A DNA stretch of 64,000 nt. It comes from Phaeodactylibacter xiamenensis. Its GTDB lineage: Bacteria > Bacteroidota > Bacteroidia > Chitinophagales > Saprospiraceae. Both the position numbers and the translations under genes were made by a program. The stretch is taken from positions 186,001-250,000 of the forward strand of contig NZ_JPOS01000079.1 in assembly GCF_000759025.1 (NCBI RefSeq), written 5' to 3'. Within the stretch, counting starts at the first letter, position 1, and every line of letters starts with the position of its first letter. Shown piece by piece: positions 1 through 64,000 of the stretch. The notes below the pieces were generated by a model that was not told where the DNA came from, searched no databases, and worked only from the letters and a program-made list of their open reading frames with translations.

Positions 1-1
1 A

Positions 2-340
2 TGGCTGGTCTCCCTGCCCTGGGAGGAAGGCCGCCGCACCAAAATCACCGACAACATCATCACCCGCGGCTGGGCAGACCCGCAGAACCACGCCTCCATT
101 CGCGAAAGCGAGCCCCTGAACCCCGGGCGGTACTATACCGTTTCCTTTGATCTTCAACCGGATGATCAGGTTATTCCCGCTGGTCAACAGATTGGGTTGA
201 TGATTTTCTCCTCCGACCGGGATTTTACGCTTTGGCCAGACCCGGGTACCGAGCTGACCGTAGACCTGGAAAAGACGAAGCTGGTGCTACCGGTTGTGGG
301 CGGCGAAGCGCAGGTTAGAAAGGGAATGGGGGAGGAGTAA
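2..340 (+). CDS. X-Pro dipeptidyl-peptidase / CocE-NonD hydrolase, C-terminal end (partial)
   Basis: The reading frame is open from the window edge and encodes the last 112 residues of a longer protein. The sequence (NHASIRESEPLNPGRYYTVS, then IPAGQQIGLMIFSSD and a closing LTVDLEKTKLVLPVVGG) matches the C-terminal jelly-roll domain of X-Pro dipeptidyl-peptidases and CocE/NonD hydrolases (PepX_C). In this family the domain follows an alpha/beta-hydrolase catalytic domain, which here lies upstream of the window. Such enzymes are usually secreted or periplasmic and release X-Pro dipeptides. The catalytic residues cannot be seen, so the exact substrate is open. Confidence 0.75.
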   Translation, partial: WLVSLPWEEGRRTKITDNIITRGWADPQNHASIRESEPLNPGRYYTVSFDLQPDDQVIPAGQQIGLMIFSSDRDFTLWPDPGTELTVDLEKTKLVLPVVGGEAQVRKGMGEE

Positions 341-422
341 CTTTGGCAGCTTCCTGAAAAGCGTTGACCATTTATTTTGCAATGTCCGAAAAGGGTTGTT
401 GAAACCACGCATTATTTGTTAT

Positions 423-462
423 TGATCGTGAAAAAAGCTGGGCACTTAATGATCGTGAAAAA
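423..462 (+). repeat. 13-bp direct repeat upstream of toxin-antitoxin pair (candidate operator)
   Basis: TGATCGTGAAAAA occurs twice, at 423-435 and 450-462, with a 27-bp period. The second copy ends 5 bp before the predicted -7 box at 468-475. Antitoxins of type II systems commonly repress their own promoter through repeated operators, so this is a candidate autoregulatory site. That role is inferred from position only. Confidence 0.4.
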
Positions 463-467
463 CGTTT

Positions 468-475
468 TATTTTTG
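468..475 (+). promoter_or_regulatory. Bacteroidota -7 box for toxin-antitoxin operon
   Basis: TATTTTTG matches the Bacteroidota sigma-70 -7 consensus TAnnTTTG and lies 18 bp before the antitoxin ATG at 494. No clear -33 TTTG is seen at the usual distance. The 13-bp direct repeats occupy that region instead. Confidence 0.4.
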
Positions 476-493
476 GATTAAAAAATACCACAG

Positions 494-730
494 ATGACCA
501 TTACCATTCAGACAGCCGACAAAGAAGCTTTAGCGAAGGTGCTGAATTTACTTAAGACTTTAGGTATTAATAGTGTGAATGTTCAGCTTGAGCCCTCAAC
601 AGCATCGGAGAGTTACATTAAGGGAGATAAAAGCATTGACCCTACCTCTTTATTTGGTATATGGAGTAAACACCCCAAGACTTTAGAGCAGGTTCGTGCC
701 ACTGCATGGGACAGAAAATTTGAGCAGTAA
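494..730 (+). CDS. VapB-like antitoxin
   Basis: A 78-residue acidic/amphipathic protein directly upstream of a PIN-domain toxin. Its C-terminus contains FGIWSKHPKTLEQVRATAW, the short toxin-binding type of segment seen in small Bacteroidota antitoxins paired with PIN toxins. Its stop (TAA, 728-730) overlaps the toxin start by one base (TAATG), implying translational coupling. The predicted role is to neutralise the toxin and repress the shared promoter. The N-terminal half (MTITIQTADKEALAKVLNLL) may form the dimerisation/DNA-binding part. The assignment rests mainly on gene order and size. Confidence 0.65.
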   Translation: MTITIQTADKEALAKVLNLLKTLGINSVNVQLEPSTASESYIKGDKSIDPTSLFGIWSKHPKTLEQVRATAWDRKFEQ

Positions 731-1041
731 TGATGGTTTTGTGTGATACTAATATTTTTATACATGCTTTCAATGGTAACTCTGTTACTATTGAAGAACT
801 AAACAAGATCGGGCTTTCAAATATCATACTCTCTGCGGTCACAGTTATGGAGCTATACCAGGGTATGGGTAACAAAGCCGAGCTGGATCAGATGAAAAAG
901 CGAATTAATTTCTATGATAAACTTCAAATAGATAAAGCGACTTCTATCATGGCATCAGGGTTTATCGAAGATTATAGGCTTAGCCATGGTCTGCTTATAC
1001 CGGATGCCATAATTGGTGCAACTGCAATAAGGCGGCTGTAG
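730..1041 (+). CDS. PIN-domain (VapC-like) toxin, C-terminally shortened
   Basis: A 103-residue PIN-domain protein. The acidic metal-site residues visible are Asp6 in LCDTNIFIHAF, the Glu in VMELYQG near residue 41 and the Asp in IPDAIIGATA near residue 92. PIN toxins are Mg-dependent RNases that cleave tRNA or rRNA and are normally about 125-140 residues long. This one stops right after helix IIGATAIRRL, so the final strand, which usually carries TxNxxDF, is missing. The stop lies inside a 10-bp perfect hairpin (1030-1058). It may be a truncated, weak or inactive toxin. A second in-frame ATG sits at 733. Confidence 0.7.
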   Translation: MMVLCDTNIFIHAFNGNSVTIEELNKIGLSNIILSAVTVMELYQGMGNKAELDQMKKRINFYDKLQIDKATSIMASGFIEDYRLSHGLLIPDAIIGATAIRRL

Positions 1042-1058
1042 CTCACCCACAGCCGCCT
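1030..1058. repeat. Perfect 10-bp stem hairpin at the end of the PIN toxin gene
   Basis: AGGCGGCTGT (1030-1039) is followed by a 9-nt loop and the exact complement ACAGCCGCCT (1049-1058). It contains the toxin stop codon and lies 9 bp from the stop of the convergent gene ending at 1068. Neither strand has a T-run after the stem, so it is not a textbook intrinsic terminator, though it may still act between convergent genes. Confidence 0.5.
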
Positions 1059-1067
1059 GATACATTC

Positions 1068-2582
1068 CTACAACTCCGAAGCCTCCTCTTCCTGAATTTG
1101 CTCAATCAGATAGCGAAGGCTGTTCATTTCCTTTTCTTCCAGGTCTACGCGGAACTGCACGCCCTCGCGGGTGGCCCCGGCACGCACGTCTTCAATGCGC
1201 CTGAGGTCATCATCCCATTTGGACAGGGCTACAGGTGTTCCGATGGCTGTGAAGATTTGCTCCATCATCACCTCGCCCATAGCATCGGCGACCGTGCCTG
1301 TCAGGCCGGTGTCGCCACTTTCCACCTGCTTCAGTAAATCAGGATTGCTGGCAAGATACAACAGCCCATCCTGAATTAAAATCTGCCCTTCGATGTCGAT
1401 GCTTTGCGATTGCCCGGTGGAGTCAGCTGGTGCGCCTTTCCTGAACTTCAGGAAGCGGAACCGACGGTCGGATAACTGGTCAAGGCTGCCTTCCGCCGCC
1501 GCAGCATTCAGGTTATTGAGGAAACGGGCTTCGTCTTTGAGTTTGGCAGCAAAAATGATGTTAAGCTCATCGTAGGCGGCAAGCATGATGTCCCCATCAA
1601 GCTCGTCAATCAGGCCTTCCACATCAAAACCGAATGCAGCCAGGCTTTCTTCTGCCATGCCTTTGGTGTACTTCTCGATCAGCAGTTGGTTCAGACCGGT
1701 GATGTCGAAAGCAGCGGTGAGCATAAACATGGGCGTACCAGCGGGCGCTAAGGTGGCGAAATCGGTTTTTACTTCGTCCTTAAAGAGCATGCTGAGGTCA
1801 TTTTTAATTTGCCCCTGCAGGTCGAGGGCCACTTCACTGTTCACATAGCCTTTCTCGAAAGTCAGGGTATGTGCTATGTGCTGCCCCTGCAGGTCTTCCT
1901 CGCTGTAGTTGAGCAGGGCGCCTCCGGATTTGATTCTTTCAGAGCGCAGGATGAAGTCGCTGGACAGCCAGTTCAGCAGGTCATAATCGCCATTCAGGTG
2001 CTTGCGCAGGCTGGTATTCTGAGCTATTGATGCTTTAGAGGAGTTGTCCAGGAGTGCCTTCAGGCGGCCCTGAACATCTTCCTTGTTTTGGGACACAGCC
2101 AGAAGGGCGACCTTTCCGTTCCAGGCCATGGCCCCATCGTCGGGCGTAGTGGCATAGTTGAAGGGCTGACTGGCGGGCAATGCCTTGATTTCGGTGCTTC
2201 GGATCATACGCCCAAAAGCAGCGGTGTCGCTCAGGGAGGCGGAGAACACCATCAGGGGCTCATCCGTATCACTAAGCAGGGTGGACAGGTAGACGTTCTG
2301 GCTCAGGTCTACGCCTGATTGCTCGGGGTTGGCTACGATGGCGGCCAGGGTAGGGTTGTCTTCGGCAATGTCGGACACCATCTTTTGGAAGCCTGGCGTT
2401 TGCACCAGCGTAGGATAATCCGCCTTGTCCATCAGTTGTTGCAGATTGAAGGTGCTGACGGAGGCGGCGTGGGCGGGAATGTAGGCCAGGCTATCGGTCG
2501 GGACGGGGTCTTTCTGGCAGCTACTCAGGCTGATGACAAGAGCGGCTAACAGGCCAAGGGTGATAAGTCGGAGCAATTTCAT
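1068..2582 (-). CDS. DUF4836-like lipoprotein
   Basis: A 504-residue protein with a lipoprotein signal peptide: basic start MKLLRL, hydrophobic core, and lipobox SLSSC with the modified Cys near residue 22. The mature N-terminus (DSLAYIPAHAASVSTFNLQQL) and the long alternating body resemble the Bacteroidota DUF4836 family, which is about 500 residues and of unknown function. It should be anchored in a membrane facing the periplasm. The C-terminus is charged and helical (LIEQIQEEEASEL). It follows ppk1 in the same direction with about 100 bp between them and a promoter-like box, so it is probably transcribed separately. Confidence 0.6.
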   Translation of the reverse strand: MKLLRLITLGLLAALVISLSSCQKDPVPTDSLAYIPAHAASVSTFNLQQLMDKADYPTLVQTPGFQKMVSDIAEDNPTLAAIVANPEQSGVDLSQNVYLSTLLSDTDEPLMVFSASLSDTAAFGRMIRSTEIKALPASQPFNYATTPDDGAMAWNGKVALLAVSQNKEDVQGRLKALLDNSSKASIAQNTSLRKHLNGDYDLLNWLSSDFILRSERIKSGGALLNYSEEDLQGQHIAHTLTFEKGYVNSEVALDLQGQIKNDLSMLFKDEVKTDFATLAPAGTPMFMLTAAFDITGLNQLLIEKYTKGMAEESLAAFGFDVEGLIDELDGDIMLAAYDELNIIFAAKLKDEARFLNNLNAAAAEGSLDQLSDRRFRFLKFRKGAPADSTGQSQSIDIEGQILIQDGLLYLASNPDLLKQVESGDTGLTGTVADAMGEVMMEQIFTAIGTPVALSKWDDDLRRIEDVRAGATREGVQFRVDLEEKEMNSLRYLIEQIQEEEASEL

Positions 2583-2607
2583 AACGTGATTTCGTTGATT
2601 AATGCTC

Positions 2608-2615
2608 CAAAACTA
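2608..2615 (-). promoter_or_regulatory. -7 box upstream of the DUF4836-like gene
   Basis: On the minus strand the sequence reads TAGTTTTG, a match to TAnnTTTG, 25 bp upstream of the start codon at 2582. A clear -33 element is not evident. Confidence 0.35.
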
Positions 2616-2682
2616 ATCCTTCAGGCCCTTGAAAGCCAGATGCATAGATTAAGCTGGGTGAAATTTCGATAAAAGCGGGCCC

Positions 2683-4866
2683 TTACATCATTCCCGGCAC
2701 CACTTCCTGATCGTGCCCGCTTTCCCGGTCGGCCTGCCGTTTGATGTAGTAATAGGTTTCCATCTGAGACCGGATCGCCAAATCTGACCCATCCTTGCGG
2801 TAATGGTTGGAAGAGGCGGCGTCGATCACCCGGGCCTTCACATTATCGCTCATCTGAATAGTCATGAAGTCCTTAATCTGATTGCGGATGTGGGGCGCGT
2901 AAATTGGAAAAGCAGTCTCCACCCGGTAGCTGAGGTTGCGCGACATCCAGTCAGCGGAGGACAGGTAAATCAGCTCTTCACCACCATGGTAAAAGATAAA
3001 GACCCGCGCGTGCTCCAGAAACCGGTCCACAATACTGATGACCCGTATGTTCTCGCTGACGCCTTCTATACCCGGCACCAGGGAGCAAATGCCCCGGATG
3101 ATCAGCTCGATTTTTACGCCCGCCTGACTGGCCTGATAAAGCTTTTCTATCATGGGCTCGTCCTGCAGGCTGTTGAGCTTGAGAATGATCTCTGCCCGGT
3201 TGCCAGCTTTGGCCTGCTCGATTTCATAGTCAATCAGCTGCTCCAGTCCGGTACGGAGGTTGAACTGCCCTACCATCAAGTGCTCGAAACCCTGCTGCGG
3301 CACCTTTACCGTTTCCAAAAAGGAAAAGACCCGTGCCGCCTCATTGACGAGGCGTTCGTCAGAGGTGAAGACCCCAAAGTCGCTGTAGACCTTCGCGGTA
3401 TCTTCATGGAAGTTGCCTGTAGATAAATACGCATACATCCGGGCCCGGCGGTTTTCCACCCGGCGTACCAACGCCACTTTGGAATGTACTTTAACGCCAG
3501 GAAAACTGTAATGTACATTCACGCCCGCCTGTTCCAGCTTTTCGCCCCAGCGCAGGTTGGCTTCCTCATCAAACCTCGCCTTTACTTCTATGAAAACAGA
3601 GACCTGCTTGCCGGCTTCCACCGCTTCCATCAGCGCTTTCATGATGCGCGACTTACGGGCCACCCGGTACTGAATAATCTTGATGTGCGTCACCTTGGGG
3701 TCATGGGCGGCCGTCTCAAAAAAGCGCACCACGGACTCATAGGAATGGTAGGGAACATGTATCAAATGGTCGCGTTCCCGCAAAGCCTGGTAAAAATCGT
3801 CTGCATCTTCCAGCGGGTGGTAGGGCAGGGGCGGCATAGGCGGGTTGCTCAGGTGGTCAATGTCAAAGGTCGGAAATTTGAAAAAGTCGAAGTTATTGTG
3901 ATAGCGGCCTTCCTGAAGGATATCGTATTTCTCCAGGTCGAAAGCCTCTTTTAGGAAATCGAGCAGCTCATCGGGCATTTCCCGGTCGTACACGAAGCGG
4001 GAAGCCGGACCTACCTGCCGCCGGGAAAGGCTGGCTTTGATTTTCTCCACCAGATCGCCGGAAAACTCATCGTCAATGTACAGCTCCGCGTCCCGGGTCA
4101 GCTTGATGGAAAAGGTGTCGAGGATCTCGTAGCCCGGGAACATCCAGCTCACGGAGTGGCGCACGATATCGTCCAGCATAATCACATCCTTGTGCCCGCC
4201 ATCTGACGGCAGAGGGATGAAACGCGGGAGATGGTCGGAAGGGATTTTGACGATGGCGTACTTGTGGGGCGCATTAGGGTTGTTGCGCTCGGCCAGCAGA
4301 ACGGTCAGGTACAGGGCGGCGTTGTTGAGGAAAGGGCGGATTTTATTCTTGACCAGAAGCACCGGCTGCACGAAAGGCAACATATGATCCTTGAAGTAGG
4401 TCTCCACATACTCTTTCTGGGCATCGTTAAGATCGAGGCGGCGGATCATGTAAATACCGTGGTTGCGCAGTTCCGGAATGATTTCTTCCTCAAAAATCCG
4501 GCTGAATTCCTCCTGTTGCTTGTTGACGATTCGTTGGATGTCTTTTACGATCTGCTTGGAGTTGATATGCAGTTCTTTCTTCGTCTTCTTGCCGACACGC
4601 AGTAGGTTGCGGTGGTTAGCCATGCGCACCCGGAAGAACTCATCGAGGTTGGAGGAATAAATGGCCAGGAACTTGATGCGCTCAAACAACGGCACTGTGG
4701 GGTCTTTGGCTTCCTGAAGCACCCTGTAATTGAAGGAAAGCCAGCTGATATCGCGCTCCAGCAAAGGGAAACCCTTACTGCTTTGGTGAATCAGTTCAGT
4801 GGTGTCGTAATTCGATATCGCGTTTTCGTTTCTCAGCATTTCCTGGTGTTCAACAAGTTTGGACAT
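2683..4866 (-). CDS. ppk1: Polyphosphate kinase 1
   Basis: A 727-residue enzyme of normal PPK1 length that reversibly transfers the ATP gamma-phosphate onto polyphosphate. The N-terminal signature is clear (RDISWLSFNYRVLQEAKDPT at 38-57, then FLAIYSSNLDEFFRVRMA). The two phospholipase-D-like halves carry the key histidines: His461 in GVKVHSKVALV, the autophosphorylated residue in this family, and His619 in RFLEHARVFIF. STGNFHEDTAKVYSDFG around 482-498 is also characteristic. It is cytoplasmic or membrane-associated. It stands alone, with DUF72 upstream on the same strand and no phosphatase partner in view. Confidence 0.96.
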   Translation of the reverse strand: MSKLVEHQEMLRNENAISNYDTTELIHQSSKGFPLLERDISWLSFNYRVLQEAKDPTVPLFERIKFLAIYSSNLDEFFRVRMANHRNLLRVGKKTKKELHINSKQIVKDIQRIVNKQQEEFSRIFEEEIIPELRNHGIYMIRRLDLNDAQKEYVETYFKDHMLPFVQPVLLVKNKIRPFLNNAALYLTVLLAERNNPNAPHKYAIVKIPSDHLPRFIPLPSDGGHKDVIMLDDIVRHSVSWMFPGYEILDTFSIKLTRDAELYIDDEFSGDLVEKIKASLSRRQVGPASRFVYDREMPDELLDFLKEAFDLEKYDILQEGRYHNNFDFFKFPTFDIDHLSNPPMPPLPYHPLEDADDFYQALRERDHLIHVPYHSYESVVRFFETAAHDPKVTHIKIIQYRVARKSRIMKALMEAVEAGKQVSVFIEVKARFDEEANLRWGEKLEQAGVNVHYSFPGVKVHSKVALVRRVENRRARMYAYLSTGNFHEDTAKVYSDFGVFTSDERLVNEAARVFSFLETVKVPQQGFEHLMVGQFNLRTGLEQLIDYEIEQAKAGNRAEIILKLNSLQDEPMIEKLYQASQAGVKIELIIRGICSLVPGIEGVSENIRVISIVDRFLEHARVFIFYHGGEELIYLSSADWMSRNLSYRVETAFPIYAPHIRNQIKDFMTIQMSDNVKARVIDAASSNHYRKDGSDLAIRSQMETYYYIKRQADRESGHDQEVVPGMM

Positions 4867-4916
4867 TGAAAGAAGTCTTATAGTTTGACCTGGCGAGTGC
4901 CAAATAGGTTCACTGG

Positions 4917-5843
4917 CTAAAATAAGGACATTTGCTCACCTTTCGGATCGCCGGGCTCAGATAATTCCGGGCCACGGGTTTGAATGGCAGGAATCCCCTC
5001 TGCTGCAGTCTCATAAAAGTGGGCAGCCATTTCGGGTGCGAGGAGGTTGTCGGGCTCGTGGGGGAAAAAGTAGATTTCCTTCACACCCTGTTGTGCCCAT
5101 TGCTTTAGCCTTCCCACCCAATCAGCTGCCCGCGCGTAATCGGTGGGGTGCAGCCCGTTGCCTACAAAGCGGACCATAGCCGTGGCATTCGTGACGCCCA
5201 TGTGGAGGACATCCCGCCGGCCGGCCACATCTGTGATGACTACGCTGCGCTGCAGGCGGTGCAGCGTGTTGAGCAATTGTTCCAGACTGCGTACATCTTC
5301 AAACCAGCTTTCGTGCCGCACTTCCACCGCCAGTTGGATTTCAGCCGGGAAGGCTTGCAGGAACTGCTCAAGTTGGGGCAGGCGGTCGGCGCCAAAGTAG
5401 GGGGGGGGTTGCAAAAAACAGCAGCCCAGCTTTTCCTTCAGCCCGGCGATGGCGGTACAAAAGGTCGGGATCAGATCAGTGCCCAGGCCCAGCGATTTGC
5501 TGTGGCTAATCGTTTGCGGCACCTTCGGGCAGAACCGGAAGTCAGCCGTGGATTCCCGGTACCACTTGTCGATGGTCTGAGCGTCGGGAATTCGGTAGTG
5601 GGTGGTATTGAGCTCTATGGTGTTGAACTGCAGGCTGTAGGCTTTGAGGTAGTCTTTGGCTTTGGTACCCTTAGGATAAACGCTGCCCACCCATTCCTTC
5701 ATGCTCCAGCCGGTGCAGCCAATGTAAAGCTGTGGGGCTGCTCCGTTGGCAGGCAAAGCGGACAAACGCTGCGCATTGCCCGGCGCATCTGCCGGCAAGC
5801 TGAAGTCCACATCACTGATATCCGGAAGTTTGCCAAATTTCAT
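4917..5843 (-). CDS. DUF72 family protein (YecE-like)
   Basis: A 308-residue member of the DUF72/YecE TIM-barrel-like family. The diagnostic N-terminal block YIGCTGWSMKEWVGSVYP is followed by FNTIELNTTHYRIP and FRFCPKVPQTISH. The family is widespread and has no firmly established activity. The C-terminus (GDPKGEQMSLF) is the common QxxLF-like ending of this family. It is divergent from bioD with a 95-bp shared intergenic region. Confidence 0.9.
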   Translation of the reverse strand: MKFGKLPDISDVDFSLPADAPGNAQRLSALPANGAAPQLYIGCTGWSMKEWVGSVYPKGTKAKDYLKAYSLQFNTIELNTTHYRIPDAQTIDKWYRESTADFRFCPKVPQTISHSKSLGLGTDLIPTFCTAIAGLKEKLGCCFLQPPPYFGADRLPQLEQFLQAFPAEIQLAVEVRHESWFEDVRSLEQLLNTLHRLQRSVVITDVAGRRDVLHMGVTNATAMVRFVGNGLHPTDYARAADWVGRLKQWAQQGVKEIYFFPHEPDNLLAPEMAAHFYETAAEGIPAIQTRGPELSEPGDPKGEQMSLF

Positions 5844-5890
5844 ACCTGGAAGAAGAAGTTGGTGATGCTGCCGAAGGTAAGAAAAAAGTC

Positions 5891-5898
5891 TATTTTTG
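5891..5898 (+). promoter_or_regulatory. -7 box upstream of bioD
   Basis: TATTTTTG matches TAnnTTTG and lies 40 bp upstream of the bioD ATG. It is the best candidate for the biotin cluster promoter. No BirA-type operator is recognisable. The nearest TTG is too far away to be a convincing -33 box. Confidence 0.4.
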
Positions 5899-5938
5899 CC
5901 GCCCGAAGTGAATTGCTGTTCTCGTAAAACGAAAGATC

Positions 5939-6577
5939 ATGAAGCAAACGAAAGGCGTTTTTGTAACCGGGATTGGGACCGAAGTGGGCAAAACAGTAGT
6001 CTCCGCCCTCCTGGTCCGCGCTTTGAAAGCCGACTATTGGAAACCTGTGCAATCCGGTGACCTTCACAATACGGATACCATGAAGGTCACGGCCTGGGCC
6101 GGAGCTGCCGCCGGGCAAATTCACCCGGAGCGCTATCGCCTCAACCTGCCAATGTCGCCTCACGCCAGTGCTGCCGACGATGGCGTACAGATCAGGCTGG
6201 AGCATTTCGAATTGCCACAGACCGATAACTTTCTGGTGGCGGAAGGAGCCGGCGGGCTGCATGTTCCGCTGAATGACCATGATTGTATAATCGACCTGAT
6301 TCAGCAACTCGGGCTGCCAGTCGTCCTGGTTTCCCGCCACTACCTGGGCAGCATCAACCATACGCTGCTGAGTGTGGAAGCCCTGCGCCACCGCAATATC
6401 CCGATTGCCGGGCTGGTCTTTAACGGTGACCCTCATCCCTCCACCGAGAGCATTATCGAAAAAATGACCGGCATACAGCCGCTCTTCCGCATGGGAGAAA
6501 TGGAAGCCCTCACAGAAACCTGCTTTGAGCGGCAGGTGCAGCGGGTGGGCGCGGCCTGCAAAAGCCTGCTCGGGTAA
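5939..6577 (+). CDS. bioD: Dethiobiotin synthetase
   Basis: A 212-residue ATP-dependent carboxylase that closes the ureido ring of 7,8-diaminopelargonate to give dethiobiotin. The P-loop is GIGTEVGKT at residues 11-19. KADYWKPVQSGD supplies the family's substrate-side Lys, and VAEGAGGLHVPLNDHD is the conserved BioD switch segment. Length is normal. It is the first gene of a same-strand cluster with bioA 87 bp downstream and bioB further on, so it is probably co-transcribed with them. Confidence 0.95.
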   Translation: MKQTKGVFVTGIGTEVGKTVVSALLVRALKADYWKPVQSGDLHNTDTMKVTAWAGAAAGQIHPERYRLNLPMSPHASAADDGVQIRLEHFELPQTDNFLVAEGAGGLHVPLNDHDCIIDLIQQLGLPVVLVSRHYLGSINHTLLSVEALRHRNIPIAGLVFNGDPHPSTESIIEKMTGIQPLFRMGEMEALTETCFERQVQRVGAACKSLLG

Positions 6578-6664
6578 TTTTGTCATAAAATGGTCAGGTC
6601 ATCCGGGTCCTGGAAGCCCTGCCGGTTTTTTACTTACTTTACCCATGACAAACCACAAAATACG

Positions 6665-7954
6665 ATGAACCTAACGGAACGCGATGCCCGGCATATCTGG
6701 CATCCTTATACACAAATGAAAACGGCTGCCCCACCTCTGCCGGTTGTGAAAGCGGAAGGGGCGTTGTTGTACGATGAGCAGGGGCGGTCCTACATTGACT
6801 GTGTGGCTTCCTGGTGGGTGAATTTGCACGGTCATGCCCATCCCTATATCGCAGAAAAAGTGCATCAGCAGTTGTTGCAACTTGAGCACGTCATCTTCGC
6901 CGGCTTTACCCACCCGCCGGCCGTGGAGCTGGCGGAGCGCCTGATTGGCCATCTTCCCGACCGCCAAAACCGGATTTTTTACTCTGACAATGGCTCCTCT
7001 GCCGTAGAGATTGGCATCAAAATGGCCATTCAGTACTTTTTCAATCAGGGCCGGCCGCGCACGCAGCTCGTTGCCTTTGATATGGGCTTTCACGGGGAGA
7101 CCTTCGGGGCGATGGCAGCCAGTGGCGACCACTCTTTCTTTACGGCATTTCAGGACTTCCTCTTTGAGGTCAAGCGCATTCCCAACCCGGTGCAGGGGCA
7201 GGAGGCGGCTGCGCTGGAAGCCCTGGAGGCGCACCTGAAAACGGGTGAAGTTTACGCCTTTATTTTTGAGCCCCTGGTGATGGGCGCCGGAGGGATGATC
7301 ATGTACGAGCCCGAAATACTCAGTCAGCTCATGGCGCTGTGCAAAAAGTACGGTGCCCTCTGTATTGCCGATGAGGTGATGACGGGCTTTGGGCGGACCG
7401 GGCGCATGTTTGCCTGTGATTACCTGACGGAGCAGCCGGATATCATGTGCCTGTCGAAGGGGCTGACTGGTGGCACGTTGCCCCTCGCGGTGACGTCCTG
7501 CACGGAAGAGGTTTTTGAAGCCTTTTGGTCGGATGATAAGTACAAGACCTTTTTTCATGGCCATTCCTACACGGCCAACCCGGTGGGCTGCGCCGCTGCA
7601 CTGGCTAGCCTTGATCTTCTGGAGTCGGAGGGCTCCGCCCGGGACCGTCAACGGGTGGAAGCGCAGCACCGGGCATTCCGGGCGCGCATAGAGCAGCACC
7701 CGGCCGTGCGGTCGTCCCGGCAGCGAGGCACCATACTGGCGGTAGAGTTTGAAAGCGAGGAAGCCACGGGCTATTTCAATAACCTGAGGGATCAGTTGTA
7801 CCACTATTTTCTGGACCGGGGCGTACTGCTGCGGCCATTGGGCAACCTGATTTACATGATCCCGCCCTATTGCATCACCAATGAGCAGCTCGAACAGGCC
7901 TACAGCGCGATGGAAGCCGCCTTCTCGGCCTTTCTGCTGCAGGAGCAGGACTGA
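6665..7954 (+). CDS. bioA: Adenosylmethionine-8-amino-7-oxononanoate aminotransferase
   Basis: A 429-residue PLP enzyme that makes 7,8-diaminopelargonate using S-adenosylmethionine as amino donor. I chose the ATG at 6665 (MNLTERDARHIWHPYTQMK), because the BioA N-terminus should begin just before HIWHPYTQM; an upstream ATG at 6590 only adds 25 residues of unrelated sequence. The PLP lysine is Lys265 in CLSKGLTGGTLPLAVT. DEVMTGFGRTG, upstream of it, holds the cofactor Asp. FYSDNGSSAVEIGIKMA and FHGHSYTANPVGCAAALASL are further fold-type I landmarks. Its product feeds BioD. Confidence 0.95.
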   Translation: MNLTERDARHIWHPYTQMKTAAPPLPVVKAEGALLYDEQGRSYIDCVASWWVNLHGHAHPYIAEKVHQQLLQLEHVIFAGFTHPPAVELAERLIGHLPDRQNRIFYSDNGSSAVEIGIKMAIQYFFNQGRPRTQLVAFDMGFHGETFGAMAASGDHSFFTAFQDFLFEVKRIPNPVQGQEAAALEALEAHLKTGEVYAFIFEPLVMGAGGMIMYEPEILSQLMALCKKYGALCIADEVMTGFGRTGRMFACDYLTEQPDIMCLSKGLTGGTLPLAVTSCTEEVFEAFWSDDKYKTFFHGHSYTANPVGCAAALASLDLLESEGSARDRQRVEAQHRAFRARIEQHPAVRSSRQRGTILAVEFESEEATGYFNNLRDQLYHYFLDRGVLLRPLGNLIYMIPPYCITNEQLEQAYSAMEAAFSAFLLQEQD

Positions 7955-8052
7955 CCTGTCGCTTTGGATTTCGGAAGGATGACGAAAATTACCCGGACCG
8001 TACTCCGATAAATCAAAAATAGGCCCTACTTTAGGGGGCATAGTTTGAACTT

Positions 8053-8607
8053 ATGATCGTAAGGATTATCATTATTCTCCTGTGCCTGGTGTTTTTCATC
8101 AACGGGTGCAACAGCCTGATCTCCCAGTTTTTTGGCACGCACAAGCTGCGGTCTTTTGACATGGCAGAGGTGGCCGAAAAGGGCATTGGGGATGCCGACT
8201 ACGTAGAAATCACGAATGCCCGGTTCGAGCCTGATTTTGTGTATCAGGAAGCGGAACAACCAGGCAGCCCGCCAATTATCCTTTATCCGGTTTTTGCGGA
8301 AAGCAGTCCGGTCCAAACCCCGGCTTTGCTGGCCTGGACCGCCGACTTCTTTGACCCCTGTGTGGAAGCGGACACCTGCATCGCCGCCGGCACAAGAACC
8401 CTGAGAGGGGTGGTACGCCCTTTGCCCGACGCCAACCTGACCGGGCTGGACCGGCTCAAAGAGAAAGGCTACAGCTGGGAATCCCCGGTCATCGTCATCA
8501 ATGAAAATGAAGCACCGGTAGCCTGGTACTGGAATGCCCTCATGATGCTGGGGGCAGGCCTGGTTGCTATCGGTATGGAAGCATTCTATAATCGCAAGAA
8601 AGCATAA
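8053..8607 (+). CDS. Uncharacterised membrane protein inside the biotin cluster
   Basis: A 184-residue protein I do not recognise. It has an N-terminal hydrophobic helix (IIIILLCLVFFINGCNSL), an extracytoplasmic-looking domain of about 130 residues with two nearby Cys (FFDPCVEADTCIA), and a C-terminal helix (WNALMMLGAGLVAIGMEAF) ending in basic RKKA. Both ends are therefore predicted in the cytoplasm. It ends 1 bp before bioB and lies in the same orientation as bioD and bioA. Co-transcription with biotin genes is clear, but a role in biotin synthesis or uptake is only a guess. Confidence 0.7.
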   Translation: MIVRIIIILLCLVFFINGCNSLISQFFGTHKLRSFDMAEVAEKGIGDADYVEITNARFEPDFVYQEAEQPGSPPIILYPVFAESSPVQTPALLAWTADFFDPCVEADTCIAAGTRTLRGVVRPLPDANLTGLDRLKEKGYSWESPVIVINENEAPVAWYWNALMMLGAGLVAIGMEAFYNRKKA

Positions 8608-8608
8608 C

Positions 8609-9712
8609 ATGGAAGAACGTAAAGAATGGACGTTAGCCGAAATCCTGGAAGTACACCGAAAACCGCTCCTGGAGCTGGTGTACGAGGCCGCTACCGTCCA
8701 CCGTAAACACCACAACCCGAACGAAGTACAAATCAGCAGCCTCCTTTCTATCAAGACAGGAGGTTGTCAGGAAGATTGTGGCTACTGCCCGCAGGCCGCC
8801 CGTTATCACACAGATATTGAAGAAAATGACCTCATGTCCGTAGAGCAGGTGACCACGGCTGCTAACCGGGCGAAAGTACTGGGCGCCTCCCGCGTATGCA
8901 TGGGCGCTGCCTGGCGGAACGTGAAGGACGACGAGGATTTCGATCAGGTCATCAGGCTGGTGCAGACCGTCAACAGCATGGACATGGAAGTCTGTGCCAC
9001 GCTGGGCATGGTCACGGAGACGCAGGCCAAAAAACTGGCGGAGGCCGGGCTTTACGCTTACAACCACAACCTCGATACTTCGGAGGATTACTACAAGGAG
9101 GTGATTTCCACCCGGGGGTACGAAGACCGCCTGGAAACCCTCAGTAATGTCCGCAAAGCTAAGCTGACCGTTTGCTCCGGTGGTATCATCGGCATGGGCG
9201 AGTCCGTGGAAGACCGCTGCAAGATGCTGCTGACCCTTTCTCAGCTCGACCCGCAGCCGGAGTCTGTGCCCATCAATGCCCTCGTGGCGGTGGAGGGTAC
9301 CCCAATGGAAGATCAGGAGCCGGTGCCGATCTGGGATATGGTGCGCATGGTAGCGACCGCCCGTATTGTGATGCCGAAGTCAACGGTACGCCTTTCTGCG
9401 GGCCGCTTGTCAATGACCAAAGAAGGGCAGGCGCTGTGCTTTATGGCAGGAGCCGGGTCTATCTTTGCAGGGGACAAACTGCTCACCACCCCCAACCCCG
9501 CTACGAACGAGGACCTGGAAATGTTTGAAATCCTGGGGCTACAGCCCACCGCGCCATTCGCTAAAGGCGACCGCCCGCAGCCTGAACCGCTGACGGAGGA
9601 AGAGCGCGCCAAAAAGGAAAACCCCAAATGGAGTCGCCCGGGGCACCGTATCCCGGCTCATGTGGAATACACCAAGAAGGGAAAACTCAAGAAAAAAGCC
9701 ATTCAAAAATAA
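8609..9712 (+). CDS. bioB: Biotin synthase (radical SAM)
   Basis: A 367-residue radical-SAM enzyme that inserts sulfur into dethiobiotin. The ATG at 8609 (MEERKEWTLAEILE) fits the family start; the longer in-frame opening at 8564 overlaps the previous gene. The radical-SAM cluster cysteines are Cys53, Cys57 and Cys60 in GGCQEDCGYCPQ. Other family blocks are GASRVCMGAAWRNV, AYNHNLDTSEDYY and VRLSAGRLSM, the last carrying the Arg that ligates the 2Fe-2S cluster. The C-terminus is a basic tail (KKGKLKKKAIQK). tpiA starts 4 bp downstream. Confidence 0.96.
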   Translation: MEERKEWTLAEILEVHRKPLLELVYEAATVHRKHHNPNEVQISSLLSIKTGGCQEDCGYCPQAARYHTDIEENDLMSVEQVTTAANRAKVLGASRVCMGAAWRNVKDDEDFDQVIRLVQTVNSMDMEVCATLGMVTETQAKKLAEAGLYAYNHNLDTSEDYYKEVISTRGYEDRLETLSNVRKAKLTVCSGGIIGMGESVEDRCKMLLTLSQLDPQPESVPINALVAVEGTPMEDQEPVPIWDMVRMVATARIVMPKSTVRLSAGRLSMTKEGQALCFMAGAGSIFAGDKLLTTPNPATNEDLEMFEILGLQPTAPFAKGDRPQPEPLTEEERAKKENPKWSRPGHRIPAHVEYTKKGKLKKKAIQK

Positions 9713-9715
9713 GTT

Positions 9716-10474
9716 ATGACAAAACGCAAGCAAATTGTTGCCGGCAACTGGAAAATGAATATGGATTATGAACAGGGCCGCGACCTCACCAAGGCGGTCA
9801 TCGATGGGCTGCAACCCTCCGATGCGCTGGTGATTCTCGGTACGCCGTTCATCCATCTTCGCAATGTGGCCAGCATAATCAAAGATATTTCCAACCTGAA
9901 ACTGGCGGCGCAAAACTGCCATCAGGAAGAAAGCGGTGCCTACACGGGCGAAGTTTCCGCAAGCATGCTGAAGTCCTGCGGGGTGGAATACGTCATCCTG
10001 GGCCACTCGGAGCGCCGCGAGTATTTCGGCGAGAAGGATGAGCTCATTGCTAAAAAGATTGATGCAGTCCTGGGACAGGGCATGGAGCCGATTTACTGCT
10101 GTGGGGAAAAGCTGGACGTTCGCGAAAGCGGCAAGCAAAATGAGCTGGTTGCAGAGCAGGTCAAAACTGCCCTTTTCCACCTCAGCGCGGAGGACCTGCA
10201 AAAGGTGGTCATCGCCTATGAGCCGGTCTGGGCCATTGGTACGGGCAAAACGGCTTCTCCGGCACAGGCACAGGAAATGCATGCCCACATCCGCAGCCTG
10301 ATCCGTGATCAGTACGGTGCGGAAATTGCGGACAGCATTACCATCCTCTACGGAGGCAGCGTGAAGCCCGGCAACGCCAAAGAACTATTCGCCAATCCCG
10401 ATGTGGATGGCGGGCTGATCGGTGGTGCTTCCCTCAAAGCGGCGGACTTTAATGCTATTGTTGATAGTTTTTAA
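9716..10474 (+). CDS. tpiA: Triosephosphate isomerase
   Basis: A 252-residue glycolytic TIM-barrel enzyme interconverting dihydroxyacetone phosphate and glyceraldehyde 3-phosphate. Active-site residues are Lys13 in GNWKMN, His97 in LGHSERREYF and Glu169 in AYEPVWAIGTGKTA (the phosphate-gripping loop 6). The phosphate-binding end ILYGGSVKPGNA and GLIGGASL is present. Length is normal. Spacing of only 3 bp to bioB and 3 bp to the next membrane protein indicates one transcript with the biotin genes. Confidence 0.97.
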   Translation: MTKRKQIVAGNWKMNMDYEQGRDLTKAVIDGLQPSDALVILGTPFIHLRNVASIIKDISNLKLAAQNCHQEESGAYTGEVSASMLKSCGVEYVILGHSERREYFGEKDELIAKKIDAVLGQGMEPIYCCGEKLDVRESGKQNELVAEQVKTALFHLSAEDLQKVVIAYEPVWAIGTGKTASPAQAQEMHAHIRSLIRDQYGAEIADSITILYGGSVKPGNAKELFANPDVDGGLIGGASLKAADFNAIVDSF

Positions 10475-10477
10475 GCG

Positions 10478-11746
10478 ATGAGCAGTAGTGCCCCCAATAA
10501 CCCTAAGCCGAAACCGCAGTGGCTGGAGCGCCTGGAGCAGGAAAGCTATCAGGCCGAGCTCATTGTTTCGGGTGTGGCGCTGTTGGGGGCATTCCAACTG
10601 CCGGGCCTGCTGGACCAATTGCTGAATTGGAGCCTGCAGCGCACCACGGCTGAACAGCAGGAACTGCTCGGGTATCTGTTCATCTACTTGCTGTTCGGAG
10701 CTTTAATACTGATTTTCAATTTCATCCTTCATTTTTCCCTCCGTACCCTATGGATTGGGAATATCGGTCTGGCATCAGTTTTCCCGGAAGGGATCAATGA
10801 GCATTCCGATCGGTACAGCCCTCATTTTCTGGCCAGGCTCAAGGCCCGCTTCCCTGACCTGCAAGGATTTAATCAACGGCTGGACAATCTCTGCAGTCTC
10901 CTTTTTTCTATTGCAGGAATTAGTGTGCTCACCTTTTCTTTCATCACCATCATTTTGGTGGTATTTTGGGGGATCGGGTACTTTTTATCGATGGTTTTTC
11001 CAGGGCTGCCCGCGACCTACTTTGCACTGGGCGGACTTTTTCTACTTACTTCGGTGCTGCTGTTTCAGGGGCTTCTCAATCATAAGAAGCTTCGGGACAA
11101 GAGCTGGGTGAAGAAAGTACAGTTCCCTTTGTATCTGTTTTCCGTCCGGATCATGGCCGGCCCCTTTCTGGAGCCATTCACCTACATTGGGCAGACACTG
11201 GCTACCAACGTTTCCAAAACCCGCTATATCGGGGTTACGGCAGGGTATATGGTTGTGCTCATGATCGGCTTTGTTTTTTGGGTGCAGGACTCTAATCTGT
11301 TTATGCTGGATGCCGGTAGCCGTAAGCGGGTAGCCGGGCGTGAGAGCGTGCAGTATGCAGAGCGCTATGAAAACCTAAGGCCGCCCGGAGCGCACATTCG
11401 CTTTGCCATGCTCAGCAGCGATGTCATCCGCGGGACGGTCGCAACGGTCTTTGTGCCGGTACCTAAAACCGAGCGGGAGCTCATACAGGCCTACTGTGGC
11501 CCGGAGTGGGAAGATGGAGAGCGGGAGGAGCGGCAAGCCTGCCTGGAGTCTTACTACACCTTTAAGATCGACAGTACTGAGGTCGTACCATCCGGTTTGT
11601 ACCTGTACAAGCAAAAAGATAGTAAACAAGAGGGCATAAGAGTCTACCTTCCTATGCAGGGGCAGCGTGTGGGTGGGCACTGCCTTCGGATCATCCCTGC
11701 CCGGTTTGAGCAGGATTCCTTCCACATTAATATCCCGTTTCAGTAA
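10478..11746 (+). CDS. Polytopic membrane protein of unknown function
   Basis: A 422-residue integral membrane protein. Hydrophobic stretches appear near residues 28-48, 64-88, 138-165, 175-197 and 250-273, so about five or six helices. They are followed by a soluble C-terminal domain of about 140 residues that contains Cys pairs (QAYCGPEW, RQACLESY). It starts 3 bp after tpiA and probably ends that operon, because a strong hairpin follows. I do not recognise the family. Confidence 0.8.
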   Translation: MSSSAPNNPKPKPQWLERLEQESYQAELIVSGVALLGAFQLPGLLDQLLNWSLQRTTAEQQELLGYLFIYLLFGALILIFNFILHFSLRTLWIGNIGLASVFPEGINEHSDRYSPHFLARLKARFPDLQGFNQRLDNLCSLLFSIAGISVLTFSFITIILVVFWGIGYFLSMVFPGLPATYFALGGLFLLTSVLLFQGLLNHKKLRDKSWVKKVQFPLYLFSVRIMAGPFLEPFTYIGQTLATNVSKTRYIGVTAGYMVVLMIGFVFWVQDSNLFMLDAGSRKRVAGRESVQYAERYENLRPPGAHIRFAMLSSDVIRGTVATVFVPVPKTERELIQAYCGPEWEDGEREERQACLESYYTFKIDSTEVVPSGLYLYKQKDSKQEGIRVYLPMQGQRVGGHCLRIIPARFEQDSFHINIPFQ

Positions 11747-11774
11747 TTCCCGGAGGAGTCATTGCAGTAAACAA

Positions 11775-11807
11775 AAACAGCTCCGGCTAAAGAAGACGGA
11801 GCTGTTT
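11775..11807. terminator. Bidirectional intrinsic terminator
   Basis: An 11-bp perfect stem AAACAGCTCCG / CGGAGCTGTTT with an 11-nt loop, between two convergent genes. Read on the minus strand it is followed by TTGTTT, so it terminates rlpA best, but it also closes the bioDAB-tpiA transcript on the plus strand. Confidence 0.8.
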
Positions 11808-11832
11808 GCGTTCAGGCTTTGGAGTGCTTTGG

Positions 11833-12747
11833 CTATCTTTCTTTACTGTACTCAATAGCATTGAGGTCTACCACAAAGCCTTTGATCTTATGCTTCTTCA
11901 GCAGGTTTTTGCGGTAGTTTTCCGCAGCAGCTTCTTCCTTGAACGGGCCCAAAAGGACTTTGTAGGATGGCATGCGGCTGCCCTCTTCAATGCTAATGAG
12001 CACGTTGTCAAACCATTTGGCTTGCAGGTCGGCCACTTGCTTGAAGACGTTCTCGTAATTGGTCAGCGAGGCTACCTGAACGGCGAAGCCTTTCTCGCCG
12101 GGTTCATGAATGCTGATTTTGTATAAGCCGTACTTTTGGTATTCCTTGCCCACGAGTTTAGGCTGCGCAGCCGGAGCGGCGGCTTTAGCTTGGCCCTTGG
12201 GTTTTGTTTCGGAGGCAGCAGGCTTGGAAGCCGTATTACTGGCGACCTTTTTTTCAGCCGGAGCAGGGGCATTGCCCGCATCCGTTACGATTCGGTCACG
12301 GCTGGTATTGTCATAGGAGGAAGGGGTGCTGGCCTGCCGTTCCTTGCGTTGCGCTTTTTTGGAAGGCTTTTCGGGCGCTGCTGTGCCCCGTTTGACTACT
12401 TCCAGTTTGACTTCCGTCAATCCGTCCTGAATCAGCCCAATCCGTTCGGCGGCAGCCCGCGAAAGGTCGACCACCCGGCCACGCTTGTAAGGCCCTTTGT
12501 CGGTCACTTTCACCACTACTGATTTTTCATTGTCGAGCCGGGTAACCCGGACCATTGTGCCGTAGGGGAGTTCCCGGTGGGCGGCGGTCATGGCTTTTTT
12601 GTCGTATTTGACGCCGTAGGCGGTTTCCTTCCCGTGGAAGCTATCGTGGTAGTACGATGCGATACCCCATTCTTCATTGCTTTGCGCAGACAATGCTACG
12701 GTAAAACAAAGGGCAAGGAGGAGGCTTAAGTTCAGTCGTTTCTTCAT
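11833..12747 (-). CDS. rlpA: RlpA-like septal lytic transglycosylase with SPOR domain
   Basis: A 304-residue secreted protein. A Sec signal peptide (MKKRLNLSLLLALCFTVALSAQ) is followed by the double-psi beta-barrel RlpA domain at about residues 26-117, with His57 (TAAHRELPYGTMVRV) and Asp83 (KVTDKGPY) at the positions of the proposed catalytic pair. A low-complexity Ala/Pro/Lys linker covers about 120-205. A C-terminal SPOR domain (FAVQVASLTNYENVFKQVA) binds denuded septal glycan. The predicted role is cleavage of glycan strands lacking stem peptides at the division site. The upstream region is long and shared with a divergent pseudogene. Confidence 0.9.
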   Translation of the reverse strand: MKKRLNLSLLLALCFTVALSAQSNEEWGIASYYHDSFHGKETAYGVKYDKKAMTAAHRELPYGTMVRVTRLDNEKSVVVKVTDKGPYKRGRVVDLSRAAAERIGLIQDGLTEVKLEVVKRGTAAPEKPSKKAQRKERQASTPSSYDNTSRDRIVTDAGNAPAPAEKKVASNTASKPAASETKPKGQAKAAAPAAQPKLVGKEYQKYGLYKISIHEPGEKGFAVQVASLTNYENVFKQVADLQAKWFDNVLISIEEGSRMPSYKVLLGPFKEEAAAENYRKNLLKKHKIKGFVVDLNAIEYSKER

Positions 12748-13161
12748 GATTATCGTTTTTTGGACGGCTTGAAATTAATCAAAAAAATTGGCAAGCTTAA
12801 TTAGATACGCAGGTTTGCGCGTTTTTATTGCGGTTTGCCGGGCGCAGGCCAATATTTTAGGCTGCAATTTTTGAGCTGATCTATCGGCATGCCGGAATTC
12901 ATATCCCCTTTCTCCTTGTTAACATTGCACCTTTGCTATCATTTGCGTATCTTACGAAAAATCCGAACGCGCCCGTTCGCTCCCTTTCTTGAGGTGGATG
13001 TTTTGCTTCCGCTTCAGTTCTGCGCTCGCGTTTATTCGGTTGCCCGATAGATATGCCTGTTGCTGCTTTTTGAGGCCTTGTGCTTCGGGAAGACGGAGGC
13101 TTTATGCCCTGAATCTGGCACACTTGATGCTTTATTTTCTTTACCGATTAATAATTTACCT
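12748..13161. other. 414-bp intergenic region between rlpA and the SBBP pseudogene
   Basis: This divergent intergenic stretch has no convincing gene. It contains a small 6-bp-stem hairpin (CGAACG-CGCC-CGTTCG, 12964-12979) and TTTG-rich segments near 12950-12960 that could belong to a promoter, but no clean TAnnTTTG pair. An ATG at 13060 is in frame with the downstream pseudogene, but it adds a segment without signal-peptide character. Confidence 0.5.
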
Positions 13162-15849
13162 ATGAAAAAAAGGCTGCACAGCAAAGACGATGAAGCGACC
13201 TCTATCGCATTAGATGGTGAAGGCGGCTTGTCTATTCTGGGCAAAAACGGGCTGTCTAACGGCTCTACAGAATACATGTTGGTGCGGTATGCTAAAAAAC
13301 AGTTGACTATACCTCCTGGGGATGGGGCCGCTTCGCCAGCTTTAGCATTCACGGAGCAGCGGGGGCAGCTGACGGATACGTCTGGCACTTCGGTAGAAGG
13401 CGTGCGCTTTTACAGTACCGGCAGTTATCCGCCCTTATATGTGCAGAACGATACACTAAGCTTTGTGACCGCTAGTGTAGACACGAGCAGCGCTACGCCA
13501 GACACTTTGCACCGCGTTGACATTACGTTTTTTGACAGCAAGAAGGCCCTGATGAGCGCAGCCGGGCTGGACCAACTGGACAACTACCGGAATTACTATC
13601 TGGGGCACATCCCGGAAGGCCGGGCACGTGTCGGGCAGTACGGCCGGGTAGCCGTAACCGATCTTTATGATGGCATCAACCTGCAAATGTTTGCTGATGA
13701 GAGCGGCATAGTGTACTACTTTGTCATACAGCCGGGCGGGGACCCCGATGACCTAAAGCTGGATTTTCATGGGCAGGACTCTCTTTATTTGAAAGCGCGC
13801 AACTTGTTCGTGGGCACCTCATTAGGAGATTTTAATTTGCCAGCCCCTAAAGCTTTCCAGATAGACAGCCTGGGCCAGGAGGTATCCACGGCCTGGAAAC
13901 CGGAATATAGTATTGCGGGCAGCCGGGTGAGCTTTAGCAGTACGGGGAGCTATGATAGTACTAAGGTGCTGGTGGTGGAGTTGCGGCGTGATCCAGTTAT
14001 AGTAAACTCAGGGGATAACTGGATAACATATTTCGGTTCAAACTCTAGTAGAGACTTGGTGAGAGCTATTGATGTAGATGGAGGAGATAACATTTTTGTG
14101 GCAGGCGAAACAGAGAATTTTGTCTTCCCTGAGGTAGATGGAGAACTAATTGATGTTTCCAATAACTCCAATGATTCAGATTTATCCTCTAATTCTGTAA
14201 TAGTTGCCAAGTTTAATTCGTAGAATGTATTGAATTATATAACTATTTTTGGTGGCAGGGGATTTGAGATAGGGTACGATATAAAAGTGGATGGAGATAA
14301 TATTTTCTTGGTTGGAAGAACAAACTCTGATGATATCCCCCTCACAACGGGTAATCCTCCTATTGGTTTTGGTGATCGGCAAGGTTTTCTAGGTAAGATA
14401 AAAGAAATTGATGGAACTATTGAAGCACTGAAAGTTATTGGGGGCTTGAAATGGAATGATTTTAGGGCTATTGATATTCATAGTGATAAAATTATTGTAG
14501 CAGGGACGTCAGAGGGTTCAGGAACAGTTACAAATGTCGCTCAGACGGGGGCTTACAATCAAACTGTTGCTGGATCATTGGACGTAATTGTTGGTGAAAT
14601 CAGTGCAGATTTAAACTTTATTTGGTTAACTCACTTTGGAGGAGATAGTGGAGATCGGCCTGTGGATATAGAGTTTAGCGATAATAATGGTCATTTTTTC
14701 TTAGTTGGGGATACAAATACAAAATCCTATTCAATTCAACAAAACACTCCTCCAACTGATGGTGGTTTCCCGAAGTATTCTTCATCAGGATCAGATTCAT
14801 TTCCTAAAGGGAATGGTAGTAGTGATAATATAGAGGATGTTTTTATTGCTGAGTTTGATGCTGGTAATAATCTATTATGGAGCACTTTTTATGGTGGGAA
14901 CGGGGCTGATAGATTTGGACCGGGAGCTAACAAAATCGCAGTGGCTTCAAACAATAAAGTAGCTATTGTTTTTTCGACTTCAAATTTTTCCACATTCCCT
15001 CCACCTGATACTTATGGTTCATTTTTCCAAACAGGGAAAGGAGAGCATGTGGTTTCGGTATTTGTTGACCGTAAACTTGATTGGGCTTCTGCTTACGGAT
15101 GCTTTGAAAATAACTCTATATTTCCTTTTCAAGAATCAGGAGAATCCGTTATTTATTCTTCAGATGGAACGTTGATTGCTTTTGGGTCTACAGATTGTGA
15201 ACCGGTTCCATTCTTAGAATATTGCGGCTTGCCATCGAGCGTTTTAGACTACCCAGTTTGCCCTCCTTATGGTCTAGATTTATACTTTCAAGGTACGGTA
15301 GGTTCTCCTTTACTTCAAGGTGGAAAGGACATCTCCATAATGGGCTTTACGCCTTCTTATTTGTTTAAGTATGGGACTTATTTTGGCGGCAATGCAGATG
15401 AGTATGTTAGTTGTGTAGCTAATTTATCAAATGGAGACTTCATCTTTGCGGGTATAACCGAGAGCGATATTGACTTCCCACTAGAGTTTCCTGCTTCACC
15501 AGATGATATGTACAAACAGGAAACCCTTTACGGTAGCAGGGATAATTTCCTTGCAAAACTTCCTATAGGTGGTCTGACCGTCACTTCTGTAAAAGAAAAT
15601 GAACGCTCTTTAAGTTCAGGTTTAAAGGTTTTCCCAAATCCTGTCTTTGGGCAGCAATCTGTAACTTTAACCTTTGCTCCGCTTTCTTTTGATTCAGAAA
15701 TCAATCTGGTAAACAGTCTCGGACAGCTTATTAAAACCTTTGCACTGGAAAGAGGGAATTCGGAGTTGTAAGTAGAGTTTGATAGCCTACCCAAAGGAGC
15801 ATATTTCTTCACCATGCACGGTTCAGCAGTGAAAGTCATTAAAAACTAA
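13162..15849 (+). pseudogene. SBBP-repeat (beta-propeller) T9SS-secreted protein, broken by two in-frame stops
   Basis: One reading frame runs from about 13162 to 15849 but is interrupted by TAG at 14221-14223 and TAA at 15769-15771. The 5' part has the start of SBBP-type surface proteins (AFTEQRGQLTDTSG, VRFYSTGSYPPLYV). At least four SBBP-like repeats follow, of type YFGGN-x-D-x-FVAG. The last ones lie beyond the first stop. After the second stop the frame still encodes the end of a T9SS type A sorting domain (LPKGAYFFTMHGSAVKVIKN). No signal peptide is seen. Base composition changes near 13980 from about 60 % to about 35-40 % GC. It would have been a cell-surface or secreted protein. Confidence 0.8.
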
Positions 15850-15852
15850 AGA

Positions 15853-16899
15853 ATGAGAGCTATCGCATTGATTTATTCGGTTATTTTTTTTGTTTTTACA
15901 GCAATATCCGTAGAGGCACAACACATTAGAGGCGCAGAAATTGCTAGTAAAGATGTGGCAGGTAAGACCATATACCTTCGGCTATTTTACTTAGTCGAAA
16001 TTCCGGAAATTCAGACACCTATCATAGCCTGGGGAGATGGAAACAGTAGTTTATTAGAGCATTTTGGCACAGCTTATCTTGAAGATTCAGAGCTCTACCG
16101 GATTGAGTATGGGACGCATTACACCTACGATACTTCGGGAATGTTTGAGCTGCTCTTTCAGGACAGCTTCTTAATTCCTGAAGTTAGGAATATAGATCAG
16201 TCTGAAATCAGGACTATTTCTATTAGGGACTCTATTTATATTTTTCCAGAAGACAATGGCTGGCAAGAGAATTTTTTTAATCCCACTGCTGGGCGAAGGA
16301 ACTTTGAAGTCCGTTCGGATGGAGTATTAACGCATCAATTAATTAGGTTGCCTGATAGCTCTAACTCAGGTTATCATTTTTTTAGTTATACCTACGAGAT
16401 TGTCCCCTTTCCAGCCGAAGGTTTCCTTGATACGATCCCTTCAGAGGATTTGTATATAGAGAACGATATGCTCTATTGGGATAAGCCTAAAGCGCCTGGC
16501 ATCTATGCTTTAGGGGTAAAAATGATCCAAAAAGGAGAGGACTACTCCGGAGTAACAGATTCGATAACGCTCTCTACCACTACCATTGGGCTGATGTTCG
16601 AGATCGATGAAGAAATGATCGTATCACAACATGAAGTTGAATCGACGAAGGACGGGTTTTGGCTTTTCCCAAATCCCGTCACCTCCACTCTCCAATTACA
16701 ACTTCAACATACTCAATCCACCCAGGGCAAGCTTCAAATCGAGAACCTGTCCGGCCAAACCCTTCATACCGAAGCTTTGAATTTGGGCCCGGTCCTGCAA
16801 AGCTGGCAGGTCGATGTGGCGGACTGGCCGAGCGGGGTGTATGTGGTACGCTTGCAGGCAGGGGCGGAGCAGGTGGTGCGGAAGTTTGTGAAGGAGTGA
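15853..16899 (+). CDS. T9SS-exported surface protein with type A sorting domain
   Basis: A 348-residue protein with signal peptide MRAIALIYSVIFFVFTAISVEAQ. The mature start HIRGAEIASKDVAGKTIYLR is typical of Bacteroidota extracellular proteins carrying PKD/Ig-like folds. The last 75 residues (FWLFPNPVTSTLQLQLQ to WPSGVYVVRLQAGAEQVVRKF) form a T9SS type A C-terminal signal, directing export through the outer membrane and surface anchoring. It starts 3 bp after the broken SBBP gene, so it was probably its operon partner. Its first three quarters are AT-rich and its sorting domain is GC-rich. Function unknown. Confidence 0.8.
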   Translation: MRAIALIYSVIFFVFTAISVEAQHIRGAEIASKDVAGKTIYLRLFYLVEIPEIQTPIIAWGDGNSSLLEHFGTAYLEDSELYRIEYGTHYTYDTSGMFELLFQDSFLIPEVRNIDQSEIRTISIRDSIYIFPEDNGWQENFFNPTAGRRNFEVRSDGVLTHQLIRLPDSSNSGYHFFSYTYEIVPFPAEGFLDTIPSEDLYIENDMLYWDKPKAPGIYALGVKMIQKGEDYSGVTDSITLSTTTIGLMFEIDEEMIVSQHEVESTKDGFWLFPNPVTSTLQLQLQHTQSTQGKLQIENLSGQTLHTEALNLGPVLQSWQVDVADWPSGVYVVRLQAGAEQVVRKFVKE

Positions 16900-17088
16900 C
16901 CGGTAAAAGCGACGGCAAAATGAGCAGTATGGCAGTATCAAACGTGCGGTAGGACCATTGATCAGAATAGACAAATGGATCAAAAGGTACGCGGCACAAA
17001 ATCGGACTTATTCACAATAGCTGCCGAGTCTCCGGTAGCGCGGATGACAAAAAGGCCTTTGTTTTCTGCCTACATTCTACTCCACCGG

Positions 17089-17121
17089 TTGAACTAATCA
17101 GCGCCCAAATTTGTACCTTTG
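17089..17121 (+). promoter_or_regulatory. Promoter of mnmA-rimM
   Basis: TTG at 17089-17091 and TACCTTTG at 17114-17121 (match to TAnnTTTG) are separated by 22 bp, the arrangement of Bacteroidota housekeeping promoters. The box ends 50 bp before the mnmA ATG. Confidence 0.5.
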
Positions 17122-17171
17122 TGTGTTGATTTTGAAGGCAGTTGGCCAGAATCAAAACTGTAATTTTTTTC

Positions 17172-18287
17172 ATGAGTAAGCACGGAAGAGTATTGGTAGC
17201 CATGAGCGGGGGCATTGACAGCACCGTCACAGCTATGATGATGCACGATATGGGCTATGAAGTTGTTGGGATCACCATGAAAACCTGGGATTACGCCAAT
17301 TCCGGTGGGTCTTCCAAGGAGACGGGCTGCTGTAGCCTGGATTCCATCAACGATGCCCGGGAGGTAGCTGTAAAAGTAGGCTTCCACCACTTTATTATCG
17401 ATATACGCGATGAGTTCGGTGATTATGTCATCGACAATTTTGTGGACGAGTACCTGGCAGGGCGCACCCCCAATCCCTGTGTCCTTTGCAATACCCACAT
17501 CAAATGGAGTGCCCTGCTGAAGCGGGCGGATGCGCTGGACTGCGAATTCATTGCTACCGGGCACTATGCCCAGCTCAATGAGCTCAACGGGCGGCATTAC
17601 GTAAGCAAGGCAGTGGACGAGCACAAGGATCAATCTTACGTCCTCTGGGGGCTGAGCCAGGAGTGCATGGCGCGCAGCCGTTTCCCCCTGGGCCCCTACA
17701 CAAAGCCTGAAGTCCGGCAGATGGCTGCCGACTGGGGGTATGAAGCCTTGTCCAAAAAGGCGGAAAGCTATGAAATCTGTTTTGTGCCCGACAACGACTA
17801 CCGGGGCTTCCTCAAGCGCCGGGTCGACGGGCTGGAAGCGCGTGTGGATGGGGGGCAGTTTGTCAATACCGCAGGGGACGTAATTGGTACCCATAAAGGC
17901 TATCCCTTCTACACCATCGGTCAGCGCAAAGGGCTGGGCGTTGCCTTTGGGGAGCCGATGTATGTGACGGAAATCCGCCCCGACACGAATACCGTTGTGC
18001 TGGGCCGGCAGGAGGAACTTGTCCGGAATGGCATGATGGTCGGCAAGGTCAACCGGATGAAGTACGACCAAATCCCCGATGGCACAGAGGCGGTTACGAT
18101 GATCCGCTACAACGATCAGGGCACCTTAAGCCAGTTAAGCAATATGGGAGAAAATATCCATGTTGACTTTTACGCTAATGTGAAGGGCGTGGCCCCCGGG
18201 CAGTCGGCTGTGTTTTACGAAGGAGATGATGTGCTGGGCGGTGGTATTATTCACGGCAGCTTTTTGGACGAGGGGCGGCAGAACTAA
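17172..18287 (+). CDS. mnmA: tRNA-specific 2-thiouridylase
   Basis: A 371-residue enzyme that thiolates U34 of tRNA-Lys, tRNA-Glu and tRNA-Gln at the wobble position. The PP-loop is MSGGIDSTVT at residues 11-20. The first catalytic Cys lies in NPCVLCNTHIKW (Cys106), and the persulfide-accepting Cys in SYEICFVPDNDYRGF. TGHYAQL and QRKGLGVAFGEPMYV are further family blocks. I chose ATG 17172 over a TTG at 17142 because the conserved N-terminus starts there. rimM follows after 36 bp. Confidence 0.95.
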   Translation: MSKHGRVLVAMSGGIDSTVTAMMMHDMGYEVVGITMKTWDYANSGGSSKETGCCSLDSINDAREVAVKVGFHHFIIDIRDEFGDYVIDNFVDEYLAGRTPNPCVLCNTHIKWSALLKRADALDCEFIATGHYAQLNELNGRHYVSKAVDEHKDQSYVLWGLSQECMARSRFPLGPYTKPEVRQMAADWGYEALSKKAESYEICFVPDNDYRGFLKRRVDGLEARVDGGQFVNTAGDVIGTHKGYPFYTIGQRKGLGVAFGEPMYVTEIRPDTNTVVLGRQEELVRNGMMVGKVNRMKYDQIPDGTEAVTMIRYNDQGTLSQLSNMGENIHVDFYANVKGVAPGQSAVFYEGDDVLGGGIIHGSFLDEGRQN

Positions 18288-18323
18288 TGGGGCAGCGGTT
18301 CTCAGAGCCGCACAAAGAAAACT

Positions 18324-18836
18324 ATGGCAAAAGAATCCTATACCAAGGTCGGCCGGTTCGGCAAAACGCATGGGCTAAACGGAGGCATCCGCATCTTAGT
18401 GGAGGATGCTTTTCTTGATGCGGCCCTTGAAGCAGAAGTGCTGTTCGCTCCGGTTGATGGCAGCCCGGTGCCCTATTTTAATGAGGGCGTCCTTCTGGAA
18501 AGCCCGCTGGTCATTAAGCTGGAAGATGTGGACACGAAAGAGGCCGCCAAAGCACTAACGGGCCTGGATATCCTGTTGCCCGCTGAGGAGGTGGAGGCGG
18601 AGGAACTGGGCATTGAGGATTTCCGCCTGCTGGAGGGCTTTACTGTGGTGACGGAAACGGAAGGCGAAATCGGCCCCATCCTATCCGTGGAAGCCTATCC
18701 GGAGCAAATCTTAGCGCTGGTCAGTTATCAGGGGCGGGAAGTCCTGATCCCATTGAATGAAACCTTCCTGCAGGCGATCGACCCGGAAGCAGAACGGGTG
18801 GAAATGCAACTGCCGGAAGGGCTGCTCGACCTATAG
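18324..18836 (+). CDS. rimM: 16S rRNA processing / 30S maturation protein RimM
   Basis: A 170-residue RimM of normal length. The N-terminal barrel carries the signature VGRFGKTHGLNGGIRI at about residues 8-23, and the C-terminal PRC-barrel domain contains IGPILSVEAYPEQILALVSYQGREVLIPL. It assists assembly of the 30S subunit head through S19. It is co-directional with mnmA. Its stop overlaps the stop of the convergent amylase-like gene by 6 bp. Confidence 0.92.
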   Translation: MAKESYTKVGRFGKTHGLNGGIRILVEDAFLDAALEAEVLFAPVDGSPVPYFNEGVLLESPLVIKLEDVDTKEAAKALTGLDILLPAEEVEAEELGIEDFRLLEGFTVVTETEGEIGPILSVEAYPEQILALVSYQGREVLIPLNETFLQAIDPEAERVEMQLPEGLLDL

Positions 18837-20687
18837 CCTTACCACCTTTGTACTCCAAAGTTCCCCTTCTTCCGCCCGGAAGCGGATGTAGTAAATGCCT
18901 TTGTCGAGTTTCGATAAATCAACCCGGGTCACGTTTTCCCCTTTTTTAATGGTCTGTGGCTGTTCAAAAACAACCGTACCGCCAGCATCATAAATAGCAA
19001 GTGCCCCCTGCCCGCTGTAATTGCTTCTCATTTTGAAGGCGCAGGTATGTTGTTCCGGCGCTTTGATTAATTCAAACTTCAGGTTACGCTGTGCAGGCCG
19101 GGTTTCGGCAACCGGGCTGAATTGATGCCTGCCTTCCTGATCAATCAGCTTTACGCGGTAGCGCAGTTCCTCTTCGGGAAAAATATCCTTATCCAGGAAC
19201 AGGAAAGACGCCGGCTCATTTTCATTGGAAAGCGGAGGGAGCTGTCCGATCGGCTCAAAAGCTCCGCCATTGACTGAGCGTTCGATCTGGTATCCCAGCA
19301 CTTTACGTTCGTAAGCGACCTCCCAGTTGAGTTCAATATAGTCGGGATAGGGAATGGCAGTCAGTTGAATACGGCTGGGCCTGACCTTTTGAGCTCTGCC
19401 CTGCACCCATATAGCGTAAGACCGGGGAGGTACCTCGAGCGCTACTGCCGAGGGCGAGGCATCCAGGGAATCGAAATGGACAAGGGTGGCTTTCGGCGTA
19501 AGGGCATGATCGGTGACATCTGTGAAGTAATCGCCGTTTTTGATATTGGAAGTGTTGAGCTCCTGCTTAATGGACAGCGTGTCCTTTCCAAAATTGATGA
19601 CTGCCAGCACGTCCCGGGGGCCCTGTGTGCTGCTCTTTAGTCCCGCCGGCGTATTACTGCCTTCCAGCTGGAAAACTAATGCCCGGGTAGAATCTCCGCT
19701 GTAGTAAGCCGAACGCTTTTCACTGCCTGCTGCATTCAGGTATTCCACCATGGAAGAGTTGAAGATGAACTGCCGGTGGATGGCCAGCAGTTGGTCGATG
19801 TGAGCCCGCAGGGGCTTTTTGTCTTCATATTCTGCCAGCTCTGATTCCCCACCGAAGTAGTCACCATAAAAAACCGTAGGCAGGCCAAGTTGATTATTGG
19901 TCAGTAAATAGGCGTAGGCCAGTAAGGGGCTGGAAATGGGGTCATCGTAGTCGCCGGGCGTTGCATTCTGGTTTTTATAGGCCGGATGGTTGGCCATGGT
20001 CACAATATTGTAACCCGATAGCGCGGAAGCATCCCGGATGCTGACCTGATAAATTTTCCGTACATCGTAGGTGGAGTCAGAACAAGCCTGGCGGAGCGCC
20101 TCCCGTAGTTGGTAATCGTAAATGCGCGGTTTAGGGCTGGCATCCTGCCCCAGTGCTTTGAGGATATTACGTATCCATTGCACCTGTCCTTTCTTACGGT
20201 CAAAGCCCGGCACGCCCCGAATGACAAACTTAGGAGCAAGGCCGGCCGCAGCAAGGGTTTTAAAATCAGCAGCAAACGCCTCGGCAGGGGAGAGCGGAAG
20301 GTCGGTAATGCTAAAGGCTTCCACACCCAGCGCTTCCCGGAGCGCTATGCCCTGTTCCGCCAACGAGCCAAGGGAGTCCTGGCTCAGGTCGATTTCTGCA
20401 ATGACAGTCAGGCCCTGTGCTTCGAGGCGCTGAATGAGGGTGCGGACCTGCGGTGGTGCCTGTGCCGTGAGGTTGGGCAGCCAGATGGCGGTAAAGCCGG
20501 CATGGGCAAATTCCGGGGATTGCTCCGTCAGGTGGTCTACCCAAAAACGAAGGGTGGCACTATCAGGCAGGCTGCCGGGCGCATCTTCCGGGCAGCTCCA
20601 GTAGCAGCCTTGCAGGATGAAGTCCTGGGCATGCAGGCCGCTGATCAGGCCGTAGCATAGTATTATGGCGAGCAATCGTTTTCTCAT
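18831..20687 (-). CDS. Degenerate GH13 alpha-amylase-like protein with T9SS type A sorting domain
   Basis: A 618-residue secreted protein with signal peptide MRKRLLAIILCYGLISGLHAQ. The GH13 barrel order is recognisable (FILQGCYWSCPEDAPGSL; FAHAGFTAIWLPNLTAQAP; SSPLLAYAYLL then LPTVFYGDYFGG). The catalytic positions look lost: the nucleophile block reads FSITDLPL instead of FRxDAxKH, the acid/base block reads FVIRGVPG instead of xVGEYW, and the NHD motif reads ANHPAY. Fibronectin-like and Ig-like segments follow. The C-terminus (DLSKLDKGIYYIRFRAEEGE) is a T9SS type A signal. It is probably a surface glycan-binding protein. I start at 20687, not at an earlier ATG, to give the clean signal peptide. 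Confidence 0.75.
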   Translation of the reverse strand: MRKRLLAIILCYGLISGLHAQDFILQGCYWSCPEDAPGSLPDSATLRFWVDHLTEQSPEFAHAGFTAIWLPNLTAQAPPQVRTLIQRLEAQGLTVIAEIDLSQDSLGSLAEQGIALREALGVEAFSITDLPLSPAEAFAADFKTLAAAGLAPKFVIRGVPGFDRKKGQVQWIRNILKALGQDASPKPRIYDYQLREALRQACSDSTYDVRKIYQVSIRDASALSGYNIVTMANHPAYKNQNATPGDYDDPISSPLLAYAYLLTNNQLGLPTVFYGDYFGGESELAEYEDKKPLRAHIDQLLAIHRQFIFNSSMVEYLNAAGSEKRSAYYSGDSTRALVFQLEGSNTPAGLKSSTQGPRDVLAVINFGKDTLSIKQELNTSNIKNGDYFTDVTDHALTPKATLVHFDSLDASPSAVALEVPPRSYAIWVQGRAQKVRPSRIQLTAIPYPDYIELNWEVAYERKVLGYQIERSVNGGAFEPIGQLPPLSNENEPASFLFLDKDIFPEEELRYRVKLIDQEGRHQFSPVAETRPAQRNLKFELIKAPEQHTCAFKMRSNYSGQGALAIYDAGGTVVFEQPQTIKKGENVTRVDLSKLDKGIYYIRFRAEEGELWSTKVVRL

Positions 20688-20760
20688 TGCGGGTACCGGA
20701 TTGTATGCGCTTAACAAAGTGGTTTGCGATATCGTAGCAGGCCACTTTCCAGCGTTTATG

Positions 20761-20804
20761 CCGACATCAAGTTGGTTTGCTGTGGCAAACCACTTTATCG
20801 TCGG
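20761..20804. repeat. Interrupted inverted repeat between divergent genes
   Basis: Nested complementary arms CCGAC / GTCGG, AAGT / ACTT and GGTTTGC / GCAAACC around a TGTG loop can form one long imperfect hairpin. It lies between the amylase-like gene and the divergent glycosyltransferase. A further copy of AAAGTGGTTTGC lies at about 20715. It could be a regulator site or a mobile palindromic repeat; nothing in this window settles which. Confidence 0.4.
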
Positions 20805-20884
20805 TATAGTTACAGCAAGTGATCCCGTTTAAAGTTACAAAATATTATGGCGATCCGGGAAAAGGAGTTGGTTTAAAAAATACC

Positions 20885-20892
20885 TAAGTTTG
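20885..20892 (+). promoter_or_regulatory. -7 box upstream of the glycosyltransferase gene
   Basis: TAAGTTTG matches TAnnTTTG, 23 bp before the ATG at 20916. A TTG at 20868-20870 gives only 14 bp spacing, so the -33 part is uncertain. Confidence 0.4.
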
Positions 20893-20915
20893 AGCGACCA
20901 TAACCCAATGTTCCT

Positions 20916-21815
20916 ATGCCAGCTTCCGGGCTTTCTATACTGATTCCTGTTTACAACTATGACGTGCGGCCGTTGGTGGAGGCTTTGCGCCAACAGGCTG
21001 ATGTCTTGGAATGGGCCGTGGAAATCCTTTGCTGGGACGATGCGTCCCTTCCTGAATTTCAAAACATAAATGCTCCCCTTGGGCAGTTGCCGGGCGTCAC
21101 CTATCGGTTGATGCCTGAAAACCTGGGGCGCTCCCGTATCCGGAACCGCCTGGCGGAAGCGGCGCGGTACGACTATTTGTTGTTTATGGATGGCGATTCA
21201 GAGGTCGCCCGGGCGGATTACCTGGAGAAATACCAGTCGCACTGTACCCCTGGCCGTTTGCTCTACGGGGGGCGGATTTACCAGCCGGAGCCTCCGGAAT
21301 CACCTCGGCTCAGATTTCATTGGCACTATGGCAGGTCGCGGGAGGTGCAGCAGGCAGAAGCGCGGCAAAAACAGCCCTACCACAGCTTTATGACCAATAA
21401 TTTTCTCATTCCCAAAACCTTGTTTGCCCCGATACAGTTCGATGAGCGCCTGTTGCAGTACGGGCATGAGGATACGCTCTTTGGCCTGGAACTGCAGCGG
21501 CGGGGCATTCCCATTTTGCACCTCGATAACCCGCTGATCCATGCCGGGCTGGAGGCGGCAGAGACATTTCTGCGCAAATCCGAACAGGCCATTGAGAACC
21601 TGGCATTTCTGTATCAGGAAGGCAGCCTGAGGGAGACCCGCCTGCTTCGCGCCTACGAACGCCTTGATGCCTGGAAAGCGGCGCGACCGGCCCGCTATCT
21701 GCTGGATCAGGTCCGCCCCTTGCTAAAACAGCACCTTCTATACGCTAACACCCCCAACCTGCGGGCTTTTGACCTTTACAAGCTGGGGATGCTGCTTCAC
21801 TATTTGTGCAATTAA
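20916..21815 (+). CDS. Family 2 glycosyltransferase
   Basis: A 299-residue GT-A fold glycosyltransferase. The start SGLSILIPVYNYDVRPLVEAL carries the nucleotide-sugar binding strand. CWDDAS, then NLGRSRIRNRLAEAARYDY and LLFMDGDSEVA provide the DxD-like metal motif (DGD) near residue 91. Later NNFLIPKTLF and GHEDTLFGLELQRRG (the ED acid/base motif) complete the family pattern. No membrane helices are obvious, so it is cytosolic. The acceptor sugar is unknown, and there are no other polysaccharide genes nearby. Confidence 0.9.
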   Translation: MPASGLSILIPVYNYDVRPLVEALRQQADVLEWAVEILCWDDASLPEFQNINAPLGQLPGVTYRLMPENLGRSRIRNRLAEAARYDYLLFMDGDSEVARADYLEKYQSHCTPGRLLYGGRIYQPEPPESPRLRFHWHYGRSREVQQAEARQKQPYHSFMTNNFLIPKTLFAPIQFDERLLQYGHEDTLFGLELQRRGIPILHLDNPLIHAGLEAAETFLRKSEQAIENLAFLYQEGSLRETRLLRAYERLDAWKAARPARYLLDQVRPLLKQHLLYANTPNLRAFDLYKLGMLLHYLCN

Positions 21816-21816
21816 T

Positions 21817-22671
21817 TTATTGCTGTTTGCCGGATTTAGGGGTATTGGATTTTCCCTTGCTTTGGGTGCCGGCATCAGAAGCGGGAGCCGCCTCCTTAGC
21901 GGGGGAGCTTTCCTCCAATTCCTCTTCCAGGTTTTCGTAGATTTTTTTGTTGAACTCTGCGCTAATGACTTCCTCGTCATTACGCACCTGTTCCAGTATC
22001 TGATCCGGGGTGATGGTCTCCTCATCGTAGGAGAAAATCCAGTACCCGGTGTCATTGAGGGAACGCAGGAAAGTCATGTCGGTCTGTGCGTACTTTTTTG
22101 CCCATTCTTCAGGGTCCGTATCTTCGCCCAGTTCGACCAGCAGCTGATCAGGGATGAGGAAGTCCGGCACTTGTTCTTCCGGTGCTTCTTTAAGGATCCA
22201 GCCCTCCCTTTGTGCGATTTGATCGAGTTGGGACTCCAGCCATTTGACCGCATTAGGCCGGATTTCCTTTCCGGTCACCGTTTTCTTCTTGCCATTCTGA
22301 TGGTAGGAGATGGTGACGCTCTGCATATCCGGGATGCGCCCCCGGTAGCTATCGCGGAACTGCCAGAAGTTGGCCCGGTCAAATTCGCCCAGGATGCGTT
22401 CCATTTCAGATTTTTCCAGTTTTCTGACGAAGGTGCCCAGCCGGTCGGTATAGCGTTCTCCCTTGTAACTGGCAATGCCATTTTCGTAAATGGTCAGGGT
22501 GAATACCGGACAGCGTCCGTAGCAGGGCCCTTTGCTCATTTCAATGAGGGGGTCGAGCTTACTCAGTGAAGCCGAAGCCGGGGAGCCACAACTGTGGAGC
22601 ATGGTCAGGACCGCACCGAAAAAAAGCAGGAAGCCCAGATTCCTGGGGGGAACGAGAGGATTGATACTCAT
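21817..22671 (-). CDS. DUF6438 domain lipoprotein
   Basis: A 284-residue lipoprotein with a hydrophobic leader (LGFLLFFGAVLTMLHSC) and lipobox Cys near residue 28. The domain starts at SKGPCYGRCPVFTLTIYENG, with the two-Cys signature of DUF6438, followed by a second half of about 100 residues and a low-complexity tail (ASDAGTQSKGKSNTPKSGKQ). Function is unknown for the family. The stop codon faces the glycosyltransferase stop across 1 bp. Confidence 0.7.
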   Translation of the reverse strand: MSINPLVPPRNLGFLLFFGAVLTMLHSCGSPASASLSKLDPLIEMSKGPCYGRCPVFTLTIYENGIASYKGERYTDRLGTFVRKLEKSEMERILGEFDRANFWQFRDSYRGRIPDMQSVTISYHQNGKKKTVTGKEIRPNAVKWLESQLDQIAQREGWILKEAPEEQVPDFLIPDQLLVELGEDTDPEEWAKKYAQTDMTFLRSLNDTGYWIFSYDEETITPDQILEQVRNDEEVISAEFNKKIYENLEEELEESSPAKEAAPASDAGTQSKGKSNTPKSGKQQ

Positions 22672-22880
22672 CAGGAAACGAAGGTTTGGTTTAAGCAGTG
22701 GATAATGGCAGCACAGCTCCGCTTGCGGGGTGTGCCGGTGGATAGAAACCGGAGTGGCCGGGCAGGTACAACTTCTTGTATGGAATGCTCGCCACCCTTT
22801 TCTTCAGTTCTATCACACGGATTCACTGCCATAATACAACAATTCTGGTTGGTTACAGCTACTGGCCACCGCCATCGTTC

Positions 22881-24050
22881 TCACCGGGCAATAATAAGCT
22901 TTTTGACGTGCATTTTATTCCCATACCGGATTTTTATATAATAATTTCCGGCATAAAAGCCCGCCACACTGAGCTCCGCTTCGGGGCCTGCGGCTTCAAC
23001 CTGCTGTACTAAACGGCCGGCAAGGTCAAAAATTGCAAGCTTTGCCGGTTCATTTCCAGGCAGGCGGATTCGAAGATGGTCTCTGGCGGGATTCCCAATT
23101 ATAGAGACCTCTGACGAAGAGGTGCCCGTTGTTTGGATGGAAACAGGCGTGCAGGAGCCTTGCAGCAGCCCGGGGCGGTAGGACTGCAGGGTGCTCAGCA
23201 CGCGCGCTTTTTGGCCGGGTGTGAACAGCGCCATGCAGGCGTCCTGCGTGAAATTCATGAAGTTCATAAACATATCCGGTGAGCCGCAGGAAAACGGGGG
23301 CAGGGTAGGGCAGGTACCTTGGTAGGTGTCGGCCTGAAGTGGGGTGTCGGCAATGCCATCGTCCTGATCACAGTTGAAATTGTTTGCATTGGGGCCCCAG
23401 AGGTGCTGCAGATTGAAGTAGTGGCCGAGCTCATGCGTACAGGTCCGCCCCAGGTGAAAAGGGGGGCTTACAGTGCCGGTCGTGCCAAAGGCATCAGGCT
23501 GAATGTAGAGCCCATCCTCAGTGGGCGTTTCCTGTCCCTCTTCCGGAAAAGTGGCGGAGCCTAGTGCGCCATCGTTCCGGCCAGCCACCCAAATGTTCAG
23601 GTACCGGTCGGGGTCGAAGCCGTCTCTGCCGCCCAGGTCTGTATAGCAAAGGCGCCGCTTGCCGTTGGAAAAGGTATTGGTAATGCCTGCCACCGGTGTG
23701 TAAGTGCGGGTGATGGCAACGAGGCAGAATTCCAGCTCCAGGTCACTGACAAGCTCATCGAAGAGGGGGTGGACAAATGGGACTTCCACATTCAGGCTTC
23801 GGAAGTCCTGATTCAGGACCTCAATCTGTGACACGACCTGTTCGTCGGAAATATTTTCTTCAGCGGTATGCCAGACTACGTGCACAGCCACGGGTATGAC
23901 AACAGGCTCCCGTATTGGCACGATGGCTCCACTGTTTCTCACCGGGCTGTTGTGGGTGTTCAGCGCACAGCGTGGCTGAGCTTGAGCTAGCGCAACTACG
24001 CTGCTCAATAGAGTGTAAACCAGTAGAAAACGCGCAGTGACAGGAAACAT
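22881..24050 (-). CDS. M43 (pappalysin-like) metalloprotease with T9SS sorting domain
   Basis: A 389-residue secreted zinc protease with signal peptide MFPVTARFLLVYTLLSSVVALAQAQ. The zinc site is HELGHYFNLQH (His206, Glu207, His210, His216), and the Met-turn region is MFMNFMNFTQDACMALFTPG, both typical of cytophagalysin/M43 enzymes. The C-terminal region (IIGNPARDHLRIRLPG through VAGFYAGNYYIKIRYGNK) is a T9SS type A signal. It should be released or anchored at the cell surface and degrade extracellular protein. It starts 4 bp after the OmpA-family gene, so the two form an operon. Confidence 0.9.
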   Translation of the reverse strand: MFPVTARFLLVYTLLSSVVALAQAQPRCALNTHNSPVRNSGAIVPIREPVVIPVAVHVVWHTAEENISDEQVVSQIEVLNQDFRSLNVEVPFVHPLFDELVSDLELEFCLVAITRTYTPVAGITNTFSNGKRRLCYTDLGGRDGFDPDRYLNIWVAGRNDGALGSATFPEEGQETPTEDGLYIQPDAFGTTGTVSPPFHLGRTCTHELGHYFNLQHLWGPNANNFNCDQDDGIADTPLQADTYQGTCPTLPPFSCGSPDMFMNFMNFTQDACMALFTPGQKARVLSTLQSYRPGLLQGSCTPVSIQTTGTSSSEVSIIGNPARDHLRIRLPGNEPAKLAIFDLAGRLVQQVEAAGPEAELSVAGFYAGNYYIKIRYGNKMHVKKLIIAR

Positions 24051-24054
24051 AGTT

Positions 24055-25044
24055 TTAATTGCTCAACAGCTCGTACACCTCGTCAAGCTTTGGCGAAATG
24101 ACGATTTCCGTACGGCGGTTTTGTGCTTTACCGGCAGCAGTATTATTGGTCGCCACCGGCATGTTTTCGCCCCGGCCGGCAGCGGTAAGCCGCTGTGGGG
24201 ATACCCCAAACTGAGTCAGAATTTGGGTGACGGCAACAGCCCGGTCCACGCTGAGGTTCCAGTTCGCCAGTTCACTGCCATCTGAATCGGTATGCCCTTC
24301 GACGAGGATGTCAATGTCCGGGTTGTTCTTTAGTGCCCCGGCCAGTTGGCGCAGGGCTTCCTTGCCAGAGGGGTCAATACGGGTACTGCCGCTTGGGAAG
24401 AGCAGCTCAGCGCTAAGAGAAACATAAAGCTTGCCGCCCCGGTCTTCCACGCTAAGCCCGCGGGAGGAGAACTGCCCGACAATATCATCCAGGCTGGCCC
24501 GAACGCCCTGCATGTTATCCTCCTTGAGGTTGAGCATTTCCTCCAGCTCCTGAATACGGATATTCCGGTCCTGAAGGGTGCCTTTCATCGCGGTATAGTC
24601 GTACTCCATGGTATTGAGGCGGTTGGCTTTTTGGTAAAGCTCGTATTCCAGCCCTTCGAGGCGTTCTCTGTCCTTGTCCAGGTTTTGTTGCTGTTGGGTG
24701 AGCTGCCGCTGCAGGGCTACCTTTTCATAGGAGGCGGTCTCGTCAAGCTCATTGCGCTCTTCGAGGATGCGGTCCATACGCTGAAGCAGGTCCTGATAGC
24801 TGCGGTTCAGGCTTTTATTGGTCACAACGTACTCCTCCAGCTCAAGGCGGGTATTACGGACCTCAATTTCCAGTTGCCTGGTTTCTTCAGCGAGTTTGTT
24901 GTACTCATTTTGTAGAGAATCCGTGGACTGGGCTTCCTGCTCGTAGAAGGCTTTGAGCTCTTCCATTTCCTGATACTCCTTCTTGGTCACACAGCTGGAC
25001 AGCAGCGCAACAAATAAAATGGCAATTGGAAAAAGGGGCTTCAT
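24055..25044 (-). CDS. OmpA-family peptidoglycan-binding lipoprotein with long coiled coil
   Basis: A 329-residue lipoprotein with leader MKPLFPIAILFVALLSSC and Cys18 as lipobox residue. Residues of about 20-185 are almost entirely heptad-like coiled coil. The C-terminal OmpA domain (about 205-325) has LFPSGSTRIDPSGKEALRQL, ILVEGHTDSDGSE and NRRTEIVISP, the diaminopimelate-binding region. It should link outer membrane and peptidoglycan. It is co-transcribed with the M43 protease. Confidence 0.92.
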   Translation of the reverse strand: MKPLFPIAILFVALLSSCVTKKEYQEMEELKAFYEQEAQSTDSLQNEYNKLAEETRQLEIEVRNTRLELEEYVVTNKSLNRSYQDLLQRMDRILEERNELDETASYEKVALQRQLTQQQQNLDKDRERLEGLEYELYQKANRLNTMEYDYTAMKGTLQDRNIRIQELEEMLNLKEDNMQGVRASLDDIVGQFSSRGLSVEDRGGKLYVSLSAELLFPSGSTRIDPSGKEALRQLAGALKNNPDIDILVEGHTDSDGSELANWNLSVDRAVAVTQILTQFGVSPQRLTAAGRGENMPVATNNTAAGKAQNRRTEIVISPKLDEVYELLSN

Positions 25045-25169
25045 GCTGCAAATTTTTTGTGCAATGTACCAAATTTTGTGAAATCACAGAAACACCTGTT
25101 CTTAACGTATCTCTCCACTGGTCTAGTTTGCAGGCGGTGATTTATTTCAGCCGGATTGATTCGTGATTT

Positions 25170-25202
25170 TTTGCAATACCAAAGGTAAGCCCATTAACTT
25201 TG
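25170..25202 (+). promoter_or_regulatory. Promoter of the cohesin-like lipoprotein gene
   Basis: TTTG at 25170-25173 and TAACTTTG at 25195-25202 are separated by 21 bp, an excellent Bacteroidota promoter. The -7 box ends 17 bp before the ATG at 25219, leaving a very short leader. Confidence 0.6.
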
Positions 25203-25218
25203 CAGAAAAAATAATCCA

Positions 25219-25824
25219 ATGACCATCCGTTTATTCTTCTTACTGCCTGTCTTTTTCATGTTGTGGAGCTGCCAGAGCGATGCCTCCGGTTCCACTGCTG
25301 ATCAGCAATCCGAAACCAATCAGCCGGCAACTTCAGCAACTGTTGTGCCTGATGAAAAAGAGGCCCGCCCGCAGCCCTCGCTTTATCAGCCCCCGCAGAG
25401 TACGGAAGTCCTTTTTTTGAGCATCGACGATCAAACGGTTGCTGCCGGGGAAACGGTCTGTACACCGGTACGCGCGAAGGGGTTCAACAGCCTTTTATCC
25501 ATGCAGTATACCGTGGCATGGAACCCGAATGTGCTTACCTTTAAGGGTCTGAAGGACTTTGGGCTGCCTTATCTGACCATCCAAAACTTCGGTACAACCC
25601 GGGTACAGGAAGGCGTGATGCCGGTGGCCTGGATCGATAATGCGCTTAAAGGTGTGACGGTAAGTACGGGGAACCCGCTCTACACGGTTTGCTTTGAAGC
25701 AAAGGCGAGTGGGCAATCAAGCCCGGTGCAGATTATTGATCAGCCTACCGCTATCGAAGTGGTCAATCTGGGGGAGAAACTCGTAGGGCTGGACAGTGAG
25801 CCGGGCACGATTACAGTACAGTAA
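25219..25824 (+). CDS. Lipoprotein with cohesin-like domain
   Basis: A 201-residue lipoprotein with leader MTIRLFFLLPVFFMLWSC and lipobox Cys18, then a Ser/Thr/Gln-rich linker to about residue 60. Residues 65-200 form a cohesin-type beta-sandwich (VAAGETVCTPVRAKGFNSLLS, MQYTVAWNPNVLTFKGL, NPLYTVCFEAKASGQSSPVQ), the kind that binds dockerin-like partners. It is a single-gene transcript. The ligand is unknown. Confidence 0.8.
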   Translation: MTIRLFFLLPVFFMLWSCQSDASGSTADQQSETNQPATSATVVPDEKEARPQPSLYQPPQSTEVLFLSIDDQTVAAGETVCTPVRAKGFNSLLSMQYTVAWNPNVLTFKGLKDFGLPYLTIQNFGTTRVQEGVMPVAWIDNALKGVTVSTGNPLYTVCFEAKASGQSSPVQIIDQPTAIEVVNLGEKLVGLDSEPGTITVQ

Positions 25825-25901
25825 TGACAGTATTTTGAGTATAGGTGTCACTTATTTGGTAAACTTACCCGCGTTACTACTCATTTTATGGACAGAAATT
25901 T

Positions 25902-25909
25902 TATTTTTG
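25902..25909 (+). promoter_or_regulatory. -7 box upstream of the S24 regulator
   Basis: TATTTTTG matches TAnnTTTG and lies 17 bp before the ATG at 25926. No good -33 box is seen. Confidence 0.4.
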
Positions 25910-25925
25910 TTAGAAATCATAACTT

Positions 25926-26792
25926 ATGAGTAATATCGTTACCCAGCGTTTCGTCAAGTGCCACGATAAACTGAAGGCGGATAACCAAGTTCGGTCCAGC
26001 CGTCAGTTTGCCTTGTCGCTTGATTATTTACCTCAAAGCCTGAGCGAAATTCTGAAGGGCCGGCGCGACGTAACGATAGAGCTGCTGCGTAAAGCCGTGG
26101 AACAGTATAAGATCAATCCGGTCTATATCTACACCGGTGAGGGCCCCATGTTCATGAGTGAGGAAGGTGATAAAAGTTTCCGGGTACTGACTATCGTGAC
26201 CAACTCCAATGAGGAGGAGCGCATTGTGCATGTGCCCGTACCGGCGCAGGCAGGTTATGCTGCCGAGATGACCGACCCCACCTTCATTCAGGAACTGCCG
26301 CATTTCACGCTGCCGGATTACAAGTACAAAATTGGAACTCACCGGTCTTTTGATGTAGCGGGCGATAGCATGGAACCCACGCTGTTTGAAGGGGACAAGG
26401 TCATTTGCAGCTACCTGGAGCCCACCCTCTGGGAATCCGGAGTCAAGGACAGCTACGTTTATGTAGTCGTTACCCGGGGCGATGTGGTGGTGAAGCGGGC
26501 GTTCAACCATCTGAAAGAGAAGCAAAGCCTGGAGCTGCATTCTGATAACAACTTCTACGAACCTTACCACCTCAACCTGGGCGATATTCGGGAAATCTGG
26601 TATGTGCGGGCGAAGATAAGCCCTTTCCTGCCTTCCCCGCAAAACATCAAGCGCTACCTTCACGATGAAATGAAGGACCTCAAGCAAACCATCCAAAATC
26701 AGTCCAGGCTTATCAACAACCTCAACGATACGGTGGAGCGTTTGTTGAATAATAAATCAACCACCGAGCCACATGAAAAACATCAGGATTAA
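25926..26792 (+). CDS. S24 family (LexA/CI-like) transcriptional regulator
   Basis: A 288-residue protein with an N-terminal helix-turn-helix (about residues 8-65; FALSLDYLPQSLSEILKGRR) and a C-terminal S24 self-cleaving peptidase fold. The serine is Ser148 in VAGDSMEPTLFEGD and the lysine is Lys190 in VVVKRAF. An Ala109-Gly110 pair in VPAQAGYAA is the probable autocleavage site. An additional C-terminal coiled coil (about 245-280) probably assists oligomerisation. Such regulators are released by RecA-type signals. It could be a host stress regulator or a remnant phage repressor; it is 4 kb away from the integrase. Confidence 0.85.
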   Translation: MSNIVTQRFVKCHDKLKADNQVRSSRQFALSLDYLPQSLSEILKGRRDVTIELLRKAVEQYKINPVYIYTGEGPMFMSEEGDKSFRVLTIVTNSNEEERIVHVPVPAQAGYAAEMTDPTFIQELPHFTLPDYKYKIGTHRSFDVAGDSMEPTLFEGDKVICSYLEPTLWESGVKDSYVYVVVTRGDVVVKRAFNHLKEKQSLELHSDNNFYEPYHLNLGDIREIWYVRAKISPFLPSPQNIKRYLHDEMKDLKQTIQNQSRLINNLNDTVERLLNNKSTTEPHEKHQD

Positions 26793-27003
26793 AGGGACCA
26801 TCAAACACGTGAAGCTGGAAGGCGGCTTCTGGGGCATTGTAGCCGATGACGGGCGGGAGTACCGGCCTATCCAAATGCCCGAACAGCTCAAGCACGATGG
26901 GGAATCGGTCGAAGTGACACTCAAACCAGTAGAAGAGGAAATGTCCATCCACATGTGGGGGCAACCGGTTAAGGTCGTCTCTTTTCATACCCTGCACCCT
27001 TAA
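26773..27003 (+). CDS. Small conserved barrel-like protein
   Basis: A 76-residue protein whose start lies inside the end of the S24 regulator gene (20-bp overlap), implying translational coupling. The sequence is all-beta in appearance (GTIKHVKLEGGFWGIVADDG, then PVKVVSFHTLH), consistent with a small OB-like barrel. I do not know the function. Confidence 0.65.
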   Translation: MKNIRIKGTIKHVKLEGGFWGIVADDGREYRPIQMPEQLKHDGESVEVTLKPVEEEMSIHMWGQPVKVVSFHTLHP

Positions 27004-27016
27004 AACAACAAAAGAA

Positions 27017-27044
27017 CCCGCCAGGATCGTAAAATCGAGGCGGG
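27017..27044. terminator. Intrinsic terminator between convergent genes
   Basis: Stem CCCGCC (27017-27022) / GGCGGG (27039-27044) with an internal GAT/ATC pairing. On the minus strand it is followed by a T-rich tract (TTCTTTTG), so it fits accC best. It also lies 13 bp after the stop of the plus-strand gene. Confidence 0.6.
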
Positions 27045-27138
27045 CACTTTGGTCCCGGTTCAATTTGTTCCGGGTAACGTGATGAAGGATTATCGCTTTC
27101 AGGTGCGAAAAAGGCTTTTTAGCCCTTTCAACAAGCGA

Positions 27139-28605
27139 CTATCGATTCTGCCATTCCGAATGATTCACTTCCGGAACGTTGAGCTGGATCTTGTTGCGTT
27201 CAAACAGGTATGCAGACAGCTTGGCTGCCACTTTTGCGGCACCTTCATTCCCCTTCTCAAGAGCTTCGGGCGTGAAGTAGTGCTTGACAAAGTGAGTGTC
27301 AAACTTTCCGCTTGTAAAGGCTTCGTGTTCGCAAACAAACTTACCGAACGGCAAAGTCGTCTCCACCCCTTCGATTTCATACATCTCAATGGCTTCGATC
27401 ATGCGCTGAATGGCCGCATCGCGATTAACACCGTAGGTCACCAGCTTGGCAATCATCGGGTCGTAATAGATTGGGATTTCCATGCCTTCTTCATACCCAT
27501 CGTCAAGGCGGATGTTATCTCCTTTTGGGCGGCGGTACCGGGATAAAGTACCAACGCTTGGGAGGAAGTTCTCCGCCGGGTCTTCGGCATACACCCTGAG
27601 TTCCAGGGCGTGGCCGGTAATGCTCAGGTCTTCCTGTTTGATCTTTAAAGGCTCGCCTCTTGCGATGAGAATTTGCTGTTCCACCAGGTCCACGCCGGTA
27701 ATGAGCTCCGTGACCGGGTGCTCTACCTGCAGGCGGGTATTCATTTCCAGGAAGTAGTAGTTCATGTCGGCATCCATGAGGAACTCCACCGTGCCGGCTC
27801 CGGTGTAGTTACAGGAACGGGCTACGTTGAGGGCGTCATTGCCCATCTTCTCCCGCAGCTCCGGAGTCAGGATAGCGGAAGGCGCTTCTTCCACCACCTT
27901 TTGGTGGCGGCGCTGAATGCTGCATTCCCGCTCAAAGAAATGGATGTAGTTGCCGTGCTCATCGGCCAGCACCTGAATTTCGATGTGGCGGGGAGAAGTC
28001 ACATATTTTTCAACAAATACCGAGCCATCGCCAAAAGCAGAAGTCGCTTCGCTAATGGCCCGCTTCATCTGGTCTTCAAATTCATCCGGATTTTCAACAA
28101 TCCGCATCCCCTTGCCACCACCACCGGCGGAGGCCTTGATCAGTACGGGGAATCCAATCTCTTTAGCTACTTTTTTTGCTTCGTCAATATCCGTAATGGC
28201 GTGGTCCAGCCCGGGCACCATAGGAATGTCGTAGGCTTTTACCGCATCTTTAGCCGCCAGTTTACTACCCATCACTTCAATAGCGTGCGGACCCGGTCCT
28301 ATGAATTTGATACCCGCATCTTCGGCAGCCTGGGAGAACTTCGCATTCTCACTCAGGAAACCGTAGCCCGGGTGTATGCCATCTACATTCAGGGACTTGG
28401 CAACATCAAGGATTTTATCAATCAGCAGGTAAGATTGAGCGGACGCCGGAGGGCCGATGCATACCGCTTCGTCAGCGAATTTGACATGAGGCGCGTGCCG
28501 GTCTGCCTCAGAGTAAACAGCAACGGTACGTATACCCATTTTCTTTGCGGTCCGCATGACACGTAGTGCGATTTCGCCCCGGTTGGCGACAAGGATTTTC
28601 TTCAT
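27139..28605 (-). CDS. accC: Biotin carboxylase subunit of acyl-CoA carboxylase
   Basis: A 488-residue ATP-grasp enzyme that carboxylates the biotin of a carrier protein. It begins with the classic MKKILVANRGEIALRVMRTA. The Gly-rich ATP loop is KASAGGGGKGM at about residues 157-167. HPGYGFLSENAKF, QRRHQKVVEEAP and EMNTRLQVEHPVTE complete the active site. It is about 35 residues longer than the E. coli enzyme, with a C-terminal extension. No accB lies next to it. The gene has a 270-bp upstream region into which an IS has inserted. Confidence 0.95.
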   Translation of the reverse strand: MKKILVANRGEIALRVMRTAKKMGIRTVAVYSEADRHAPHVKFADEAVCIGPPASAQSYLLIDKILDVAKSLNVDGIHPGYGFLSENAKFSQAAEDAGIKFIGPGPHAIEVMGSKLAAKDAVKAYDIPMVPGLDHAITDIDEAKKVAKEIGFPVLIKASAGGGGKGMRIVENPDEFEDQMKRAISEATSAFGDGSVFVEKYVTSPRHIEIQVLADEHGNYIHFFERECSIQRRHQKVVEEAPSAILTPELREKMGNDALNVARSCNYTGAGTVEFLMDADMNYYFLEMNTRLQVEHPVTELITGVDLVEQQILIARGEPLKIKQEDLSITGHALELRVYAEDPAENFLPSVGTLSRYRRPKGDNIRLDDGYEEGMEIPIYYDPMIAKLVTYGVNRDAAIQRMIEAIEMYEIEGVETTLPFGKFVCEHEAFTSGKFDTHFVKHYFTPEALEKGNEGAAKVAAKLSAYLFERNKIQLNVPEVNHSEWQNR

Positions 28606-28870
28606 TGGTTTTAGCTTTTTTGTTGGACAGCTCTGAGAATTGCGAGCTGCTCGTTCTGTTTTCCTGCGGGAAAATAACTATAATTCATGAATCCCCGTAC
28701 AGGCGGAATAACTTTAATCCTTACCTATACCGAAAACTAGGTGTAAATCTTCATCAGATAAAATCTCATATAAGGTATTTTTTAAGTATTTGACATAAGC
28801 TTTAAAAAATCGCTTTTTAAAACTCTGTATTACAGGGTATTAATTAAAATTTGTTATTTTAAATATTTTC

Positions 28871-28876
28871 CTTAGT
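28871..28876 (+). repeat. Target-site duplication, left copy (CTTAGT)
   Basis: CTTAGT directly outside the left terminal repeat is repeated at 30202-30207 outside the right terminal repeat, showing insertion of the 28877-30201 element by a transposase making 6-bp staggered cuts. Confidence 0.85.
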
Positions 28877-30201
28877 CAATAGTTCGGTAATTTTTTAAGC
28901 GGCAATCTTGCCGAAATTCAATAGCCTTTGCAAGGCAGATTTATTTTTTTCCAGTTCTGGGTCGATTTCGAAGTTGGATAAAAATAAATCCAGTATCAGT
29001 TCATTGAAATACGAGGTCTTTACGTTAGCTAAAGAAAATCCATTTCTTAGTTCTACATCCTGGTCCAGGTAGTGGGCGGCCTTGGCTACTCCAACCGCCG
29101 TCAAGGAGGTGTTGAAATGGAAATGCATCTTCTTTTCATCTCTGGATTGACAGTGAGTCAAACCAGTGTATTGCTTGGCATCTCTGAATAAGAACTCAAT
29201 CTGGTAACGAGCCTTATAATAAGCGTAGATCAACTGGCCATCCAGTTCCAGATCCGTTGAAAAGTATACGGCATACCGGCCTGTAGGCTGACCTTCGTCA
29301 AGGAACTCAACATAGGCTAAATTGACCTTTCTTTTCAAACGGACTGCCCAACAGATCAATCCCCATATTTTCACCTCCTGATCTTCGTGGAGCAGTTGGA
29401 ATTGGTCTTTGTCAATTTTCTTCAGCTTGATTTTACCGTTATACTTCTTGGGCCGGCCACGCCCTTTTTCTCTGGGACCGGCGTAGAGATATTTCAAATC
29501 AGCGTCTTTACGAAATTTAGAAACAACTTCTAGATCGGTCTGCTTGCAAACCGGGCCGATAAAGGAAATCTTTGAGAAATAGCCATCTACGACCACATAC
29601 TTAGATACCTGGCGAAGCTGCTCTTTCCTTTCGATGATCAACTGGGCATAGTGATCTACCAGGGATTGTCCTTTTTCTTTGAGTTCTTTTTGACCAGGCG
29701 TCTGGATAGCTTCCAATGGCATAGCCGTATGATCATCTATGCCGACTACGCCCAAACCACCTATTTCAAGGCCTTTGACGGATTTACCCAAACAACCACT
29801 CCAGAATTTGTCAAGCTGTGGGGTGTGCTTCCCACTTTTGGGAAGATAACTTGGGTCAAAGGCGATAATCCGGTGAGCACCTAAATGTTCTTTACTTAAC
29901 TCAATATTGAATTGGAGAAAATCGAATGACTTTTCAAATTGGAGTCGGTAGGTCTTTTCACAGTAAGTGCCATATCGCTCCATGCCTTTGAACGTGTATC
30001 GACCTCGTAGAGATAAATACAGTACAATGATCGAAATGATAAAATTTCGTCTCGGCTTGTTTAAGCCATCAATTTTGCTTAGTATCGTTTCCACAAGAGC
30101 CTGGCTCTTGCTGGAAGCATCATTAGTAGATAGTCGCATATCACTAAAATGATGCTTCCTTTCGTTTTATCCAAATGCTTCAAAAAATTACCGAACTATT
30201 G
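28877..30201 (-). mobile_element. IS4-like insertion sequence, 1325 bp, intact
   Basis: The element is bounded by 20-bp perfect inverted repeats (28877-28896 and 30182-30201, CAATAGTTCGGTAATTTTTT inward) and by the 6-bp direct repeat CTTAGT. One transposase gene fills it. It sits in the intergenic region between accC and the integrase. It is about 38-42 % GC, lower than the host genes. The intact ends and frame suggest recent insertion. Confidence 0.9.
28895..30139 (-). CDS. IS4-superfamily DDE transposase
   Basis: A 414-residue transposase. The catalytic acidic residues are likely the Asp in IIAFDPSYLPKSGKHT (near residue 95), the Asp in YVVVDGYFSK and the Glu in YKARYQIEFLFRDAKQYTGL. The last fits the Y-(2)-R-(3)-E-(6)-K signature of the IS4 group. 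The stop codon lies in the left terminal repeat. The N-terminal region is basic and helical, as expected for end binding. Confidence 0.88.
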   Translation of the reverse strand: MRLSTNDASSKSQALVETILSKIDGLNKPRRNFIISIIVLYLSLRGRYTFKGMERYGTYCEKTYRLQFEKSFDFLQFNIELSKEHLGAHRIIAFDPSYLPKSGKHTPQLDKFWSGCLGKSVKGLEIGGLGVVGIDDHTAMPLEAIQTPGQKELKEKGQSLVDHYAQLIIERKEQLRQVSKYVVVDGYFSKISFIGPVCKQTDLEVVSKFRKDADLKYLYAGPREKGRGRPKKYNGKIKLKKIDKDQFQLLHEDQEVKIWGLICWAVRLKRKVNLAYVEFLDEGQPTGRYAVYFSTDLELDGQLIYAYYKARYQIEFLFRDAKQYTGLTHCQSRDEKKMHFHFNTSLTAVGVAKAAHYLDQDVELRNGFSLANVKTSYFNELILDLFLSNFEIDPELEKNKSALQRLLNFGKIAA

Positions 30202-30207
30202 CTTAGT
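30202..30207 (+). repeat. Target-site duplication, right copy (CTTAGT)
   Basis: The direct repeat partner of 28871-28876, immediately outside the right terminal repeat of the IS4-like element. Confidence 0.85.
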
Positions 30208-30282
30208 TATGTAATGCAAATAGCACTTGCAAATACACAAATTATAATTCACTCTGATTACAAAAGAGTAACAGACCTTTCT

Positions 30283-30316
30283 TTTGCTTGTTTTTGGTGT
30301 TTTTTATTTATTTTTG
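30283..30316 (+). promoter_or_regulatory. Promoter of the integrase gene
   Basis: TTTG at 30283-30286 and TATTTTTG at 30309-30316 (TAnnTTTG) are spaced by 22 bp. The start codon (GTG, 30354) follows 38 bp later. Confidence 0.5.
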
Positions 30317-30353
30317 GTCAGCACTTTTTTAAGACATTTTTAAGCAAAAGATA

Positions 30354-31500
30354 GTGACAATTCGGACTGTTCTGTGGGGCCAACCGCGAAAGGATGGCAC
30401 GGCTGCTGTCAAGGTATATGTTAACCTTAATGGGGTAGTGCGATATTTTATGGTTGATGGTATTTATATCGAATCAAAGTTCTGGGATAAGAACAAGCAA
30501 GTCGTAAAGTCTAAACACCCCAACGCAAGGCTTTATAATGCCAAGATCAGAGCCAGGAAAATAGCTCTTGAAGAACACTTCCTTAATGGGGGGACGTTTG
30601 AAAACTTTTTGAAATCTTCAAAAAGCAAGCTATTGACCGAAGCGCTTGAAGAATATATCACTTTGAACAAAGGTGAATATTCTGCTGGTACTGCAAAAGC
30701 TTATCGGAATACTATAAGCCGAGTCAGGCAGTTTGAAAAACACTACTCCATCAAATCATATATCAAGGATATTGACGAAAAATGGGTTGCTGATTTCGTC
30801 ACCTATATGAAGAAGATGGGGTTTGTTAAGGCTACAACTGCTTATCATTTAGGTCGAGTTAAGAAGGCAATTATGCACCAGCGGGTTGATAATCCACATA
30901 TAGAGAAAATCAAGCATAAACAGGGCAGAGCTCGCCCAAAGCCTTTTTTAACCCCTAACGAAATTGCACAAATCGAAAAAACCCCAGATTCTGAGCTGTC
31001 AAAGGCTCAGTATATTGTAAGAGACTTCTTTTTGCTTGCCTACTACCTTTTGCTTAGAGATAGCGATGTGACGGCTATTTCAAAATCAAATTTCATTGAG
31101 AAAAACAGCAAAGTGTTTTACGTAGGAACGAACAAAAAGACTAAAACACAGGTGATTGTGCCTGTAAGTGCCAAGGCAAAAACAATCTTAAAAAGATACG
31201 ATTATGATTGCTCGCGGTACACTAACAGCTATCGCAACAAGTGCATAAGGCGTGTTGCTGAGATAGCAGGAATTAGCACCCTTGTCGAGGATGGGGATGA
31301 GCTTGTTCCAAAATGGAAATTTAGTAAGTATGCACACTGCACGAAGAAGCGCCGCAACGAATTTGGATATGCAGGGGATGAGCCAGCATGGAATAAAGAT
31401 GCTAGGGGGATGGAAAAACCTTGCCAGCTTAGCTGTCTATTTTCGCTCCGGCAACATGGATATTGCTGAGAAAGCTCAGAAGTTTGATCATTTTAAATAA
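30354..31500 (+). pseudogene. Tyrosine recombinase (phage-type integrase) with a +1 frameshift
   Basis: The GTG-started frame encodes an N-terminal Arm-like domain, an SAM-like core-binding domain (about residues 85-185) and the start of the catalytic domain, including the first Arg (YLLLRDSDVTAI) and the beta-hairpin Lys. The rest of the catalytic domain is in the +1 frame: MHTARRSAATN (HxxR), LGGWKN and the Tyr in LAVYFRSGNMD. Removing one A at about 31323 restores KWKFVSMHTARR, the continuous family sequence. The gene is therefore either inactivated by one inserted base or uses +1 frameshifting. All catalytic residues are otherwise present. It probably integrated the element to its right. 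Confidence 0.8.
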
Positions 31501-31514
31501 GCACCTTCCTGATT

Positions 31515-31796
31515 ATGAACAAAGGCATTATTACTGCAATTGAGAAGGCTGAAACACTGACAGAAATTATTGTCAGTCTCATGATTACCGGCTACAAAAA
31601 CAAAGGCTTTTCAAGCCGGGAAGTCGCTGAGAAACTGGGTATCCACAAGTCTGGTATGAGCAGGATCAAAAACGGGAAATACCAACTGGATCTGTCACGG
31701 TTTCTGATTATTTGTGCTATGACTGGTCAAAACCCGATAGAGCTAATGAAAAGGGCCGAAGCATTATTTACTTCGACCCACGAAAAGCATGTATAA
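31515..31796 (+). CDS. Small XRE-type helix-turn-helix regulator
   Basis: A 93-residue DNA-binding protein. The helix-turn-helix is at about residues 32-60 (GFSSREVAEKLGIHKSGMSR, then IKNGKYQL). It lies 14 bp after the end of the integrase frame in the same direction and converges on the polyvalent gene. It may be the repressor or excision regulator of the element. Confidence 0.75.
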   Translation: MNKGIITAIEKAETLTEIIVSLMITGYKNKGFSSREVAEKLGIHKSGMSRIKNGKYQLDLSRFLIICAMTGQNPIELMKRAEALFTSTHEKHV

Positions 31797-31809
31797 AAAA
31801 ACGATATGA

Positions 31810-34800
31810 TTAAGCGGCTGCTTTGCGCAGCTCTTCGGCCACCCGGGCGAGTGCATCACTATATGCCTCGCCTTTTTTTCTGCGCTTTTTGGTTTCTGCA
31901 TGGAGGTAGATGACGTACTTTGGTACACCTACTTTAGTCTTCGCCAGGTTGCCGCAGGTGTCGACCTCCTTTTTGTAGCGTTCGCGCTGTTCTGTGGTGC
32001 AGTTGCCTTTCATGCGGCATTTAGCAAGCTCCGAGTGCAAGGCAGCGCATTTCCGGTATTTCCGCTCCCCCTTGGTGGTGTAAGCTGCCTGCAACTGGCT
32101 TTTGCTTACTACGCTCCGGTAGCTGCCCTGGGCTGGCGTGTCGATCTTGGTCAGGCGGTAAGAGTCGATACAGAGGCTGTACCACTTTTCGGCATCGTCT
32201 TTGCCTTCCTTATAGAGGGTGTGGTTGGCTTTGGCGATCTTCTTCACGCGCTCGGTCTTGGCTTGGATCTCCACCGGTGAGCCTTTGTAGACGACATTCC
32301 AGTGGTAGGCGCGGTAGCCGGCCTGTGGCTTTTTGTAGTAGTCATCGAATTCCAGGACTTCGCCCAGCTTTCCGGCGTTTACCTTGTCCTTGAAATCTTC
32401 CAGGCTTTTCTGGTCTGGGAAGACGACCATGGTGCCGATCACATCTGTTAAGCCTTTTTTGCCAACCAGCCGCTTTCGGCGGAGCTTGTTGATGATGGAA
32501 TATGGCGTTTTGGTGCGGCTGAGGATATCCGTCTCGCCCTCTGCATGCTTTTTGAGGATCTCCACAAATTCATTTCGGGCAGTATCGTAATCCTTTCGGA
32601 AGTCGATGATCTTTTCGATCTCATCGGCCAGCTTAACTTCTTCCACGGTTGTCCCGTCGCCCGGCGTGTAGGGGTCGGGGTCGTCCACGTTCAGTACGCC
32701 GTCCCCATCGTAGTCCCCGAATACGCCCCGGTATTTTTCCAGCGCTTTGGGCAATGGCCGGCCGCTGGGCTTGGGCCCGCTTTGGTGCTTCTCCTTGAGG
32801 TGCTTTTCGAGGGTAGTGTTTTCAATACACTTCCTTTTGAAGCTGTTGGCGTTCATCACGTAGACCAGGTGCCCTTTATCGTCGAAGATGAGGTACTCCC
32901 CTTTCTGAGCGGTTACCGTTATGCTTTCCTTGCCGGTGCCTTTGAGCTGTACGGGCAAGTCTTTGTCTACCTTCAGGGCGTACTCCTGGCAGTGGTTGAG
33001 CATGGGCATCAGCTTGGAGGTGTCCGCAGCGGTACGCCAGGAAAAGGAAGGCTTAGTGCCCGCTGAAGGCTCAGTGCCCGTGCTTTTTCTCAAATTGGAA
33101 AGGTCGTCCGGGTTGTGCAGTACCTTTCCGATAGTAACGATGCCATCATCGTACTCGTACCCTCCGCCCCGGATTTCAGTTTTCATGTCTTCCAAAGACT
33201 GAATAGCAGGCACCGGGCCACCTTCTTGTTTGAGCCTGTCCAGCCACTTTGCGGCTTTGAAGTCCAATTCTACGGCCCACTGCCCTAAATCCTTCGCTGT
33301 TTTAACGACAAGGCCCTTGTTGAACTCGATTGACAGCGTATCGTATTCATAGTAATCTTCTTCCTTGTCTACGAAACTAAGCACCCCGTAGGCTTTGATG
33401 GTTTCCGGGAGCGTGTACTCAGGGTAATCAATTTCCTCCTCAATAGACACCACACCATCCCATGACCAGCCCGGTTCCTGCACTTCTTTCAATAAGTCTT
33501 TTTCAGACTCGAAAGAGAGGCCGTTGTCTTCCATCCACTGTTCAATATCGAGCGAAGCCCGCACGGCTATGCCTTCGTCTTTATTGGCCAGGGCTTTTTC
33601 TTTGGACAGGTAGAGGTCGGCATCTTCCAGATCATACTGCCCCGGTTCTTCCGGCTGGTTCATGACCAGAAAGACTTCCATGGAGGGAGGTGGTGTGAAG
33701 CCTTTGGGCTTTTGGGCCGTGCTGCCTTTCGGCAAATGCACACTGACGTAAGCCTCGGCATACTCTGATGCTTTTTTTGCCGTAAGGCCCATACCCTTCG
33801 CGCCCTGCTCCAGCTTGTCCATCAGGGCCTCGTACTCCTTTTGCCCCATGCCTTTGACCTGGGCTTTGCTGAGCCCCGGATGGGCTTTGTCCATCGCAGC
33901 GTAGTAGTCTTTCTTGTAGACCTTTTTGGCTTTTTTGCGGGGCTTGGCTTTGCTTGTTTTTTGGGACGGCTGATCGTCCAGCTTGCTGTAGTCCCGGTCG
34001 TCGGGGATTTCGGCACCGCCTTTTTCCAGCACTTTTTGAGTTTTACCGTCAATCAGCACGTAGCCGTCTACCATGCCCTTGAGTTCTTCAAAAGCCGTTA
34101 GCCCATTTTGAACGCCCTCTTCGATGACAAAGCGGGGGACGTAGCGCCCGGACTTTTGATAGCGCCCCATTGCCCGTTCCAGGCTGGTGGCTTTATCGAC
34201 TTTCAGGAACATGATGAACACCCGGTAGCCTTCCTTTTTGAGCACTTCGATGAGGGGCTTGTACTTTTTGGATTTGTTCATGGTGCCATCGTAAATGACA
34301 TCATAGCTACAGCCAAACTTGCCCACTTTGCCGAGCAGGGTTTTGACGATATCCTGCGTTTCGCTGTGGGTCTGAGAAGCGTTCCACCCCTTGTATTCCG
34401 GTAGTTTGGCGCGGATTTCGTCCGCATCAACTTTGAAGATAGCCGGGTTGTCCATCCAGTCCTTGTTGTTGCGGATGTAGGTCGACTTGCCGGAGCCTGG
34501 CAGCCCGCCGGTCAGTATGGCGATGGGGGCTTCGCGGCGGATGCAGGTGTTGCCTTCAACTTCTTCGGTGATGATCTTGTTGTGCAGCTTTTTCCGCTCA
34601 TCGGTGTACTCCCCGTACTCCGAGTGCATGTCTTTGGTCTGCGGCAGCTTTTCCAGGTGCGCCTCCAGGGCATCCAAAGCTTGGCTGTCAATGCGCCGTT
34701 TGCCTTTTTCATCCACCGGGGGCATGCTGTCAGGCACGGCGGAACGCGCTTCAAAGAAGCCTCGGGGGCGTGCGCGGATCGCCGCTTCAGTTGGCGCGTG

Positions 34801-35550
34801 GGTATGGTAGTAAGGCTCGCCGTCGTTTTTCCAAAGCTTGGACTGCCGGTCGTAGTATTCCAGGAAGGTGAGCTTGTGCCCATCGTCTCTTTGGTGGCGG
34901 GTGGAAATGGCAAAGGGGACATCATCGACCACGAGGTAGACTTTGTGCTCTCTGCCTTTTACATCGACGATTTTGTCGCCCTTCATGTAGGGCAATGAAT
35001 CCGGGAGCTTTGTGCGTTCGCTATCCAGTTTCTGTATGTACTGCCGGAACTCACGGTTGACATTTCCCAGCCCCTCTTTTTCCTCCGGGCTGGGCGTTTT
35101 GGCTTTGACCCACTGCGGTGCGCGGGCGAGCAGTTCCTGTATTCTTTTATCCTGCCCGGGGAATTCGATATCGCCTTCGCCTACTTTTTCGTAAGTGGCA
35201 AGCTTGCCCTCGGCAGGTTTGGGCAGCATAATGTAATACCGCCCGTCTACGTACCGCTCGGGGTGGTCCCAGTCCACCCGCACTTCCTCCCCTTCCCTGA
35301 CCCAGTTCCAGCGCAGGGTGCCCCCATAGCCTTGCTGCGCGGGGTAGTCCCTTTTCAATGCCGCGAGGATCTGCTCGTCGTAGTCCTCCCACTCAGCCAG
35401 GGCTTCCTTATAGTCTTCGGAACCGGGCTCCGCGATATCGAGTATTTCCTCGAAGTCCCGCATGGCTTCAAAGTTTTCCTGGTACTTTTGGGGCAGGCTT
35501 GCGGTGTCCATGCCCATCGTTTTGAGGTACGCTTGTGCCTTAGATTTCAT
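31810..35550 (-). CDS. Polyvalent protein: zeta-type kinase plus RelA/SpoT-like synthetase domain
   Basis: A 1246-residue multidomain protein. Residues of about 340-505 form a zeta-toxin-like P-loop kinase (ILTGGLPGSGKSTYI, Walker A 348-357; IFKVDADEIRAKLPEY). Residues 945-966 are an EF-hand/thrombospondin-type Ca motif (GDYDGDGVLNVDDPDPYTPG). Residues of about 975-1135 resemble a RelA/SpoT nucleotidyltransferase: RTK (1012-1014), LTDVIGTMVVF (Asp1036), KKPQAGYRAYHW (His1083), SPVEIQAKT (Glu1094). The remaining regions are Lys/Glu-rich linkers and unknown modules. This fits the class called polyvalent proteins of phages and conjugative elements, thought to be delivered with the DNA. No HD hydrolase is present. 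It is the last gene of the minus-strand block. Confidence 0.75.
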   Translation of the reverse strand: MKSKAQAYLKTMGMDTASLPQKYQENFEAMRDFEEILDIAEPGSEDYKEALAEWEDYDEQILAALKRDYPAQQGYGGTLRWNWVREGEEVRVDWDHPERYVDGRYYIMLPKPAEGKLATYEKVGEGDIEFPGQDKRIQELLARAPQWVKAKTPSPEEKEGLGNVNREFRQYIQKLDSERTKLPDSLPYMKGDKIVDVKGREHKVYLVVDDVPFAISTRHQRDDGHKLTFLEYYDRQSKLWKNDGEPYYHTHAPTEAAIRARPRGFFEARSAVPDSMPPVDEKGKRRIDSQALDALEAHLEKLPQTKDMHSEYGEYTDERKKLHNKIITEEVEGNTCIRREAPIAILTGGLPGSGKSTYIRNNKDWMDNPAIFKVDADEIRAKLPEYKGWNASQTHSETQDIVKTLLGKVGKFGCSYDVIYDGTMNKSKKYKPLIEVLKKEGYRVFIMFLKVDKATSLERAMGRYQKSGRYVPRFVIEEGVQNGLTAFEELKGMVDGYVLIDGKTQKVLEKGGAEIPDDRDYSKLDDQPSQKTSKAKPRKKAKKVYKKDYYAAMDKAHPGLSKAQVKGMGQKEYEALMDKLEQGAKGMGLTAKKASEYAEAYVSVHLPKGSTAQKPKGFTPPPSMEVFLVMNQPEEPGQYDLEDADLYLSKEKALANKDEGIAVRASLDIEQWMEDNGLSFESEKDLLKEVQEPGWSWDGVVSIEEEIDYPEYTLPETIKAYGVLSFVDKEEDYYEYDTLSIEFNKGLVVKTAKDLGQWAVELDFKAAKWLDRLKQEGGPVPAIQSLEDMKTEIRGGGYEYDDGIVTIGKVLHNPDDLSNLRKSTGTEPSAGTKPSFSWRTAADTSKLMPMLNHCQEYALKVDKDLPVQLKGTGKESITVTAQKGEYLIFDDKGHLVYVMNANSFKRKCIENTTLEKHLKEKHQSGPKPSGRPLPKALEKYRGVFGDYDGDGVLNVDDPDPYTPGDGTTVEEVKLADEIEKIIDFRKDYDTARNEFVEILKKHAEGETDILSRTKTPYSIINKLRRKRLVGKKGLTDVIGTMVVFPDQKSLEDFKDKVNAGKLGEVLEFDDYYKKPQAGYRAYHWNVVYKGSPVEIQAKTERVKKIAKANHTLYKEGKDDAEKWYSLCIDSYRLTKIDTPAQGSYRSVVSKSQLQAAYTTKGERKYRKCAALHSELAKCRMKGNCTTEQRERYKKEVDTCGNLAKTKVGVPKYVIYLHAETKKRRKKGEAYSDALARVAEELRKAAA

Positions 35551-35563
35551 AGCTGTTCAAGTT

Positions 35564-38500
35564 TTAGGCTGCGAGCTGCAGCAGTTTTAGTTTTTTGCGT
35601 TTCCTGGCTTTGGCCAGCAGTATCTTTGTCTTAGTGTTCGCCCTTTGCGGCAACTCTTTTTGCACGCTGCCCATCTGCCGGGCTTGCATACGTTTTTGCT
35701 GAGTTGCATTGTTCGGGGACAGCTCCGCCTCAAGGGCCAGCTCTACATAGGAGCTTTGTTTGACCAGGTAGTAAAACTTCCCATTGCTGCCCCGGTAAGC
35801 CTTCTCTACACGGGCTTTTTTACCGGCATAGCCTACGGTTTCCCCTGCCCGGTACAGGGCATCCTCCGCTTCACCGGCAATGCTTTCCTGGGGCTCTTCC
35901 ACGCGCAGGCCATCGAGCATGTAATTAAGCTGTGCGAACTGTGCCACCCGCGCGTCGATGGAAGCCGCAGCGATGCCCTCGGCTTCCTTTTTCAGCCTGA
36001 TCTCTTCGGCCCTTTCTTGCAGGCGCTCTGCCTTGAGCAGGCCCTCCTTTTCTTTTCTCTTCTGTTCTTTTTCTGCCTGGAGCTGCTCAACCGCTTGTTT
36101 GATGGCTTCTTCGGAGTCGTCCAGCCCTTTGGGCTTGAGGATTTCCACCACGGCCCGGTTGTACTTTGCTACGCTCTTTTTCCAGTTGGAGTACCAATAA
36201 GGGGGCGTTATACCGGCAGGCTTTATCCAGGCATCTTCGTAGGGGTTGCGGTAGTAATGGCTGACTTTGTAGCCCCGCTCTACTTCTTCGCGCAGCGTTT
36301 CTACCAGCCGCCCGTCTTTGAGCTTTTTGGAGCGCAGGATGTAGGAAACCTGCCGCCGCATCTCGTCGGGGTCTTGCGCTGCGCCCTCCGGCAGGCCGCG
36401 GTAGTAGCTTACCGCCTCTACAATCTCTTCCAAACGGTTGAATGCCTGATAGCGGTCGTTGCGCAGCCCTTGCAGAGTGTTAAGCTGGGAATCAATGGCA
36501 ACGATCTCGTCTTCCAGCTCCAGGCTGCGCTCTTTGGCTTCCAGCTCGGCGATGCGAAAAGGGTCTTTGATCAGGACGTACTTGAGCTCTGCTGGGTCAA
36601 AGTCGCGGGTGTCCAGCGTGCTCTGGTTATTATCAAAGTCCCAAATGGCATTGATGCGGGCAGTTTTCTCTTCCAGCTTTTGGAACATGAAGATGTCCAT
36701 GCTGTCCTCCATAAGCGGGTTGACGATGCGCACGCTGCGGTGGATGTTGCCCTGCCGCCACAGCCGCCCTTCGAGCTGATTGACGTCGGTGGGGTTCCAG
36801 GGCAGCTCCAGGATGTAAAGGCAGGAAGCGTAGCGCTGAAGGTTGATGCCCTCGCGTATGGTGGCGCTGCCGATGAGCACTTTGCAGCGGAACTCGTGGG
36901 GGATGTCTTCGTAATCGCGTGTTACCGGGTTAAAACGGCGGCCCAGGAAGGCATTTTGCACCGTCTGCTTGTCCTTGAATCCCATCTTTTTCATGCGGCT
37001 TTCACTGACGATGATGCCCACCTCATGCGGCTGGAAACCTACTTTTTCGATCAGGTAATCGCGCAGCAAAGGGAAGAACTCTACGCCCATATTGCTGTAG
37101 ATGATCTGCCCGGACATAGGCGAGCCCTGCTGCTCATGGTAGGCTTTCACGCTGCGGATGCAGCCGGTGATGAACTCCAGCTTTGCCGAGCTTTCTATGA
37201 AGGCTTTGGGCGATCCGGGGTTCTTCGTTTCCTCATCGCACTCCAAAATGTAGGGCGAAAAGGCTACTTTTCTGGCCATGCCTGCCGCACGGAGCATGCG
37301 CACGCCGCCCCCGTTATCGTCTGAGTCTACCTTGGCGTTTTGGCAAGCCTCATTGACGCTAATCTGCCCGGCAGCGTAGGCCAGGATGCTGTCCATGCGT
37401 TCTTTTTGGTAAGCGTTGAATGGAAGCACCGTTTCAATCGTCTCGTTCCCGCCGAGCCTGATCTCCATACCGTTGACCACCTTGCGGCGCAGGGGCAGGA
37501 CGATCTTGTTGGGCCGCTTGAGGTTTTTGGTCGACTGCTTGTAAAGGAAGAAACGGCGGATGATAGACTGCAGAGCATCGAGGTTGGAGAAGCCCACAAA
37601 TACATCTTTGAACTCCGGGTTGAGCGCAATGGTGAACACCAGCTCATTGGACGTATTGACAAACTGGTCGAAGAACTGCTTGAGGTTCTTCAGCTGCAGC
37701 TCCTGCAAATAGCGCAGCCCCACCAGGCTGATCATGGAGTAAATTTCCATAGGCGAGTTGGTAAAGGGCGTGGCGGTCAACAGCAGGACGTTGCCGGTGG
37801 GGTTTACCCTTTGGACGTACTGGGCGACCATAAAGGTTTTGAGCCCCATGGCCGAAGGCTCCCCGGAGCTGATATCGTAGCGCTTGATGCGCTTTTCATT
37901 GTCCAGGTTTTCTTCCTCCTCGGCTTTTACGGTGGTGAATATCTTCTTAGCGCTGTGCGCTTCGTCCACCACCATCATGTCGAGCCCCATGCGGTCGATA
38001 TTGGCGCGTGCGCCCATCTGCGATACGCCGATCAGCCCCCCGACCTTGTTTTTGAGGCGCTCGTAGGCTTTGCTAGCGGCTTTGCCTGTTGCAAGGTTAT
38101 CTTCCTGCTCTAGGATGGGCATCAGCTCCCCAAAGAAGTTCAGTTCCTGCATATCGTCCAGCCCCACCCGCTTGAAGCCCTGATAGGTCAGGAAGGTGAT
38201 GGAGCCTTCGGGCATGGGCCCCTCCTCCGGGATATTTTCGAGGTAATCTTCGCTGAGGTTGTACAGGTCATTTTGGGGGATGTGCGGCAGTATGCCTTTG
38301 CACTCGCCCATGAACTGTTTGTAGACCTGGTTGGGCAGCACAAAGAAGGGCCGTTTGCACCAGCCGTTTTCGAGGAACTGGGCGGCGATGAAAATAGCGC
38401 ACCAGGTCTTGCCCAGCCCTACCCCGTAGGCCAGGCAGCCCGCGCCCCTGACCTGGGCAAAAGCAACGGCCTCCCGCTTTTCCGGGCGGATGTCCATTTC

Positions 38501-39700
38501 CATGCCGTTGTAGATGCGGGCCATGGTAAAGCCGATGGGCACCTGGTCCAGGTCTACCGGTACTTCGCTATTGTAGCGCTCATTCCAGATGCGCTCGATG
38601 GCTTCCCGGTCTTCATCGGTAATGGCTTTGGCCAGGAAGTCCGAGAACAGGCGGATGCCCTCCTGCTGGGCGGCGGACTTGTTGCGCTTGAACTCTTGCA
38701 CGTCCTCCTTTTTCCCGCGCTTGCGGCTTTCCAGGTAAAGCTCCTTGATGGATCGCCAGGTCAGCCCGCGCCGGATGCCCAGCTCCCGGGCATTCTCGCT
38801 CATCCACAGCACGAAAGCGCCTTGCAGGGAAATTGGCGCTTTGAGTTCCTGCCGCATGCCTCTTTGCAAAGTACGGGCATAGTCGATCTGCCCGTTCTGC
38901 CGGATTTTGGCTTTCAGCCGGACTTCGCCTTTCAGGTGCCTGATGGTGTATTTTTTGGCCAGGTTGCTGACCGGCTTAATGATCAGGCGGTCTTCCACCC
39001 GCTCAGCATTGAGGCGCTTGCGGCGCAGCGCAACCCGGTTCCATACCTGGTCAAGGGCGGCAGACTGCTGCTCAAAGATGGCTTTGCCATCTTTCATGCT
39101 TTCAATCTTGGGCTGGTCCTGGCCGAGCATTTCCCGGCGCTCGGCGATATTGCCGGACATGTAGATAAAGGCTGGCAGGAAGCCATCGCCGAACCAGTAC
39201 ACGAGCTCTTGTTTGGCCCACTCCAGGGGCACTACTTTTTTCGACAATGCAGCCGGGTTGTAGTATTTCTTCCACCCGCCTTTCATAGCACGGCCCAGCA
39301 CCTTAGTCTGGTACCAGACAAAGACTTCCTTTTGGGCATCCGTCAGGTGTTTGTTGTACTGCTGGTCGATCTCATCAAAGGTGATCAAATCCAGCTCGCC
39401 GGCTTTGGCCTGGCCGCGGGCGCTCTTTTCTTTTTTTGCCTTTTTTAAAGCCCGCTTGATATTCCTCTGTTGCGGGATATGAATGTCTTTTGCAAATGTA
39501 TCGCTATGCTCGCTGGAAATATGGGGCGAGAGCATATTAGCCGCTTCATAAGCTACGCCCGGGATGCGCATCACGTCTTCCATCGTGCCCCGGTACTTTG
39601 TGACGTTGTCAGAGAAGCGCCCGGTGGCCTGGTAGGGCGTGCCGAGTACCTTTTCCGGGTTCTGGACATACCAGTTGTCGTTAATGATTGCTTCTATCAT
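35564..39700 (-). CDS. Polyvalent SNF2/DEAH-type helicase
   Basis: A 1378-residue superfamily 2 helicase. Walker A is AYGVGLGKTWCAIF (Lys431), motif II is MMVVDEAHSAKK (579-582), motif III is LLTATPFTNSP (641-647), motif V is VLIGSATIREGINLQ and motif VI is QLEGRLWRQGN (975-985). The first 400 residues lack known domains but carry YVQNPEKVLGTPYQATGRFS, a start typical of helicases embedded in phage polyproteins. A charged coiled-coil region lies at about 1230-1310. The C-terminus ends in a basic tail (ILLAKARKRKKLKLLQLAA) almost identical to that of the next protein. It probably remodels DNA on entry or counters restriction, like P1 DarB. Confidence 0.85.
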   Translation of the reverse strand: MIEAIINDNWYVQNPEKVLGTPYQATGRFSDNVTKYRGTMEDVMRIPGVAYEAANMLSPHISSEHSDTFAKDIHIPQQRNIKRALKKAKKEKSARGQAKAGELDLITFDEIDQQYNKHLTDAQKEVFVWYQTKVLGRAMKGGWKKYYNPAALSKKVVPLEWAKQELVYWFGDGFLPAFIYMSGNIAERREMLGQDQPKIESMKDGKAIFEQQSAALDQVWNRVALRRKRLNAERVEDRLIIKPVSNLAKKYTIRHLKGEVRLKAKIRQNGQIDYARTLQRGMRQELKAPISLQGAFVLWMSENARELGIRRGLTWRSIKELYLESRKRGKKEDVQEFKRNKSAAQQEGIRLFSDFLAKAITDEDREAIERIWNERYNSEVPVDLDQVPIGFTMARIYNGMEMDIRPEKREAVAFAQVRGAGCLAYGVGLGKTWCAIFIAAQFLENGWCKRPFFVLPNQVYKQFMGECKGILPHIPQNDLYNLSEDYLENIPEEGPMPEGSITFLTYQGFKRVGLDDMQELNFFGELMPILEQEDNLATGKAASKAYERLKNKVGGLIGVSQMGARANIDRMGLDMMVVDEAHSAKKIFTTVKAEEEENLDNEKRIKRYDISSGEPSAMGLKTFMVAQYVQRVNPTGNVLLLTATPFTNSPMEIYSMISLVGLRYLQELQLKNLKQFFDQFVNTSNELVFTIALNPEFKDVFVGFSNLDALQSIIRRFFLYKQSTKNLKRPNKIVLPLRRKVVNGMEIRLGGNETIETVLPFNAYQKERMDSILAYAAGQISVNEACQNAKVDSDDNGGGVRMLRAAGMARKVAFSPYILECDEETKNPGSPKAFIESSAKLEFITGCIRSVKAYHEQQGSPMSGQIIYSNMGVEFFPLLRDYLIEKVGFQPHEVGIIVSESRMKKMGFKDKQTVQNAFLGRRFNPVTRDYEDIPHEFRCKVLIGSATIREGINLQRYASCLYILELPWNPTDVNQLEGRLWRQGNIHRSVRIVNPLMEDSMDIFMFQKLEEKTARINAIWDFDNNQSTLDTRDFDPAELKYVLIKDPFRIAELEAKERSLELEDEIVAIDSQLNTLQGLRNDRYQAFNRLEEIVEAVSYYRGLPEGAAQDPDEMRRQVSYILRSKKLKDGRLVETLREEVERGYKVSHYYRNPYEDAWIKPAGITPPYWYSNWKKSVAKYNRAVVEILKPKGLDDSEEAIKQAVEQLQAEKEQKRKEKEGLLKAERLQERAEEIRLKKEAEGIAAASIDARVAQFAQLNYMLDGLRVEEPQESIAGEAEDALYRAGETVGYAGKKARVEKAYRGSNGKFYYLVKQSSYVELALEAELSPNNATQQKRMQARQMGSVQKELPQRANTKTKILLAKARKRKKLKLLQLAA

Positions 39701-39701
39701 G

Positions 39702-42272
39702 CTATCCCAGTTTTAAGAGTTTGAGCTTCTTTTTCTTTTTGGCTTTCGCCAACAGCAGTTTGGTGGTGGCCTCTTTGGGCGAAGGTTTCACTGCTTTGGG
39801 TTTTTTCCTGGAGCTGTTTTTTGCCGGCCTGTTTTTTGCTCCCTCACGAGGGGCCCCAAGTATTTCCTGGTTCAGACCAATCAGGTATTGATAGCCTTCT
39901 TCAGTGCGCTCCCACTTTAGCGCATCAAGCTGGCCCTTCCCACGCCGGACCAGCTCTGCCCGGCTGACATCGTCAAGTGGACGGCCGTACTCGTCCATGG
40001 CCCGCATCCAGATCTCGTGGGCATCTGCCTGGGAGATGCCGAACGACTCCATGAAAATCTGTTCGTAGGGCGATAAAACCGGAGGCGGCAGGGCTTTGCC
40101 GATGTAGCGGATTTTGTGATAGACCTTACCGCACACTTCCTGGCGGGAGCCAAAGATGATCTTAACAGAAGGCTCCCCGCTCTCCAGTGCCCCTTTGAGC
40201 AGCTTATTGACAAGCTCTTCTGCCGGGCCGCCGACTTCGTAGTAAATGCCATCGTACCGCCGGGCGGCTTCGCATACGGCCTTGTAGTAATCTTGCATAA
40301 AAGGCTGGCTGCCGGGCTTTGCCTGCAGGCTGAGCAGGCGGGGCCCTCCATGGGGCATCCGGCAGTTGCCGTCCTTTCCACCGTGGTCTGTCACTTTTAC
40401 CTGTATGCCATGGGCGAAGAAGGTATCGGTTTTGACCGGTACGCCACGTTGCGCTAACATTGGCCGCCCGGGCGCATAGACCAGTTTCGAGTTGAGCTTG
40501 CCCGTATTGCCGGTGCCCTTTTCCTGCCGGGCAGTACCATAAGCGTAAAAATGACCCTGTGGGTCATTGGCCGTGACATACTCGCGTACCGCGCCCACGT
40601 TGTCAAGTGCCTCCTGATGATTGGGGAACGGCCCAAGGGCAAGCACCGGTTTTTGCCCCTGGTCATGCACGGAGACAAAGTAATCTCCGGGGCGGGGGTC
40701 AAGCTCTTTTTCCGCTTCAGGCATTTGCTTAACCCCATCCTCTTCCGCCAGCTGGTAAACGAGTTCATAGTCTTGGCTGTAATCTTTGTCGGTTGGCTTA
40801 ATCAGCCGGGTTACTTCGCCGTTGTATGGGTTGAGGTGGGCGATGCTCAGGTAGTCGTCGTTTTTGCGTTTTCGGCGGTCAGCATAGACCGTACTGCCGC
40901 CCATGTTGCCGACGAAAAGCCAGTCCGGGTAGCGGCTTTTGGGCGGGTTGGGGGCGTTGGCATACGCTTCGATCAGCCGGGCTTCCTCTGCCGGTATGTG
41001 ATCAATTACATAAGCTTGGAATGCTTCTTCAGGAGTGACGTTCTCATCAGAAAACAGTGCTGCCCCGGTGTTGCGCCGCACGCTCTCGTTAAATGCCTTA
41101 ATTGCCCTTTTGAATTTGCGCTGCCCCTGGGACATCAGGCGGCTCAGGTAGATGGCCTGTGGGGGCCACGCCTTTTCGGAGAACAAGGCACCCTGATTGA
41201 TAAACTGGTCGAAAGGGAGCCCGCTGGCTTTCATCTCGTTCAGGTACAGGATGGCATCGTTGATGTGGGGTATCAGGTTAGCGCTGCCGGGCAAAGTGCT
41301 GTTGCTGACCAGTACGGGCATGGCGTACACCACCACCCGCCGGGCTTGCTTGATGCCGTCCCGCTCGGCGGCTTTCAGGGCCGCTTTTTCCAGCACTACG
41401 CCCGCCAGGACTGACTCTACGAGTTCTTTCCCGGCGTTTGTGAAGTAGCCCTCGTCATAATATTCGGGGACGGACTGCTCCGTGATGATGTTGCACTGTA
41501 GCAGGGCTTCGAGCATCTGCTTTTGGGCCGTCCGGTCGGCGTAGAAATCGCTCATGCGCTCGTGCTGGTCGAGCATAGCCGGGATGCGGGTTTGGCACAG
41601 CGGGTTTTCCCGCAGGCTGTTGCTGCGCTCAATGGTTTTGTCCACCGCCCGCTTGCCCTTCATGGTGCTTTGGTTGTACTTGGCCAGCTCCCGGGTCTGA
41701 AAAGCCGGGAAGCCGTAGTCGATCCGCACGAGCAAAGGCTGGCGGAATTGATAGGCATCGTTGTTGATGCTGAAATCGTCGCCCGTGGGCAGGTAAATCA
41801 GCTTCCCGTTCTGGCAATCTATCCTTTCGGTTTTGCCCGTAGTTGAAAAACCAAAGGCTTCCAGTTCTTCGCACAGCGCATCCACATAGGCTTTGTAGTT
41901 CTCCGGGTGCCGGCTTGCCGCAAGCTTGGTGCTCATGGTGCGGTTGTTGCCAGAGACGACAATCCATTTGCCATCAATCTGCTGCCCGGCGACGATGGGG
42001 CTGCCCGATGGTGTCCGGCTCGTAGTCAGCAGGCGGTAAGGGTCCAGCCTGCGGGCATTGTCCCGCACCCGCTCTTGTGCCGCTGCGTCGTCCTCGTAGT
42101 TGCGGTCGTTCACGTTTTGCCTCTGCTCGTTTACCGGGTAGCCGGGAGTAGGCGCAAAGGTCAGCTCGTTGTGAGAAGCCAGCACGCTGTCCAGCTCCAC
42201 AATAGCGAACCGGGCATCGCGCTTCTCGCCGTTGGGCATGGAAAGGATGATCTTTTTGCCAAGTACGGTCAT
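39702..42272 (-). CDS. Polyvalent protein with DdrB-like ParB-superfamily domain
   Basis: An 856-residue protein. Residues of about 10-220 match the DdrB-like ParB-superfamily nuclease/NTPase fold found in phage polyproteins (LDPYRLLTTSRTPSGSPIVA; WIVVSGNNRTMSTKLAASRH). Central and C-terminal modules are unassigned. One of them (GDYFVSVHDQGQKPVLALGP) is a short beta-rich unit. The last 22 residues (TKLLLAKAKKKKKLKLLKL) match the tail of the helicase gene that follows it by 1 bp. The start overlaps the upstream stop (TAATG). It is probably part of the same delivered DNA-handling set. Confidence 0.75.
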   Translation of the reverse strand: MTVLGKKIILSMPNGEKRDARFAIVELDSVLASHNELTFAPTPGYPVNEQRQNVNDRNYEDDAAAQERVRDNARRLDPYRLLTTSRTPSGSPIVAGQQIDGKWIVVSGNNRTMSTKLAASRHPENYKAYVDALCEELEAFGFSTTGKTERIDCQNGKLIYLPTGDDFSINNDAYQFRQPLLVRIDYGFPAFQTRELAKYNQSTMKGKRAVDKTIERSNSLRENPLCQTRIPAMLDQHERMSDFYADRTAQKQMLEALLQCNIITEQSVPEYYDEGYFTNAGKELVESVLAGVVLEKAALKAAERDGIKQARRVVVYAMPVLVSNSTLPGSANLIPHINDAILYLNEMKASGLPFDQFINQGALFSEKAWPPQAIYLSRLMSQGQRKFKRAIKAFNESVRRNTGAALFSDENVTPEEAFQAYVIDHIPAEEARLIEAYANAPNPPKSRYPDWLFVGNMGGSTVYADRRKRKNDDYLSIAHLNPYNGEVTRLIKPTDKDYSQDYELVYQLAEEDGVKQMPEAEKELDPRPGDYFVSVHDQGQKPVLALGPFPNHQEALDNVGAVREYVTANDPQGHFYAYGTARQEKGTGNTGKLNSKLVYAPGRPMLAQRGVPVKTDTFFAHGIQVKVTDHGGKDGNCRMPHGGPRLLSLQAKPGSQPFMQDYYKAVCEAARRYDGIYYEVGGPAEELVNKLLKGALESGEPSVKIIFGSRQEVCGKVYHKIRYIGKALPPPVLSPYEQIFMESFGISQADAHEIWMRAMDEYGRPLDDVSRAELVRRGKGQLDALKWERTEEGYQYLIGLNQEILGAPREGAKNRPAKNSSRKKPKAVKPSPKEATTKLLLAKAKKKKKLKLLKLG

Positions 42273-42511
42273 TAGTGTTCCATTAGATTATCGTTAAAGT
42301 CGCGCTCGATGTGGTCGATCGCCTCAGCAATGGTCATGCCTTCTTCTGCCACGTAGTTGACCACGAGCTGCACGATTTTCTCCCGCCCACCGGGCTTGTT
42401 GATGAAGCTGCACACCTTTGGGGTGAAGGTGCCGGTGCCGTCTTCCTCGCACTGGTCCAGCTGCTCGTTGATGGCGGTTTTCAGGTCGTTGAGTAGGTCT
42501 TGTGCGTCCAT
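42272..42511 (-). CDS. Small helical protein coupled between methyltransferase and DdrB-like genes
   Basis: A 79-residue protein beginning at ATG 42511 (MDAQDLLNDLKTAINEQ), which overlaps the methyltransferase stop by one base. Its own stop overlaps the next start in the same TAATG fashion. It is acidic and helical, with NKPGGREKIVQLVVNYVAEEG. No family is recognised. Tight coupling suggests a stoichiometric partner of one neighbour. Confidence 0.65.
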   Translation of the reverse strand: MDAQDLLNDLKTAINEQLDQCEEDGTGTFTPKVCSFINKPGGREKIVQLVVNYVAEEGMTIAEAIDHIERDFNDNLMEH

Positions 42512-43323
42512 TATGCTGCGTTTTTGGTGAAACAAACGATGTCGCTCAGTACGTCGGTGCGGTCGAATACACCGTTGGGCAGGCGGTAGGCATCCGAGAG
42601 GGTGGCGCGGGCCGCAATTTCTTCCTTTACCTGGCTGTTGCCGCGCTGAAGGAAAGGCACGCCGCCGTTGGCCACTTCTGAGCCGATGATGTAGATCAGG
42701 ATGCCGCCGGGCTTGAGCAAGTCGATCCCGCGCCGGATGAAGTATTCGTCGTATGACCGCGCTTTTGTATAACTCCTTTCGCCCATTTCCATGTACCGCC
42801 CCCCTTTACCACCTGTAATACTTCCATAAGGAGGATTGCCAATGATTAAATCAAACACTGGTGCGGCCCTGTTTTTGATAGACAAATTGACTTCCTCATT
42901 AATGAATTGCTGTTCAAACAAGCCCTGAACAGCCCGGGCTTCGGGATAAAGAATGCGCAGAATAGCATAGCTGTACTGCTGCGGCTCAATAGCGGTCACC
43001 ACGGCATCCCGTTCCAGGTATTGCCGGGCGGGCACCTGAGCAAGGAATACCCCATTGCCCGCTGCCGGTTCCAGGACTTCGCCTCCTTTGAAACCAAGTT
43101 TTAGTGCCAAGCCCCACATCTTTTTGACTATAGGTATGGGCGTGAAAAACTCGTAGAGGATTCCCGCGTTCGATTCTTCCAAAAACTGGTCTAGCCCGCC
43201 GTAGCCGGAATACTGGCTAAGCATGGTTTTCTCATCTGCTGAATATGCAGTTGGGTTTATGCCTTTTTGGTCAATCAAGGCTTCGATCTGTCGGTTGAGC
43301 CCGTAGGCTTGCCGGTTGGTCAT
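42511..43323 (-). CDS. DNA adenine-N6 methyltransferase
   Basis: A 270-residue class I methyltransferase. The SAM-binding motif is EVLEPAAGNGVFLAQ (about 83-95) and the catalytic motif is IIGNPPYGSITGG (NPPY 163-166), typical of N6-adenine DNA methylases. The N-terminus (LSQYSGYGGLDQFLEESN, FFTPIPIVKKMW) is the layout of methylases found next to phage helicases. No specificity or restriction subunit is nearby, so it is likely an orphan enzyme that protects or marks element DNA. Confidence 0.88.
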   Translation of the reverse strand: MTNRQAYGLNRQIEALIDQKGINPTAYSADEKTMLSQYSGYGGLDQFLEESNAGILYEFFTPIPIVKKMWGLALKLGFKGGEVLEPAAGNGVFLAQVPARQYLERDAVVTAIEPQQYSYAILRILYPEARAVQGLFEQQFINEEVNLSIKNRAAPVFDLIIGNPPYGSITGGKGGRYMEMGERSYTKARSYDEYFIRRGIDLLKPGGILIYIIGSEVANGGVPFLQRGNSQVKEEIAARATLSDAYRLPNGVFDRTDVLSDIVCFTKNAA

Positions 43324-43326
43324 AAT

Positions 43327-43584
43327 TTACTTCTTTGCTCCGATTTCACTAGTGCCCAGCAGGTTGATGAGGATCAGTAGGATAAATAGCCCTATCAAAA
43401 TCCGGCCTGCAAGCAGGTGCCCTCGCCGGTACAAAAAAGTACCAGCAACAGGCATTAGAAATATTATTCCTATCACGATGTAGAAGGCCTGTTCCGTAGT
43501 CAAGAGCGGCTTAGGCATCTTGGGCCGGGGCTCGTAAGGCTTGGCGATTGGCTTTTCTCCTGATTGGGCGAACAGGCTTTTCAT
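43327..43584 (-). CDS. Two-helix membrane protein, holin candidate
   Basis: An 85-residue protein with a Pro-rich cytoplasmic start and two helices (FYIVIGIIFLMPVAGTFLY and ILIGLFILLILINLL) joined by RRGHLLAGR. Its ATG overlaps the stop of the GH108 lysozyme gene (ATGA). Small size, two helices and position beside an endolysin suggest a holin, but sequence similarity to a known holin is not evident. Confidence 0.55.
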   Translation of the reverse strand: MKSLFAQSGEKPIAKPYEPRPKMPKPLLTTEQAFYIVIGIIFLMPVAGTFLYRRGHLLAGRILIGLFILLILINLLGTSEIGAKK

Positions 43585-44321
43585 GCGGCGGCTGGTTTTT
43601 CATTCCGGAAAAAGAGCTGGTACACCGCATACGCAGTGACTGGCACCAGCACAGCGGCAGCAATAATCCAGCCCCAGCCATACTTTGCTACCGCTACTTC
43701 GATTAGGCGGTCTACAGGGAATTTGGAGGCGGTGACGATGACGGCGCCGTCTTCTTTTTCCGGAAAGTGGTTGTTGATGCGGTTTTTCCAGCCCGGCAGT
43801 ACGCTGAGCTTTCGTGGGTCTTGCAGGGCAAGCCATTCGTAGTATTTCAGGCGGGAGTCCCGGTAGAGGTTATATAGGAGCCCGCCATTGATTTTGCTTT
43901 GGCGGTTGGAGGCGGCTACGGTCAGGCTCCCCAGTATGCCATCGACTTCGAGGTCTTCCCCCAGGTCATTGAGGGTTTGCTGCAGCATCGTTACACCGCT
44001 AGTGTCCCCGTTGCCGCCCGGGCCGTGCTGGATGATGCCGTCCGCTACGATCTCCGCTAAGTCCTGACTGTCGAACTCGCTAAGGCGGTAACGGTCCCAG
44101 TATTCCTTTTCGTAGATTTCCAGAGCGGTTGCCTTAGTCAGGTTTACCATGTCTGCCTGGGTAATGTCCCGGCGCAGGTGGTGGGCGAGTGTAGCGGGCG
44201 TAATACCGTACTTAGTACCGATGAACGCTCCGTTCAAAAAGTTCTCATCCCAGTCGCGGTTGTCGTTGTAACCGCCCTCGATCTGTAGGATTTTGCCCGC
44301 GAATAAATTGAAGCTTGCCAT
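43581..44321 (-). CDS. GH108 lysozyme with C-terminal membrane anchor
   Basis: A 246-residue endolysin. The GH108 catalytic domain starts with ILQIEGGYNDNRDWDE (catalytic Glu15) and FIGTKYGITPATLAHHL. A peptidoglycan-binding segment follows (GPGGNGDTSGVTMLQQTLND, VDGILGSLT). Unusually for an endolysin, the protein ends in a hydrophobic helix (YGWGWIIAAAVLVPVTAYAV, about 215-238) and RNEKPAAA. It cleaves glycan strands. Membrane anchoring would suit a virion-entry enzyme or a pinned lysin. Confidence 0.88.
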   Translation of the reverse strand: MASFNLFAGKILQIEGGYNDNRDWDENFLNGAFIGTKYGITPATLAHHLRRDITQADMVNLTKATALEIYEKEYWDRYRLSEFDSQDLAEIVADGIIQHGPGGNGDTSGVTMLQQTLNDLGEDLEVDGILGSLTVAASNRQSKINGGLLYNLYRDSRLKYYEWLALQDPRKLSVLPGWKNRINNHFPEKEDGAVIVTASKFPVDRLIEVAVAKYGWGWIIAAAVLVPVTAYAVYQLFFRNEKPAAA

Positions 44322-44365
44322 TAGCAGTATTTGTTAACTGCTATCCTTTTGAATGCTGCTGAAGA

Positions 44366-44400
44366 AAACGCCTTCCCCCGTAGATAAGGGGCTGGGCGCT
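44366..44400. terminator. Intrinsic terminator upstream of the lysozyme gene
   Basis: CGCC-TT-CCCC pairs with GGGG-CT-GGCG around a short AT-rich loop. On the minus strand it is followed by TTTTCTTC. It separates the upstream minus-strand transcript (M15 peptidase and a small gene) from the lysozyme-methyltransferase-polyvalent block. Confidence 0.55.
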
Positions 44401-44474
44401 TTCTTTCTGGCTGCGGTTAGTCACAACCTTAATGATAGCAGCTCTTCGAGCCACTAAATTAATCATTAGTTGCC

Positions 44475-44639
44475 TTATTCGCAATTTTTGACTGAAACGC
44501 CCTTAGTAATTTCAGGGTCGGATTGGTGGTTTCCGATGGGGCTGCCTTCGACTTCTTCTGCCAGTTCGCCGTTTTCAAAGCGGTAGGTTGATTGGTCCTC
44601 GAATTGCACGATGAGTATGGACTTGGGTGGTGTTTTCAT
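44475..44639 (-). CDS. Small acidic protein
   Basis: A 54-residue protein starting at ATG 44639 (MKTPPKSILIVQFEDQSTYR). An in-frame upstream ATG at 44672 is possible. It has a short beta-hairpin-like start and an acidic, disordered tail. It is the last gene before a terminator. No function can be given. Confidence 0.45.
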   Translation of the reverse strand: MKTPPKSILIVQFEDQSTYRFENGELAEEVEGSPIGNHQSDPEITKGVSVKNCE

Positions 44640-44767
44640 TCCCAAAAAGAATACTTGTTTTTGTACAAACAAAATCGTACATTTATAATAATAGGTAAAT
44701 TATGGGTTAGCGTTGTCCTTCCTTTGGGCAGCGCTTTTTTTATGCGGTTTCTATATTCATCTTATTG

Positions 44768-45511
44768 TTACATAAAGTACCGGTAGCCAAAATAGACGAG
44801 CGCTCCGGCAACGGCAAGCACCAGGGCGATGGTCATAACGTGCTTTGCCCGAATGTCCTTACCACGGTCTTCTGCGTTGCCCAGTTCAGCGAATACGCCA
44901 CGGATTTCTCCGGCAGTGACCAGTATGGTATCGAGCACTACGTTTGTAGGCCCAACGTAGAGGTTGCGAAGGGTTTTCATGCTATTCCAGCGGCTGTAGA
45001 GCTGGCCCTGGTGGCGGCGGGTGCGCTTGGCGGCGAATACGGGGTAGAGCTCGCTTTGTACGCAGTCGAGGTGCAGAAAGGTGTCGTAGCTGCCAAACCC
45101 GCGTATGCCCATATCCCACAATTCCTGAAAGATAGGGCCCTTGTTGTCGAAGTCGTCCCGCAGCTCAATGTAGATCGGGTTAACTTCGCGCTTGCTGCCG
45201 ATGAACTGGAAATCGATAGCCTGGGCAAGCATGTGGGGGGAGTGCGTGGCGGCTCCCACTACGCCCGGGCCCGTTGGGATGTAGTTGCGGTAGGTGCTGG
45301 TGATGCGGATCGGCATTCCAAACTTAGTACGCAGGTATTGCACCGCGTCGATGACGCTGACCGCCAGTGGATGGGACGGAAGCCCGGTCTTCGGGTTGTA
45401 GAACTCGCCCACGGTGAAGTTCTCCCGCAACTTTTGGCTGGAGTTGGACACCATCACGTAGCCGGTTGTCTCGTTGGGTGCCTGCGGTATGTAAGTTTGG
45501 AGGTTACTCAT
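44768..45511 (-). CDS. M15 D-Ala-D-Ala peptidase with C-terminal membrane anchor
   Basis: A 247-residue zinc peptidase of the M15A type. The core is FTVGEFYNPKTG, IRITSTYRNYIPTG, then HSPHMLAQAIDF (His93, Asp100) and FLHLDC (His147), giving the His-Asp-His zinc site. It cleaves peptidoglycan stem peptides. Residues 150-220 form a linker, and the C-terminus is a hydrophobic helix (VMTIALVLAVAGALVYFGY). It is the second lytic enzyme of the element to be membrane-anchored at its C-terminus. It overlaps the upstream gene by 8 bp. Confidence 0.88.
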   Translation of the reverse strand: MSNLQTYIPQAPNETTGYVMVSNSSQKLRENFTVGEFYNPKTGLPSHPLAVSVIDAVQYLRTKFGMPIRITSTYRNYIPTGPGVVGAATHSPHMLAQAIDFQFIGSKREVNPIYIELRDDFDNKGPIFQELWDMGIRGFGSYDTFLHLDCVQSELYPVFAAKRTRRHQGQLYSRWNSMKTLRNLYVGPTNVVLDTILVTAGEIRGVFAELGNAEDRGKDIRAKHVMTIALVLAVAGALVYFGYRYFM

Positions 45512-45821
45512 CGTTCTTTACCTTTTTTCGGATTTGCAGGGCGATATAGACCGCGCCTATGGCAAATAGAATTGCGACACCTGCTGCTCCGATGGCGTAC
45601 CAGTTGATTTCGCCGCCATTCTGAGCTTTGTCCAGGCGTTTTTCCAGCTTCCGGATTTGCCGGTGCAGGAGGTTGATTTCTTCGGTTTCTGGATCTGTTT
45701 GTATGGGTTCCTCTTCGCCCCCCCCTACATCTTCAGCGGCATTCTGATAAGCGGACTGGGCATTCTCCAACTGGGCTTGCTGTAGCTTGTGCTTGGCGTA
45801 CAGGTCAGAGTATGCCGACAT
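45504..45821 (-). CDS. Coiled-coil, single-helix membrane protein (3' part of a split gene)
   Basis: A 105-residue frame beginning MSAYSDLYAKHKLQQAQLEN, with a coiled coil (EEINLLHRQIRKLEKRLDKA), a membrane helix (WYAIGAAGVAILFAIGAVYI) and the basic tail LQIRKKVKNDE. The frame stays open upstream to a TA at 45861-45862, where a MITE and an IS630 begin. Joining it to 47288-47419 gives one 162-residue protein. This part may still be translated from its own ATG. Confidence 0.7.
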   Translation of the reverse strand: MSAYSDLYAKHKLQQAQLENAQSAYQNAAEDVGGGEEEPIQTDPETEEINLLHRQIRKLEKRLDKAQNGGEINWYAIGAAGVAILFAIGAVYIALQIRKKVKNDE

Positions 45822-45862
45822 TACTTTTTCGTAGTGCTGGCCAAAAAACTCGCCTTTGTCTA

Positions 45863-46025
45863 GTGGTCTGTCAAGGCTAAAACTAGGGGTTGCCTGCGGC
45901 GACTTTTGAGGCTACTCTTCGTTGGATAACCCCTTACGTAGCGCTGCTATGCGCGGGAACATCCGCCTTGATTAGCCTCAAAATTCGCTCCCACTCAACC
46001 CATAAATTAACACTTGACAGACCAC
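45863..46025. mobile_element. 163-bp MITE related to the neighbouring IS630
   Basis: The segment begins GTGGTCTGTCAAGGC and ends with the inverse CTTGACAGACCAC, the same ends as the IS630 copy beside it. TA flanks it on both sides (45861-45862 and 46026-46027). Inner arms TTTTGAGGCTA and TAGCCTCAAAA also pair, so the whole unit can fold back. It encodes nothing. It is a non-autonomous element likely mobilised by the IS630 transposase. Confidence 0.75.
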
Positions 46026-46106
46026 TAGTGGTCTGTCAAAGTTAAAGATAGGGGTTGGAAAAGACATCTAAAAGGTTGAACTTACCTGCAACGAACCTCA
46101 GTTGCG

Positions 46107-46550
46107 ATGAATAAAAAATACATTATCAGGCTAAGCGAATCAGAGCGCGAAGAAGCTCTGCGGGTCACTACACAGCTAAAAGGGAGCAATCAAAAAGTAC
46201 GTCGGGCTCAAATTCTTCTACAGGCCGACGTTAACGGCGCGAACTGGCCCGATAAGCAAATCTCGGAGGCTTACCGCTGCCGCGTCAGCACTGTAGAAAA
46301 TACACGCAGGCGCTTCGTTGAGCATGGTTTTTCGGAATGTTTGAACCGTAAAAAGCGGGACACCCCACCAAACCCCAAGCTGCTTGATGGAAAACAGGAG
46401 GCGTCCATCATTGCCATGCGGCTTGGGGCTGCTCCCAAAGGCTATGCCAACTGGTCTTTGCGGCTGCTTGCCCGCAAGGTGGTGGAATTGGGAGTGGTTG
46501 AGCAGATCAGCCACGAGACGGTACGCAATACGCTAAAAAAAACGGTATGA
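46107..46550 (+). CDS. IS630 transposase, orfA (DNA-binding part)
   Basis: A 147-residue N-terminal transposase part with two helix-turn-helix regions (KVRRAQILLQADVNG; CRVSTVENTRRRFVEHGF). It ends TLKKTV at a run of eight A (46535-46542). A -1 slip on A-AAA-AAA would join it to orfB as LKKNGMNSQQ, the usual IS630 arrangement. Confidence 0.85.
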   Translation: MNKKYIIRLSESEREEALRVTTQLKGSNQKVRRAQILLQADVNGANWPDKQISEAYRCRVSTVENTRRRFVEHGFSECLNRKKRDTPPNPKLLDGKQEASIIAMRLGAAPKGYANWSLRLLARKVVELGVVEQISHETVRNTLKKTV

Positions 46551-47245
46551 ATTCGCAGCAGAGCCTTGAGTATTGGGTTATCCCACCAGAAACAGACGCA
46601 GAGTTTGTGGCGTGTATGGAAGAGGTGCTAGATACCTACGAATTGCCCTACGACCCTCTGCGCCCGATGGTGTGCATGGATGAACAGCCAGTCCAGCTCG
46701 TAAAGGAGACACGCAAGCCCATTGAGGCTACTAAAGCACGCCCTAAACGGGTCGACTATGAATACGAGCGGGCTGGGACAGCCAGTATCTTTATGTTTTG
46801 CGAACCCTTGGCAGGCTGGCGCCAAGCCACAGCACGCGATCAGCGGACCAAAGCCGACTGGGCCTTAGAAGTTGCACAGCTGCTTGATACCCGATACGTT
46901 GACTGCAAACAGGTCACACTAGTTTGTGACAATCTGAACACCCACACTAAAGGGGCATTCTATGAGGTGTTCACGCCTGAAAAAGCAAGAGCCTATGTCA
47001 AGCGCATCCATTTTGTGTACACACCAAAACATGGCAGCTGGCTTAATATTGCAGAGAATGAGCTTAGCGCAATGACAAGGCAGTGCCTCAAAAACCGGCG
47101 AATAGGGACATTGGAAACGCTACAAGAAGAAATAGCAGCATGGGCGACGGATGTCAATCTAACTCAACGGGAAGTTGACTGGCAAATGAAAGTCGGTGAT
47201 GCTCGCATCAAACTCAAGGCGGTCTATCCTAAAGTCAAGACATGA
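46547..47245 (+). CDS. IS630 transposase, orfB (DDE catalytic part)
   Basis: A 232-residue catalytic part. The three acidic residues are in MVCMDEQPVQLV, TLVCDNLNTHT and SWLNIAENELSAM, the DDE triad of the IS630/Tc1 group. The ATG overlaps the orfA stop (ATGA). The frame is -1 to orfA and it is probably expressed as a fusion by frameshifting. Confidence 0.88.
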   Translation: MNSQQSLEYWVIPPETDAEFVACMEEVLDTYELPYDPLRPMVCMDEQPVQLVKETRKPIEATKARPKRVDYEYERAGTASIFMFCEPLAGWRQATARDQRTKADWALEVAQLLDTRYVDCKQVTLVCDNLNTHTKGAFYEVFTPEKARAYVKRIHFVYTPKHGSWLNIAENELSAMTRQCLKNRRIGTLETLQEEIAAWATDVNLTQREVDWQMKVGDARIKLKAVYPKVKT

Positions 47246-47287
47246 GCCTTCCATAGCCAACCCCCATCTTTTATGTTGACAGACCAC

Positions 47288-47419
47288 TAGCTTGTGCTCG
47301 CCTTCGGGTAGGCTCTTTTCGTATTCTTCATACATCTTGCGCAGCTCTCTGATGGTGCCGGGGTGCATTTTGATCATCCCCAGGTTTTTCATGCTTAGCT
47401 GATCTTCATTCTTTTTCAT
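47288..47419 (-). pseudogene. 5' part of a gene split by the IS630 and MITE
   Basis: The first 44 residues (MKKNEDQLSMKNLGMIKMHP, then GTIRELRKMYEEYEKSLPEG) precede the TA insertion point, after which the frame runs into IS630 sequence as VVCQHKRW. Removing IS630 and MITE joins codon CTA exactly in frame with LDKGEFFGQHYEKVMSAYSD at 45860 and below, restoring one gene. Confidence 0.75.
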
Positions 47420-47440
47420 AAAAGTTGCTTTTATCGCAAT

Positions 47441-47845
47441 TTAAGATTTTTCCGGGACACCGCAAGCATCCGGATTGTTGTGTACGAGCATGCCCTCGAT
47501 GAGCAGCTGCCGGAGGGCTTCGTTGTACAGGGTTTTGTAATAGCTCCAGTTGTTGGCTTTGGATTTTTCGCGCACCTGGAGGGCGGTGGTGCGGTTGCGC
47601 TGCAGGAGGCGCATACGGTTGTTGACTACGTCAATGACATCGAGGTCCGTATCCATATTGTGGTGGGGCTGATATTCGCACTCCAGCACGCGCTCAGCGC
47701 TTTCGTCAACCAGTAGGAGGTCAACCGGGTTAGGCTCGGTAGGGGAGGTGGACTGCTCCCGGCGGCGGGGGCGGCGCAGGACAGCCATGAGGACTACAGC
47801 GATAAGGGTAAGCATAGCAGCGAATATGTAGTCTTGTTTTTTCAT
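47441..47845 (-). CDS. Single-helix membrane protein with soluble helical domain
   Basis: A 134-residue protein: N-terminal helix (YIFAAMLTLIAVVLMAVL) followed by a very basic stop-transfer (RRPRRREQ) and a helical domain of about 90 residues (NNRMRLLQRNRTTALQVREK). The topology places the domain in the cytoplasm, or inside a virion if membrane-enclosed. It overlaps the preceding start by 4 bp (ATGA). Family unknown. Confidence 0.65.
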   Translation of the reverse strand: MKKQDYIFAAMLTLIAVVLMAVLRRPRRREQSTSPTEPNPVDLLLVDESAERVLECEYQPHHNMDTDLDVIDVVNNRMRLLQRNRTTALQVREKSKANNWSYYKTLYNEALRQLLIEGMLVHNNPDACGVPEKS

Positions 47846-48057
47846 CGGCGTAAGGCTACGACAACACCAATAACGATGAACAGCAGGAACATCCCCCCAA
47901 TAAATAGCTCTATCCCAAACTTAGGGCTCAGATAGTCCTTTGGGTCGCTATAACCGGGCATGTTGTTGTACATGGCCCGGTCTTTGAAGGTAAAGGCATC
48001 CACCACGGTGCTCGTGATGCTGCTCAAGGCATTCGCTATGGCTGAAATCGGGCCCAT
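47842..48057 (-). CDS. Small tail-anchored membrane protein
   Basis: A 71-residue protein with an amphipathic N-terminal part (MGPISAIANALSSITSTVVD) and a C-terminal helix (IELFIGGMFLLFIVIGVVVA) ending LRR. It starts right at the stop of the upstream gene. Probably a structural membrane protein. Confidence 0.6.
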   Translation of the reverse strand: MGPISAIANALSSITSTVVDAFTFKDRAMYNNMPGYSDPKDYLSPKFGIELFIGGMFLLFIVIGVVVALRR

Positions 48058-48426
48058 TTATCTTTTTTTGGTGGGGGCAAACAAAATTAGAGCCAGTGCG
48101 CCCAGAAATAAAACGGATGCACCGATCAGGTAGGGGGCATAGAGCCTAAGCCGGTCTTCTTCTTCGGTGCGCTTGTTGGCGGGGTCAAGAATGGATTCCA
48201 TAGTAAGCAGGTCGTCCGGGCAGGGGTCAAACTTATAGCGCAGCATCACCGGGCCTATGTCCAGGTATTGCCCCGAACATAGGAACTCATCTTTCGTGAA
48301 TGATACGCTGTTGTTGCAGGCTTTCTTACATGCATCTGCCACATCAACCATCGTCCCAAACCAGCTTTCACACCGGTTGCGGCACTCCTGAGCCCTGCAC
48401 CATTTCCCGCCTACGCAAAACCCCAT
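48058..48426 (-). CDS. Cysteine-rich tail-anchored membrane protein
   Basis: A 122-residue protein with eight cysteines in its first 70 residues (GGKWCRAQECRNRCESWFG; DACKKACNN) and a C-terminal helix (YLIGASVLFLGALALILFA) ending in PTKKR. There is no signal peptide. The Cys pattern suggests a compact disulfide- or metal-stabilised domain. Family unknown. Confidence 0.65.
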   Translation of the reverse strand: MGFCVGGKWCRAQECRNRCESWFGTMVDVADACKKACNNSVSFTKDEFLCSGQYLDIGPVMLRYKFDPCPDDLLTMESILDPANKRTEEEDRLRLYAPYLIGASVLFLGALALILFAPTKKR

Positions 48427-48431
48427 GCCTG

Positions 48432-48662
48432 CTATTTTTTCCGGAATGCAAAATAGAGCGCCAGCCCGATAGCGGCGCCTGCTGCCAGCAGGATTAGCAT
48501 CATCTTGCGGCGCTTTGCCTTACAATCGCCTTCCCCTTCGCTTCCACAGCTGCAGCCCTTTTTTGGGCCTCCGGCTACTTCTACGCCGGGCTCGGTGGTG
48601 ACGGGCGGTGGGAAGGGCTGCTCTTCGTCCTTGACCGGGACGTTGTCGTTCGTTGTTGCCAT
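48432..48662 (-). CDS. Small single-helix membrane protein with CSCG motif
   Basis: A 76-residue protein: acidic/Pro-rich disordered start, CSCGSEGEGDC, then KAKRRKMMLILLAAGAAIGL and terminal FRKK. The short Cys cluster next to the membrane might bind metal or be acylated. Confidence 0.55.
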   Translation of the reverse strand: MATTNDNVPVKDEEQPFPPPVTTEPGVEVAGGPKKGCSCGSEGEGDCKAKRRKMMLILLAAGAAIGLALYFAFRKK

Positions 48663-48667
48663 AATTT

Positions 48668-49006
48668 TTATGATTTTTTGCGCCGGGCCATCAGGGCCAG
48701 CAGCATGACGAAAAGGAGGATCACGCCTACTACGATCCCGATCAGGGCACCGGTACTGAGCCCCTTATTCTGATCGGTGTCCGGCGGCGGTACGGTCTGA
48801 TAGATTACGGTATCCGGGCCCTGATTGCCTTTTAGGGAGTCGATCACGCTGGAAACGCCGCCCAGCCAGCCGCTGACATTCTCACCGGAGAACCAGCTGT
48901 TGCCTGATGTCGTCTCATTCTGATTGACCGGCACACCGTTTTGGTTGCCGACGGAGCCGTTTTGCCAGGCATTGATCGCCCCGGCTCCAACGTTGGAATA
49001 GTCCAT
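48668..49006 (-). CDS. Asn/Gly-rich protein with C-terminal membrane helix
   Basis: A 112-residue protein with a polar, Asn/Gly/Ser-rich N-terminal region (AWQNGSVGNQNGVPVNQNET), an amphipathic segment (VSGWLGGVSSVIDSLKG) and a C-terminal helix (ALIGIVVGVILLFVMLLALM) ending ARRKKS. Likely a virion membrane protein; family unknown. Confidence 0.6.
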   Translation of the reverse strand: MDYSNVGAGAINAWQNGSVGNQNGVPVNQNETTSGNSWFSGENVSGWLGGVSSVIDSLKGNQGPDTVIYQTVPPPDTDQNKGLSTGALIGIVVGVILLFVMLLALMARRKKS

Positions 49007-49021
49007 TGGATAGTTTTTTGG

Positions 49022-49534
49022 TTACGCGATAGCCTTGCCGAGTGGGCTGTCCGGGGTTTCGGATTCTCCCGGTACTTCCCGGCGGCGGTCTTCAGCCTTA
49101 TCGCGGAAAAAATGAAGGAATGGATTGATGATGTTGGCGGCCAGCGCAAGGATAATCAGATTGAGCTCTCCGCCAGCCAGCGCGTCAATGAGGTTGGATG
49201 CTGCACCTTCCGGGAAAACGACCCCAATACCGGTAAAGAAAATCAGCACGGCGGTCAGTGCCTGGGTGCGGAAGTTCCAGCTTTTCAGAAAGCCCCAGCT
49301 CCAGCCTGCTTCGCCCCGGATGATCTTCATCAGGGGGTTGAGGAAGTTGATGAGGACCAGGGACAGGATGCGCCCGAGCTCGCCTGAGGCAAAGGCATCG
49401 TAAATGCTATCAGCGTCTGTGCCGATGCTGAGGTCATTGGCTTCCAGCGTGAGCAGCACGAGGCTGATCAGGCTGACAAAAAAGTTGCGGCTGTCGAGGG
49501 TAGCCTGCAGTTTCGTGAACGTTGTCGTTTTCAT
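49022..49534 (-). CDS. Multi-helix membrane protein
   Basis: A 170-residue protein with about four hydrophobic segments (FVSLISLVLLTLEAN; LSLVLINFLNPLMKII; ALTAVLIFFTGIGVVF; NLIILALAANIINPFLHFF) and a charged tail. Internal similarity between LINFLNPLMKII and ANIINPFLHFF suggests a duplicated hairpin. A holin or virion membrane role is possible. It follows two hairpins that end the upstream transcript. Confidence 0.6.
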   Translation of the reverse strand: MKTTTFTKLQATLDSRNFFVSLISLVLLTLEANDLSIGTDADSIYDAFASGELGRILSLVLINFLNPLMKIIRGEAGWSWGFLKSWNFRTQALTAVLIFFTGIGVVFPEGAASNLIDALAGGELNLIILALAANIINPFLHFFRDKAEDRRREVPGESETPDSPLGKAIA

Positions 49535-49568
49535 AGCTATAGATTATTGCCCAATAATAGGGGGATTA

Positions 49569-49593
49569 CAAAAAAGCCGTTCCGTGTACGGCC
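49569..49593 (-). terminator. Intrinsic terminator after the subtilase gene
   Basis: On the minus strand, GCCGT-ACACGGA-ACGGC is followed directly by TTTTTTG. It lies between the protease gene and the multi-helix membrane protein gene and ends the fibre/protease transcript. Confidence 0.75.
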
Positions 49594-49599
49594 GTTTGG

Positions 49600-49638
49600 C
49601 AACGTTTCCCGCCGTTTCGAGCACAGCGGGAATCGTTG
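49600..49638. repeat. Second hairpin in tandem with the terminator
   Basis: CAACG-T-TTCCCGC pairs with GCGGGAA-T-CGTTG (12 paired bases, one T/T mismatch) around a 13-nt loop. It sits just upstream, in transcription order, of the terminator at 49569-49593. It may protect the mRNA 3' end. Confidence 0.6.
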
Positions 49639-49655
49639 GGTATCAAAAAGTGTGG

Positions 49656-51305
49656 CTACCGGCGGGGCCAGTGCCTCAGATCGTCTTCGTTGAGGGTGAT
49701 GGGGGTGCCGTCCTGATCGTGACCGCGTACTTTTAGGACGTGGACTTCCTGCTCTTCCAGGTTGCCGCTGCCTTTGTCCAGGAGCATGTCGTAGAAGTAG
49801 CTGCTACATCCTACTGCGTCTGATACATCGGCGGGGCTTCGCAGCCCTAACCCGCGGCCATAGTGGTAGGTGTTCGTATTGTCCATCGTCAGCTCAAAGG
49901 TGGTGCCTGCATCGGTATTGGTTTCCACGGCGACCTGTATGTAGGTGATGGTAGCTACGCCGTCAAAATTGGCTACGGTATTCTTATCGAGGTCGATGAT
50001 GAAGGCGGGCTCGTCTGTAGCTGAGGAAGCCTGCACGGTCATCCACGGCATGGTCCATTCCCCTTTCAGTTCGTAGGTAAGGGTACGGTTTTCACGGATG
50101 ATGCCGGGGTTGTCGCCTCCGTCGCCCGGATCATCCGGTTCGTCGGGCTCTTCGTTGCCGTCTGCCGGGTTGTCCAGGTACTGCTTTAGTTTGGGCGATC
50201 CATGCCCGTAGTAGTGGTCGTGGCCCGGTTCACCCAAGTCGGTGGCGTACACGGCGGCATAGTTGAGCAGCTCCGGGTTCGTAAGCCCGGCGTTCGCCAG
50301 ATCGAGGCAGACTAATACTCCAACGATGTGGGGCGTTGCCATCGAGGTTCCGGACATTACGCATTCCCGGTTGCCTATGCAAAGGCTGGGAATGAGGACT
50401 CCGGGCGCGGCGTACTGTGTGGTGGGGCCAAACTGGCTAAAGTTGGCTTTATTGCCGTTGCGGTCGATTGCGCCTACGCCTACGGTTTCGTTCATAATGC
50501 CGGGGAAGGACGGCGGGCTTACACCACGGTTGCCGTTGGCGGCTACCACAATCACGCCTTTGCTGGTGGCGTATTCGATAGCTTGCCGCATGGCTGCATT
50601 TTCGCCTCCGCCGAGGCTCAGGTTGATGTAGCTGGGGTGTCCCTGATCGGCTTTTGCCTGGGTAGCGTCTGTAAACTCGCGGATAGATTGGGCAATGCCT
50701 GAACTTGGGCAACTGCCGCTACCGGTGCAGACTTTGGCAATCGCAATCTTCACCAGACCGGCTTCCGCAAACTTCGCGGCTATGCCGTAAGCGCGTTGGG
50801 TGGTATGCCCTACGATGCTGCCAATGACGTGGGTGGCGTGGCCGTGGTTGTCGAGCACCGGCTCCCCGGTATAGCTGCGTACAAATTGGTCGTAGATGTA
50901 GGGCTCCAGGTTGATGTTGTCCGGAAAGCCGGTATCTGCGGTCAGCACAATAGCGTACTTCTGCCCGGCGGGGACTTGCGACAATAGCTGGTCTTCATAG
51001 CGGTCCCATTCCAGGTACACGCGCCCCCAGTTGGCTTCGTAGCTCAGCACATCGGCTACGGCCGGCGTAAGGGGCAGGGCTACAGACTCTCCGGGCGGGA
51101 TGAAGATGGTATCTGACGTGTTTTCGCGCTCTTTGGCGAGCTTGCGCTCAAATTTGTAATCCTCCTTTACATCCTGGCGGACATCGCGGGGGAGCTGCCG
51201 CCACACCTGCCGGGGAATATTGTCCGGGCGGTTGGGGCTGAAAATCTGCCCGAAGCCACTGACCGTAATCAGCAGCAGGAGCAGTAATGAAAATAGATTT
51301 TTCAT
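49656..51305 (-). CDS. Sec-exported subtilisin-like (S8) protease
   Basis: A 549-residue serine protease with signal peptide MKNLFSLLLLLLITVSGFGQ. A basic propeptide-like segment (about 25-70) precedes the S8 domain: Asp124 (LTADTGFPD), His156 (NHGHATHVIG), oxyanion Asn257 (VAANGN) and Ser321 (MSGTSMATPH). A Glu/Asp/Pro-rich linker (about 385-405) leads to a C-terminal beta domain of about 140 residues. It lacks a T9SS signal. In an element of this kind it could process virion or host surface proteins. It is not a known capsid maturation protease family. Confidence 0.9.
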   Translation of the reverse strand: MKNLFSLLLLLLITVSGFGQIFSPNRPDNIPRQVWRQLPRDVRQDVKEDYKFERKLAKERENTSDTIFIPPGESVALPLTPAVADVLSYEANWGRVYLEWDRYEDQLLSQVPAGQKYAIVLTADTGFPDNINLEPYIYDQFVRSYTGEPVLDNHGHATHVIGSIVGHTTQRAYGIAAKFAEAGLVKIAIAKVCTGSGSCPSSGIAQSIREFTDATQAKADQGHPSYINLSLGGGENAAMRQAIEYATSKGVIVVAANGNRGVSPPSFPGIMNETVGVGAIDRNGNKANFSQFGPTTQYAAPGVLIPSLCIGNRECVMSGTSMATPHIVGVLVCLDLANAGLTNPELLNYAAVYATDLGEPGHDHYYGHGSPKLKQYLDNPADGNEEPDEPDDPGDGGDNPGIIRENRTLTYELKGEWTMPWMTVQASSATDEPAFIIDLDKNTVANFDGVATITYIQVAVETNTDAGTTFELTMDNTNTYHYGRGLGLRSPADVSDAVGCSSYFYDMLLDKGSGNLEEQEVHVLKVRGHDQDGTPITLNEDDLRHWPRR

Positions 51306-51314
51306 AGCTTGATA

Positions 51315-51722
51315 TTATTGTGGATTGATTTGCTTTTCGAGTTTGGCTAACCGGCTGCGCAGGTCGCTGATCTGCCGGTCGCGCTCTGATACTTCGTTGC
51401 GGTAGATTTGTATTTCTGTTTTGAGCAGGGCGATTTCCTCTTGCTTTTGTGCCATTTCACGCCGGTACTGCTGTTCTTTTTCGTCCATGCGCTCTTCCAG
51501 CTTCTGTATATGGTCGTTCGACTGTATGAGCTTGGCCTGGTATTCCGCAAGGCTTGCCATCAGGTCGTTGCGCAGGGTATTGGCGATGGCCAGGGCTTCA
51601 TTCTCTTCCTTGTTCTGTTTCTCTCGGGTACGGAAGTGAAAAGCTTTGCCCAGCCATCCCACAACCAGTGTTGCGATTGGAATAACTATGGCGGTCCAGA
51701 AATTGTAGTCGGAGTGTGGCAT
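51315..51722 (-). CDS. Single-helix membrane protein with long coiled coil
   Basis: A 135-residue protein: N-terminal helix (FWTAIVIPIATLVVGWLG), then about 100 residues of continuous heptads (LIQSNDHIQKLEERMDEKEQ; RDRQISDLRSRLAKLEKQI). It should form a membrane-rooted rod, either spanin-like or a virion stalk. Located between the protease and a fibre-region gene. Confidence 0.65.
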   Translation of the reverse strand: MPHSDYNFWTAIVIPIATLVVGWLGKAFHFRTREKQNKEENEALAIANTLRNDLMASLAEYQAKLIQSNDHIQKLEERMDEKEQQYRREMAQKQEEIALLKTEIQIYRNEVSERDRQISDLRSRLAKLEKQINPQ

Positions 51723-51746
51723 AGGTGCTCATTTACAGGGGGCGTG

Positions 51747-52331
51747 TTAGTTGATCCAGTTAAAGGCTAATTCGAGGGAGGCATCCCATGGAGCCGCGCC
51801 GCCGTAGGGCCCGGGCGAGTTGTTCTTCCCGCCCCAATAGGTGCCGATCTGCCGGTAAAGGGGCAAAAAGGGGATATCGAAGCGATGGGAGGCCGACCAG
51901 GTGCCAGCCGGTGTGTCCAGAAAGTAGTCAATGCTATCTGCCGTAATAGGCCAGGTCGCATTGAGCATCCCCTTCCCATAGAATCGCTGCCCGACCTCTA
52001 CCTCTTTGAACAGGATTGATTTCCTGCCTACCGTCCGGTTGCCTTTTCGATCGTTGGTGTAGCCGGTCACTGCCATCACGCCTTCTGCATCTGTAGGGCG
52101 AAAGGCAAACATGCCAGCGTTGTGGTCATTCCAGCTAAAGAATGCCGTCATGCCCGTCAGCTTCAGCCAGTCGTCACGGTCGTCGTCACCGCCTACATCT
52201 TCACTGGAGAACCAGCAGGAGGGGTGGAAGACAGCTTCAAACTCGAAGCCTACCGCCCAATGCGGCCAGAAGGGCTCCCGAGGGCGGAAGTCGGTCTTTC
52301 CTTTCTTTATATGATAGATTTTAGGCTCCAT
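51747..52331 (-). CDS. Uncharacterised beta-rich protein in the fibre cluster
   Basis: A 194-residue protein without signal peptide or helix, rich in aromatic residues (PFWPHWAVGFEFEAVF; HPSCWFSSEDVGG; FDIPFLPLYRQIGTYWGG). It starts 4 bp after the fibre-sulfatase gene. Composition suggests an all-beta, possibly carbohydrate-contacting or virion-decorating protein. Family unknown. Confidence 0.6.
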   Translation of the reverse strand: MEPKIYHIKKGKTDFRPREPFWPHWAVGFEFEAVFHPSCWFSSEDVGGDDDRDDWLKLTGMTAFFSWNDHNAGMFAFRPTDAEGVMAVTGYTNDRKGNRTVGRKSILFKEVEVGQRFYGKGMLNATWPITADSIDYFLDTPAGTWSASHRFDIPFLPLYRQIGTYWGGKNNSPGPYGGAAPWDASLELAFNWIN

Positions 52332-52334
52332 GTT

Positions 52335-54194
52335 TTAGTTCTTAGGGTTTCTGTAGTAGAAGTAATTTGGATCGTAGAACGTTTCCGGAATAGCCCATGC
52401 GTCTATAGACTGCCAGCCAGAGGGTGGAGATGTTGCATTATTATTCGATCTGTTTGTAGTTGCACTGCTAAAGCTGTTTGCGAAATTCCGCATGGCTGTT
52501 GCTCTGGTCGAATTACTACCTATGATATTGCTGCTTTCATCCGGGTCGTTTGCGATGTTGTATAGAGATTCTCCGGAGAAGCAAAGATTGCAGAATTTAT
52601 AATCACCGTCGATTACGGCATAAGTTCTGGTCGTAGCATTATTGGTCGGTTGATATTGCTTCAGAAACATTCGACTGGGAATAGATCCGCCTGTTATGAG
52701 CGGATAAATGTCAATCCCGTCCAGGTCTTGGTCAATGTCACTAATGTTCCTGCCTGCAATTTTCAATAAGGTCGGGTGGAAGTCTTCTACCTGAACTGGT
52801 ATATTTACTACTTGCGGGCTAATTGTGTTTTTGTGATACCAGATTGCAGGGACATTAATGCCTCCTTCTGTGAGTTGTCCTTTTTCTCCTTTATACGGGG
52901 CGTTGCTGGCTGCATAGTCCACGTCGCCCCCGTTATCGCTGGTAAAGATGATGATCGTATTGTCCTCGATGCCAAGGCTTCGGACTTTATTTACAATCCT
53001 GCTAATCGCATAGTCCATTTGGCGCATCATTACCCAGTATCTTTTTTGGCATGTAGTTAAATTACCAGGTGCGTTGGGCAGACTATCTACTGGTATTTCA
53101 AGACGATTACAGCCTGTACCATTTGGAGCAACGTGCGGTGCGAGCATTGGCACAAAAAGAAAGAACGGTGAACTGTTACAGTTTGCCCAGTTATCAAGGT
53201 AGTCTTCGCATTTCTCGGCAATCTTATCAGTAAAGTAAGTGCCGTCAGACGGTTGGTAAATGCCATTCTCTCGCACATCGTCAGCACCTTCAAAGTCCCA
53301 GGTGTAGTAATTGATTAGGCCATAAGATGTACCGTAGTAATAGTCAAAGCCTTTCGTAGTCATGTTAGGGTCATACAAATGAAAGCTTGCACCAATGGTA
53401 GTGCTGCTAAAGTCGCCAATGCCAAGGCTGCCTCGATGGTAGTTGTTCGTCGAGCTACTGCTGGCGATGGTTGATGTGTTTTCTATTTGGAATATCCCGC
53501 CTCCACCACCTCCAAATGTGCTAGTATTAGTCCAGTTGTTGATGCCGTTCGTCCAGGATTGAACATACGAGTCACCATCAACCGGTGGAGCGGTAACTGC
53601 CATGTTGTACGAATCCATAATCCTAAATGTCCCATTGTAAGTTCTCAGTAGCTCAACATAATTTGGGTCATCAGTATCAATGCTGCCTTGCGACAGAATT
53701 ATAGGTTCATCGCTAGCTGTAGTTGCATTTCCATTGCGATCACTTGTAATCATTATGGAAGCGTTATGCTCCATCGTCATCGCATTGCCAACCACTCCAC
53801 TGCCTACAGGTTCGTTAAAGTCAATTTCAGCAACATTTGTCGCAGAGTTTGGGCCTAATCCCCCGCTGATTCGATCGGCATCTGTAATCGCAAAGTCTGC
53901 CATGTCTAGGTTTTGTTCTGCGAGATGATTGCCCAAGTTGTCATTGCCTGGTGCTGGTTCCCACCTTTGCCCCACGGTTGCTGCTGAGTTGTACAAATAC
54001 ATCACATTATTTACCGTATCCCAAGCGGTTGAACATTGATACCTTTGATCTATCGTTTGCATATCTAAGATAAGATCAGGGTCACCTGTTGTTTTGCAGA
54101 CAGCAGCTCCCCCAACGATGCTCTGCGCTTGCAAATTCGCCGCAATCAAAAGGAATACGAATGATGTGATGTACTTATACGGAACTCGAAGCAT
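52335..54194 (-). CDS. Fibre-like protein fused to a truncated sulfatase domain
   Basis: A 619-residue Sec-exported protein (leader ends LIAANLQAQ). Residues 25-80 form a module (GDPDLILDMQTIDQRYQCST, WDTVNNVMYLYNS) shared with the next protein upstream. Residues of about 255-560 match the C-terminal two thirds of sulfatases: GFDYYYGTSYGLINYYTWDF, PFFLFVPMLAPHVAP, TSDNGGDVDYAASNAPYKGE, LTEGGINVPAIWY and SLYNIANDPDE. The N-terminal part with the metal-binding Asp pair and the C/S-x-P-x-R formylglycine site is not found. It is probably a receptor- or glycan-binding spike rather than an active sulfatase. The gene is more AT-rich than its neighbours. Confidence 0.7.
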   Translation of the reverse strand: MLRVPYKYITSFVFLLIAANLQAQSIVGGAAVCKTTGDPDLILDMQTIDQRYQCSTAWDTVNNVMYLYNSAATVGQRWEPAPGNDNLGNHLAEQNLDMADFAITDADRISGGLGPNSATNVAEIDFNEPVGSGVVGNAMTMEHNASIMITSDRNGNATTASDEPIILSQGSIDTDDPNYVELLRTYNGTFRIMDSYNMAVTAPPVDGDSYVQSWTNGINNWTNTSTFGGGGGGIFQIENTSTIASSSSTNNYHRGSLGIGDFSSTTIGASFHLYDPNMTTKGFDYYYGTSYGLINYYTWDFEGADDVRENGIYQPSDGTYFTDKIAEKCEDYLDNWANCNSSPFFLFVPMLAPHVAPNGTGCNRLEIPVDSLPNAPGNLTTCQKRYWVMMRQMDYAISRIVNKVRSLGIEDNTIIIFTSDNGGDVDYAASNAPYKGEKGQLTEGGINVPAIWYHKNTISPQVVNIPVQVEDFHPTLLKIAGRNISDIDQDLDGIDIYPLITGGSIPSRMFLKQYQPTNNATTRTYAVIDGDYKFCNLCFSGESLYNIANDPDESSNIIGSNSTRATAMRNFANSFSSATTNRSNNNATSPPSGWQSIDAWAIPETFYDPNYFYYRNPKN

Positions 54195-54211
54195 TGCTTC
54201 TGGTTTATTGT

Positions 54212-55396
54212 TTAGAAACGGCGCATAACCTTAGTGCCGGCCGGCAATCCCATGGTGTTCGTTGCCGAAGTGTAGAAATACTCTCCAATGCTTACACCCT
54301 GAATCCCGGCATCAGCATGATCGTCCGCTTCTACGGAGGCAAACTCAGTGTTGATGATATTCGCGCCATTACTTCCGTTTGAAGTAATGCTAATACCGTC
54401 GCCTTCAATGAAACTTACGGTTCCCCCATCAAGTACGCCAACATCAGACAAGCTTACTGCAGCTGTTCCAGTCGCAACCCCAATAGAAAGCTCCTGTGCC
54501 TCGTTCGTGGCATCTCCATCAATAGTTACCGTACCACCGTCGGTAAGGCTTAGGTCATTGCCAACCAGAGATAAATCCTGAGTATCTGTATTATCCAGAT
54601 AAGGGCTCAAATCAATATCTACTGCTGAGTTCGTCAAACTGAGATCATTGCCGGTAAGCGTTAGGTCTTGAAGCTCGTCAGTGCCATTGGTCGGGCTTGA
54701 GTTCGTAATGGTAAAGTTGGGGTATGTGCCCGACACATTAATCCCTGTACCCCCTGTGATCCCTACCGTTTGGTCAGGGGCTGTGTTTGTAATTTCTATA
54801 TTTCCGGATCCGTCATCCGCAATGTCGATTGCAGTACCTTCAACGATATCAACATTTCCTCCGCCATCGCTAAGGGTCACACGCCCTGTTGAAGCGTTAG
54901 GGAAGGAGTTGCTCAGCGTTTGAAGCTCATCCGTAGCATTAGCAGGCGCGGTGTTGGTTATGGTAAAGTTTCCGTTGCCGTCATCAGTAACGTTTATACC
55001 CGTACCTGCCGAAATACCTTGCACAGGAGCAATGTCCAGGATCGGCACAGTCAAATCACCAAGATCAGTGTCAGTAATCTCGTCGTAAAGGTCAAAAACA
55101 AGGTTTGCCCCTACAACTCTAGGATTGTCCAGCCGGGTATCGGTGTCAATCACACTTGATAGAGGGACATCAGTCCACCGGTTCCCGGCCGACTGTGTTG
55201 AGTCGTACAGGTAAAGAACCTGGTTGGTATTGTCCCAGGCAACAACACACTCGTAACGAGCATCTTGGTCTTGCATGGCCGTAATGTTATCAGGATCGCT
55301 GCTGACAACACATACACCAGAGCCGCCAGTGATTGCCTGGGCAAATACACCTTGCCCAGCGAGCAATAGTGCAACAATAATGATTAGATTTCTCAT
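54212..55396 (-). CDS. Repetitive fibre/spike protein, Sec-exported
   Basis: A 394-residue protein with leader MRNLIIIVALLLAGQGVFAQ. The N-terminal module (30-75; SDPDNITAMQDQDARYECVV, AWDNTNQVLYLYDS) is shared with the sulfatase-fused protein. Residues 125-340 are degenerate repeats of type GTGINVTDDGNGNFTITNT and LTGNDLSLT, as in trimeric phage fibres. The last 36 residues (DAGIQGVSIGEYFYTSATNT, MGLPAGTKVM) match the C-terminus of the next protein upstream. It probably forms a trimeric receptor-binding fibre. Confidence 0.75.
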   Translation of the reverse strand: MRNLIIIVALLLAGQGVFAQAITGGSGVCVVSSDPDNITAMQDQDARYECVVAWDNTNQVLYLYDSTQSAGNRWTDVPLSSVIDTDTRLDNPRVVGANLVFDLYDEITDTDLGDLTVPILDIAPVQGISAGTGINVTDDGNGNFTITNTAPANATDELQTLSNSFPNASTGRVTLSDGGGNVDIVEGTAIDIADDGSGNIEITNTAPDQTVGITGGTGINVSGTYPNFTITNSSPTNGTDELQDLTLTGNDLSLTNSAVDIDLSPYLDNTDTQDLSLVGNDLSLTDGGTVTIDGDATNEAQELSIGVATGTAAVSLSDVGVLDGGTVSFIEGDGISITSNGSNGANIINTEFASVEADDHADAGIQGVSIGEYFYTSATNTMGLPAGTKVMRRF

Positions 55397-55414
55397 GATT
55401 CGCTAAGTTTGTTT

Positions 55415-56014
55415 TTAATGTGTACGAATAATTAGGGCTCCCCAAGGCATACCCATAGTATTGCCTAAAGCAGCTTTGTATGGAGAACCCACAGGTACTC
55501 CATCGGCTCCAGCATCGACATGATTAAGGAAATAACCATAGATTGTTGCAGCCGTCAGTTCGTTGAGTATTTGATCGAGCTTTAACCAGTTAGAGGTTTC
55601 TAAAGATGCTTTGATGATTTGCGAAAGGCCATTCTGATTATCCGGAGTAAATAAATCAAAACCGAAATTAGGGGTAGCTTGCGTAATCTGGCCTTTTCCG
55701 AACGGCGCAGGACAATTGCCGCCTATACAATCGACAGTAATGTTTGTAAGAAAAACGCTCTGCACGTTAATTGCAGTTACGATATATTTATTCTTATTGC
55801 CATCAATAATGACATGGCCGACTGCAACATCACTTGCCGAGTATTCACTCCCTTGATCCGTAACGAATATGTCAAAAGTATAGGTGTCCGAATCGACCGC
55901 AGTCACATTACCAAAAGTACACGTACCTGTCATTTCAGAGTAGAGCGTATCTACCTGGGCAAATAGTGATTGCGCAATTGAAACAGCAATGAATATTAGT
56001 GCGTACTTTTGCAT
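55415..56014 (-). CDS. Short spike protein sharing a C-terminal module
   Basis: A 199-residue Sec-exported protein starting at ATG 56014 (leader MQKYALIFIAVSIAQSLFAQ). A beta-rich N-terminal domain (TGTCTFGNVTAVDSDTYTFD) carries Cys residues. The C-terminal 37 residues (HVDAGADGVPVGSPYKAALG, NTMGMPWGALIIR) align with the end of the repetitive fibre. It is likely a companion spike or tip. Start chosen for the signal peptide; an earlier ATG overlaps the upstream gene. Confidence 0.65.
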   Translation of the reverse strand: MQKYALIFIAVSIAQSLFAQVDTLYSEMTGTCTFGNVTAVDSDTYTFDIFVTDQGSEYSASDVAVGHVIIDGNKNKYIVTAINVQSVFLTNITVDCIGGNCPAPFGKGQITQATPNFGFDLFTPDNQNGLSQIIKASLETSNWLKLDQILNELTAATIYGYFLNHVDAGADGVPVGSPYKAALGNTMGMPWGALIIRTH

Positions 56015-56024
56015 CCTGTCAGGT

Positions 56025-57497
56025 TTAAAATTCTCCAATAACCGTCCAGTCCCCTCCAAATCCATTAAGGCCGCTGATAACGGATGTAGTAGCTCCCCCG
56101 CCTATGCCTGCATTAGGGCAAGTAACATTCCATCCTGCACCTTGCACATCAAGTTGTTGGTTCAAAGTTGTAGTGCGCTCCACAAGGGTAATATCAGGGA
56201 TTACGGCATCAGCTTGGGAGGTATTGAAAGACACACCTACCCACTGAACGGTGATATTCATGTCGCCCCCGGCAGTCAAAAATGAGTTATTGCCATTCCA
56301 TCGAAACCAATCCAGAATAGTTCCGGATGGAACGGTAATCGTCCAGTTGCCTGAGCTGCCGGATAGGGTAGGGGCTGTACCGGTGTATTTGACCATGATA
56401 GTCGCGCCGCCTCCAGTGATTGAGCTGATCGTAGGGGCACTACCGCTGCTGCCTGCCGAATAATCCTGAAAGCTCGGCGTACCGCTATTCCAGACCACGA
56501 CCTTTTGCCCGGATCCGGGTGTAGCATCCGGCATAGCGTATTTCCCTCCAAAAAAAGAAATACCTGAATTGCTCCTGAAGTCTAGAGGTAGGGTGGTAAA
56601 TATTCTTGCGCTATCGCCGGTGAAAAACAAGCCTGATGTATCTGCCGTTGCTTTTCGGCTGATTTCAATACCACCGGCAGAGACATTCACGATAGAAGGG
56701 TAAGAGTTATCAAGCTGTGAATACCTCATTGTGGCGGCTCCTGCTATATTTGTGTAGACGTCTGCTTTTACGCCTAATGTGTAGTTGTTCATCCGCATCG
56801 TCTGACCGGAAGGCTGAATAAGCAAGCTGCCTTTCGTACCGCCAAGTGTGTCCGTCTCTGCTAAAAACTGCCCTTGCAAATCCCTTACCCGATAATTCGT
56901 GAAAGTTTGCCAGTCCAGATTGAAATTAGCACCAAGTACCTCTGTGTTACGTTCCATCGTGCCGCCCAGCTCCACATCGACATCTGAAGTAGCGTCCTGA
57001 TCATTAAGGCCATTTGAGGCGGTAACCGTTGCCCCACCGCCGCCTGTATTGATGGTCACGGTGCTGCCGTCTGTATCGGTAAAGGTGTAGGTACCGTCGC
57101 CGTTATCCACCAGCCCTATGTTGTCTATAGCGGTGCCGATAGCGCCCAGAATGACTTGGATATCCGTCCCGCTCGGGTAGGCTGTACCATTGATGCTGAT
57201 CGGTACGGTCGTTTCTACGGTCCCTGCATCCACATTTACAGCAAAAACATCCTGATCGGTAGTGATGGTCAGGTCGCTACCGTTGTAGGTGAAGTTGGTA
57301 ATGACATCGCCGCCGCCACCGCCGGGGAGGCTTGCAGCCGGTACAATCTGGAAGTTGCCCGGCCCGTCAGAAAGCAGGACGTAGTTTGCGCCTGGTGCCT
57401 GCTTGATGTTTCGGGGCGGATCGATACGCTGCTCCTGGGCAAAGCTCCAGGAAGCAGTCAGACAAAGGGCAGCAAGAATAAAGAGTAGCTTTTTCAT
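56025..57497 (-). CDS. Large fibre-like protein, Sec-exported
   Basis: A 490-residue protein from ATG 57497 (leader MKKLLFILAALCLTASWSFAQ). GANYVLLSDGPGNFQIVPAA and repeated GDGTYTFTDTDGSTVTIN-type segments resemble tail-fibre proteins of Bacteroidota phages. DTLGGTKGSLLIQPSGQTMR is followed by YSAGSSGSAPTISSITGGGA and a Gly/Thr-rich C-terminus. It is probably the main fibre shaft, acting with the two spike genes downstream. Confidence 0.7.
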   Translation of the reverse strand: MKKLLFILAALCLTASWSFAQEQRIDPPRNIKQAPGANYVLLSDGPGNFQIVPAASLPGGGGGDVITNFTYNGSDLTITTDQDVFAVNVDAGTVETTVPISINGTAYPSGTDIQVILGAIGTAIDNIGLVDNGDGTYTFTDTDGSTVTINTGGGGATVTASNGLNDQDATSDVDVELGGTMERNTEVLGANFNLDWQTFTNYRVRDLQGQFLAETDTLGGTKGSLLIQPSGQTMRMNNYTLGVKADVYTNIAGAATMRYSQLDNSYPSIVNVSAGGIEISRKATADTSGLFFTGDSARIFTTLPLDFRSNSGISFFGGKYAMPDATPGSGQKVVVWNSGTPSFQDYSAGSSGSAPTISSITGGGATIMVKYTGTAPTLSGSSGNWTITVPSGTILDWFRWNGNNSFLTAGGDMNITVQWVGVSFNTSQADAVIPDITLVERTTTLNQQLDVQGAGWNVTCPNAGIGGGATTSVISGLNGFGGDWTVIGEF

Positions 57498-57525
57498 CGC
57501 GTAGATGGTGTTTTCTGATGGATAA

Positions 57526-57915
57526 TTATGCGGATCGAGGGAAACGGACACCGATACGGTCGTTGGTTTTGGCACCCACGAACTCGATAGCGTCCGCAGT
57601 TGCCTCTGCGTTGCGTACCGGGTTCCAATGTGCGCCGATGTGGCTCGCCAAGCCATTGACATCCACAAAAATCTGATCGTCATCATCGGGCAGCTTGCCG
57701 TTGTTTTCGGTCAGCGGGATGGTCAGGGTGGTGCCAGTGAAGTTCGGGTCGATGAAAGCTTCCCATTCCGGATCGACCAGGTAGGTCAGTTCGGAAGGGT
57801 GAATCCTTACGACATTCCCGTCGCTGGTTTCGATGACCAGCCACGCGGTGTTGTCCACGGTTACTGCCGGGTCATCGAGCAGGGAGGGTTTCTTACCTGT
57901 GATTATGCAAGACAT
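57526..57915 (-). CDS. Uncharacterised 129-residue protein upstream of the fibre genes
   Basis: Starts at ATG 57915 (MSCIITGKKPSLLDDPAVTV). No leader or helix. Beta-rich (TAWLVIETSDGNVVRIHPSE; FTGTTLTIPLTENNG), ending FVGAKTNDRIGVRFPRSA. Position suggests a fibre-associated or structural protein. Confidence 0.55.
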   Translation of the reverse strand: MSCIITGKKPSLLDDPAVTVDNTAWLVIETSDGNVVRIHPSELTYLVDPEWEAFIDPNFTGTTLTIPLTENNGKLPDDDDQIFVDVNGLASHIGAHWNPVRNAEATADAIEFVGAKTNDRIGVRFPRSA

Positions 57916-57923
57916 AGCATTCG

Positions 57924-58328
57924 TTATATGTAGATCAGATAATGGTCGTCGTCGACTTTGATGAACTCGTTGTTGTGGGTCATTACGGCATCGGTATAGC
58001 CCACCACTTCTTCCACGCTTTCGTACCCGGCACAATCGGTGACTTTCATGCTCACCGTCTTGTTGTTGTCGATATTGAAGGCGGGGTCAAAGGCAGAAAC
58101 GACGGTCAGGGTGCCGCCAACATTCACTTCGCTGGTGGTGCCGTTGCTGCCATCCACCGCGAGGTAGTCGAAGTGGGAGATAGCATTGAAAGCTGCGATC
58201 TTGCCCGATACGGTGACGGTTCCGGTATTCCCTTCCACGTCTGTAAATGTGAAGACTGCCTGGGCATTATCCATGCCAGAGCAGTGCGGGAATACAGGCT
58301 TGCAGTCTTGTAAGCTGATCAAGATCAT
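57924..58328 (-). CDS. Uncharacterised beta-rich protein
   Basis: A 134-residue protein (AVFTFTDVEGNTGTVTVSGK, AFDPAFNIDNNKTVSMKVTD), consistent with an Ig-like or jelly-roll fold. It starts 5 bp after the stop of the upstream gene. No family recognised. Confidence 0.55.
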   Translation of the reverse strand: MILISLQDCKPVFPHCSGMDNAQAVFTFTDVEGNTGTVTVSGKIAAFNAISHFDYLAVDGSNGTTSEVNVGGTLTVVSAFDPAFNIDNNKTVSMKVTDCAGYESVEEVVGYTDAVMTHNNEFIKVDDDHYLIYI

Positions 58329-58333
58329 AGCTA

Positions 58334-58672
58334 TCAGGATACAGGCACGAACCCAAAGAGCGGTGTAGGGATGGTGTGGGAGTCCTCATCGAGAAGAATG
58401 AAGCCGTCATTGGATGTCTGCACACAAACCGTATCGCCATTTTCGAGCGGGCCAGTGATTGAAATTTGGTTGTTGCCGTTGTTGCTTTCCGCCGGTGTAG
58501 TTTCTATGACCACGCCATTGCGCTTGATGACCACCCGGACCTCATCGCCCACGCTGCCTGTTGCATCGACAGTACCGGCATCGTTATCCAGCCCGGCAAT
58601 TACCGCATCGAGCGGATCCTTGTTTCCGGGAGGCCAGATTCGGCTGAAATGACTGCATGATAGAGATGACAT
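58334..58672 (-). CDS. Uncharacterised Ig-like protein
   Basis: A 112-residue protein with a predicted beta-sandwich (VGDEVRVVIKRNGVVIETTP; ISITGPLENGDTVCVQTSND). It is the first gene of the fibre transcript going downstream. The pattern resembles small Ig-like decoration domains. Function unknown. Confidence 0.5.
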   Translation of the reverse strand: MSSLSCSHFSRIWPPGNKDPLDAVIAGLDNDAGTVDATGSVGDEVRVVIKRNGVVIETTPAESNNGNNQISITGPLENGDTVCVQTSNDGFILLDEDSHTIPTPLFGFVPVS

Positions 58673-58748
58673 ATAGGCTTAATTAATCAAAGCCCTACCC
58701 TGCATCTTTGGCGGACAAGGCTTCGAGAATTTCTATAATGTGGCGTGA

Positions 58749-58904
58749 CTAGCTACTGATCGTTCGGCTGATCAATACGCCTGAGACAATGCCCAGGATA
58801 ATGCCAGCGGCAATCAGTGTGCCCACCGCAAGCCCGAAATAATTCGCGGATTGCTTGTCCAGGCTGATTTCAACGTCGTATTGAGTTGGAATGAGATCGT
58901 TCAT
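58749..58904 (-). CDS. 51-residue single-helix membrane protein
   Basis: Starts at ATG 58904 (MNDLIPTQYDVEISLDKQSA) and ends with a hydrophobic helix (LAVGTLIAAGIILGIVSGVL) plus ISRTISS. The track of short genes upstream is tightly packed, with a 10-bp gap here. Likely a minor virion membrane protein. Confidence 0.55.
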   Translation of the reverse strand: MNDLIPTQYDVEISLDKQSANYFGLAVGTLIAAGIILGIVSGVLISRTISS

Positions 58905-58914
58905 AGCGTTGCGT

Positions 58915-59061
58915 TTATACTTCTGTGTTGGCTGGCAGCACGCCATCAGCAATGAGCTTCTTTAGCTTCAATTCCTGATAGTGGTCTACGATAAGGCCTG
59001 CTATCACCGTAGCGATAACGGTGACGGTTGCCAGCGCAGCGTAATGTTTCCAGTTGTTCAT
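58915..59061 (-). CDS. 48-residue single-helix membrane protein
   Basis: A short gene starting at ATG 59061 (MNNWKHYAALATVTVIATVI), with one helix followed by HYQELKLKKLIADGVLPA. Its start overlaps the upstream stop (ATGA). Overlap on one side and close packing on the other support it being real. Confidence 0.55.
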   Translation of the reverse strand: MNNWKHYAALATVTVIATVIAGLIVDHYQELKLKKLIADGVLPANTEV

Positions 59062-59171
59062 GATCGTGGGTCAAATATTACGATGATATAATGCTTGATG
59101 AGTGCGGCAACCAATGAGGCAACCAGGCTTATCACCAAAAAATTCTTCTCTTGTTCGGTCAGTAGCAGCAT
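59058..59171 (-). CDS. 37-residue single-helix membrane protein
   Basis: Starts at ATG 59171 (MLLLTEQEKNFLVISLVASL), overlapping the upstream stop as TGATG and overlapping the next gene as ATGA. It is one helix with a short C-terminal tail FDPRS. Double translational coupling argues for expression. Confidence 0.5.
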   Translation of the reverse strand: MLLLTEQEKNFLVISLVASLVAALIKHYIIVIFDPRS

Positions 59172-59674
59172 CAGGATTCGATTCGTTCCAATTGAGTTTC
59201 CAGCAGGTCGCCGTAGTCCGTTCCTACGCTTCCGAATACCATGCACCCGGAGTCCCAGGTTTTACGCATGGCTTCGCGTATCGTCAGTCCGTATGCCGCT
59301 TCATAAGCGAAATTGAGCGCCCGAAGCTGGTTCAGGTTCAGTGCGCTCACCCGCCGGTAGGTATCACACCGCTTGCTGATGCCAAAGCCCAACAGGTAGG
59401 TGGAAGTCAGCACATCGTGCAGCTCAGACACCCAGGGCTCTAAATCGAAGTTCGTTACCGGGCCATCGCCCGGATTGAAGTTGATATCTTCCACATCAAA
59501 CCGGATCGGCGGCTCCTTTTTGGAGCTAAACCCGAGTGATTTGCTGATTGCCTTCACCAGGAAGTAAATGACGAGCAATACCAGGATGACCACAACGCCA
59601 ATCACGACAGGCTTTACCCACACGGGGCGGCCCCGGAATAGCTGGTTGTAATCATATGGCATTAGCTGTGTCAT
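59171..59674 (-). CDS. Membrane-anchored protein with soluble domain
   Basis: A 167-residue protein: N-terminal helix (VVIGVVVILVLLVIYFLV), then a soluble domain (LNQLRALNFAYEAAYGLTIR, EAMRKTWDSGC) loosely reminiscent of annexin-like helical repeats. The resemblance is weak. It overlaps the preceding gene's stop by 4 bp. Confidence 0.6.
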   Translation of the reverse strand: MTQLMPYDYNQLFRGRPVWVKPVVIGVVVILVLLVIYFLVKAISKSLGFSSKKEPPIRFDVEDINFNPGDGPVTNFDLEPWVSELHDVLTSTYLLGFGISKRCDTYRRVSALNLNQLRALNFAYEAAYGLTIREAMRKTWDSGCMVFGSVGTDYGDLLETQLERIES

Positions 59675-60078
59675 GCAATCGCGTTATTGTCGCAAGCAAG
59701 TTCTCCTATCAGCACATCCCAGTGAGGAAGCCCTACCGATGTTGCATAGGCTTTGATCTCCTGCTCGTAAAACTTAGCCCGGCTCTCGTTAGGGTAGACG
59801 TCGATCGCTTTGAAAAAGCCCCCGACAATACTGCCATTAGTCTGGCTGTCTCCCCTCAGGTATTGTTTTGCCATGCGGTTAAGGTCGCCGCTTGGAATAG
59901 CATCCGGATTCCAGGGCCCAAAGCGGTCGCGGTTAACACGAACGCACGGCATATTGCCCATTGCGCCCGGTTGGTCCGGTTCTACTTTGGGTTGCTGGTT
60001 TTGCATTACGTAGCCCGTCACGCCCAGGAGCACCAAAATAGCTACGATCAGGATGATTGCTTTTGCAGTCTTGCTCAT
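59671..60078 (-). CDS. Membrane-anchored protein with helical domain
   Basis: A 135-residue protein with an N-terminal helix (AIILIVAILVLLGVTGYVM) and a domain containing NRDRFGPWNPDAIPSGDLNR and NESRAKFYEQEIKAYATSVG. Size and layout parallel the next gene, suggesting a paired function. Family unknown. Confidence 0.6.
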   Translation of the reverse strand: MSKTAKAIILIVAILVLLGVTGYVMQNQQPKVEPDQPGAMGNMPCVRVNRDRFGPWNPDAIPSGDLNRMAKQYLRGDSQTNGSIVGGFFKAIDVYPNESRAKFYEQEIKAYATSVGLPHWDVLIGELACDNNAIA

Positions 60079-60090
60079 GGTGTAGTGGGG

Positions 60091-60309
60091 TTAGTTCAAG
60101 TAGGACATCGCACGTTCGACGTTCACCTTATCGGTTTCTGTCTTCACGTCCGTCAGCTTGCTGGTAGGATCATCCTCTGTCGCTGCGGGGATGCTGCCAG
60201 TGCCATTCTTGCTTCCGTTTACTTTCTCCTTCTTGTAGAAGTAGTAAGCCGCGATACCGGCAATGATGACCGCGCCTACGATGATGTGCGTTTTATACTT
60301 CTTCAGCAT
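60091..60309 (-). CDS. Small single-helix membrane protein
   Basis: A 72-residue protein: basic start MLKKYKTH, helix IIVGAVIIAGIAAYYFY, basic KKEKVNGSKNG, and an acidic tail. One of the series of small membrane proteins next to the candidate capsid gene. Confidence 0.55.
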   Translation of the reverse strand: MLKKYKTHIIVGAVIIAGIAAYYFYKKEKVNGSKNGTGSIPAATEDDPTSKLTDVKTETDKVNVERAMSYLN

Positions 60310-60311
60310 GA

Positions 60312-60734
60312 TCAGATTTTTTTGATCAGAGCGATAATGAGAACGAGCATGAAGACAAAGGCTACAGCCACCGCGACATTAGGCAGCGGCCAGCCCAGGA
60401 TGGTCATTTTCGCAAGTGAACCAGCTGGGGCATTGGCAGTAGAACAAGCCAGTTGTAGCTCATTTTCCAGCGCCATGCGGTTGCCATTCTGAACATGATA
60501 CTCCAGGAGGTAGTCTGCCTGATCTCCTGCCAGGTCGATAGGTACATCCAGCGTTTGCAACGCGAAGTCTGTACCATCCTGTTCCGGCAGTTCTGCCACC
60601 CTTTGGTGGATGACCATTTTTAGGTCTTCGGGCGAATACTCCCCATCCTCACGAATAAGCCCCAATGCTGCCAGCTTTTCGCTGCCAGCTAAGGGATTAT
60701 TCAAAAGGATAGCATCAATGATTCCTGCGTCCAT
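60312..60734 (-). CDS. Tail-anchored protein downstream of the candidate capsid gene
   Basis: A 140-residue protein with a soluble helical N-terminal domain (ALGLIREDGEYSPEDLKMVI; LPIDLAG-type segments) and a C-terminal helix (VAVAVAFVFMLVLIIALI) ending KKI. Immediately downstream of the capsid candidate. It may link capsid and membrane. Confidence 0.6.
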   Translation of the reverse strand: MDAGIIDAILLNNPLAGSEKLAALGLIREDGEYSPEDLKMVIHQRVAELPEQDGTDFALQTLDVPIDLAGDQADYLLEYHVQNGNRMALENELQLACSTANAPAGSLAKMTILGWPLPNVAVAVAFVFMLVLIIALIKKI

Positions 60735-60771
60735 TATTCTCGCTCGGTTGAAAAAATAGAGTGTCTTGTTG

Positions 60772-60799
60772 AAGGGTTGGGCAAGAGCCCAAACCCTTA
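60772..60799 (-). repeat. Stable hairpin at the stop codon of the candidate capsid gene
   Basis: On the minus strand AAGGGTTTGGGC pairs with GCCC-AACCCTT around TCTT; the left arm overlaps the TAA stop. There is no T-run directly after it, so it may block exonucleases or allow partial termination, raising the capsid mRNA relative to downstream genes. Confidence 0.55.
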
Positions 60800-61516
60800 G
60801 TCACGCGCCCGGCCGATCATCCAGAAGGTCAGGATGATGTGCAGCCCGTGGTAGGCATAGAACTCCAGCGCCGTCTCCCGGTCGAAACGCGCCTTGCGGT
60901 CGGTCAGGGGGATCACACGCACGTCCCGGTCATAGTTGCCTGGATCGTTGAAGTTGGACACCTCCAGTTCGCTCGTGATGCGGTCACGGGTGTTGAGGCT
61001 GTGGTAGGTCATCTTCTCCTGAAACTGGAGCTGTGCAGAAGCAGCAGCGCCAGCGGCAGCAGCTACGTCCATCTTGATACCTGCGAAGAGGTAAGTCCAG
61101 CCACACAGGCCGCCCACCCAGGAAGGGTAGAGGTTGTTAGCAGAAGAGCCAATGTACACCGAACCAGCCGGGTACTTGGAAGCAATGCCATTCGCAGCAG
61201 AGAAGAAGTTGCCTTCGTCAAAAAGAACGATGCGCTCCTTTGCCGGCGTCAGGCCCTGGCCAGTGAGGTCGATATGGACCGTTACGGATTCTTCAACTGC
61301 CAGACCGTTAGGAATGGAAGTCGGAACAACAGGCTGTCCGGTAGGCACCTGCATGTTTACGTTTGCGCCACGTTCAGGAGTGACCACCTTGGATTGGGAT
61401 GCGCCCTGCGCACCGAGACGAGATGCGACACCTGGCGCAACGCTACGCGCAACATAGCCAGAGGCTTGCTTTTTGCGCATATCCTGCTCCAGTGCCCGCT
61501 TCAGCATGTTATTCAT
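60797..61516 (-). CDS. Candidate major capsid protein
   Basis: A 239-residue soluble protein from ATG 61516 (MNNMLKRALEQDMRKKQAS). An in-frame ATG at 61684 is rejected because it lies within the upstream terminator. The N-terminal 30 residues are basic and disordered, like internal capsid arms. The body is beta-rich (SVTVHIDLTGQGLTPAKERI; GSVYIGSSANNLYPSWVGGL) with an Ala-rich helix (MDVAAAAGAAASAQLQF). It has its own promoter, a terminator in front and a hairpin behind, and lies by a packaging-type ATPase, which is why I name it capsid. No sequence family is recognised. Confidence 0.5.
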   Translation of the reverse strand: MNNMLKRALEQDMRKKQASGYVARSVAPGVASRLGAQGASQSKVVTPERGANVNMQVPTGQPVVPTSIPNGLAVEESVTVHIDLTGQGLTPAKERIVLFDEGNFFSAANGIASKYPAGSVYIGSSANNLYPSWVGGLCGWTYLFAGIKMDVAAAAGAAASAQLQFQEKMTYHSLNTRDRITSELEVSNFNDPGNYDRDVRVIPLTDRKARFDRETALEFYAYHGLHIILTFWMIGRARD

Positions 61517-61566
61517 CTTGGATGAAGTTTTAGTTTTCGATAGCTTTTGATAGCGTGAATGAGTCT

Positions 61567-61595
61567 CAAATCTATCGGAAGAGGAAGTGGGCAAA
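61567..61595 (-). promoter_or_regulatory. Promoter of the candidate capsid gene
   Basis: On the minus strand TTTG (61595-61592), 17 bp, then TAGATTTG (61574-61567), matching the Bacteroidota consensus TTTG-N17-23-TAnnTTTG. It is 50 bp upstream of the ATG and just downstream of a terminator. Confidence 0.6.
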
Positions 61596-61670
61596 ATCAT
61601 GTTGAGCGGTGTTGGTACGTAAGCGCACGATTCGCAACGTGTTGTGCCGTTTTCGTTACACAGCGGGCAT

Positions 61671-61701
61671 AAAAAAACCGGCAAAGCAGACGCTTTACCG
61701 G
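61671..61701 (-). terminator. Strong intrinsic terminator before the candidate capsid gene
   Basis: On the minus strand CCGGTAAAGC-GTCT-GCTTTGCCGG (10-bp stem, one U-G pair) is followed by seven T. The wobble pair works only on the minus-strand RNA, confirming direction. It ends the ATPase transcript. Confidence 0.9.
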
Positions 61702-61732
61702 CTGGGGATGTTACGAGTACGAAAATTACATC

Positions 61733-62047
61733 TTACTTAGAGTCCTGCCAGCAAAAGACCAGTCGGACGTTTTCACCGGCTCTCTCCAATACCGTTTCTA
61801 TGATGATTCGGGCTATCTCAGTAGTGACCTGTGTGCGATGCAGGTAGGGCTCATAGTCGTCCCAAAAACCTTCCACACTTTCTTTGAGCAATCGGATTTC
61901 GCTCATCCAATGACTGCGCCTGCCCAGATTAAGGACATCCCGTATTTCTTCTTTGTAGACAAAACTGCCATTGCAGCGCACTTTGATGATGCGCGGTTTG
62001 TCGTGTGCTCCCGAAGGTGCTTGTATTGGATTTTGCGGTTCCATCAC
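61733..62047 (-). CDS. Small protein coupled to the packaging-type ATPase
   Basis: A 104-residue soluble protein (KPRIIKVRCNGSFVYKEEIR; TEIARIIIETVLERAGENVR). Its start overlaps the ATPase stop by 4 bp, implying coupling. It is the last gene before the terminator. Could be an ATPase accessory or assembly factor. Confidence 0.6.
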   Translation of the reverse strand: MMEPQNPIQAPSGAHDKPRIIKVRCNGSFVYKEEIRDVLNLGRRSHWMSEIRLLKESVEGFWDDYEPYLHRTQVTTEIARIIIETVLERAGENVRLVFCWQDSK

Positions 62048-62751
62048 ACGTCGATTATTTCATGATATTGAACCCAGTTGTCCGTTGCAGGGGCCTTCAG
62101 GACACGCTGGTAGGCTTCCCAAAGCTGCTCGGCGCAGCTGTAGCGGCGGAACTGCCGGTATTCCAGCTCACGCTCTCCGGTTTTGAACAGGATGATCTTG
62201 GCAATCATATCTCCCCGGATGAAAAAGAGCGGCACCCGCATGATCTGGTGGCATACGTAGAAGACTTCCAGCCCGTAGTTCCGGTGGTTGTTTACGATGT
62301 CGATCTGCCAGTCCGGCGGGTTGGCCCGCACATAGGTCGTCCATTCGTCAAAGACTACCATGCCGTTCCGGAAGTGTGCCGCCAGCATTTCGTGCATGTG
62401 CTGGATCTCGCGGCTTTTTCGGCATACGTATCGTAGTGCGCCTTTTTTCCATACCGGGTTGCCTGACGAGTCTTTGAGGGTAAGCAGTTCAAGCGGGTCT
62501 TCCAGGTCAAGCCCAAGTTGCTGACAGGCTTGCTCCACGGTAGGCAGGTGGCGGAACGCCCGGCTAGAGCTCATATCATGGATGAATGCCCTGGGGTAGA
62601 TGCCTTTGCAGTAGGTATTCTGGAAGGACTTCAGGTATTCTTCTACGAGGTCAATCAGCAGGGTCGACTTGCCCTGCCCTTTGCCCCCGATCAGCAAATA
62701 GGATTGGTAATCTCTCGCACCTGTCTTTTTGCGTGTCGCTCTTTTCCCCAT
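62044..62751 (-). CDS. HerA/FtsK/Zot-like P-loop ATPase, likely genome packaging or assembly
   Basis: A 235-residue ATPase. Walker A is IGGKGQGKST (residues 21-30), Walker B is GMVVFDEWTTYV (Asp135, Glu136), and NNHRNYGLEVFYVCHQ (155-169) supplies a conserved Arg/Gln segment as in the A32/FtsK-HerA and Zot groups. There is no membrane helix, unlike Zot of filamentous phages. Small soluble ATPases of this type package DNA in tailless, membrane-containing viruses. It overlaps the downstream small gene and starts 3 bp after the upstream gene. Confidence 0.75.
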   Translation of the reverse strand: MGKRATRKKTGARDYQSYLLIGGKGQGKSTLLIDLVEEYLKSFQNTYCKGIYPRAFIHDMSSSRAFRHLPTVEQACQQLGLDLEDPLELLTLKDSSGNPVWKKGALRYVCRKSREIQHMHEMLAAHFRNGMVVFDEWTTYVRANPPDWQIDIVNNHRNYGLEVFYVCHQIMRVPLFFIRGDMIAKIILFKTGERELEYRQFRRYSCAEQLWEAYQRVLKAPATDNWVQYHEIIDV

Positions 62752-62754
62752 CTG

Positions 62755-63501
62755 TTACACTTCGATTCCTGCCTTACGCACCACTGACCAGTCGATTGTA
62801 TCAAGGTCGGGCTTATTCATCCGGGCTTCCACCAAGCTGCCCACAGCGTTTGCCTCATTCATGACCAGTGAGCCAATGACCGCCCACTTGGTGATATTGG
62901 ACTGCCCACGCAGACGGCGTTTCCGGATTTCCAGCTCGATCAGCTTTGCCAGAGTTTCCCGCTGCTTGTCCTTCCAGGCCAGCCGGTCCAGGAAGTCATC
63001 GCGCATTTGTTCATGCTTTTCGATGTAGCCCCAAAGCTGTTCCAGCAGTGCCTGCTCTTCCGTGCTCCGGCTGTTTTTCATGGAAAGCTGACGGGTGATC
63101 CGCTTGATGACCTTTAAATCGCTGCGGCTCACCGTGCGGTTATAGACGAAAGAGTAGATCAGGTGGCGGGCCCCCTCAAAAGCAACGATAACCAGTTCGG
63201 CGTTGAGTTCGTCCTCCTCCAGCATGTCTGCTGCGGGGACTGTGCCGGGAGCGGTATCTCCCTTTGCTTCGGCTGCTTCCTTTTCCTGCTCTTCTATTTT
63301 CTCTTCCGCATCATTGAGAATGTCCTTAACATCACCGAACATATCGTCAATGATGTTTTCATTCACATCCGCCTCATCCGTCACCTCTTCGTAGTCGGTC
63401 GCCTCACCAATTGGCGGGCGCTCAAAAGAAGGCTTAGTGATTTCGTCCTCGCTTACAGGTTTGGGCAACTCTTTAGGTGTGCCGAAAAAGTTATTTTTCA
63501 T
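62755..63501 (-). CDS. Acidic protein upstream of the ATPase
   Basis: A 248-residue soluble protein. An acidic, disordered N-terminal third (about 1-95, rich in Asp/Glu) precedes a helical basic region (SRSDLKVIKRITRQLSMKNS; WKDKQRETLAKLIELEIRKR). It overlaps the upstream gene by 11 bp. Possibly a scaffolding or packaging co-factor; family unknown. Confidence 0.6.
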   Translation of the reverse strand: MKNNFFGTPKELPKPVSEDEITKPSFERPPIGEATDYEEVTDEADVNENIIDDMFGDVKDILNDAEEKIEEQEKEAAEAKGDTAPGTVPAADMLEEDELNAELVIVAFEGARHLIYSFVYNRTVSRSDLKVIKRITRQLSMKNSRSTEEQALLEQLWGYIEKHEQMRDDFLDRLAWKDKQRETLAKLIELEIRKRRLRGQSNITKWAVIGSLVMNEANAVGSLVEARMNKPDLDTIDWSVVRKAGIEV

Positions 63502-64000
63502 CTTCCTGGATTTCCATGCTATTGAGTGGCGGTACGATCTCGTGCTTTTCGAGCACCTTCAGGCCAGGGGTAAGCTGTTCGCCGAGTTCGCCGAAGTTGT
63601 CGGTGATTTTGTGGAGGTTCTTCCGGATGGAGGCAATCACGCTCACGATAATATTGCCGGTGGCTATATCTTCCTCTATCGATTCCGATTGTTTGAAATT
63701 GAAAGCTTTCATCACGCCTGAAATAAGACGGGAGCCTTTTATTGGGGATTTCTGAGCCATGCCCTTCTTCACTGCATCCACCACAAAGCCAAAGCGGCTG
63801 TAGATGCCGTACAAGCCATTGAGGAGGATGTCGCGCTCTTCCCGGACTTCGGTCAGGGCTTTTTCCAGCGTTTCATAGTTCGATTCCAGCTGCTTGATGT
63901 GTTCTGCCTGCCTTTCCAAAAAATCAGCATCAACGATGTAGACCTTATCTTCATTCAGGAGTTTGAGCGCAGAGCCCCGTTTGCCTGTATCGAAATCCCG
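63491..64000 (-). CDS. Coiled-coil protein, 5' end beyond the window (partial)
   Basis: The frame stays open to the window edge, so the true start lies beyond it. Visible residues begin RDFDTGKRGSALKLLNEDKV, then a coiled coil (HIKQLESNYETLEKALTEVR) and a helical C-terminal half (SVIASIRKNLHKITDNFGEL). No internal ATG near 63919 is needed; the codon there is TTG. Family unknown. Confidence 0.6.
   Translation of the reverse strand, partial: RDFDTGKRGSALKLLNEDKVYIVDADFLERQAEHIKQLESNYETLEKALTEVREERDILLNGLYGIYSRFGFVVDAVKKGMAQKSPIKGSRLISGVMKAFNFKQSESIEEDIATGNIIVSVIASIRKNLHKITDNFGELGEQLTPGLKVLEKHEIVPPLNSMEIQEDEK

Follow-up and report, generated by a model that had tools for sequence, protein, structure and literature searches.

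What kind of mobile element occupies the ~35 kb between position 30354 and ~65160 of the window (the whole 64,000-nucleotide stretch of DNA analyzed here), integrated in the chromosome of a Phaeodactylibacter-type marine bacterium? The sequence-only reading had proposed a membrane-containing tailless phage, with a plasmid hybrid or conjugative relic as the alternative. Most likely, the insertion is a dormant tailless phage whose shell protein is a single barrel and whose genome is packed by a motor; that the element is a provirus of such a phage, probably decaying, we consider true with a probability of roughly 75%. This assessment is drawn from sequences and models.

Besides its integrase and polyvalent proteins, the element encodes fibres, two lysins anchored in the membrane, 14 small membrane proteins, an ATPase of the packaging type, and a candidate for the capsid protein (Table 1). 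A co-directed gene block next to the integrase (30354–31469), as noticed earlier, is indeed present: minus-strand genes run from 64087 down to 31810, the sole interruption being one plus-strand insertion sequence (46107–47245). The contig extends 42 kb beyond the window, and reading past position 64000, a check that had been suggested, places the right edge at ~65160, slightly past the window end, followed by host-type genes from ~66.7 kb (gene names assigned by eye). No attachment repeat of at least 14 nt was found for the window copy, the longest direct match being 13 nt, and the search for an empty site yielded a homologue of the right-flank dehydrogenase in one out of four same-genus genomes, at 57%. 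The Pfam catalytic domain of the integrase (Phage_integrase) is covered only over positions 2–86 of 172, and the remainder of the reading frame runs on in a different frame (by eye). Due to this broken frame and the insertion sequences within and adjoining the element, the window copy is probably decaying.

Table 1. Features of the element within the window; numbers after family names are E-values, and L- and G-numbers denote related loci and genomes.
Position	Strand	Feature	Evidence and remarks
30354..31469	+	Tyrosine integrase, incomplete at its catalytic end	Pfam Arm-DNA-bind_5, SAM_5, Phage_integrase
31515..31796	+	C1-type helix-turn-helix regulator	Pfam HTH_3 5.5e-06
31810..35550	-	Polyvalent protein, 1246 aa	Pfam zeta toxin 1.9e-26, RelA/SpoT 1.4e-14
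35564..39700	-	Helicase-type polyvalent protein, 1378 aa	Pfam ResIII, Helicase_C
39702..42272	-	Large protein, 856 aa	
42511..43323	-	N6-adenine methylase, 270 aa	Pfam Eco57I 7.4e-12, N6_Mtase
43327..43584	-	Small protein, two membrane helices	Hydropathy
43581..44321	-	GH108 lysin, C-terminal membrane helix	Pfam 4e-15; homologues in L048, L041, L040
44768..45511	-	Peptidase M15 lysin, C-terminal membrane helix	Pfam 5.6e-09; homologues in L058, L014
45504..45821	-	One-helix membrane protein	Hydropathy
46107..47245	+	Insertion sequence inside the late operon	Two transposase-type frames, by eye
47441..49534	-	Six small membrane proteins, one with two helices	Hydropathy; three with homologues outside G002
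49656..51305	-	Subtilase, signal-peptide-like start (by eye)	Pfam Peptidase_S8 1.7e-28
51315..51722	-	Coiled-coil protein, one membrane helix	Hydropathy
51747..57500	-	Fibre module, five proteins, one with a sulfatase domain	Sulfatase 4.3e-25
57924..58672	-	Two small soluble proteins	Conserved in G002 and G019
58749..60734	-	Five one-helix membrane proteins	Hydropathy; five of five with homologues outside G002
60797..61516	-	Capsid candidate, 239 aa	Single jelly roll by family model; ATG at 61516
61733..62047	-	Conserved protein, 104 aa, between ATPase and capsid genes	
62044..62751	-	Packaging-type ATPase	
62755..64000	-	Two conserved proteins upstream of the ATPase	Second reaches 64087, past the window

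The ATPase and the capsid candidate lie where the sequence-only reading had placed them, and the two lysins carry the membrane anchors ascribed to them. According to a simple hydropathy scan, 14 minus-strand proteins shorter than 200 aa have a membrane helix (12 have one, two have two), in agreement with the dozen or so tiny one-helix proteins counted before; for eight of the 14, homologues occur in related loci, the near-identical copy of the element in G002 being set aside. The claim of polyvalent cargo held in part: the genes at 31.8–43.3 kb are contiguous and co-directed with the rest of the element, and no second copy of them was seen, since the contig from G002 starts only at the equivalent of window position 50542. 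The set of 37 window proteins yields one ddrB-ParB match in Pfam, a set-level match that probably belongs to the 856-aa protein, and two DarB-like antirestriction matches in PHROGs, among the best 25 of 41 families. DarB-like proteins are familiar from plasmids and from tailed phages, P1 among them, whereas here they stand beside a tailless-type module.

One pointer to a tailless virion is the fold of the capsid candidate, for which structure prediction and a fold search had been proposed. An AlphaFold2 model of a member of its family, built from 24 sequences, is a single jelly roll of nine strands within ~150 ordered residues (core pLDDT mostly >90, mean pLDDT 83, pTM 0.74), and its best PDB match in Foldseek is the cowpea mosaic virus capsid (probability 1.00, E = 8.3e-4). 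The cluster of the window protein aligns with the modelled cluster at 96.2% (E = 2.2e-9, 145 columns); the fold assigned to the window protein is that of its modelled relative. A model of the window protein itself, based on five sequences, had a pLDDT of 33 and was discarded. The modelled strands do not form a double jelly roll in one chain; chain length alone would be no bar to it, as the 239 residues of the PhiCjT23 protein accommodate two barrels (PMC9719478). In PHROGs, the capsid family has no match below E = 0.008. Purifying selection on the capsid and ATPase genes is strong, with pN/pS of 0.03 and 0.04, respectively, versus 0.12 over 15 genes.

The ATPase family profile matches known packaging ATPases: B204 of STIV2 and STIV, nearly over its whole length (positions 14–197 and 14–187 of 203), P9 of PM2 (93.9% in hhalign), and, best among those tested, the ATPase of P23-77 (97.6%, E = 3.6e-12). 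PHROGs label the family as “terminase large subunit” (phrog_2666; E = 1.4e-4 for the window ATPase, 18 of 21 members at E ≤ 0.1), which we read as a reflection of the common ATPase fold.

Thermus phage P23-77, a member of Helvetiavirae (now realm Singelaviria), shares with the element the FtsK/HerA-type packaging ATPase, whose gene closely precedes those for the capsid, as well as small proteins, lysins, and a single-jelly-roll shell (PMC8812541, PMC12714852), here represented by the model of the relative. P23-77 has a genome of 17,036 nt, no integrase seen in its annotation, and two capsid proteins, VP16 and VP17, while one candidate has been recognized here so far; the hhalign score of the capsid family with VP16 and VP17, a comparison of sequence only, is below 1%. 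Pseudoalteromonas phage PM2 (Corticoviridae) is similar in its order of ATPase P9, P7, capsid P2, and several small structural proteins, but its genome measures 10,079 nt, its capsid protein shows no sequence match to ours, and its shell is described as a double jelly roll (PMC9719478). Flavobacterium phages FLiP and PhiCjT23 resemble the element in their Bacteroidota hosts and membrane, probable in our case, and in the prophage forms of PhiCjT23 (PMC9719478), but have double jelly rolls and, as described for FLiP (genome 9,174 nt), no packaging ATPase (PMC5894146). The element has an ATPase, and neither its ATPase nor its capsid candidate matches FLiP, which speaks against a place in Finnlakeviridae; two related loci, L162 (E = 6.8e-27) and L160 (E = 6.5e-7), do encode proteins similar to the lytic enzyme of FLiP. 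STIV and STIV2, despite their similar ATPases, are archaeal viruses with double-jelly-roll shells. Charybdis elements, reported as 4.6 kb long, are different (PMC12324425), and we found no description of the present elements in the open PMC literature, which omits most subscription papers.

The proposed search for related elements in other Bacteroidota revealed them in many bacteria of this phylum, both as integrated relatives and as contigs with identical ends. The capsid gene is the most widely shared neighbor of the ATPase gene, being matched in 31 of 57 ATPase loci (eight of the 31 outside the rows of the profile itself), without a match in 26, and found in none of three control stretches; in nine of the 31 loci it lies on the strand opposite to the ATPase. 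The relatives carry a core of ATPase, membrane proteins, and lysins. Some chromosomal relatives adjoin tRNA genes, with integrases beside tRNA genes in three of them, and a 24-bp repeat of a tRNA-Lys end, with copies 27.0 kb apart, was found in a relative; one 14-nt attachment repeat was observed for G1171, and none for G1221 and G1145. IMG/VR relatives include contigs of 20–27 kb whose two ends are identical; in three contigs, these ends measure 68, 71, and 123 nt.

These IMG/VR members were found solely by the wider ATPase models A10 and A11 (two and four relatives, respectively), whereas no relative was confirmed when the query was the window ATPase, A1, A2, or A6. Single-sequence searches detected only the own genome in the phylum (one of 395) and four of 99 genomes of relatives, and the search of genome contigs found one locus, in a same-genus contig. 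At E ≤ 0.001, ATPase model A3 matched 177 of the 398 genomes of the family and 126 of the 395 genomes of the class, most listed matches being short P-loop stretches that we disregarded; with a threshold of 100 bits, it matched 22 of 398 and nine of 395, each count including the own genome, and some of these genomes had trained the model. Several multi-copy A3 matches at ~55–66 bits, resembling transposon ATPases by eye, were set aside. Of the 24 places given by one search, 20 were newly included, two had been included before, and G549:C626 and G589 were left out at that stage; the A3 family and class searches contributed 26 places, picked by score. No match was obtained by tblastn in the phage collection with four ATPases and two capsid proteins, or in plasmids with the window ATPase only.

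The reading closest to ours retains the tailless phage but makes the jelly-roll protein a spike, penton, or minor protein, with the shell formed by another protein. Single-jelly-roll proteins serve as spikes too, and the candidate could be one due to the low Foldseek TM-scores (0.41 at best), a phage tail protein as the second PDB match, and TNF-, C1q-, and nucleoplasmin-like proteins among the matches, while the opposite gene strand in nine loci points the same way; still, we regard this as unlikely, since no gene is more widely shared beside the ATPase, and the gene is among the most constrained. An oversized inovirus-like element, in which a Zot-like ATPase drives the extrusion of filaments across the envelope, would account for the many one-helix proteins, the signal-peptide-like fibre starts, the Zot Pfam matches in nine of 21 ATPases (E ≤ 0.1), and the G2P-type replication protein in L158. 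It would not explain the jelly-roll protein, the lysins, the lack of a membrane helix in the window ATPase (hydropathy), and the full-length match to packaging ATPases, and hence is quite improbable.

The 25 Pfam families matched by the 37 window proteins include neither terminase, portal, or tail families nor relaxase or secretion families, as the sequence-only reading had anticipated. Its alternative, in which the element is a plasmid hybrid or a relic of conjugation and the polyvalent and membrane proteins come from a transfer system, gained no support and seems very improbable: conjugative elements, too, can carry domains such as zeta toxin, RelA/SpoT, methylase, and ddrB-ParB, but no relaxase, coupling, or secretion family was found in the 37 scanned proteins (the right flank being read by eye), the window ATPase has no plasmid match, and the relatives retain the core described above. 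The phrog_2666 label of the ATPase family and the PHROG labels “baseplate hub” and “tail protein with endopeptidase domain” (one each among the best 25 of 45 families for 78 proteins of relatives, probably reflecting lysin domains) could indicate a tailed prophage with overlooked terminase, portal, or tail genes; given that the complete Pfam lists for both the 37 window proteins and the 78 proteins of relatives contain no such family, this is extremely improbable. Taken together, the jelly-roll fold, the Pfam results, the host genes at the right, and the relatives favor a tailless phage. The phage is probably membrane-containing as well, a part of the original claim that the 14 small membrane proteins and anchored lysins suggest by gene content.

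The provirus apparently belongs to an undescribed lineage of tailless single-jelly-roll phages. We see about an even chance that temperate phages of this kind are spread across Bacteroidota, with a shell independent of Helvetiavirae, or diverged from it beyond recognition, paired with a B204/P9-type ATPase. If so, the lineage would merit a high taxonomic rank, and its member in the window would be a tailless phage that carries a defence shield of DarB-like polyvalent proteins and exports fibres bearing enzymes, broadening the known travel routes of antirestriction proteins. Such phages are easily overlooked, given the PHROGs result for the capsid family; the new profiles can help to find further proviruses, and the relatives offer candidates for induction. 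A lineage with one recognized jelly-roll shell gene and an ATPase also bears on how jelly-roll viruses gained their ATPases, proposed to have occurred separately in single- and double-jelly-roll viruses (PMC8812541).

In the life cycle that we envisage for this tailless phage, the tyrosine recombinase would insert the circular genome, beside tRNA genes in the relatives. Upon induction, the late operon would yield the single-jelly-roll shell protein and many small proteins of the host inner membrane that may end up as an internal virion membrane, and the B204/P9-type ATPase would pump the genome, as single- or double-stranded DNA, into the preformed particle. The membrane-anchored GH108 and M15 lysins could open peptidoglycan on entry, exit, or both, the incoming DNA possibly being shielded by the DarB-like polyvalent proteins. 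Host binding would be mediated by fibres with exchangeable domains such as sulfatase. Four out of five proteins of the fibre module have signal-peptide-like starts (by eye), an odd feature for virions assembled in the cytoplasm.

The genes from the integrase to the insertion sequence at the right edge form one element (see the table). Read right to left, its minus strand opens with a pair of conserved proteins upstream of the ATPase, then come the ATPase itself, a protein of 104 aa, and the 239-aa capsid candidate. Next are five proteins with one helix each, two small soluble ones, a fibre module that includes a sulfatase domain, a subtilase, and more membrane proteins. M15 and GH108 lysins, each with a C-terminal helix, precede an N6-methylase and, last, the three large polyvalent proteins. 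On the opposite strand, the far end holds the integrase and a C1-type regulator. Among the 25 Pfam families found in 37 proteins of the element (transposases, the overlapping frame 57526-58035, and two plus-strand genes past 64078 were omitted), there are no terminase, portal, tail, relaxase, or secretion families, in agreement with the sequence-only reading, which had seen no terminase, portal, or conjugation genes. We infer a membrane in this phage from three features: small membrane proteins, lysins with membrane anchors, and genes arranged similarly to those of PM2 and P23-77. The fibre and subtilase genes have signal-peptide-like starts (by eye), and it could be that the fibres join the particle in the envelope or are held by a virion membrane.

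Coordinates of features of the element, its flanks, and its relatives
Sequence	Positions	Feature	Remarks
Window	14001-16000	Low-GC stretch outside the element	GC 0.387 vs. about 0.53 in surroundings
Window	28895-30139	Transposase-like gene (named by eye)	Immediately left of integrase
Window	30354 to about 65160	Element	
Window	52335-54194	Single fused fibre-sulfatase gene	
Window	60797-61516	Capsid candidate	Minus strand
Window	62044-62751	ATPase	Minus strand
Window	65160-66607	Insertion sequence, right edge of element	23-nt inverted repeats (91%)
G002:C41	2168-5816	Two separate genes in the fibre region	L010/L011
L013	1140-8269	Roughly 8-kb insert between ATPase and capsid genes	One G019 copy
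L133	18689-19648	Reverse-transcriptase-type protein	By eye
L158	6075-6953	PAPS-reductase-type protein	Set-level match; assigned to gene by eye
L160	3048-4034	Reverse-transcriptase-type protein	RVT_1, 6.2e-17
L160	17036-17233	Homologue of FLiP structural lytic enzyme	E 6.5e-7
L162	3234-4220	Reverse-transcriptase-type protein	By eye
L162	16499-17011	Homologue of FLiP structural lytic enzyme	E 6.8e-27
IMG/VR contig	19,972 nt	Identical ends	68 nt
IMG/VR contig	24,817 nt	Identical ends	123 nt
IMG/VR contig	27,269 nt	Identical ends	71 nt

In the alignment of 21 ATPase family members, the P-loop G and K and one histidine are invariant, and N, D, and P nearly so. When its profile was compared with all PDB sequences (568 matches at E <= 1), most of the best 60 matches spanned the P-loop region only; the long ones were the genome-packaging NTPases B204 of STIV2 (profile positions 14-197 of 203, E 6.1e-5) and STIV (14-187, E 1.2e-4), and the ABC protein TagH. 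The packaging ATPase of P23-77 (97.6%, E 3.6e-12) and P9 of PM2 (93.9%, E 1.6e-7) align with the profile as well, but five proteins of P23-77, PM2, and FLiP that are not ATPases all stay under 1%. These matches agree with the assignment to packaging-type ATPases made initially from the sequence. Pfam at E <= 0.1 reports Zot in nine and Pox_A32 in four of the 21 members; the PHROGs label is terminase large subunit (phrog_2666, 18 of 21 members, best 1.3e-11), and six members have a further match, to a family labelled "terminase small subunit."

One cluster unites the capsid candidate and its near relatives, another the proteins encoded at the equivalent position of other genomes, and the two clusters align with each other (96.2%, E 2.2e-9, 145 columns). 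No sequence match was found to PM2 P2, P23-77 VP16/VP17, or the FLiP capsid. The AlphaFold2 model of one family member, L117 (24 sequences, mean pLDDT 83.1, pTM 0.74), has residues 1-35 disordered and nine strands within the ordered part. Only one of its PDB matches reaches E <= 0.001, a capsid chain of cowpea mosaic virus that ranks first (probability 1.00, E 8.3e-4, TM 0.41); next are a phage tail protein, more capsids of viruses, and folds resembling TNF, CBM, and nucleoplasmin. Five BFVD matches at E <= 0.001 include a plant-virus coat protein and uncharacterised proteins. The model favors the capsid fold suspected earlier. The PhiCjT23 shell protein is described as fitting two barrels in 239 residues (PMC9719478), so the length of the candidate is no argument on barrel number; the argument for a single barrel comes from nine strands in about 150 ordered residues.

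A search for related elements in other Bacteroidota genomes, suggested by the sequence-only reading, was successful. Phaeodactylibacter is placed in Saprospirales, within the Bacteroidota. The first ATPase model hit 21 of 396 genomes from the order; a wider model, with only matches reaching 100 bits counted, hit 22 of 398 from the family and 9 of 395 from the class, and each of these three counts includes the own genome. With the capsid profile, 11 of 308 genomes from the order were hit, including one partial match. An ATPase 99% identical to that of the window is encoded on a 23,663-nt contig of an uncultured Phaeodactylibacter sp. Among 57 loci selected for having the ATPase (found in all 57), the capsid was matched at E <= 0.001 in 31, and three control stretches of host DNA contained neither gene. 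Since 23 of these 31 loci had supplied rows to the capsid profile, eight lie outside it: G002, from the same genus and almost the same in sequence as the window, plus L047, L055, L056, L130, L132, L143, and L162 (E 7e-4 to 2e-7), with L055 and L056 being two copies from one contig. In nine of the 31 (L042, L047, L052, L117, L120, L121, L122, L124, G598), ATPase and capsid genes are on opposite strands and 2.5-10 kb apart, so some of the lineage has undergone inversion or splitting of the module. Of the 26 loci lacking a match, ten have <3 kb downstream of the ATPase, and seven others (L046, L131, L133, L135, L138, L158, L159) encode a soluble 182-271 aa protein near the capsid position (by eye), perhaps a capsid too diverged to be matched.

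The integrase adjoins a tRNA gene (tRNA-Leu, tRNA-Lys, tRNA-Arg) in three of 11 loci scanned. The tRNA-Lys gene of G1119 has a 24-nt end that is repeated 27.0 kb away, outside any tRNA gene; an integrase-like gene lies near the far repeat, and hence two elements could be present within this span. The ATPase also occurs on six IMG/VR contigs, and in three of four compared the ends are identical, as in circular genomes, those of the fourth being not identical. These relatives contain lysins and many one-helix proteins. For 78 of 97 listed proteins of three such contigs, the Pfam matches include one integrase and two polyvalent domains of the LPD1 type, and none is to a terminase, portal, or tail family; the best 25 of 45 PHROGs families for the 78 include a single "baseplate hub" match and a single match to "tail protein with endopeptidase domain," probably lysin domains.

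The element is probably of an already known kind, tailless phages that combine a jelly-roll shell with a packaging ATPase. Judged by sequence similarity, the tie of these elements to FLiP, seen in L160 and L162, is via the lysis gene only. The lineage and the polyvalent cargo of the window element appear new, as had been supposed for the cargo: four ATPase and two capsid queries had no match in 50,697 phage records, and no description of such elements was found in open-access literature. Of ten large proteins of relatives, four contain DUF5906 and none a polyvalent domain; hence, the polyvalent block is not a general feature of these elements. Replication genes of relatives include a G2P-type protein in L158 and a weak Rep_1 match in L159, and three relatives encode similar reverse-transcriptase-type proteins in the early region. 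The PAPS-reductase-type gene of L158 is of a kind also annotated in P23-77. The L013 insert codes for an NTPase-like protein of 1525 aa that bears repeats and for another protein resembling caspases (both by eye), perhaps defence cargo.

The host genome is a 7.87-Mb draft, and the contig, of which the window covers positions 186001-250000, extends 42 kb past it. Reading past 64000 for the right end, we found host-type genes (a regulator, alcohol dehydrogenase, transporter, and SusC/SusD-like genes, named by eye) to the right of the insertion sequence. As homology to the G002 contig stops at 65162, the edge of this insertion sequence, the latter may mask the true right end; on the left, the lack of an attachment site could be due to the transposase-like gene. 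Given the frame change in the integrase, possibly a sequencing error, and insertion sequences inside the element and at its edge, the window copy may no longer excise. The lineage itself has been under selection as a working system, according to the low pN/pS of 0.12 (228 synonymous, 92 non-synonymous differences) over 15 genes common to the window and G002, with 0.03 for the capsid, 0.04 for the ATPase, 0.84 for the least constrained, small gene, and zero differences in one gene. The fibre region, fused in the window and split in G002, is flanked on both sides by near-identical genes, as though receptor-binding cassettes get swapped.
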